25,622 bases of DNA, from the IMG/VR virus record IMGVR_UViG_3300031951_001096, positions 1-25,622 of that record; one strand, 5' to 3'. The stretch's first letter is position 1. Every line of letters begins with the position of its first letter. Under the pieces are notes generated by a model. The model was not told the origin of the DNA, did not search any database, and saw nothing but the letters and a program-made list of their open reading frames with translations. This document shows, one piece after another, positions 1 to 25,622 of the stretch. The translations under genes were made by a program, and so were the position numbers. This DNA is from a virus.

Positions 1-6
1 TAGAAG

Positions 7-621
7 ATGAGCGATTTTGATAAAATAAAACCTTTACAAAATAAAATAGATACTCTTTTACTAGATATAAAAGATGTAAAACCTAATCTATATGAAGACT
101 ATTCAAACATAGTTGATTATTCTATAAATGGTTTTATTGATTTGGGAGCTGAATATATTAAAAACAACCCACAAGAATTTGAAATTTTTCTAAAAAAATT
201 AAATGACATTATTAAAATATTAATATTTATTAAAACTAAAGAAAACATTCAAGAGGAAAAAGAAAAACGCGATAGGTGTTTACGTATTGCAGATCGCAAA
301 TACGATAAACCATCCGCTTACAAATCTGGTGCTGTTGTTAAGTGTCGTAAAGGTATGATTTGGAAAGGTTTAAAAGAAGAAGTAATTCTTGAAAAAGTAA
401 AAGAAACCCTCCGCACTTGGTTTTCCCGTAAAGGAACACCTGGTAAAAAAGGTGGATGGGTTGATTGTAATGCACCTATTAAAAAAGATGGCAAAATAAC
501 AGGATATAAATCATGCGGTAGAGAAGAAGGAGAAAAACGCTCAAAATACCCTTCATGTCGTCCTACACCTTCACAATGTAAAACACCTGGTAAAGGTACT
601 AAATGGGGTAAAACAAAATAG
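7..621 (+). CDS. DUF5872-like protein with long helical N-terminus
   Basis: 204 residues. The first ~90 residues are predicted helical and lysine/glutamate rich. From about residue 95 the protein is basic and cysteine-bearing: SAYKSGAVVKCRKG, then KGGWVDCNAP, YKSCGREEGEKRSKYPSC and PTPSQCKTPGKGTKWGK. From memory this C-terminal module resembles DUF5872, a domain of unknown function in phage and large-virus proteins; I could not run a profile search. The regularly spaced Cys residues could bind a metal or may simply mark the domain. It is followed 2 nt later by the next gene, so it probably heads or joins an operon whose start lies outside the window. A TAG triplet at 1-3 just before the start may end an upstream gene. 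The role is unknown; its place among head-targeted proteins makes a virion protein possible. Confidence 0.75.
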   Translation: MSDFDKIKPLQNKIDTLLLDIKDVKPNLYEDYSNIVDYSINGFIDLGAEYIKNNPQEFEIFLKKLNDIIKILIFIKTKENIQEEKEKRDRCLRIADRKYDKPSAYKSGAVVKCRKGMIWKGLKEEVILEKVKETLRTWFSRKGTPGKKGGWVDCNAPIKKDGKITGYKSCGREEGEKRSKYPSCRPTPSQCKTPGKGTKWGKTK

Positions 622-623
622 AT

Positions 624-1064
624 ATGGATAACTTTGATTTAAGAAAATATTTAGCTGAAGGTAAATTATATGAAGCAGCTATGGCTTGTCCTTTACCTAC
701 CCAAGATTTAGAACTTAACACCAAAAATAGAGACTCAGCTATTAAAGCAGATTATATTAAATATGGTCCTTTAAATGTTGATGAACCTGGAGATTATTGG
801 GACGAATTAGCAGAACATTGGGATACAACAGTTGAAGCTGCTAAACAATCTTTATGTGCAAATTGTGCAGCATTTGATATTTCCCCAAGAATGGAAGATT
901 GTATGCCTGGACCATTACAAGATGAAGATGGAAAATTAGGATATTGTTGGATGCATAGTTTTAAGTGCCATTCAGCTCGTACTTGTAGGACATGGGCTAA
1001 AGGTGGTCCTATTACACAAGATAGTATATCTTATGATTGGCAAGAGCGTAAAGAAAGTGAGTAA
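624..1064 (+). CDS. Cysteine-rich conserved phage protein with head-targeting-like N-terminus
   Basis: 146 residues. The N-terminus MDNFDLRKYLAEGKLYEAAM has two L-x-E type sites (LAE|G, LYE|A) like those cut by T4-type prohead protease, in a short amphipathic helix. The conserved-looking core has Cys78-x2-Cys81, Cys93, Cys108, Cys115 and Cys121, with the motifs AFDISPRM, GYCWMHSFKC and CRTWAKGGPI. I recall related proteins in marine T4-like phages, always hypothetical. Six clustered cysteines suggest a bound metal or Fe-S cluster, but no named family is assigned and this is inference. It starts 2 nt after the preceding stop and overlaps the next gene by 8 nt. An N-terminal L-x-E peptide on a cysteine-rich domain would fit a protein packaged into the head. 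Confidence 0.75.
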   Translation: MDNFDLRKYLAEGKLYEAAMACPLPTQDLELNTKNRDSAIKADYIKYGPLNVDEPGDYWDELAEHWDTTVEAAKQSLCANCAAFDISPRMEDCMPGPLQDEDGKLGYCWMHSFKCHSARTCRTWAKGGPITQDSISYDWQERKESE

Positions 1065-1320
1065 ACCATACATTGACATAGAAGTTACAGACAAATATAT
1101 TATTCGTGAGTTTAACGAAAATATAGATCCAATTGAATTAAAATGGCATAGGGATTTAGAGAGTCGTACTGTTGAAATTTTAGAAGATACAGATTGGAAA
1201 CTTCAATTAGATAATAGCTTGCCTACCTCACTAAAAGAACATATATTTATACCTGCATTAGAATGGCATCGTGTAATAAAAGGAACAGGAACATTAAAGT
1301 TAAAAATACATAAATTATGA
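1057..1320 (+). CDS. Small cupin-like protein, GTG start
   Basis: About 87 residues when started at GTG 1057, which overlaps the preceding stop by 8 nt. The open frame extends upstream to ATG 1003 and ATG 1033, but those starts lie well inside the upstream gene and add residues unlike the rest. The protein has a WHRD motif, a TDWKLQLDN stretch, an IPALEWHRVIKGTG stretch and alternating beta-strand-like hydrophobics, as in a minimal single-domain cupin in which His residues would be metal ligands. The cupin reading rests on pattern only, and I recall similar short proteins in marine phages without a known function. Its 3' end overlaps the next start codon (ATGA), so the two are probably translationally coupled. 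Confidence 0.6.
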   Translation: MSKPYIDIEVTDKYIIREFNENIDPIELKWHRDLESRTVEILEDTDWKLQLDNSLPTSLKEHIFIPALEWHRVIKGTGTLKLKIHKL

Positions 1321-1598
1321 AAAAAACTGATTTAAAAAATACAATCAAAGAGGAAATTAAAAAAGTATTAATGGAGGAAACGAGTAGAACATCTATACCT
1401 CTTATCCGTGGAGCTCTTAATCAAATAGAAGAGAATGGTAAAATAGAAACTATGAATGCTATGCTTAGAAATCTTACAGATGAAGAAGCTAGACAATTCA
1501 ATTTACTTGTTCAAAAAGGAATAGGAAAAGAAATTAAAAGGATCCCAACTAATTCCCCAGCAGCTGATCCTCGTTTAACCCCAGGAACAACAGATTAA
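1317..1598 (+). CDS. Small probable internal head protein with targeting peptide
   Basis: 93 residues. It opens with the amphipathic helix MKKTDLKNTIKEEIKKVLME, followed by E and a polar region. This pattern recurs in this window (compare the proteins starting at 4939 and 10979) and resembles the capsid-targeting peptides of T4 internal proteins, which gp21 removes after L/I-x-E; here the site would be LME|E. The remainder (IRGALNQIEENGKIETMNAM...) is mostly helical with a Pro/Ala/Thr-rich tail. It overlaps the upstream gene by 4 nt and is the last gene before the terminator at 1651-1679. The role as a packaged head protein is inference; no enzymatic motif is visible. Confidence 0.65.
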   Translation: MKKTDLKNTIKEEIKKVLMEETSRTSIPLIRGALNQIEENGKIETMNAMLRNLTDEEARQFNLLVQKGIGKEIKRIPTNSPAADPRLTPGTTD

Positions 1599-1650
1599 CA
1601 TTTAGAGCAGATCTATAGCCTGTTCGTTTAAAAAATATTTTTGGAGTTGT

Positions 1651-1679
1651 AGCCCGATCTTTGGATTCGGGCTTTTTTT
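1651..1679 (+). terminator. Rho-independent terminator after the first gene cluster
   Basis: Perfect 7-bp stem AGCCCGA (1651-1657) with TCGGGCT (1667-1673), a 9-nt loop, then a run of T. It lies 53 nt after the stop of the preceding gene, and the next gene begins at 1708. Confidence 0.8.
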
Positions 1680-1707
1680 ATTATATATTTAAAACAAAAT
1701 AAGAGTT

Positions 1708-2181
1708 ATGAATATATTTTATATCAATGAAAATCCGATTATTGCTGCTCGTGAATTAACGGATGATCATATTAGAAAAATGCAAATTGAAAGTGCACAA
1801 ATGTGTAGTACTGCTCATTGGGTAAGTGGTTCAACTGCCCCTTACAAACAATCACATACTAACCACCCATCAGCAAAATGGACAAGAGAATCTATACAAC
1901 ATTATAGATGGTTAGTTCAACATGGTTTAGAAATATGTGATGAATTTGAAAAACGATATGGTAAAAGACATAAAACAAAAGATGTACTTGAATGGTTACA
2001 AAATAACGAACCTAATATCCCTGATACCGGATTTGTTAACCCTCCTCAGTGTATGCCCGATCAATATAAATTAGAAGATACTGTGGAAGCGTATAAGAAT
2101 TTTTATGTTAATGACAAGGTAAAAGTAAAAAAATTAGATTGGAAAAAATTAAACAATAAACCAAGATGGATAAACGAATAG
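1708..2181 (+). CDS. Conserved phage protein of unknown function (MNIFY family)
   Basis: 157 residues. It starts MNIFYINENPIIAARELTDD and has the motifs DDHIRKMQIESAQMCSTAH, NHPSAKWTRESIQHYRWL, HGLEICDEFEKRYGKRHKT and GFVNPPQCMPD. I recognise this as a family frequent in tailed phages, usually written with 'DKHVVKM...AQML' and 'HPC.KW.R.S..NY.WL', always annotated as hypothetical. The conserved Asp/His/Cys/Trp residues suggest an enzyme or nucleic-acid-binding fold, but I cannot name an activity. The A-rich leader has no Shine-Dalgarno sequence. The 3' end overlaps the FAD oxidoreductase start by 16 nt, so the two are likely co-transcribed and possibly coupled. Confidence 0.7.
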   Translation: MNIFYINENPIIAARELTDDHIRKMQIESAQMCSTAHWVSGSTAPYKQSHTNHPSAKWTRESIQHYRWLVQHGLEICDEFEKRYGKRHKTKDVLEWLQNNEPNIPDTGFVNPPQCMPDQYKLEDTVEAYKNFYVNDKVKVKKLDWKKLNNKPRWINE

Positions 2182-3467
2182 TAATAGTAGGAGCCGGTGT
2201 GGCAGGTGTAAATGCTGCAACTAAGTTAGTAGATAATGGATATCCTGGAGAATTAATTACATTAATTGATATGGGTAAAGATCCATATAACCGTAAACCT
2301 GAAGAAGTAATGACAGGTTTTTTAGGTGCTGGAGGTTGGTCTGATGGTAAATTAACTTACCATACAGCAATTGGAGGACAATTATCAAAATACTGTGGTG
2401 AGGATAAAGCAATGGAATTAATGGATCAAGTGATTACTAATTTCAAACGTTTTCACCCTAAACCAGAGGAAGTACAATGCTCAAATCCTGAAGCAGAACC
2501 TGAATTTATTAAACCATATTTTGGTTTACGTTTATTTCCTGTATGGCACGTAGGAACAGATTATCTATCTGAAATTGCTAAAAATTGGTATGATTATTTA
2601 GTGTCTAAAGGTGTTAATTTTATTTGGGAAAATAAAGTTCATGATATTAATGCTGAACTTAATTTAGTTCTTTACTATGATCCAATTACAGCCGTTGGTA
2701 AAGGAATTTCATATGATGAACTTATCTTTGCAGTAGGCAAATCAGGCATTGACTTTGCCCAACAATTAGCTAATAAATATAAACTCCCAGATGAACCAAA
2801 ATCAGTTCAAATTGGTGTTCGATTTGAGGCACCACAAGAACACTTCCAAAAACTAATCGATATATCATATGACTTTAAGTTATATAGAAAATTTGATGAT
2901 GAAGGTGTTTCGTTACGTTCATTTTGTACAAACAATAATGCAGCTTATGTTGCTGTAGAGGAAACATATGGAGATCATAGCTACAATGGACATGCAAAGA
3001 AAGATGAAGCATATAGAAATAATATGACTAACTTTGGTATCTTAATGGAAATTAATGGTATTGAAGATCCATTTAAGTGGTCACGTGATGTAGTAAACAA
3101 ATTACAATTTAACGGAACAGGTTTATATTATAGTCCATCTCGTACACCTTCAACCACATCAGAAGGTAATAACGTAACATCTTTCCAAATTGAATTTTTA
3201 GATGGTGTAAGAGAGATAATGGGTGGTTACTTTAAATATGTAGAGGATTTTATTGAAGATATGAAAAAAGTATTCCCTACATTAGGAGATGATTGGGGGA
3301 TTTATATACCTGAGGTAAAATATCTTTCACCTGAGGTTAAAGTAAACTATGAAAACCTTAGTTTGATTGATTATCCTAACGTATATTTTGTAGGTGATGC
3401 TTTAAGTGCACGTGGTATTACAGTATCAGGAGCCCAAGCGATTTATGTAGCTGAATCATTGCTATAA
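2166..3467 (+). CDS. FAD-dependent oxidoreductase (COG2509-like)
   Basis: 433 residues. The N-terminal Rossmann dinucleotide-binding motif is IVIVGAGVAGVNAATKL (residues ~5-21), followed by an acidic strand end LITLID. A second block reads GGWSDGKLTYHTAIGG, as in COG2509-type flavoproteins where 'SDGKL' follows the FAD-binding region. The C-terminal flavin-contact motif is VYFVGDALSARGITVSGAQA. These are the expected elements of an FAD-dependent dehydrogenase of the uncharacterised COG2509 group; the substrate is unknown. The length is close to that of the bacterial enzymes (about 430-530) and all three FAD signatures are present, so it is probably active. It overlaps the upstream gene by 16 nt and ends 3 nt before a late-promoter-like motif. 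Such an enzyme within a virion gene block is unusual and may be a metabolic gene acquired from a host. Confidence 0.8.
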   Translation: MDKRIVIVGAGVAGVNAATKLVDNGYPGELITLIDMGKDPYNRKPEEVMTGFLGAGGWSDGKLTYHTAIGGQLSKYCGEDKAMELMDQVITNFKRFHPKPEEVQCSNPEAEPEFIKPYFGLRLFPVWHVGTDYLSEIAKNWYDYLVSKGVNFIWENKVHDINAELNLVLYYDPITAVGKGISYDELIFAVGKSGIDFAQQLANKYKLPDEPKSVQIGVRFEAPQEHFQKLIDISYDFKLYRKFDDEGVSLRSFCTNNNAAYVAVEETYGDHSYNGHAKKDEAYRNNMTNFGILMEINGIEDPFKWSRDVVNKLQFNGTGLYYSPSRTPSTTSEGNNVTSFQIEFLDGVREIMGGYFKYVEDFIEDMKKVFPTLGDDWGIYIPEVKYLSPEVKVNYENLSLIDYPNVYFVGDALSARGITVSGAQAIYVAESLL

Positions 3468-3469
3468 TA

Positions 3470-3480
3470 TTTATAATAAA
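3470..3480 (+). promoter_or_regulatory. Late-promoter-like motif upstream of the DUF6884-like gene
   Basis: TTTATAATAAA, with the same core as the motifs at 4917, 9998, 17273, 17777 and 18471 and close to the T4 late promoter TATAAATA. It ends only 5 nt before the ATG at 3486. If transcription starts 6-8 nt downstream, as in T4, the message would be nearly leaderless. Confidence 0.5.
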
Positions 3481-3485
3481 ATATA

Positions 3486-3968
3486 ATGGCTAAAATAGTA
3501 CTTTTAAGTTGCACTAAATCTAAAACACCATATAAAGCACCAGCTCAAGAATTATATTCTGCTTCTCCTATGTTTCAAAAAACGTTAGAATATGGGAAAA
3601 CACTTAAACCTGATAAAATGTTTATTTTATCTGCTAAACATCATTTAGTTAATTTAAACCAAGAGTTAGCTCCTTATGATTTAACTTTAAAAGATTTTAA
3701 CAAAGATGAAAAAGAAAGATGGGGTGAAGAAGTTTATAAGGAAATAAAACAACGTGGTATAAATCCTGAAAAAAATAAATTTATATTTTTAGCTGGAAAT
3801 GAATATATTAAACCATTATTAAAATATATTCCTGAATCTAATATTGAAAACCCAATGGGTGGTAGAAGATTTGGTGAGAGACTAAAATGGTTAAACAGCC
3901 AATTAAATAAATTACAAGAAGCATTTAATAAAATTAAAAACTACATATATGAAATTCTCCAAAGATAA
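3486..3968 (+). CDS. DUF6884-like (YaaA-related) protein
   Basis: 160 residues. The N-terminal motif is IVLLSCTKSKTPYKAPAQEL, followed by LYSASPMFQKTLEY, FILSAKHHLV and LAPYDLTLKDF. The 'SC.K.K....PA.ELY..S..F' plus 'ILSAK.GL......PYD' pattern is that of DUF6884/YaaA-related proteins, some of which lie beside 7-deazaguanine DNA- or tRNA-modification genes. No tgt, queC or queD homologue is visible here, so a modification role is only a possibility. From about residue 130 a Lys/Asn/Gln-rich helical tail follows. It starts right after a late-promoter-like motif and overlaps the next gene by 20 nt. Family assignment is fairly sure; the function is unknown. Confidence 0.7.
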   Translation: MAKIVLLSCTKSKTPYKAPAQELYSASPMFQKTLEYGKTLKPDKMFILSAKHHLVNLNQELAPYDLTLKDFNKDEKERWGEEVYKEIKQRGINPEKNKFIFLAGNEYIKPLLKYIPESNIENPMGGRRFGERLKWLNSQLNKLQEAFNKIKNYIYEILQR

Positions 3969-4380
3969 AATAAATGAATATATAACATTATATTTAAATG
4001 ACCTCTCAGATTATGGAGATGATGGAGAACATGAATTAGCAGAGTCTATTTTAAACCCATTTAAATCAACTATAGATGAATCCGAAGAGGATGTTTACGG
4101 TTTATTAAAAGAAACAGCTAAAAACTCCCCAGAACATAAACAAATTGTAGTAGAATTTTTAGAATATTTAAAAGAAGTCTCAGGTAATAATAATATTGAA
4201 ATCAAAAATATAGATTATTATCAACAATTGTTAGATATGAATAGGTATTCTTTATCTCAAAGAAAATATCTTCAAGGAATTATCAATTATGCTAAAAAAC
4301 AAAATGGTTTGGTAACTCCAAAACAATTTGATATATTACAACGCCTTAAAACAGGGGATTTCAATTACGGTAAAAAATAA
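3949..4380 (+). CDS. Uncharacterised protein
   Basis: 143 residues. It starts MKFSKDKINEYITLYLNDLS inside the end of the upstream gene (20-nt overlap) and ends 3 nt before the next ATG. The first ~80 residues are acidic and helical. The C-terminal ~45 residues (RYSLSQRKYLQGIINYAKKQ, then LVTPKQFDILQRLKTGDFNY) form a basic helical segment that looks like a small separate domain. I recall similar 'LT.KQ...L.RL..GDF' tails in phage hypotheticals but cannot name a function. Overlaps on both sides place it in one transcription unit with the DUF6884-like and P-loop genes. Confidence 0.65.
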   Translation: MKFSKDKINEYITLYLNDLSDYGDDGEHELAESILNPFKSTIDESEEDVYGLLKETAKNSPEHKQIVVEFLEYLKEVSGNNNIEIKNIDYYQQLLDMNRYSLSQRKYLQGIINYAKKQNGLVTPKQFDILQRLKTGDFNYGKK

Positions 4381-4383
4381 TTT

Positions 4384-4914
4384 ATGAAAATAGGTTTTTG
4401 TGGAACAATGTCTGTAGGTAAAACCACTTTAGTTAATGCTTTAAAAGAACTACCAGAATTTAACGATTTTTATTTTGCAACAGAACGTTCAAAATATTTA
4501 CGTGATTTAGGTATTCCATTAAATACTGATTCAACAATAAAAGGCCAATTTATATTTTTAGCTGAACGCGCATCTGAGTTACTTAGGGATAAAGTCATAA
4601 CAGATCGCACAGTTATAGATGTAATGGCTTTTACACGTTTAGCTGAATCGATTCCATACTATATAGCAGATGAGATATGTCAAGCGGCTTCATATTTAAT
4701 AGGTGAATATGATTATATATTCTACATTTCCCCTGAAGGTGTAGAAATAGAGGATAATGGTGTTAGAACAACAAACTCAGAATATAGAAAAGACGTTGAT
4801 TTAGAGATTCAAGGTTTGTTAAGAAAATATCCTCATAAAATAAAAAATTTCACAATTTTAACAGGCAATGTTGAGGAAAGAATACAAAAAGTTAAACAGA
4901 CGCTATTTTCGTAA
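4384..4914 (+). CDS. P-loop NTPase, AAA_28/NadR-like kinase
   Basis: 176 residues. The Walker A motif is G7-T-M-S-V-G-K-T-T15, immediately after an N-terminal beta strand. Further motifs are ATERSKYLRDLG (substrate-side segment), DRTVIDVMAFTRL (Walker-B/DRx-like) and YDYIFYISPEG, followed by a lid-like region with TTNSEYRKDVD. This is the layout of small nucleoside or nucleotide kinases of the AAA_28 group, which includes the ribosyl-nicotinamide kinase domain of NadR. The substrate cannot be told from sequence; a nucleotide or NAD precursor is plausible. It follows the upstream gene by 3 nt and is last in this unit, just before a late-promoter motif. The length matches single-domain kinases. 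Confidence 0.75.
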   Translation: MKIGFCGTMSVGKTTLVNALKELPEFNDFYFATERSKYLRDLGIPLNTDSTIKGQFIFLAERASELLRDKVITDRTVIDVMAFTRLAESIPYYIADEICQAASYLIGEYDYIFYISPEGVEIEDNGVRTTNSEYRKDVDLEIQGLLRKYPHKIKNFTILTGNVEERIQKVKQTLFS

Positions 4915-4916
4915 TA

Positions 4917-4929
4917 TTTATAAATAAAC
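4917..4929 (+). promoter_or_regulatory. Late promoter, exact TATAAATA core
   Basis: TTTATAAATAAAC, containing TATAAATA at 4919-4926, identical to the T4 late promoter core recognised by the gp55-type late sigma factor. It lies 12 nt upstream of the ATG at 4939 in a 24-nt gap between genes. The same 13-mer occurs at 9998-10010. Confidence 0.65.
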
Positions 4930-4938
4930 TATATTAAA

Positions 4939-5841
4939 ATGAAAAAAACTCGTTTACTTGAAATTATACGTGAAGAAATATCTAGTGCTCTAAGAGAAGG
5001 TGAAGCTGAAGAAAAAGCAGCTAAAGCGGCTGCACTTAAAGCTACTGATTTAGAAATTAAAGCTTTGCAAAAGAAAAAAGCTGACATGATGAGAACTGGT
5101 GTAGCTGAAGCTACACTTGAAGAAGATCTTTTAAATGAAACCCCAATCTATGATGTATCTGACATGGAAGGTTTTAAATCAGCTTTAGATAAATTTAGAG
5201 ATGAGAATGTATCAAAAAGTAAAGCTCTTAATCTTTTATTAACTAAATTAGAAGATGAAGGTACAGTTGATACTAATCAATTAAGTAAAGATATGGGGGT
5301 TGATACAGCTGCATTCAATAACCAGGAAATTAGAAAATTTTTAAATCGCCCTGAAGATGAATTTTTTGAAAATCCTAAAACTGGAGAAGAATTACTTGAT
5401 TTTACACCATATTTAACTAAAGCAGATAAAAAAAGAGGTAGAGCAGCAGGCGAAAAAACAACTACTGAACCTAAAATATCAGCTAAATCAAAAAGCACAA
5501 CATCAACAGGAACTAAAGAACCTAAAAAAGCTACTTTAACTAAAGGGGATGATGGATTTGATGATGTAACTTACTCTAAACCTGAAACAACTACTAAACC
5601 AAAAGCTACAGAAACGGACAAAGCAGATGCTGCTGCTTCTAAAACTCCTAAATTAGATAAATTAGCTAATAACCAAGATGCTCTTTTAAAAGCTCAAAAA
5701 GAAACCCAAAGTAAAATGAAAGAACTAGCTGGTAAGATTAGAGGAGCTGAAGGGGCTGAAAGAGAAAATTTAATGGGCGAACTTAAAAAATTAAATAAAT
5801 TAAATGGAGAAATTCAATCTAAATTGGATAAACTATTTTAA
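4939..5841 (+). CDS. Probable internal head protein, Ala/Lys/Glu-rich
   Basis: 300 residues. The N-terminal targeting-like helix MKKTRLLEIIREEISSALRE is followed by G (predicted cleavage LRE|G). The body is low-complexity and strongly charged. Residues ~25-55 and ~230-300 are predicted coiled coil (EEKAAKAAALKATD; QDALLKAQKETQSK). The middle, about 165-225, is a Thr/Lys/Pro-rich linker likely to be disordered. No catalytic motif is visible. A cleavable targeting peptide and a soluble charged body fit a T4-like internal or core protein co-packaged with DNA. It is transcribed from its own late promoter and followed by a terminator at 5880-5914. Assignment is by pattern, not homology. Confidence 0.65.
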   Translation: MKKTRLLEIIREEISSALREGEAEEKAAKAAALKATDLEIKALQKKKADMMRTGVAEATLEEDLLNETPIYDVSDMEGFKSALDKFRDENVSKSKALNLLLTKLEDEGTVDTNQLSKDMGVDTAAFNNQEIRKFLNRPEDEFFENPKTGEELLDFTPYLTKADKKRGRAAGEKTTTEPKISAKSKSTTSTGTKEPKKATLTKGDDGFDDVTYSKPETTTKPKATETDKADAAASKTPKLDKLANNQDALLKAQKETQSKMKELAGKIRGAEGAERENLMGELKKLNKLNGEIQSKLDKLF

Positions 5842-5879
5842 TTTATGAAGTTTTTTTACTACTACATTAACATAATCAT

Positions 5880-5914
5880 GTGTCTGCTTTAATATATGGC
5901 AGACACTTTTTTTT
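5880..5914 (+). terminator. Rho-independent terminator between the head protein and membrane protein genes
   Basis: 8-bp stem GTGTCTGC (5880-5887) with GCAGACAC (5899-5906), an 11-nt loop, then eight T. An open frame with an ATG at 5880 runs through this hairpin into the next gene; the hairpin argues against that start and for the ATG at 5922. Confidence 0.85.
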
Positions 5915-5921
5915 AAAAATT

Positions 5922-6488
5922 ATGACTATAAAAACTAAAATAATACTCGGACTATCAGCTATATTAACAATATGTTTAATAGCATTATATGGTTTATTTA
6001 AATTGTATCAACATGAAAAAGAAGAAAGAAAACGATACAATAACAACATGATTGCTCTTGTAGAAGATAAAAGTAAACAACAATCACTCACGTTAAATGA
6101 ACTTAAAAAGTTATACCCAAAATATGATTCTTTAGCTAAAGTGCTTAATATCAAAACTAAAAATATTACTGATATAGTAGAAACTAGATACCGTTTTAAA
6201 GATTCTATTTTAACATCTACTATATTAAAAAAAGATAGTATATCTGAAAAAGCATATTTTGCATTAACTGAAAAATGTTATAAATTTTCGGGGTTTATTA
6301 AAAAAGATTCCATATCATTCACCAATAAAGAATTTAAAGATAATTTAACAACATTTTTATACAAAGATTGGGAGAAAAAATATTTATGGGGACTGTTAAA
6401 ATTTAACCCATTTTATACTTCCAAAGTATATAGTGAATGCATGCAAGATACAATTGCAGTCATTAACAATATAAAAATTAAAAAATAA
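5922..6488 (+). CDS. Membrane-anchored protein, spanin-like, resembling Bacteroidetes phage proteins
   Basis: About 188 residues from ATG 5922 (MTIKTKIILG). That start was chosen because the ATG at 5880 lies inside the terminator hairpin. Residues ~7-27 form one strongly hydrophobic segment (IILGLSAILTICLIALYG), followed by a charged stretch (YQHEKEERKRYNNN) and a long predicted helix. The C-terminal part has the pattern FSGFIKKDSISFTN, DNLTTFLYK, YLWGLLKF and SKVYSE. This arrangement of membrane anchor, coiled region and 'F.G.I..DS...W........VYSE' tail resembles proteins of Bacteroidetes phages (DUF6549-like) often lying near lysis genes, so an inner-membrane spanin is possible. No lysin or holin gene is seen nearby. 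It overlaps the terminase start by 1 nt (TAATG). Confidence 0.65.
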   Translation: MTIKTKIILGLSAILTICLIALYGLFKLYQHEKEERKRYNNNMIALVEDKSKQQSLTLNELKKLYPKYDSLAKVLNIKTKNITDIVETRYRFKDSILTSTILKKDSISEKAYFALTEKCYKFSGFIKKDSISFTNKEFKDNLTTFLYKDWEKKYLWGLLKFNPFYTSKVYSECMQDTIAVINNIKIKK

Positions 6489-8080
6489 TGGGCCAAGACC
6501 TAAAACAGGCAATAAGAGAAGAATACATAAAATGCGCTTCATCCCCAGCATATTTTATGAAAAGATACTGCTACATCCAACATCCAAAACGTGGCCGCAT
6601 TCAATTTAACTTATACCCATTCCAAGAACGCGTTTTAACTTTATTTCAAGAAAATCCATATTCAATTGTTTTAAAATCTAGACAGCTAGGTATTTCAACA
6701 CTATCGGCGGGTTATTCTTTATGGTTGATGATGTTTCACCAAGATAAAAATGTACTTTGTATTGCAACAAAACAAGAAACTGCTAAAAACATGGTTACAA
6801 AGGTTAAGTTTATGTATAATAACTTACCATCTTGGCTTAAATTTCCAAACAAACCAGAAGAAGAAAATAAATTAACACTTCGATTACCAAACGGTTCCCA
6901 AATTAAAGCAACTTCAGCCTCTAGTGATGCAGGTCGTTCAGAAGCCGTTTCTTTATTGATAATAGATGAGGCTGCTTTTATTAACAATATAGGTGAGATA
7001 TGGGCCTCAGCTCAACAAACATTAGCAACTGGTGGTGGTTGTATTGCATTATCTACACCTTATGGTACAGGTAACTGGTTCCATAAAACATGGGTTGCTG
7101 CTGAATTAAGTGAAAATAGCTTTTTACCTATCCGTTTACCCTGGAGTGTGCATCCTGAAAGAGACCAATCATGGAGAGACCAGCAAGATGCTGATTTAGG
7201 TCCTAAAATGGCTGCTCAAGAATGTGACTGTGATTTTTCCACCTCAGGTGATACTGTATTTTTGGCAGATGAAATAGAATTTTACGAAAAAACATTTATT
7301 ACAGACCCAATCGAAAAACGTGGAATTGATCAAAATTTATGGATCTGGGAACCAGCTGATTATTCAAAAAACTATTTAATTACAGCGGATGTTGCTCGAG
7401 GTGATGGAGCGGATTACTCTACATTTCATATTTTAGATATTGAAACATACAAGCAAGTAGGAGAATATAAAGGACAAATCAGTACAAAAGATTTTGGACA
7501 TTTACTGGTTGCAATTGCAACAGAATATAATAATGCTTTACTTGCTCCTGAAAATTCTAGTATAGCTTGGTCAACTATTCAAACTATCCTTGATAGAGGG
7601 TACCATAATTTGTATTATTCACCCAAAAGCAATGCTTTAACAGTTGATAGTTATTTTGACCCATACATGGATCATAGTAAAATGACACCTGGATTTACAA
7701 TGTCCTCAGCTACTAGACCTATTTCAATAGGTAAATTTCAAGAAGCTGTTCGAGATAGAGGTGTTATTATCCAATCAGCTAGACTGATAGAGGAAATGAA
7801 GGTATTTATATGGAGAAATGGCAGACCAGAAGCACAACCTGGATACAATGATGATTTAATTATGGCATTTGCAATCATGTCTTTTTTACGAGAAACAGCA
7901 TTTAAACTAAGACAAAATGGTATGGAAATGACCAAAAGTATGCTTAACAGTATCCATACTAATAATACAACATATTCGGGAGGTTATTCAAATGCCCAAC
8001 CAAATAAATACAATAACAACCCATTTAAAATAGATAACCCTTATTCAAACGGTCAAGAAGATATTTCATGGCTAATCTAA
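6488..8080 (+). CDS. Terminase large subunit (gp17-like)
   Basis: 530 residues; T4 gp17 has 610. It is the motor that packages DNA into the prohead through the portal and cuts concatemers. The N-terminal ATPase has an adenine-motif-like region (QFNLYPFQERVL), a Walker A at residues ~63-71 (KSRQLGIST, with Ile where T4 gp17 has Lys) and a Walker B LLIIDEAAFI (Asp160-Glu161). The C-terminal RNase-H-fold nuclease has ITADVARGDGADYSTFHILD (Asp301) and GYNDDLIMAFAI (Asp455/Asp456), supplying the expected acidic triad. The last ~60 residues are Asn/Tyr-rich and probably flexible. It begins by a 1-nt overlap with the membrane protein gene and is followed 10 nt later by the portal gene, as expected for a packaging module. 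No small terminase is visible in the window. Confidence 0.95.
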   Translation: MGQDLKQAIREEYIKCASSPAYFMKRYCYIQHPKRGRIQFNLYPFQERVLTLFQENPYSIVLKSRQLGISTLSAGYSLWLMMFHQDKNVLCIATKQETAKNMVTKVKFMYNNLPSWLKFPNKPEEENKLTLRLPNGSQIKATSASSDAGRSEAVSLLIIDEAAFINNIGEIWASAQQTLATGGGCIALSTPYGTGNWFHKTWVAAELSENSFLPIRLPWSVHPERDQSWRDQQDADLGPKMAAQECDCDFSTSGDTVFLADEIEFYEKTFITDPIEKRGIDQNLWIWEPADYSKNYLITADVARGDGADYSTFHILDIETYKQVGEYKGQISTKDFGHLLVAIATEYNNALLAPENSSIAWSTIQTILDRGYHNLYYSPKSNALTVDSYFDPYMDHSKMTPGFTMSSATRPISIGKFQEAVRDRGVIIQSARLIEEMKVFIWRNGRPEAQPGYNDDLIMAFAIMSFLRETAFKLRQNGMEMTKSMLNSIHTNNTTYSGGYSNAQPNKYNNNPFKIDNPYSNGQEDISWLI

Positions 8081-8090
8081 AAATATAAAC

Positions 8091-9983
8091 ATGGCAGATA
8101 CTAGATTATTCTCAAGATTAAAACGATTGTTTTCAACAGACGTAATCATTCGAAATGAAGGAGGTGAGTTGAAAGTAATGGATATTAATAAAATCCAACA
8201 ATCAGGTGATTATGAAACAAATGCCTTAGTTGATAGATTTAACCGAATATACACTAACTCACATACCTCAATTTATGGTTACCAAAGCAGCTTTAACTAT
8301 CAAACTCTACGCCCCACTCTTTACTCAGAATATGATGCTATGGACACAGATGCTATCGTTGCCTCTGCGTTAGATATTTTAGCTGATGAATGTACTTTAC
8401 GTAATGATATGGGTGAAGTACTCCAAATTAGAAGTTCAGACGAGGATGTTCAACGTGCTTTATATAATTTGTTCTATGATGTATTGAACGTTGAATTTAA
8501 CTTATGGCCTTGGATTCGTAATATGTTGAAATACGGTGATTTCTTTTTAAAACTAGAAATTTCCGAAAAATTTGGTGTATATAATGTAATTCCTTACAAT
8601 GCATTTCATATTGAAAGACAAGACGGATATGATAAAGATCATCCAAATGATATAAGATTCAGATTTGATCCAGATGGAATTTCATCCCCATCAAATTATG
8701 GATACTATAACGTACCAAACTCTGCAAATCAATCAAACGATATATATTTTGACAATTACGAAATGGCTCATTTCCGTTTATTAACGGACACTAACTTTTT
8801 ACCTTATGGTAGATCATATCTTGAACCAGGCCGTAAGTTATTTAAGCAATATACGATGATGGAAGATGCGATGTTAATTCACCGTATCGTTAGAGCACCT
8901 GAAAAACGTATATTCTCAATTAATGTTGGTAATATTGCTCCTGCTGAAGTAGAAAACTTTATGCAGAAAACAATATCCAAAATGAAACGTACTCCATATA
9001 TTGATCAACAAACAGGTGATTATAACTTAAAGTACAATATGCAAAACTTGCTTGAGGACTTTTACATCCCAGTTAGAGGAAACGATCAAGCAACCAAAAT
9101 TGATACTTTAGGTGGTTTACAATACGATGGTATTACAGATGTAGAATATTTAAGAGACAAATTATTTGCTGCCCTTAAAGTTCCAAAAGCGTTTATGGGG
9201 TATGAAAAAGATTTAACTGGTAAGGCAACATTAGCTGCTGAAGACATTCGTTTTGCTCGTACAATTGAACGCATTCAACGTATTGTTGTATCTGAATTAA
9301 CTAAAATTGCTCTAGTTCATTTATATACTCAAGGATACACTGATGAGAATTTAACTAATTTTGAACTTTCATTAACTACACCTTCAATCATATATGACCA
9401 AGAAAGAGTAGCATTGATGAAAGAAAAAACAGAATTAGCTATCTCAATGATAGAAAATAAATTGATGCCTTCTGATTGGATATATGAAAATTTATTCCAT
9501 TTAAGTGAAGATCAATACGATGAATATAGAGACTTGATTCTTCAAGATGCTAAACGTAAATTCCGTGTAACTCAAATTGAAAACGAAGGTAATGATCCAC
9601 TTGAAACAGGTAAATCTTACGGTACACCACATGATTTAGCTTCTTTATATGGAAGAGGAAGATATGAAGGCGAAGTACCTGAAGGATATGATGAAAAAGA
9701 ACCATTAGGAAGACCAAAAGAAAAAGTAACAGATCGAAACACTCAAGATAGTGTTTTTGGAAAAGATAGAATAGGAGCTATAGGAGCTAAAGTAGATGGA
9801 GATGAATCAAACTCAACTAAACCAGAATATAAAGGTGGATCTCCATTAGCACTTGAAACTAAAATTAAACGAAACAAAAATAGTAAAATGTTTAATAACA
9901 TTAAAAATCAAAAGAAACAAATTATTTTTGAATCGGATATTAGAGGAAATTCATTGTTAGATGAATCACAAATACGAGAGTAA
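8091..9983 (+). CDS. Portal protein (gp20-like)
   Basis: 630 residues; T4 gp20 has 524. It forms the dodecameric vertex through which DNA enters and to which the neck attaches. Recognisable segments include LRPTLYSEYDAMDTDAIVAS, ALDILADECTLRND, IRNMLKYGDFFLKLEI, PYNAFHIERQDG, FRLLTDTNFLPYGRSYLEPG, LIHRIVRAPEKRIFSINVGN and LKVPKAFMGYEKDLTGKATL, all typical of T4-type portals. The extra length lies at the C-terminus (about residues 500-630), which is charged and Gly/Lys/Glu-rich and ends with ESDIRGNSLLDESQIRE. It is preceded by terminase and followed by a late-promoter motif and a small endonuclease remnant. Product assignment is firm; the function of the tail is not known. Confidence 0.93.
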   Translation: MADTRLFSRLKRLFSTDVIIRNEGGELKVMDINKIQQSGDYETNALVDRFNRIYTNSHTSIYGYQSSFNYQTLRPTLYSEYDAMDTDAIVASALDILADECTLRNDMGEVLQIRSSDEDVQRALYNLFYDVLNVEFNLWPWIRNMLKYGDFFLKLEISEKFGVYNVIPYNAFHIERQDGYDKDHPNDIRFRFDPDGISSPSNYGYYNVPNSANQSNDIYFDNYEMAHFRLLTDTNFLPYGRSYLEPGRKLFKQYTMMEDAMLIHRIVRAPEKRIFSINVGNIAPAEVENFMQKTISKMKRTPYIDQQTGDYNLKYNMQNLLEDFYIPVRGNDQATKIDTLGGLQYDGITDVEYLRDKLFAALKVPKAFMGYEKDLTGKATLAAEDIRFARTIERIQRIVVSELTKIALVHLYTQGYTDENLTNFELSLTTPSIIYDQERVALMKEKTELAISMIENKLMPSDWIYENLFHLSEDQYDEYRDLILQDAKRKFRVTQIENEGNDPLETGKSYGTPHDLASLYGRGRYEGEVPEGYDEKEPLGRPKEKVTDRNTQDSVFGKDRIGAIGAKVDGDESNSTKPEYKGGSPLALETKIKRNKNSKMFNNIKNQKKQIIFESDIRGNSLLDESQIRE

Positions 9984-9997
9984 CAAATTTTTATATA

Positions 9998-10010
9998 TTT
10001 ATAAATAAAC
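9998..10010 (+). promoter_or_regulatory. Late promoter, exact TATAAATA core
   Basis: TTTATAAATAAAC, the same 13-mer as at 4917-4929, with TATAAATA at 10000-10007. It lies 15 nt after the portal stop and 8 nt before the ATG of the endonuclease remnant. It probably drives the remnant and the core/protease genes behind it. Confidence 0.6.
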
Positions 10011-10017
10011 AAACATT

Positions 10018-10125
10018 ATGGCTTATATTTATAGACATGTTACTTCTGAAAATATTCCTTTTTATATAGGAATTGGGAGTGATAAAAAATATAAAAGAGC
10101 ATACAAATACATTTGGAAAAAATAA
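10018..10125 (+). pseudogene. Truncated GIY-YIG endonuclease remnant (35 codons)
   Basis: An ATG-to-TAA frame of 35 codons reading MAYIYRHVTSENIPFYIGIG, then SDKKYKRAYKYIWKK. The IYRH...FYIGIGSD...YKRAY pattern is the N-terminal half of a GIY-YIG nuclease domain: IYR stands for GIY, YIG is intact, and an Arg follows in KRAY. Related full-length phage endonucleases go on with an 'RN.FW' segment, a catalytic Glu and a DNA-binding C-terminus, all missing here. The next gene starts 3 nt after the stop. I read it as the relic of a free-standing homing endonuclease that once sat between portal and core genes. It could still be translated as a short peptide from the late promoter just upstream. Confidence 0.65.
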
Positions 10126-10128
10126 AAT

Positions 10129-10986
10129 ATGTTAATTCGTCATTCAAAATATAAAAATACGGGTATACTTTTTGAACTTTTAGTTCGTCAAATTACCACT
10201 GATACACTAGACGGTAAAGATTCCCCTGCAAAAGATATACTTAAAAAATATTTCGTTAAAACGGAATTGGGTCGTGAATATAGGTTATATGAAACGTTAC
10301 TTAAAAAAACATCCCTTACAGAAACTAAAGCAAATATTGTAGTTTCTACTTTAACTGAATCATCTAAAAGTTTAAATAGAGGGGTAATTAAAAGACAAAA
10401 ATATAATTTGATTAGTGAAATTCAAAAACATTATGATTTAAATGAATTTTTTAATCATAAACTTCCTAATTACAAAGTATATGCTGCTTTTTATACATTG
10501 TTAGAAATTACCCATTCTCAAACCTCTATTAATCCTGAACAAACTATCACAAATAAAGTTACTATTTTAGAGCATTTAACAGCTGCTCAAATTAAAGAAA
10601 GTGCTGTTCGTGATGAAGTTTTAACAGAACTAGACAACTCAGATAAAGATGTTAAGTTTCTTGCATATAAAATATTAATGGAGAAATTTAATAACAAATA
10701 CGATGATTTAAGCCTAAACCAAAAAATCATCCTTAAAGAATACATCAATTCAGTAGATAATACATCTCGCTTAAAAGAATTTTACACAGATAAAATAAAC
10801 GAGATTAAAGTTGAATTAAAAAAATTAAACAACAAAACAAACAACCCAGTTACAAAAATTAAAATTAACGAGATTATCTCTGTTATCAATCCACCAGCAA
10901 AAAATGCTAAAATAACAGATAATGATTTAGTTGATTTACTACAGTATTGTGATTTAATCAATGAATTAGAAACTGTAAATGGATAA
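10129..10986 (+). CDS. Conserved T4-like phage protein between portal and protease
   Basis: 285 residues. It starts MLIRHSKYKNTGILFELLVR; the 'KY.NTG.LFELLVRQ.T.DTL' opening is one I recall from marine T4-like phages, where it precedes the prohead genes and is annotated as hypothetical. The protein is mostly helical and Lys/Asn-rich (SLTETKANIVVSTLTE, LIEEI-type helices, EIKVELKKLNNKT) with no enzymatic motif. It lies in the genome position that T4 gives to core genes 67 and 68, so a prohead core or assembly role is plausible by synteny only. It starts 3 nt after the endonuclease remnant and overlaps the following gene by 8 nt. Confidence 0.75.
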   Translation: MLIRHSKYKNTGILFELLVRQITTDTLDGKDSPAKDILKKYFVKTELGREYRLYETLLKKTSLTETKANIVVSTLTESSKSLNRGVIKRQKYNLISEIQKHYDLNEFFNHKLPNYKVYAAFYTLLEITHSQTSINPEQTITNKVTILEHLTAAQIKESAVRDEVLTELDNSDKDVKFLAYKILMEKFNNKYDDLSLNQKIILKEYINSVDNTSRLKEFYTDKINEIKVELKKLNNKTNNPVTKIKINEIISVINPPAKNAKITDNDLVDLLQYCDLINELETVNG

Positions 10987-11434
10987 GTTAAAAGAAATAA
11001 TCCGTAAAAAACTCAAAGAAATGAGTGCTACCAATGTTGGTGGTGCTACTGCTTCCCCTGGTGAAGGTATAGGAATGGCTACTAAACCCGCGTTTAATAA
11101 AAATAAAAACGCTAAAGGTGCTAAAAATATATACTATTACAAGTTAGGATTTAAAAATGTCCCAAACATTAAACCAAAATCTTACGATAAGAAAAAATTA
11201 TGGGAAGAAGATAAAGAACCATCCGCAGCAAAAAAATTTCAAAACGAAAGAATTGACGAATTTACTCAAATTGAAAATCTTTTAAAAGACTTATCCCCTC
11301 TTGTATCAAATGCTAAAAATGATACTTTAGAATACTACGCAGCTAACCCAGGTTCATTTGATATTTATAAACCGTCTTCAATGGTTTTAGCATATATTCA
11401 AAAAGCAGTAGATTTATTAAAACAAAAACAATGA
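10979..11434 (+). CDS. Small probable prohead core protein with targeting helix
   Basis: 151 residues. The N-terminus MDKLKEIIRKKLKEMSATNV is the same type of amphipathic helix seen in the proteins starting at 1317 and 4939, with a predicted prohead protease site LKE|M. It is followed by a Gly/Ala/Ser-rich stretch (GGATASPGEGIGMATKPAFN) and a segment NIYYYKLGFKNV, a combination I recall from T4-like phage hypotheticals. The C-terminal half is helical. It overlaps the genes on both sides (8 nt upstream, 4 nt downstream) and occupies the gp67/gp68 position. A cleaved core protein is the best reading, by context and motif rather than by direct homology. Confidence 0.65.
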   Translation: MDKLKEIIRKKLKEMSATNVGGATASPGEGIGMATKPAFNKNKNAKGAKNIYYYKLGFKNVPNIKPKSYDKKKLWEEDKEPSAAKKFQNERIDEFTQIENLLKDLSPLVSNAKNDTLEYYAANPGSFDIYKPSSMVLAYIQKAVDLLKQKQ

Positions 11435-13251
11435 AAAAAACATTACAAGATCAGTATTTATTAATCAAAGAAGGTAAAGGACATAAAGGTGTTTTTCTTA
11501 CTGAAGCTAAACGTAATTTTCCTCATATAGTACCAAATTCTGCTACATTTGAGGAAGCAGCTGCATCTCTTAAAACTAAAAACATAATTTCAGAAAATGT
11601 GATTGGTTTGACTGCTGTTGCTGGATATGAGCCTAAGAAAAAAGAGTCATACGAAACTGCGTTTGAGGCATTTTTAGTTGAAGCTAAAAAGAAAAAAGAA
11701 AATGAAGACGAGAAAGTAAAAGCAGAAGAGAAAAAAGTATCTAAACCTGTTGAAAAAGATCTTGAAAAACAATACGATAAAATAGACGATAAAACCCCAG
11801 ACAATTTGATCTTTGATCAAATTATGATGGGTTATTATGCTGAAATGAAAGATCCTAAAAATGCTGATAAAACAATGCAACAATTGAAAGATATTGTGTT
11901 GAAAAACTTATCAAAAGATCCAATTCACTATACAAAAGATGGTCAATTTGGTGTAAAAGATTTAGGATATGTAACTGAACATCCTGGTTTAGGCACCCCA
12001 AAAGAAGCTACTGGAAAATACAAATCATCTGGATACGGTAATTTAAATGAAAATAAAGAACTTAACGTTGGTGATACTGTAAAATATAAAGGAATTAAAG
12101 TTACAGTAGAAAAAAAAGACGAAGTAGGTAATTTAGTATTGAAATCTGAAAGTGGTAAAACAATTAGAGCAAATAAAGCACAATTTAAAGAATATGGTTC
12201 TTTAGAAGAAGAAAAACTTCGTAAAGCTATCCGTGAAATGATTGATGCTGAGTTAGAAGAAGTTAAAGGTGGTGGCAATTATGGAATGATGACCATCAAC
12301 ACTGCTAATATTGAAAAAGGAGAACAAAAAATCCCAACATACTATATTTTAACATCCGAAGTTAGAAAAGAATTTAACCTTTTAAATCCAGGCCTTAATG
12401 CTCCTTCATATGATGAATCATTAAAAATCCCTCATATCCGAATTACTCCTGACAATACTATCTTTATATCAGATTTACTTTATGTTACTTTAGGAGGAAT
12501 GGAAAAAGGTAGAGGCACTAGAGAAAAACAAATTGAAGATAACAAAAACCGCCTTAAAGTTATCACTAATGAAATTTCAGATAGATATTGGCCAATGGTT
12601 AGAGCATTACTTAAAAAATATGCTGAATCAAAGACAACTATATACCCTGTACTAGGAAAAGATGTTTTATACCATCAAATTAGATTTAAAGAAAATGGGT
12701 ATAAAGTAGAAAAATTAGAAGATTGGATTGGGAAAAAAATAAAAGAAATTAATGCTAAACTAGCACAAGCATCTTCTGGGGAAGTACGAAGAGGTCGTCC
12801 TATAAATGTTGAAGCTTTAATGAGATTTAAGAAGCAATTAGAAGATATGGAACCCAATGCTAAAGGTGGTGTAGCAATAATTCCTCCTCCGTTTCCGATG
12901 GGAGAATCTTTAATGGAAAGTGTAGAAAAAGATCTTGCCGCAATTAACAAAGAAGCAGAACATGAAACTTTACAATCTAAATTAGATAAAATCCAAGAAT
13001 TAATTGATAAAAAACAATCTCAACTTAGTAAACTTGATGAGGATGAAGATATGAAAGCTTTAACTGATACTAAGAAAGTTAAAGAAATTCAAAAAGATAT
13101 CAAAGCTTTAGAAAAAGCAAAATCTAAAGTTGAAAAAATGATGTCTAAATTTAAAGGTAAAATTAAAAAAACAGAAGTAATTGATGAAACAGACGACATG
13201 TTAGAAGACAACATAATGGGTGAAGAAATGTCATATGACGAAAATTACTAA
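11431..13251 (+). CDS. Large multidomain virion/prohead protein with internal targeting motif
   Basis: 606 residues. The N-terminus has LIKE|G and FLTE|A sites within ~25 residues; FLTE|A is exactly the T4 gp23 cleavage sequence. Residues ~85-125 are a Lys/Glu-rich coiled region. Residues ~210-255 (LNVGDTVKYKGIKVTVEKKD...) resemble a small KOW/SH3-like beta barrel. Residues ~263-276 carry LRKAIREMIDAELEE, a second copy of the targeting-type helix but internal. The section ~280-480 is mixed alpha/beta and of unknown fold, and the end (~510-585) is a long coiled coil (KLDKIQELIDKKQSQLSKLD). It may be a fusion of two head proteins or a polyprotein cut during maturation. Start ATG overlaps the previous stop by 4 nt, and the stop is 2 nt before the protease gene. 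Confidence 0.7.
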   Translation: MKKTLQDQYLLIKEGKGHKGVFLTEAKRNFPHIVPNSATFEEAAASLKTKNIISENVIGLTAVAGYEPKKKESYETAFEAFLVEAKKKKENEDEKVKAEEKKVSKPVEKDLEKQYDKIDDKTPDNLIFDQIMMGYYAEMKDPKNADKTMQQLKDIVLKNLSKDPIHYTKDGQFGVKDLGYVTEHPGLGTPKEATGKYKSSGYGNLNENKELNVGDTVKYKGIKVTVEKKDEVGNLVLKSESGKTIRANKAQFKEYGSLEEEKLRKAIREMIDAELEEVKGGGNYGMMTINTANIEKGEQKIPTYYILTSEVRKEFNLLNPGLNAPSYDESLKIPHIRITPDNTIFISDLLYVTLGGMEKGRGTREKQIEDNKNRLKVITNEISDRYWPMVRALLKKYAESKTTIYPVLGKDVLYHQIRFKENGYKVEKLEDWIGKKIKEINAKLAQASSGEVRRGRPINVEALMRFKKQLEDMEPNAKGGVAIIPPPFPMGESLMESVEKDLAAINKEAEHETLQSKLDKIQELIDKKQSQLSKLDEDEDMKALTDTKKVKEIQKDIKALEKAKSKVEKMMSKFKGKIKKTEVIDETDDMLEDNIMGEEMSYDENY

Positions 13252-13253
13252 AC

Positions 13254-13886
13254 ATGAACAAACAACTTTTAATAGAAACCAGACATTTTGTTCCCCAACC
13301 GGTTCGCCTTTTAGAAGGGCTAAAAGGTAATGGAAACATTTTTGTTGAAGGTATTTTAGCTACCGTTGAGGTAAAAAATGGTAACGGAAGATACTACAAA
13401 CGTGAGTTGTGGGAACGTGAAATTAATAATTTCCAACAAAAAATAAACCAAAAAACAACCGAAACATGTGGTGAATTAGATCATCCTGATTCTCAAGTTA
13501 TAAACCTAAAAAACGCTTCACATTCTATCCGTAAAATATGGTGGGATGGTGATGAAGTATGGGGCCAAGTAGAAATATTTTCAGACCTAGGACCAAAAGG
13601 AACTGTATCTGGCCGTATAGCAGGTGCTTTAGTTAACAATGGTTTAACAATTGGTATTTCATCTCGCGGAATGGGCTCATTAAAACAAATGGGTGAGGTA
13701 ATGGAAGTACAAGATGATTTTGAATTACTTACTTTTGATTTAGTTTCAAACCCTTCTAATCCTGACTCTTGGATGCGTAATGGACAATTAAACGAATCTA
13801 GAACAACATATCTAGATCCTTACGCACGCACAAACTCAATTATAACTGAAATTTTATGTGCTAAAGGCACATGCCCGATATTTTAA
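13254..13886 (+). CDS. Prohead core protease (gp21-like)
   Basis: 210 residues, close to T4 gp21 (212). It is the serine protease that cuts scaffold, capsid and internal proteins after L/I-x-E during prohead maturation. The catalytic His is in GELDHP (His77) and the nucleophile Ser in TIGISSRGMGS (Ser136 or Ser137). The acidic/structural segment LTFDLVSNPSNPDSW matches the family. Upstream conserved parts are FVEGILATVEVKNGNGRYY and IRKIWWDGDEVWGQVEI. The N-terminus contains LLIE|T and RLLE|G, which suggests self-cleavage. The gene is 2 nt behind the large head protein gene and is followed by a terminator, so it ends the prohead operon. Confidence 0.93.
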   Translation: MNKQLLIETRHFVPQPVRLLEGLKGNGNIFVEGILATVEVKNGNGRYYKRELWEREINNFQQKINQKTTETCGELDHPDSQVINLKNASHSIRKIWWDGDEVWGQVEIFSDLGPKGTVSGRIAGALVNNGLTIGISSRGMGSLKQMGEVMEVQDDFELLTFDLVSNPSNPDSWMRNGQLNESRTTYLDPYARTNSIITEILCAKGTCPIF

Positions 13887-13910
13887 AATATGCAAACCGG
13901 TACAAGAATT

Positions 13911-13933
13911 GCTCTCATTTGAGAGCTTTTTTT
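13911..13933 (+). terminator. Rho-independent terminator after the protease gene
   Basis: Stem GCTCTC (13911-13916) with GAGAGC (13921-13926), loop ATTT, then seven T. It is 24 nt past the protease stop and separates the protease operon from scaffold and capsid. Confidence 0.8.
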
Positions 13934-13946
13934 GTCTTTTGCGACT

Positions 13947-13970
13947 TTGACAAAATTTGCATATACATAT
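13947..13970 (+). promoter_or_regulatory. Possible sigma70-type promoter before the scaffold gene
   Basis: TTGACA at about 13947-13952 is followed at a short 15-nt spacing by TATAAC. The -35 box is perfect, but the spacing is short and the region AT-rich, so this may be chance. No clear TATAAATA motif lies directly before the scaffold gene; the nearest look-alike is TTTTAAAATAAAC at 14029-14041. Confidence 0.25.
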
Positions 13971-13978
13971 AACAGAAT

Positions 13979-14006
13979 ATACCACCACCCTCAATCCATG
14001 TGGTAT
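13979..14006 (+). repeat. Inverted repeat in the scaffold 5' region
   Basis: ATACCAC (13979-13985) pairs perfectly with GTGGTAT (14000-14006) across a 14-nt loop, with no T run behind it. It lies about 70 nt upstream of the scaffold start and may fold as an mRNA hairpin or be a binding site. Confidence 0.45.
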
Positions 14007-14025
14007 CAATTAAATGAATTCTATT

Positions 14026-14043
14026 ACGTTTTAAAATAAACGT
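14026..14043 (+). repeat. Palindrome ACGTTT-N6-AAACGT before the scaffold gene
   Basis: ACGTTT (14026-14031) and AAACGT (14038-14043) form a 6-bp palindrome around TAAAAT, 31 nt before the scaffold ATG. It overlaps TTTTAAAATAAAC, which is similar to the late-promoter motif TTTATAATAAAC. It could be a variant late promoter, an operator, or chance in AT-rich DNA. Confidence 0.35.
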
Positions 14044-14074
14044 ACTTTCCCAACAAAATTAAATTTAGGAAAAA

Positions 14075-15490
14075 ATGGCAACTAACAGAGAAATGCTTAA
14101 AGAAGCAATCGCTGAAGCTAAAGCTGTAAAAGAAATGGCTATAGCAAATGCAAAAGCAGCTCTAGAAGAGTCCTTTACACCTCAACTTAAATCTATGTTA
14201 TCTTTAAAACTTCAAGAAATGGAAAAAGAAGATCTTGAAGAAGAAGGATATGGTAAAATGGACGCAGAACCTGAAACAGGATTCAGCTCAATGGGCGAAA
14301 AAGCTCTTGATGAAGAAGAAATGGAAGAAGGAGAAGGCGAAAACATGTACGAAGTTGATTTGGAAGAACTTTTAGCAGAGCTAGAAATGGAAGAAGGTGA
14401 AGTTGAAGAAAACATCAACGAAGCCGAAGAAGGTGAAGAAGAGGAAGGTGAAGAGGAAGAAGAAGGTGAAGAAGAAAACTCAGAAATGGAAGACCTTTCA
14501 GACGACGAATTGAAAGAAATGATTGAAGACGTAATCGCACAAATGATTAAAGACGGTGAGTTACAAGCAGGATCTGAATTCGAAGGTGAAGAAGAAGGTG
14601 AAGAAATGGAAATGGGTGATGAGGAAGAAGAAGTAGATTTAGCAGAACTTTTAAGAGAAATTGAAGAAATGGAAGAAGAAAATGAATACTCCACTAATGA
14701 AATATTTGATCCATCTGCACCAATAGTATTAGCAGCAGGATTGGGTACTTTAGGAGGTTTAATTGCATTAGGTACAGCTTATTTCTATAGTAAAGGAGCT
14801 GCAAAAGAAGAAGAGTTAAAAAGAAGAATAACTAATTTAATTCTTTCTAAGCAAAAAGGAACATTGGATAAAGAATGGGAGACTATGAAAAAAGATATGG
14901 AAAGTAACCCCCAACTAAAACAAAAAGTCCTAGATAACTTAAATACTATCCAGAAATTAGGTCTTAGCCTTGATGAAGCAGAAACAACAAGTAATCCTAT
15001 GTTAGCTGCTTTAAAAAATGTAGCTGCAGACCAAGATATTTCTATAGGTAATATCGTTAAAGCAAGTGAAAAAGTTGAAGATGAAGTAGAAAAAGTAAAA
15101 AAATCAGTTGAAGAAACAGAAGAAACAATGGATGAAATGAAAGCTGAATTAGATGAAGCTCTTTCTACAATCGAAACTTTAAAAGCTGAACTTAACGAAA
15201 TCAACCTTTTAAACGCTAAACTTCTTTATTCAAACAAAATCTTCAAAGCTAAAAATTTGAACGAAAACCAAAAAGTGAAGGTATTAAGTTCGTTTGACAA
15301 AGCTAAAAACGTAGGTGAAGTAAAAATGGTATATGAAACTTTAAACGAGGGAATTAAAGTTAAAAAAGAAACCATTAAAGAAAACCTAGGTAGAGCTTCT
15401 AAAGCAACTACTACCCCAACTGCAAAACAACCAATCGTAGAGTCAAACGATGTATTTAAAAGAATGCAAAAATTGGCTGGAATTATTTAA
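14075..15490 (+). CDS. Prohead scaffold/core protein (gp22-like) with hydrophobic insertion
   Basis: 471 residues; T4 gp22 has 269. It forms the core around which gp23 assembles and is degraded by the gp21-type protease. The N-terminal helix has LKE|A and IAE|A sites. Residues ~45-205 are extremely acidic (long Glu runs with Gly/Met). The C-terminal region (~357-428) carries ETLKAELNEINLLNAKLLYS, NKIFKAKNL and VKMVYETLNEG, which I recognise as the conserved gp22-type scaffold segment. Between them, residues ~208-330 form an insertion that begins with a glycine-rich hydrophobic stretch IVLAAGLGTLGGLIALGTAY (residues 217-236), long enough to cross a membrane, followed by helical sequence. Upstream, AGGA lies 5 nt from the A-rich pre-ATG sequence, one of few Shine-Dalgarno-like sites here. 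Capsid gene follows 25 nt later. Confidence 0.88.
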   Translation: MATNREMLKEAIAEAKAVKEMAIANAKAALEESFTPQLKSMLSLKLQEMEKEDLEEEGYGKMDAEPETGFSSMGEKALDEEEMEEGEGENMYEVDLEELLAELEMEEGEVEENINEAEEGEEEEGEEEEEGEEENSEMEDLSDDELKEMIEDVIAQMIKDGELQAGSEFEGEEEGEEMEMGDEEEEVDLAELLREIEEMEEENEYSTNEIFDPSAPIVLAAGLGTLGGLIALGTAYFYSKGAAKEEELKRRITNLILSKQKGTLDKEWETMKKDMESNPQLKQKVLDNLNTIQKLGLSLDEAETTSNPMLAALKNVAADQDISIGNIVKASEKVEDEVEKVKKSVEETEETMDEMKAELDEALSTIETLKAELNEINLLNAKLLYSNKIFKAKNLNENQKVKVLSSFDKAKNVGEVKMVYETLNEGIKVKKETIKENLGRASKATTTPTAKQPIVESNDVFKRMQKLAGII

Positions 15491-15515
15491 TTTAAAAACT
15501 AAAAAAAAACAAAAA

Positions 15516-17195
15516 ATGTCAAGTATTAATTCATTACTAGAAAGCTCTGCAAACGGATGGAGAAACATGCAGAGTGATGCTGCTAGAATGGCATCAAAAT
15601 GGTCTAAAACAGGCCTATTAGAAGGACTTGGAAGCGAAGTTGAAAAAAACAACATGGCTTTGATCCTTGAAAACCAAGCAAAACAACTTGTTGTTGAGCA
15701 ATCTTCTACTCAAGTAGGAGGCTCTAACTTTGTTGTAGGACAAGGTGAGCAATGGGCTGGTGTAGCTCTTCCATTGGTACGTAAAGTATTTGGTTCTTTA
15801 TCAACTAAAGAATTCATGTCAGTACAACCAATGAATCTACCTTCAGGTCTTGTATTCTTCTTGGATTTCCAATATGGTGCTTCAGCTAAAGCTGGATCTC
15901 CAACAACATTTGGTCCAGGTTCAGATGTTTATGCTGCTTCATCTTCAATGTACGGTAACACAAACCCAGGAGCTAATTTAGATCCATCTAGCGGTTTATA
16001 CGGTGCTGGTAGATTTGCTTATTCAATCAACCAATTCTCTGCTTCTGTAGGTGTAACTGTAGCAACAGCATCTTGGGCTCAATTAGATTACGCAGCTGAA
16101 TTAGCTTCTACAACAGGTAGCTATACAGCTGTAACTGTAACTGGACAATTAACTCGTCCTGATTATAAAGGTGTTAGAGCATTTGTATTGGCTTCAGGTT
16201 CAACTTTAACTTCAGCTACTGCAGCTAAATTGTTACCACAATACACTTCTACAAACGGTACTAACGCAATCACATTTATTTATAGTGGTTCTGTAGGTAC
16301 ATCTGATATCCCAGCTGCAGGTGTTTCTTCATCTGTCTTCTACAACATGCAACCTGCTGATAATTTTAGAGGTGATTTTGAAGATAACAGCGGTGCTGGT
16401 TATCCAAATGCTGAATCAACTTCTGCTGATGCATTAGCTATTCCACAAATCAACATTCAAATGAAATCTGAAGCTATTGTTGCTAAAACACGTAAGTTAA
16501 AAGCACAATGGACACCAGAATTTGCTCAAGATTTGAATGCTTACCAATCATTAGATGCTGAAGCTGAATTGACTTCAATCATGTCTGAGTATATTGCTCT
16601 AGAAATCGATCTAGAAAACTTAGATATGTTGATCCAAGATGCTTCTGCTGCAGATGAATACTGGTCAGCTAAAAACAACAATTACTTGAATGCAGGTAAA
16701 ACAGCTTGGGCTGCTGATTTAGACTTCTACAACACACAAGGTCAGTGGTTCCAAACTTTAGGTACTAAAATGCAGAAAGTTTCTAACAAAATCCACCAAA
16801 AGACTTTACGTGGTGGAGCTAACTTCTTAGTATGTTCTCCTTCAGTTGCAACTGTCCTTGAATCAATCCCAGGATTTGCTTCAACTTCTGATGGTGATGT
16901 AACTAAAGCAAGCTATGCATTTGGTATCCAAAAATCAGGTAACTTAAACAACCGTTATACAGTATACAAAAACCCATACATGACTGAAAACGTTATTTTG
17001 ATGGGTTATAGAGGATCTCAATTCCTTGAAACTGGTGCTGTATTTGCTCCATATGTGCCTCTAATCATGACTCCATTAGTGTACGATCCAGACACTTTCA
17101 CACCAAGAAAAGGTCTATTGACTCGTTACGCTAAGAAAATGATCCGTCCTGAATTCTACGGTCGTATCTTCGTTAATGATTTGAACACTCTATAA
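15516..17195 (+). CDS. Major capsid protein (gp23-like)
   Basis: 559 residues from ATG 15516, chosen over an in-frame ATG at 15450 because that one lies within the scaffold gene and this one follows a typical A-rich leader. T4 gp23 has 521. Matching segments are VQPMNLPSGLVFFLDFQYGA, EAIVAKTRKLKAQWTPEFAQ, DLNAYQSLDAEAELTSIMSE, IHQKTLRGGANFLVCSP and TRYAKKMIRPEFYGRIFVND. Aligning QLVVE-QSSTQVGG with T4 FLTE-AEIGG predicts prohead-protease cleavage after Glu61 (T4: Glu65). Residues ~115-255 include a long Ser/Thr/Gly-rich insertion before the 'MQPADNFRGDFE' region, probably a surface domain. Codons such as aac, ttc and atc look more frequent than in neighbours, fitting high expression. A strong terminator follows. 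Confidence 0.95.
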   Translation: MSSINSLLESSANGWRNMQSDAARMASKWSKTGLLEGLGSEVEKNNMALILENQAKQLVVEQSSTQVGGSNFVVGQGEQWAGVALPLVRKVFGSLSTKEFMSVQPMNLPSGLVFFLDFQYGASAKAGSPTTFGPGSDVYAASSSMYGNTNPGANLDPSSGLYGAGRFAYSINQFSASVGVTVATASWAQLDYAAELASTTGSYTAVTVTGQLTRPDYKGVRAFVLASGSTLTSATAAKLLPQYTSTNGTNAITFIYSGSVGTSDIPAAGVSSSVFYNMQPADNFRGDFEDNSGAGYPNAESTSADALAIPQINIQMKSEAIVAKTRKLKAQWTPEFAQDLNAYQSLDAEAELTSIMSEYIALEIDLENLDMLIQDASAADEYWSAKNNNYLNAGKTAWAADLDFYNTQGQWFQTLGTKMQKVSNKIHQKTLRGGANFLVCSPSVATVLESIPGFASTSDGDVTKASYAFGIQKSGNLNNRYTVYKNPYMTENVILMGYRGSQFLETGAVFAPYVPLIMTPLVYDPDTFTPRKGLLTRYAKKMIRPEFYGRIFVNDLNTL

Positions 17196-17220
17196 GAGTA
17201 ACGGTCAACCGAAAATAAAG

Positions 17221-17248
17221 AGCCTCGCTTATAAAGCGGGGCTTTTTT
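17221..17248 (+). terminator. Rho-independent terminator after the capsid gene
   Basis: 8-bp stem AGCCTCGC (17221-17228) with GCGGGGCT (17236-17243), one G-T pair, a 7-nt loop, then a T-rich tail running to 17257. It lies 25 nt past the capsid stop. Confidence 0.85.
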
Positions 17249-17272
17249 ATTTTTTTATGATGTGGTAATATG

Positions 17273-17280
17273 TATAATAA
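17273..17280 (+). promoter_or_regulatory. Late-promoter-like motif TATAATAA
   Basis: GTATAATAAAAT, with core TATAATAA 17273-17280, sits between the capsid terminator and the next gene. It ends 6 nt before the ATG at 17287, so a T4-like start point would give an almost leaderless transcript. Confidence 0.5.
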
Positions 17281-17286
17281 AATTAA

Positions 17287-17772
17287 ATGGCTAATTTATA
17301 TGTAACCATTACTGAAGAAATTACCCTTCCTAACCAAAACCAGGAAAAAACTCATAATCTAGTAACAATCCCTAACATTAATCAAATAGTTAGACGTATT
17401 GATACTATTCCAACCACATTTAGTGGTTCAGGGGTTGAAATTTTACGTTTTGTTGATAGTGAGGAAGAACAAACAGGTGGGGCATTTGTAAAATCTTCTG
17501 TAAAATATGTTAGATTAACTAACTTATCTAAAACAAATAGTGCCCAAATATATCTAATTGTAACTGGACAAGAAAGTACATTATTTAATTTAGGTGCTGG
17601 AAAATCAATCATGCTAAATGATGCAGATATTAATGCATCCTCAGCAAATGATTATGTAGTAGAAAATTATGTAGATGAAACTTACTATAGTGTATTTCAC
17701 TCAGTAGATTCAATAAAAGCAAAAGCTAGTGGCTCAAACATTTCTTTAGAATATTTTGTAGCTTCTTTATAA
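17287..17772 (+). CDS. Conserved virion protein of unknown role, after the capsid gene
   Basis: 161 residues. It opens MANLYVTITEEITLPNQNQE and is beta-rich, with segments VKYVRLTNLSKTNSAQIYLI, FNLGAGKSIMLNDADI and YYSVFHSVDSIKAKA. The '.Y.RLTNL......L.I....... L.AG.S.ML' pattern occurs in phage structural proteins I recall as hypothetical and could be a head decoration or head-completion protein; this is inference. The gene is flanked by late-promoter motifs on both sides and follows the capsid terminator, so it has its own transcription unit. Confidence 0.65.
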   Translation: MANLYVTITEEITLPNQNQEKTHNLVTIPNINQIVRRIDTIPTTFSGSGVEILRFVDSEEEQTGGAFVKSSVKYVRLTNLSKTNSAQIYLIVTGQESTLFNLGAGKSIMLNDADINASSANDYVVENYVDETYYSVFHSVDSIKAKASGSNISLEYFVASL

Positions 17773-17776
17773 TACG

Positions 17777-17784
17777 TATAATAA
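17777..17784 (+). promoter_or_regulatory. Late-promoter-like motif TATAATAA
   Basis: CGTATAATAAAA with core TATAATAA at 17777-17784, in the 27-nt gap between genes, 15 nt before the ATG at 17800. CGTATAAT recurs at 21638-21645. Confidence 0.5.
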
Positions 17785-17799
17785 AAAAACAAACGACAA

Positions 17800-18414
17800 A
17801 TGGCAAATTTAACTTTAAGATCAGTAAAAGGTTCCGCTCTTACTATCGCTGAAATGGACGAAAATTTTGAATATTTCACAGGTTCATATACAAACACAGG
17901 AACAATTACAGCTACAGGATTTGTAGGTGATGTAACAGGAAGCGTATCTGGTAGTGTAACTGGTAATGCTGATACTGCAACAACTGCTTCTTACGTAGCT
18001 GGTGCTGATGTAGACGGGTACGTAGCTTTAGCAACAGATGCTGATTTAGCAACAACTGCTTCATATGTTGACGGAGCAAACGTTGATGGATATGTAGCTT
18101 TAGCAACTAACGCTGACAATGCTGCAACAGCATCTTACGTAGAAAATGCTCAAACAGCATCATATGTTGAAACAGCTCAAACTGCTTCTTATGTAGAAAA
18201 TGCTCAAACTGCTTCATATGTTGCTGGTGCAAATGTAGATGGTGATGTAGCAACTGCAACTACCGCTTATAATGTAGATGCAACGTCTGGATCAATAACA
18301 ATAGGAAGTGGTGTTCTTGTATCACCATTAACAGGTTCAATATATTTTGATGCTACTGTTGCTAAATTTTATATTTGGGATGGTAATGCTTGGAGAACAG
18401 GATCTTTAAGCTAA
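17800..18414 (+). CDS. Repeat-containing fibre-like virion protein (ASYV repeats)
   Basis: 204 residues. The N-terminal module NLTLRSVKGSALTIAEMDEN is a recurrent opening of phage fibre-type proteins ('KGSALT..E.D.NF'). Residues ~35-165 are Ala/Thr/Val/Asp-rich repeats: two 24-residue units starting TASYV (nt 17983-18126), then three 9-residue units of the form TASYVENAQ (nt 18127-18207) and a partial one. The C-terminus SPLTGSIYFDATVAKFYIWD, then GNAWR, is a common phage tail-fibre end module. The composition and repeats point to an elongated beta-structured, likely trimeric fibre. A late promoter precedes and a strong terminator follows the gene, so it is a single-gene unit. The attachment site on the virion is not known. 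Confidence 0.7.
   Translation: MANLTLRSVKGSALTIAEMDENFEYFTGSYTNTGTITATGFVGDVTGSVSGSVTGNADTATTASYVAGADVDGYVALATDADLATTASYVDGANVDGYVALATNADNAATASYVENAQTASYVETAQTASYVENAQTASYVAGANVDGDVATATTAYNVDATSGSITIGSGVLVSPLTGSIYFDATVAKFYIWDGNAWRTGSLS
17983..18207 (+). repeat. Tandem in-frame repeats (2 x 72 nt, then 3 x 27 nt)
   Basis: Two 72-nt units (17983-18054, 18055-18126) and three 27-nt units (18127-18153, 18154-18180, 18181-18207), all beginning with the ACxGCxTCxTAyGT codon pattern for T-A-S-Y-V. The repeats keep frame, so copy-number change would alter fibre length without breaking the gene. Confidence 0.75.
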
Positions 18415-18439
18415 TAAGATCGATAATATATTCTAGAAG

Positions 18440-18466
18440 GAGTCTCTTAATGAGACTCTTTTTTTT
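18440..18466 (+). terminator. Rho-independent terminator after the repeat fibre gene
   Basis: 7-bp stem GAGTCTC (18440-18446) with GAGACTC (18452-18458), a 5-nt loop TTAAT, then eight T. The next late-promoter motif starts 5 nt later. Confidence 0.85.
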
Positions 18467-18470
18467 CATA

Positions 18471-18482
18471 TTTATAATAAAC
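18471..18482 (+). promoter_or_regulatory. Late-promoter-like motif before the neck genes
   Basis: TTTATAATAAAC, core TATAATAA 18473-18480, directly behind a terminator and 9 nt before the ATG at 18492. It differs from the 4917 and 9998 motifs by one missing A. Confidence 0.55.
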
Positions 18483-18491
18483 TAAAATACC

Positions 18492-19637
18492 ATGAACATT
18501 CCTATTTGGCCTGGTTCAAGCTCTTTTCAACCCGGAGCAACACCGTTTGGATTTTACGATAATGATATTCAATTTCAACAAGACGCTGATAAATTTGCTA
18601 AATTTGCTGCTCAACGTTTAGGATACCCTTTAACAGAAATTGAACTCCAGGACATAAACTTTTACACAGCATTAGAAGATGCAGTAACAACTTACGGAAA
18701 CGAATTGTATGCTTATCAAGTAGCAGATAATTTACTATCATTCCAAGGAAATCCCACCACAATAGGGTCAGCTAATGGTGAATTGGTTCAAGAAAATTTA
18801 AGTAATATAATTTTACTTTCAAATCAATATGGAACAGAAGCAGGTGTTGGAGGTACAGTTACTTACCACACAGGCTCTATCCCTTTACAAGCAGGAGTTC
18901 AAAATTATGATATGAACGAATGGGCAGTTTCTCAAAGTATCCAAGGGCGCATTGAAATCAGACGCATATTTTATGAATCTCCCCCAGCAATAACACGTTA
19001 TTTTGACCCATATGCTGGAACTGGTGTAGGAATGATGCAAATGCTAGATTCATTTGGGTGGGGTTCATATTCACCCGCAATTAACTTTATGTTAATGCCC
19101 GTAAACTATGATTTGCAAAAAATACAAGCTATAGAATTTAACGATCAAATTAGAAAATCTCAATATACCTTTGAATTGGTAAATAACCAATTGAGAATAT
19201 TCCCTATTCCAACTGGTTTAAGATATATGAGATTTGAATATATGATATTGGATGAAAAAAACAATCCATATGTTGACAGAAATGGTAGAAGCATAATCAC
19301 AAACCCTTCAAATGTACCATATGAAAATCCAATTTATACCAATATTAACTCAATTGGACGTTCATGGGTATTTGAATATGCTTTAGCCATTGTAAAAGAA
19401 ATACTAGGATATGTCAGAGGAAAATACCAATCTGTTCCTATCCCAGGTTCTGAAATCACATTAAACCAATCAGATTTAATTGCTGCTGCAACCTCTGAAA
19501 AACAAGCTTTAATTGAGCGTTTAAGAGCATATTTAGATTCAACTTCACGTAAAGCGTTGTTAGAGAAAAAAGCAGCAGAATCTGAAGCTCAAAGACAAAC
19601 AATTAGTAATATACCAATGGTTATATACATCGGTTAA
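18492..19637 (+). CDS. Probable neck protein (gp13-like)
   Basis: 381 residues; T4 gp13 has 309. Conserved-looking segments are ATPFGFYDNDIQFQQDADKF, AKFAAQRLGYPLTEIELQDI, FYTALEDAVTTYGNELYAYQ, RIEIRRIFYESP, LRIFPIPTGLRYMRFEYMIL and SWVFEYALAIVKEILGYVRG. I recall this family in marine T4-like phages next to a gp14-like gene, annotated as neck or hypothetical structural protein. Neck proteins gp13/gp14 close the filled head and join it to the tail. The C-terminal ~50 residues form a charged helix (TSEKQALIERLRAYLDSTSR). The next structural gene is separated only by a homing endonuclease gene, consistent with an original 13-14 pair. Exact T4 equivalence is moderately sure. Confidence 0.65.
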   Translation: MNIPIWPGSSSFQPGATPFGFYDNDIQFQQDADKFAKFAAQRLGYPLTEIELQDINFYTALEDAVTTYGNELYAYQVADNLLSFQGNPTTIGSANGELVQENLSNIILLSNQYGTEAGVGGTVTYHTGSIPLQAGVQNYDMNEWAVSQSIQGRIEIRRIFYESPPAITRYFDPYAGTGVGMMQMLDSFGWGSYSPAINFMLMPVNYDLQKIQAIEFNDQIRKSQYTFELVNNQLRIFPIPTGLRYMRFEYMILDEKNNPYVDRNGRSIITNPSNVPYENPIYTNINSIGRSWVFEYALAIVKEILGYVRGKYQSVPIPGSEITLNQSDLIAAATSEKQALIERLRAYLDSTSRKALLEKKAAESEAQRQTISNIPMVIYIG

Positions 19638-19649
19638 AAAAATAATTTT

Positions 19650-20366
19650 ATGATAGTATATTGTACTACAAATTTAATCAATGGGAAAAAATATATTGGT
19701 TCAAATTCCACTAATGACCCTAATTATTATGGGTCTGGTACTTATATAAAAAAATCTATAAAAAAATATGGAAAGAAAAATTTTATTAAAACCATACTGG
19801 CAGAAGTAAACGATATTAATTTAATGAAAGAATTAGAAGAGTATTGGATTGATTATTTTGATGCATATGATAATCCACTTTTTTACAATGCTACCAAATA
19901 TTCATCTGGTATATCTTCATTTCCAAAAGAAAAAATAATAAATATTCAAAATGCCAATAAAGGAAATAAATACCATTTAGGTTTTTCTCAAAGTGATTAT
20001 CAAAAATCTCAAACTAGTAAAGCTAATAAAGGAAGAAAACATTCTGTTGAATCTAACTTAAAAAAAAGACAACATAAATTAGGAAATAAATACGCATTAG
20101 GTAATAAACTTTCTTTAGAAACCAAACAAAAAATTTCCCAAAAGAAAATAGGCCATGTTTGTTACCAGAATGATGAAAGAAACCAGAAAATAAGAGAAAA
20201 AAACAGTAAATCTGTCCTTCAATATTCTAAAGAAGGAATATTTATAAAAGAATGGAAAAGTGCTAAAGAAGCATGTACTTATCTAGGTATAACTAGTATC
20301 CATAGATCTTTACAAAATTGGAAAAATAATAGTAAAGGATATAAATGGAAATTTAAAACACAATAA
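19650..20366 (+). CDS. GIY-YIG homing endonuclease with NUMOD3/NUMOD1 modules
   Basis: 238 residues. The N-terminal GIY-YIG domain has IVY (for GIY) at residues 2-4 and KYIG at 14-17, then YYGSGTYIKKSIKKYGKKNF and a catalytic-type Glu in MKELEEYWIDYF (Glu63/Glu64). The Arg found after YIG in I-TevI is not obvious here. Residues ~120-165 contain two or more NUMOD3-like DNA-binding units (ANKGRKHSVESNLKKRQ; LSLETKQKISQKKIG). Residues ~189-236 are a NUMOD1-like helix-turn-helix (VLQYSKEGIFIKEWKSAKEA). The layout is that of free-standing phage homing endonucleases related to Seg/I-TevI. It sits between the two neck genes with 12 nt and 3 nt spacing and looks intact. It is more AT- and Lys-rich than its neighbours, as expected for a mobile gene. 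Confidence 0.88.
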   Translation: MIVYCTTNLINGKKYIGSNSTNDPNYYGSGTYIKKSIKKYGKKNFIKTILAEVNDINLMKELEEYWIDYFDAYDNPLFYNATKYSSGISSFPKEKIINIQNANKGNKYHLGFSQSDYQKSQTSKANKGRKHSVESNLKKRQHKLGNKYALGNKLSLETKQKISQKKIGHVCYQNDERNQKIREKNSKSVLQYSKEGIFIKEWKSAKEACTYLGITSIHRSLQNWKNNSKGYKWKFKTQ

Positions 20367-20369
20367 ATT

Positions 20370-20882
20370 ATGTGCGCATTATTTGGTTCATCACGTGACG
20401 TTTCATTATTTAGGCACCTTAACAGGGAACTGCTATGGGATGTTATTACACAACAATGTGTATTTTATCAACTCAAAACAGCTGAAACAAAGGTAAACAT
20501 ATATGGTGAAGCAGCTGGTGCAAGATTATATGCAGAACCTGTTCTATTAAACGTATTAATTGATAGAGGAGATGCTTCCCAACCAGTTGATGATTTTGGT
20601 GTGTCTTATGATAGACCAATGACATTTAAATTTTTACGTGATGATTTAGTTGACGCTAATGTATTACCTGAATCAGGAGATATAATAATGTGGTATGAAT
20701 CATATTGGGAAATTAATAATGTAAATGATAATCAACTTGTAGTTGGAAAAGACCCAGCTTACCCATATAACACAAACCCATTAAACCCAGGACTGGAAAA
20801 TTTTGGCTCCAATTGGTCAATTATTTGCACAGCACATTATGTACCTGCAGATAAAGTTCAAATCTCAAAAGAAAGAATATAA
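20370..20882 (+). CDS. Probable neck protein (gp14-like)
   Basis: 170 residues; T4 gp14 has 256. Segments are LFRHLNRELLWDVITQQCVF, YGEAAGARLYAEPVLLNVLI, FKFLRDDLVDANVLPESGDI and IMWYESYWEINNVNDNQLVV. The 'ESGDII.....YWEIN.V......G' motif is comparable to the T4 gp14 segment '[20 protein letters not shown]', and the preceding gene is gp13-like, so a neck role is likely. The gene starts 3 nt after the homing endonuclease stop and its stop abuts the next ATG. It probably formed an operon with the upstream neck gene before the endonuclease inserted. Confidence 0.65.
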   Translation: MCALFGSSRDVSLFRHLNRELLWDVITQQCVFYQLKTAETKVNIYGEAAGARLYAEPVLLNVLIDRGDASQPVDDFGVSYDRPMTFKFLRDDLVDANVLPESGDIIMWYESYWEINNVNDNQLVVGKDPAYPYNTNPLNPGLENFGSNWSIICTAHYVPADKVQISKERI

Positions 20883-21587
20883 ATGGCCGAAAAAATTTCT
20901 TCAACCCCAGTATATTTAAACCAATTTAAAAACAGAACTATCATAACTACTGTTGTATCGCAACCAACTGCTGATATTGATGCTATAACCCAAGCAATAA
21001 ATCAAATAGCAGGATCTATTACTTTAGTTACACAATCACTTGGGCAAATTTCTCAATCTTTAACAACTCAAAGTATTCAAATAGATGGTTTATCTTCAAC
21101 AGCAAATGCTTTAAATGCATCCAAAATATTTGTAAATAAAGAAACCCCATCCGGCTCAATCGATGGTGTAAACACAATATATGTTTTAGAACATACTCCA
21201 ACCTTAGGCAGTGAACATTTATATTTAAATGGTTTGTTAATTGATAGTAGATCATCTACAGACTATTCAATTTCGGGTTCAATTATAACGTTTGATCAGC
21301 CTTTACTTCCGGGAATGAAATTAAATTGCACATACTATTATGTAGATAACACTCCTGTAAAAGTATTTAAAGACAAAGAAACTTTATCTGGTGTAATTGA
21401 TGGGATAAATAAAGTATTTACCCTACAGTATCCCCCAGTAGAGGATAGTGAACATATATATTTGAATGGTTTGCTTCAAGAAAGTGGGATTAATGGGGAT
21501 TATCAAGTATCTGACTCAACTATTACATTTAAAGAAGCTCCCCCAACAGATACAAACCTTCGTTGCACCTATTACCATTTGTTATAG
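20883..21587 (+). CDS. Virion protein with two tandem beta domains shared with the long fibre
   Basis: 234 residues. Residues ~1-80 are helical and Gln/Ser/Ile-rich (ITQAINQIAGSITLVTQSLG, then QISQSLTTQSIQ), likely a short coiled coil. Residues ~84-153 and ~160-234 are two copies of one domain: KETPSGSIDGVNTIYVLEHT ... LYLNGLLIDS ... DYSI ... ITFDQPLLPGM ... CTYYYV, and KETLSGVIDGINKVFTLQYP ... IYLNGLLQES ... DYQV ... ITFKEAPP ... CTYYHL. A third copy ends the 860-residue fibre downstream. The 'YLNGLLQ...DY.I....ITF..AP..G....YY' domain is common in phage fibre and decoration proteins and is probably a beta sandwich. It starts directly after the neck gene stop, so it is likely a neck-associated decoration or whisker-type component; this placement is inference. 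Confidence 0.7.
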   Translation: MAEKISSTPVYLNQFKNRTIITTVVSQPTADIDAITQAINQIAGSITLVTQSLGQISQSLTTQSIQIDGLSSTANALNASKIFVNKETPSGSIDGVNTIYVLEHTPTLGSEHLYLNGLLIDSRSSTDYSISGSIITFDQPLLPGMKLNCTYYYVDNTPVKVFKDKETLSGVIDGINKVFTLQYPPVEDSEHIYLNGLLQESGINGDYQVSDSTITFKEAPPTDTNLRCTYYHLL

Positions 21588-21639
21588 GATAAAAAAATAT
21601 TTAGATTTTCCTTTATATTTTTAAAAAATCCTGCATACG

Positions 21640-21647
21640 TATAATCA
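21640..21647 (+). promoter_or_regulatory. Late-promoter-like motif TATAATCA
   Basis: CGTATAATCAAAC, core 21640-21647, in the gap between genes and 14 nt before the ATG at 21662. It is one base away from the TATAATAA form used elsewhere here. Confidence 0.4.
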
Positions 21648-21661
21648 AACCCAATATTTAG

Positions 21662-21895
21662 ATGAACTCAGAGAATTTATATTCAACTTCAGATTTATAT
21701 TTAACAGCATACCTTAAGATCAAGGGGCATAAATTTACAGTAGAAAAAACTACAAAAAAATCTACGTTTATTTTCCCATCTAGCCCCGAACTATTATCCG
21801 ATGTAGATGCATATTTAACGGAAACGGGTTCATGCGAACCTTTGGCTTACACAAATGCCATAAAGAACTTGAAAAACCTTTTATTTAACAAGTAA
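21662..21895 (+). CDS. DUF5659-like small protein
   Basis: 77 residues. The pattern is YSTSDLYLTAYLKIKGHKFT, then TFIFPSSPELLSDVDAYL, then EPLAYTNAIKNLKNLLF. 'ST.DL.LAA.LK..G' followed by a 'F.F......' strand and a C-terminal 'Y...IKNLK..L' helix is how I remember DUF5659, a small domain of unknown function frequent in phages and mobile elements. No catalytic residues are evident. It stands alone between the neck block and the long fibre, under a probable late promoter. Confidence 0.7.
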   Translation: MNSENLYSTSDLYLTAYLKIKGHKFTVEKTTKKSTFIFPSSPELLSDVDAYLTETGSCEPLAYTNAIKNLKNLLFNK

Positions 21896-21970
21896 AATTC
21901 TATTTCTAGAGTAGTAATTGATGTTACTTAAATGGAGACATTCTGGTTCACCCTTATTCATTTATAAACA

Positions 21971-21990
21971 ATTTAATTTAATTTAATTTA
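21971..21990 (+). repeat. Four tandem ATTTA copies in the fibre 5' leader
   Basis: (ATTTA)x4 at 21971-21990, immediately after TTTATAAACA (21961-21970), a weak late-promoter look-alike, and 6 nt before the fibre ATG. Slippage here would change leader length and could tune expression; this is inference. Confidence 0.6.
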
Positions 21991-21996
21991 AAACTT

Positions 21997-24579
21997 ATGT
22001 CAACTACAAAAATCGTCTTAAATAGACAATCTGACTTAATTTTAGATAATGCACAAATCACCGCTCCAGTTGGTATTGTTGTTGCAGATATCGATGGTTT
22101 ACAATCAGCGATTACCTCAATTGACAATAATATCTCAACTGAAGTTTCAAGTGAAGTTTCTTCACGTGTATCTGGTGATGCTTCTGTTGCGGCTAGCCTT
22201 TCAACTGAGGTTTCTGCTCGTGAAGCTGCAGTATCTACTGAAATTTCAAACCGCGTTGCTGGTGATGAATCACTTGCCGCAAACTTATCTACTGAAGTTG
22301 CTAACCGTGAAGCAGACGTTGATGCTGAGGAATCTCGCGCAATGGTAGCTGAAACTTCATTACAAAACAACATCGATGCTGAAGCATCTTTACGTGTTGT
22401 TGGTGATGAAAGTTTAGAAGCTGCGATGTCAACTGCTGATGCTTCTTTGGATACTAAAGTATCTAATGAAACTGCACGTGCAGAATCAGCTGAATCTTCA
22501 TTGGAAGACCGAATTGATTACATCGTCTCAAACGTTGATCCTGCAGCTTTAGATTCATTAACTGAAATCGTTGGTGCATTCCAATCTGCTGATGGTGACT
22601 TAAACGGTGCTATCACTTCATTGGCAACAGCTGCTGGTGCTTCTTTAAGCGCTGAGGCATCTCGTGCAACATCTGCTGAAGCATCTTTAGCTTCTGATTT
22701 ATCAACTGAAGTTGCTGATAGAGAAGCTGCTATCTCATTAGAGGAAGCCGCTCGTATTTCAGGTGACGCTTCTGTTGTTGCTGACTTGTCAACTGAAACT
22801 GCAAATCGTCAAGCTGCCGTATCGACCGAAACATCTGCAAGAGTTGCTGGTGATAACAGTTTAGAAACTAAAATTTCTGCTGACTTATCAACTGCTAATG
22901 CTTCTATCGAAGGTGCTTTATCAACTGAAATTTCAGAAAGAATCGCTGACGTTGATGCTGAAGAATCAAGAGCAATGAGTGTTGAGGTTGTATTAAGTGA
23001 TGAGTTGTCTTCTGAAACATCTGCAAGACAAGCAGAAGATAATTGGTTATCTGGTGAATTATCCATTGCAGTTTCAGATCTTAATGCAAATGATGAGGCT
23101 GAAGCTTCAGCTCGTTTAGCTGCTGATGAATCATTAGCTGCTGATTTGTCAACTGAAACTTCACAGAGAGTTGAGGATCAAATCTATTATGATGGAATTA
23201 TATCATCTGAAGTTTCAAATAGAGAATTAGCAGATAATAGTTTATCAACTGAAATTGAAAATGAAGCTTCAACACGTTTAGCTGCTGATGAATCATTAGC
23301 TTCTGATTTATCAACAGGACTATCAACAGAAGAATCTAACCGTACTGTAGCAATTGATAACGAAGCTTCTATTCGTTTATCTGCTGATGAAAGTTTATCA
23401 ACAAAAATATCAGGTGAAATTTCTCGAGAAGATGATGCTCGTACATCAGCTGATACATCTTTAGCAACATCAATTACTAACGAAGCTTCTATCCGTTTGG
23501 CTGCTGACCAATCTTTGGCAACTGCAGTATCTGCTGAAGCATCTCGTATTGATGTCATCCTTGATGGTTCAGATGTTGATTTAGATCAATTTGCTGAAAT
23601 CGTTGATTTCGTTAACGGAATTGATTTAGAGAACGATAACGCATTGTTGAGTGCTGTAACTTCAATTGGTTTAGATATCGATGCTGAAGAGTCAAGAGCA
23701 ACATCTGCTGAAGCATCTTTGAACTCTGCATTGTCAACAGAAACTTCCGCAAGAATCGCTGACGTTGACGCTGAAGAGTCTGCAAGAGTATCTGCAATTG
23801 ACAACGAAGCTTCTATTCGTTTGGCTGCTGACCAGTCTTTAGCTACTGATCTATCTACTGAAACTTCAGCTCGTATTGCTGACGTTGATGCTGAAGAATC
23901 TCGTGCAATGAGTGCAGAAGCTTCATTAACAGATGCAATCTCTACAGAAATCTCAAGAGCAGAAGCTGCTGAAGCATCTTTAGCTACTGAATTGTCTGAA
24001 GAAGTATCTTACTTGATTGCAAACACTGACTTAACTTCAATTGACTCATTTGCTGAAGTATCAACAGAATTGTCAAATGAAATCTCTACAAGAGAATCAG
24101 CTGACTTCTCACTTGAAGCATATGTTTCAAGTGAAATTGATGGTTTAGCTGCAACTGATGAAGCAACTATTGAACTTGACACTGTTGGAAACGTAATTCG
24201 TTTGAAAGAAACAATTGCTGCTCCTGCAAGTGGAACAAGAACATTCGAAGGTAATGTTGAAGTATCTGGTGAATTGACAGTTGATGGTGTGAATGTAGTG
24301 GATGAAATCAGCACAGAAGTATCTCGTGCAGAATCTGTTGAAGCATCTTTAGCATACGATTTCACTAACATTTATTTCAGAAATGCTGGTGTAGTTGAAA
24401 CTGCTAATGGTTCACGTACTGAATTTACATTCAATAACGAACTTAGAGCTGGTTCACAGGCAGTTTACTTGAATGGTCTATTACAAGATGCTGGTGATTA
24501 TTCAATCACTACAACATCTGTAACATTCAACGATGCTCCTTTAGCTGGTGATAAAGTTGCTGTTTACGGTATGTATTAA
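21997..24579 (+). CDS. Long repetitive coiled-coil fibre protein
   Basis: 860 residues. The N-terminal module MSTTKIVLNRQSDLILDNAQ is typical of T4-like phage fibres ('I..NRQSDLIL...QI..P.GI...DI.GL'). Most of the protein is an Ala/Ser/Glu-rich coiled-coil array with units like EASIRLAADQSLATDLSTET and ARIADVDAEESRAMSAEASL. It is broken by three short conserved elements at residues ~181-210 (VDPAALDSLTEIVGAF), ~525-560 (SDVDLDQFAEIVDFVNGID) and ~676-700 (TDLTSIDSFAEVSTEL). Residues ~720-770 form a beta segment (TVGNVIRLKETIAAPASGTR). The C-terminal ~65 residues are the beta domain found twice in the gene at 20883 (QAVYLNGLLQDAGDYSI). It is probably a trimeric fibre on neck or tail; the exact site is unknown. 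A hairpin terminator follows. Confidence 0.82.
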   Translation: MSTTKIVLNRQSDLILDNAQITAPVGIVVADIDGLQSAITSIDNNISTEVSSEVSSRVSGDASVAASLSTEVSAREAAVSTEISNRVAGDESLAANLSTEVANREADVDAEESRAMVAETSLQNNIDAEASLRVVGDESLEAAMSTADASLDTKVSNETARAESAESSLEDRIDYIVSNVDPAALDSLTEIVGAFQSADGDLNGAITSLATAAGASLSAEASRATSAEASLASDLSTEVADREAAISLEEAARISGDASVVADLSTETANRQAAVSTETSARVAGDNSLETKISADLSTANASIEGALSTEISERIADVDAEESRAMSVEVVLSDELSSETSARQAEDNWLSGELSIAVSDLNANDEAEASARLAADESLAADLSTETSQRVEDQIYYDGIISSEVSNRELADNSLSTEIENEASTRLAADESLASDLSTGLSTEESNRTVAIDNEASIRLSADESLSTKISGEISREDDARTSADTSLATSITNEASIRLAADQSLATAVSAEASRIDVILDGSDVDLDQFAEIVDFVNGIDLENDNALLSAVTSIGLDIDAEESRATSAEASLNSALSTETSARIADVDAEESARVSAIDNEASIRLAADQSLATDLSTETSARIADVDAEESRAMSAEASLTDAISTEISRAEAAEASLATELSEEVSYLIANTDLTSIDSFAEVSTELSNEISTRESADFSLEAYVSSEIDGLAATDEATIELDTVGNVIRLKETIAAPASGTRTFEGNVEVSGELTVDGVNVVDEISTEVSRAESVEASLAYDFTNIYFRNAGVVETANGSRTEFTFNNELRAGSQAVYLNGLLQDAGDYSITTTSVTFNDAPLAGDKVAVYGMY

Positions 24580-24594
24580 TAGTTAAAATTTATG

Positions 24595-24616
24595 GGGAGG
24601 ATGAAATACTCCTCCC
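24595..24616 (+). terminator. Probable terminator hairpin after the fibre gene
   Basis: 7-bp GC-rich stem GGGAGGA (24595-24601) with TCCTCCC (24610-24616), an 8-nt loop. The tail is TATATTTAT rather than a pure T run, so termination may be partial. The tail overlaps TATATTTATACAAA, a weak late-promoter look-alike. Confidence 0.5.
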
Positions 24617-24640
24617 TATATTTATACAAAAACATTTTAA

Positions 24641-24665
24641 TAAACTTTAAAAACAAAATAAAACT
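24641..24665 (+). promoter_or_regulatory. Leader conserved before both LRR genes
   Basis: TAAACTTTAAAAAC (24641-24654) recurs exactly at 25390-25403, each time 25 nt from its first base to the ATG of an LRR paralogue. A-rich sequence without a Shine-Dalgarno site fills the rest. It may hold a promoter or translation signal, or may simply be part of the duplicated segment. Confidence 0.45.
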
Positions 24666-25379
24666 ATGGCAACTTTTATAACATCCAAATCAATAGGAGA
24701 AACAATTACAATTAATGTTCCAACATCTACTGGATATTGGAAATATAATCATGATGGAGCAGATTCAAGTGTATTTGAAAATGGAGAACAAATTATCACA
24801 ATAACAAATGCAAACGGAGAATTTACTCTGATTTCATGCGATAGTGAAGGTAATGTAAGTGGTGATATAGTTGATTTAGGTTTAGTTAATAACCAAATAA
24901 CATCATTTGATGGGACTGGTTTAATTAATCTAACAGGTTTAAATTTAAATTCTAACTTATTAACTTCATTTGACGGAACAGATTTATCAGCATTAACTTA
25001 TTTATTTATTTATAATAATCAATTAACTTCATTTAATGGGTCTGGATTATCCACATTAAATGATTTAACTTTACAAAATAACCAATTAACATCATTTGAT
25101 GCTACAGGTTTAAATAATCTTCAATTTTTAAATATATCTAATAACCTATTGACAAATCCAACTTCAACTAACAATTCACTTCTATCACTTCTAGCAGCAA
25201 ATGAATTAGCAAACGATTGGGACTCTGGTGAATTTTACACAACTGGAGGAAGAACATCCGCCGGAACTGCAGATTATGATTACTTGATTGCAAATAATTG
25301 GGTAGTTGATGGTGCTGATTTAGTTCCCGTTGTAACAGGTAAATTACGTGTTAAAGGTGTTGGACAGATCAATCCATAA
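24666..25379 (+). CDS. Leucine-rich-repeat virion-type protein, copy 1
   Basis: 237 residues. Residues ~1-75 form a beta-rich N-terminal module (TSKSIGETITINVPTSTGYW, then KYNHDGADSSVF, ITITNANGEFTLI) shared with the next gene. Residues ~76-160 are about four leucine-rich repeats with a 21-residue period: LTSFDGTDLSALTYLFIYNN, QLTSFNGSGLSTLNDLTLQN, QLTSFDATGLNNLQFLNISN. The repeat type (LTSF.G..L..L..L.L.NN) recalls BspA-like and other bacterial LRR proteins. Residues ~165-237 are Asp/Gly/Tyr-rich and end LRVKGVGQINP. There is no signal peptide, so it is cytoplasmic and, from its position after the fibre gene, most likely a virion surface or adhesion protein; this is inference. Confidence 0.72.
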   Translation: MATFITSKSIGETITINVPTSTGYWKYNHDGADSSVFENGEQIITITNANGEFTLISCDSEGNVSGDIVDLGLVNNQITSFDGTGLINLTGLNLNSNLLTSFDGTDLSALTYLFIYNNQLTSFNGSGLSTLNDLTLQNNQLTSFDATGLNNLQFLNISNNLLTNPTSTNNSLLSLLAANELANDWDSGEFYTTGGRTSAGTADYDYLIANNWVVDGADLVPVVTGKLRVKGVGQINP

Positions 25380-25389
25380 CATAAAATTA

Positions 25390-25414
25390 TAAACTTTAAA
25401 AACGAAAAAAAATT
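25390..25414 (+). promoter_or_regulatory. Leader of LRR copy 2, duplicate of the copy 1 leader
   Basis: TAAACTTTAAAAAC (25390-25403) is identical to 24641-24654 and has the same distance to the start codon, so the duplication unit included at least 25 nt of upstream sequence. Confidence 0.45.
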
Positions 25415-25622
25415 ATGGCAACTTTTATAACATCCAAATCAGTTGGAGAAACAATTTCAATTTATGCTGAAACATCTACTGGATATTGGAAATACAACCA
25501 CGATGGTACAGATTCAAGCGTATTTGATCAAAATAATGGTGCTCAAACCATAACAGTAGCAAATGCAAATGGAGAATTTACACTCATTCCATGTTTATCT
25601 GATGGTACACCAAGTGGTGATA
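25415..25622 (+). CDS. Leucine-rich-repeat protein, copy 2 (partial, runs off window)
   Basis: The first 69 codons of a paralogue of the preceding gene. It opens with the same residues (MATFITSKS, then VGETISIYAETSTGYWKYNH, DGTDSSVFDQNNGAQTITVA, NANGEFTLIPC) and keeps the nucleotide identity of the first ~28 bases after ATG almost unbroken. Differences begin at SKSVGETISIYAE against SKSIGETITINVP, and a DQNNG insertion replaces ENG. The repeat region would begin just past the window end. Tandem placement and a duplicated leader indicate recent local duplication followed by divergence. Confidence 0.75.
   Translation, partial: MATFITSKSVGETISIYAETSTGYWKYNHDGTDSSVFDQNNGAQTITVANANGEFTLIPCLSDGTPSGD

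Follow-up and report, generated by a model that had tools for sequence, protein, structure and literature searches.

Head genes and tagged proteins in the window

The window, 25,622 nucleotides of DNA from IMG/VR virus record IMGVR_UViG_3300031951_001096, is the head-gene region of an uncultured phage of the T4 type whose prohead protease belongs to family S77. All features described here are on the + strand, genes are named by their first position, and a vertical bar marks a predicted cut. The terminase large subunit (TerL; 6488..8080) and the portal protein (8091..9983) supply the gene context. The prohead protease (13254..13886) matched PF03420 with 93.5 bits against a curated cut-off of 27, which places it in the S77 family, and has conserved sites of its own (LLIE8|T, RLLE21|G and QLNE181|S). 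It is followed by a scaffold-like protein (14075..15490) with numerous conserved [LIV]xE sites and by the major capsid protein (MCP; 15516..17195), whose candidate maturation site LVVE|Q, ending at about position 15698, is kept in 80/80 aligned relatives. A core-like protein of 606 aa (11431..13251), also with numerous conserved [LIV]xE sites, and a conserved head-cluster protein of 151 aa (10979..11434) lie before the protease.

Three further proteins are predicted head cargo. The first (624..1064, 146 aa) begins with tag C, residues 1-17 (624-674), which reads MDNFDLRKYLAEGKLYE|A and precedes a Cys-rich mature part. The second (1317..1598, 93 aa) and third (4939..5841, 300 aa) begin with tag A, in each case residues 1-20 (1317-1376, ..KKVLME|E, and 4939-4998, ..SSALRE|G). 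The remainder of the 4939 protein diverges between relatives while the tag is well preserved. The head-cluster protein at 10979 starts with a shorter, tag A-like stretch (residues 1-14, 10979-11020) that ends in LKE|M.

The initial annotation had assigned a single N-terminal head-targeting and cleavage code, built on L/I-x-E, to the proteins at 624, 1317, 4939, 10979, 11431, 13254 and 14075. Its observation was partly confirmed, holding in large part and extending further than it had stated, and its interpretation is partly supported. The quoted tripeptides were all located where it had placed them. Several comparative tests described below support a targeting and cleavage signal on accessory proteins, but there is not one code. 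At least three tags were found, with tag C on 624 and tag A on 1317 and 4939. Nor do all seven proteins qualify as cargo, as 13254 and 14075 are the protease and the scaffold, i.e. machinery, and 11431 looks core-like. The proposed common helix, L-x-x-x-I-[RK]-x-x-[IL]-x-x-x-L-x-E, has exact copies in three places: 1317, 4939 and residues 263-277 of 11431. The 10979 protein has a version truncated at the N-terminus (LKEIIRKKLKE), though its orthologues in loci L087, L122, L127 and L128 carry the complete pattern.

Three N-terminal tags recur among relatives

Tag A reads MKKSELxxIIKEEIxxVLxE|, tag B ..RMQKLAGIITE| and tag C MxNFDLKKYLxENKL..LxE|. Each is a shared N-terminal peptide of about 17-30 residues on otherwise unrelated proteins. 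ORFs were called with a simple longest-ORF script. A matrix for tag A residues 1-16 identified 44/1801 ORFs with at least 20 bits in seven long related records, and none in shuffles; the strong matches were at the start codon in 44/44 cases. Unguided pattern enumeration on 1635 non-redundant ORFs (of 1897) also ranked tag A top, for example with I..E....L.E in 34 N-termini vs 0 internal windows.

Larger sets of tagged proteins were collected with DNA patterns that fix tag A up to residue 14 plus hydrophobic 17, MQKLAG of tag B and F[DN]LKK..ENKL of tag C. Conservation at the fixed residues therefore partly reflects the patterns themselves, which leave the E and P1' free. Tag A proteins of <50 aa were dropped before the tag tests, as were tag B rows with <25 aa after or >20 residues before the motif, tag C rows with <45 aa after the motif or no ATG within 12 codons (5/96), and cargo redundant by 4-mers.

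All three tags end in a prohead protease-type [LIV]-x-E. For tag A the tripeptide floats at the end of the tag in 93/99 proteins (88/99 when only L or I is counted at P3), compared with 35.8 (sd 4.4) in shuffles and 14% elsewhere. Tag B has the terminal [LIV]xE in 43/43 (shuffle 19.3, sd 3.1) and tag C in 69/72 (shuffle 28.7, sd 4.0). It was absent from residues 15-30 in 6/99 tag A proteins, and in 21/191 of a larger set. The residue after the predicted cut is small (GASNTQ) in 62/80/55% of tags A/B/C vs 33-35% at other LxE in the same proteins, and K/R in 1.8/0/0% vs 9-14%.

An upstream motif, ATATTTAT, was present before 17/68 tagged, 13/71 structural and 173/1881 other ORFs, in weak agreement with late expression.

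Conservation of the predicted cut sites

Among 28 window genes, 26 [LI]xE were counted within the first 30 residues vs about 9.4 expected (per-protein shuffles, summed by hand), and 15 of the 26 fall in the seven named proteins. The bare L/I-x-E is N-terminally enriched but also occurs in non-cargo genes, namely TerL, the 4384 kinase-like protein, denV, MCP and some tail-side genes. It was therefore rejected as a diagnostic and is not taken as evidence alone. Judged by sequence comparison, the specific signal is the entire tag, completed by a [LIV]-x-E of floating position and preferably a small P1' residue.

Conservation of individual sites varies. LRE of 4939 is kept in 10/10 in an 11-member alignment restricted to nearer relatives; among the more remote ones, L026 and L031 retain the tag without the E. 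In 624, L15 and E17 of LYE|A are invariant across 37 aligned relatives, a selection without the 3 of 80 family loci (80 kept from more) in which E17 is lost and YKAL is read; one aligned member, L829, has K directly after E17. In aligned relatives of 10979 the E of LKE is kept in 55/55, and most orthologues have M or I at P1'. P1' of 1317 is E, and this protein had no homologue among the related loci searched. For the core-like protein and the machinery, alignments of relatives kept IKE14|G of 11431 in 61/76, the protease LIE in 47/49 and LLE in 48/49, and the scaffold LKE in 93/99. Two sites put forward earlier did not generalize. FLTE25|A of 11431 is present in 51/76 relatives, with D at P1 in 13, and IAE|A of 14075 in 17/99, with D in 82. 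Both are poor sites because P1 is often D in relatives; in T4, D at P1 is reported to inhibit processing yet permit targeting (PMC9026906).

These sites bear on whether the tags are cut at all. They might instead dock proteins in the head uncut, with [LIV]-x-E simply the end of an amphipathic helix. Tag A is indeed helix-like with the E in register at residue 20, L026 and L031 keep it without the E, and P1' of 10979 is hydrophobic. We nevertheless felt that uncut docking is very unlikely. The [LIV]xE floats when the spacing differs, being retained in 25/31 tag A proteins with non-canonical spacing (shuffle 9.8); it terminates three dissimilar tags; and the P1' preference resembles the conserved MCP and protease sites. 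Cleavage remains the preferred reading.

Tags A and B resemble parts of the head core

Sequence matches to segments of the core or scaffold exist for tags A and B, and no core copy was found for tag C. Tag B matches the C-terminus of the scaffold itself, where the peptide RMQKLAGII (15461..15487; core element RMQKLAGI) is the element reused as a tag elsewhere. This match suggests a simple docking mechanism. The helix of tag A recurs inside 11431 at 12217..12261, LRKAIREMIDAELEE; these residues 263-277 align in register with residues 6-20 of the tag, and the evidence for this copy includes the orthologue (gp071) in Flavobacterium phage immuto.

Cargo diversity, tag exchange and distribution

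At least 596 distinct tagged proteins in at least 328 cargo clusters were identified in 649 scanned loci; tag and locus counts are lower bounds, and some sets of relatives are 80 kept of more. More than one tag class occurs in 21/64 multi-member cargo clusters (E<1e-4). At E<1e-8, homologous cargo with different tags forms 17 clusters. In 6/17 the homology of both partners starts no more than 11 residues from the predicted cut, and in 11/17 at least one partner has its homology starting at a distance from the junction. As read from these comparisons, the tags are N-terminal, modular and swappable on homologous cargo.

Only a few of 121 scanned tagged proteins matched Pfam or PHROG families; the scan covered 121 of 141 listed proteins or equivalents, all with tag A or B. 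An NCBIfam search gave two weak matches, far under cut-off, and a PDB sequence search with 624 gave a single match (E 0.18). A structure prediction for the 624 family was set aside (mean pLDDT 45.5).

In GTDB genome contigs (257 Gb) there were 2 tag matches, both from one bin, whereas viral contigs gave at least 119. A cultured phage, Flavobacterium phage vB_FspM_immuto (NC_055915; immuto), carries all three, with predicted cut points in gp083 after MKKQILSEQFRRMQKLAGIITE, gp076 (..NSKILKE), gp077 (..AQLLKE), gp003 (..SKLINE) and gp092 (..SRLLE), and in its MCP after ..QIVSE. Its scaffold is gp067, its protease gp070 and its core protein gp071. Peptides of tags B and C had matches in four immuto records and in no other phage records. 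The 21-residue tag A peptide had no tblastn match in phage records, a search that is insensitive because variants of tag A are present in immuto. Mel-JY01, RM378, HTVC008M and LR756508 gave no match to strict DNA patterns for tag A and MQKLAG, and 10979 and 11431 had no match in phage records.

MCP, protease and portal are clustered in 7/7 long records and in immuto, and the T4-type head with S77 protease and core occurs in the same phage as the tags. An S77 protease was found in 13/18 tag A records, many of them fragments, and in 17/21 tag B/C records. Random contigs of at least 40 kb had one over cut-off in 9/34 cases; two tagged random contigs had no S77 within the fragment covered. Co-occurrence with S77 is weak support because the protease was also present in 5/6 random contigs of 148 kb or more.

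The weak S77 association among large contigs, the location of many tagged genes outside the head cluster and the few Pfam/PHROG matches would suit tags that serve generally for protein-protein binding or oligomerisation, at other places in the infected cell or in the tail and not in the head. This is highly improbable given the match of tag B to the scaffold C-terminus and of tag A to a core-like internal helix, tag ends that look like prohead-protease sites, and one record (G006) with eight tagged genes between MCP and portal. Head targeting remains the preferred function.

That the shared starts arose at the DNA level, through recent spread of a single gene start by recombination or through a regulatory element embedded there, with the peptide unselected, is almost certainly wrong: some adjacent tags are near-identical in DNA (G022 98334 and 98942) and codon identity is slightly over expectation (0.661 vs 0.583), but the peptide is kept while tag codons are near-randomised by genome codon usage, upstream sequences in printed examples are not alignable as copies by eye, and the codon comparison largely refutes it. 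By that comparison the tags are conserved as protein, not as DNA.

A model for head loading

Since the tags are interchangeable, end in a predicted cut site and in two cases resemble parts of the inner core, they probably mark proteins for loading into the head. The N-termini of 624, 1317 and 4939, and of 10979 in shortened form, are very probably removable head-targeting tags with the mode of action of the T4 capsid targeting sequence. In the proposed mechanism, the tag would dock a newly made protein on the assembling head core, tag B acting as a copy of the scaffold C-terminal RMQKLAGI and tag A as a copy of the 11431 helix. Core and cargo would then be enclosed by the capsid shell. The conserved site patterns suggest that the S77 protease would next cut after the E of the [LIV]-x-E ending each tag, as it would in MCP, scaffold, core and its own propeptide. 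The tag peptide would leave, and the mature cargo would remain inside, presumably entering the next host with the DNA. It is likely that this lineage of largely uncultured T4-type phages has a modular head address system, in which at least three interchangeable, protease-cut tags load hundreds of unrelated proteins for delivery to the host, and in which two of the tags copy segments of the scaffold or core encoded by the phage itself.

If the tags work in this way, the packaged and injected proteins of uncultured phages could be predicted from sequence alone. The tagged proteins would then supply candidates for anti-defence and host-takeover roles, with effector candidates readable straight from metagenomes. 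Immuto, with all three tags, makes the head-loading idea testable, and the docking mechanism suggested by the match of tag B to the scaffold is likewise open to testing.

Comparison with known systems

In T4, a handful of internal proteins are known to carry the capsid targeting sequence (CTS). IPII and IPIII begin MKTYQEFIAE|A and IPI begins MKTFKEF...ITE|A. Like the tags described here, it is a short N-terminal peptide on otherwise different small proteins, with an MK start and a floating I-x-E at its end. By eye, tags A, B and C have no evident likeness to MKT[YF]xEF and do not belong to the MKT[YF]xEFIxE sequence family. Beyond the T4 CTS, a comparable yet dissimilar tag set appears to mark at least 328 cargo clusters. 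Unlike the CTS, there are at least three tags, two match scaffold or core pieces, and homologous cargo switches tags. The T4 N-terminal peptide is reported to function in head targeting (PMC9026906) and to be the sole conserved part of the highly diverse T-even internal proteins (PMC3012670). A full-text literature search, with most subscription papers outside its coverage, found no title or abstract start describing the present tags.

The start of the window protease, MNKQLLIE|T, mirrors that of T4 gp21, MNEPQLLIE|T, and here too conserved [LIV]xE sites occur in MCP, scaffold and core. The S77 systems differ in that P3 may also be V here (MCP LVVE). Head proteins of the giant phages SPN3US and phiKZ have N-terminal propeptides that are cut by the prohead protease and reported as probably targeting into the head (PMC5694885). 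Several are reported to exceed 100 residues, gp45 (20 residues) alone being of T4-like length (PMC5694885). The tags described here are similarly N-terminal and predicted to be cut by a prohead protease, and they are about 17-30 residues long.

Tagged genes in a T4-type head region

The 25.6-kb IMG/VR viral fragment is the head-gene region of a T4-type phage. It encodes, by start position, a terminase (6488), a portal (8091), two head-region proteins with no family given (10129 and 10979), a core-like protein of 606 aa (11431), an S77 prohead protease (13254; PF03420, E 1.6e-26), a scaffold-like protein (14075) and the major capsid protein (MCP; 15516, phrog_138). By MCP the best cultured match is Flavobacterium phage immuto (58% identity). 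The protease of a 106-kb record (G019, locus L003) is identical to that of the window, and its tagged genes are also the same. Positions 7-621 match DUF5872 barely over the cut-off (27.6 vs 27.5 bits). A repetitive 860-aa protein (21997-24579), with LSTEVSARE-like repeats seen by eye and weak family matches, is probably a fibre. TATTTATA lies in AT-rich stretches before several genes (window 3468, 4915, 9996, 18469 and 24619) and in eight genomes ATATTTAT is enriched ahead of structural genes and of tagged ones; these upstream elements are possibly a late promoter.

The initial annotation proposed one N-terminal head-targeting and cleavage code. Shared modular tags with a terminal site were indeed found, but there are at least three tags (A, B and C) rather than one. 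They are modular, N-terminally restricted and conserved at the protein level, share a terminal site, and resemble scaffold and core segments. Judged by sequence, they are best interpreted as T4-like capsid targeting sequences that are specific to this lineage and come in three or more interchangeable forms, and the tagged proteins would be docked, cut, packaged and delivered.

Tag A

Viral contigs were scanned with a degenerate DNA pattern encoding MKK[ST..]xLxxxI[KR]EEI, which matched at least 119 stretches; 80 loci were kept for analysis. The tag A set comprised 99 tagged proteins, non-redundant by downstream sequence. Information was high through residue 14 and was 1.74, 1.97 and 1.79 bits at residues 17, 18 and 20; the search pattern itself fixes residues to 14 and a hydrophobic 17 in most of the set, leaving 18 and 20 free. 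It dropped to 0.34 bits at residue 21 and was ≤0.30 through residue 34. Among 1801 ORFs of seven long records, 44 had matches of at least 20 bits, 44/44 at the start codon, and shuffles had none. Unguided spaced-pattern enumeration ranked tag A top among N-terminal motifs.

A stricter pattern was present in 21/29 long records, mostly picked for holding tagged or related loci (reversed pattern, 0), and in 2/34 random viral contigs of ≥40 kb. It was not found in immuto, Mel-JY01, RM378, LR756508 or HTVC008M, though immuto carries looser variants. GTDB genome contigs gave just 2 matches to the first, degenerate pattern, from one metagenome bin. Eight of the ten tag A genes of record G006 lie between MCP and portal, and one protein (G018:108719) has tags A and B in tandem.

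Tag C and the 624 family

Tag C reads MxNF[DN]LKK[YF]LxENKL, then a short linker and LxE. Its carriers include window gene 624, four immuto genes and five genes adjoining the tag A genes of record G022, where an island of small genes (95179-102500; L347, L348) holds tags A, B and C close by. In viral contigs an ATG lay within 12 codons upstream in 91/96 of the matches listed.

Most 624-family loci carry tag C (80 loci among the matches listed, four unparsed). Six start M(GIEL/SRVG)KKKK..ERLNKR[LM]L[SG]E, a possible fourth tag in place of tag C (for example L827:1438-1893, L829:1438-1887 and L833:1438-1887), and the L118 member starts MINLLDILSE. Despite differing starts, L15-x-E17 is invariant in 37 aligned members, of which L829 has K after E17; three family loci read YKAL at the site. 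Seven Cys of the mature part (C22, C78, C81, C93, C108, C115 and C121) are invariant in 37 relatives. In seven phage records a 624-like protein is labelled high potential iron-sulfur protein; a redox protein would be odd as head cargo.

The shared ending

The three unlike tags finish alike, in [LIV]xE. Tag A proteins had it at residues 15-30 in 93/99 cases (shuffle 35.8, sd 4.4), or 88/99 with L or I only, and in 25/31 cases of non-canonical spacing the site was nonetheless present (shuffle 9.8). It followed tag B in 43/43 (shuffle 19.3, sd 3.1) and tag C in 69/72 (shuffle 28.7, sd 4.0); elsewhere in these proteins the rate was 14%, 14% and 18% for A, B and C, respectively. Across 352 representatives, the residue after the predicted cut (P1') was small (GASNTQ) in 62% (A), 80% (B) and 55% (C); at the other LxE sites in these proteins the figure was 33-35%. 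K/R stood at P1' in 1.8%, 0% and 0%, vs 9-14% at those other sites. Exceptions at the site are L026, L031 and 21/191 tag A representatives, and the P1' residues of 1317 and 10979 are unfavourable. Conserved sites of the MCP (LVVE↓[QAST], 80/80; the arrow marks the cut) and protease (RLLE↓G/S/A/N, 48/49; QLNE↓[GSN], 49/49) resemble the tag endings.

Every L/I-x-E tripeptide initially quoted is present in the window proteins. Alignments of relatives showed strong conservation for LRE of 4939 (10/10 in an alignment of 11), LKE of 10979 (55/55) and LIE and LLE of the protease (47/49 and 48/49). In the scaffold (14075) LKE was kept in 93/99, but IAE↓A in just 17/99, with D in 82; FLTE↓A of 11431 fared poorly as a cut site (51/76, D in 13). 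In T4, aspartate at P1, before the cut, is reported to inhibit processing while still allowing targeting (PMC9026906), so neither of these last two is likely to act as a general cut site. As a cargo marker L-x-E alone is unspecific: the first 30 residues of the 28 window genes hold 26 vs ~9.4 expected, and genes other than cargo are included.

Exchange of tags between cargoes

In 649 loci at least 596 distinct tagged proteins were found (A 342, C 157, B 97), forming at least 328 cargo clusters (264 singletons, 64 multi-member). Of the 64, 21 mixed tag classes at E<1e-4; at E<1e-8, 17 did so. In 6/17, cargo homology starts at most 11 residues away from the predicted cut in each of the two proteins, as in B361/C239 (residues 2 and 2, E 1e-77), A433/C443 (2 and 4, 1e-72) and A125/B420 (1 and 4, 5e-38). 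For the remaining 11, homology starts deep within one or both proteins, and hence just part of the cargo is common there; low complexity may explain some of these matches. Codon choice within tags is nearly randomised among synonyms (0.661 identical vs an expected 0.583; 0.526 and 0.534 in control pairs), so it is the peptide that is conserved and not the DNA. Among 121 tag A and B proteins scanned, seven Pfam and six PHROG families were matched, with one member each.

Relation to scaffold, core and protease

Tag B recurs at the C-terminal end of the scaffold, RMQKLAGII. The 1801 ORFs contain M..LAG[ILVM] 12 times, against a mean of 0.3 in shuffles: at three scaffold C-termini, eight times near N-termini (for example MNKEFLKMQKLAGIITE↓S and MKKQILSEQFRRMQKLAGIINE↓G) and once internally (G025:19155, residue 141). 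Among the matches listed in viral contigs, 88 places were 45 N-terminal, 28 C-terminal and 15 other. Distant scaffolds keep the form at their C-termini (immuto SRWQKLAGIIK, Mel-JY01 ERMKKLAGIVK, RM378 ERIKRLAGL); it is absent from the HTVC008M and T4 scaffolds. A second head-cluster protein (G015:166078-166623; L377) resembles the scaffold in its ending, NKFKRLAGIK, so this C-terminal peptide is common to neighbouring head proteins.

The core-like 11431 contains LRKAIREMIDAELEE, whose register matches that of residues 6-20 of tag A, and the E277 site of this internal copy is kept in 45/57. The immuto orthologue of 11431, gp071, has MKKAELKEGFKKLIKKVLSEE. Several tagged genes lie directly upstream of TerL in both the window and immuto. 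S77 was found in 13/18 records with tag A and in 17/21 with tag B or C; among the latter, four of the ten with tag B were C-terminal matches. It passed the cut-off in 9/34 control contigs, but in 5/6 controls of ≥148 kb, and its co-occurrence is weak evidence.

Comparison with T4

Tags A, B and C are without evident sequence similarity to the T4 capsid targeting sequence. The layout of the T4 internal proteins is the same as in these tags: a constant start and a floating I-x-E, at residue 10 or 19 (IPII and IPIII, MKTYQEFIAE↓A; IPI, MKTFKEF...STITE↓A). The T4 protease gp21 starts MNEPQLLIE↓T and the window protease MNKQLLIE↓T. A denV-like pyrimidine dimer glycosylase (1708-2181, PF03013) adjoins tagged genes 624 and 1317, as denV adjoins ipII and ipIII in T4.
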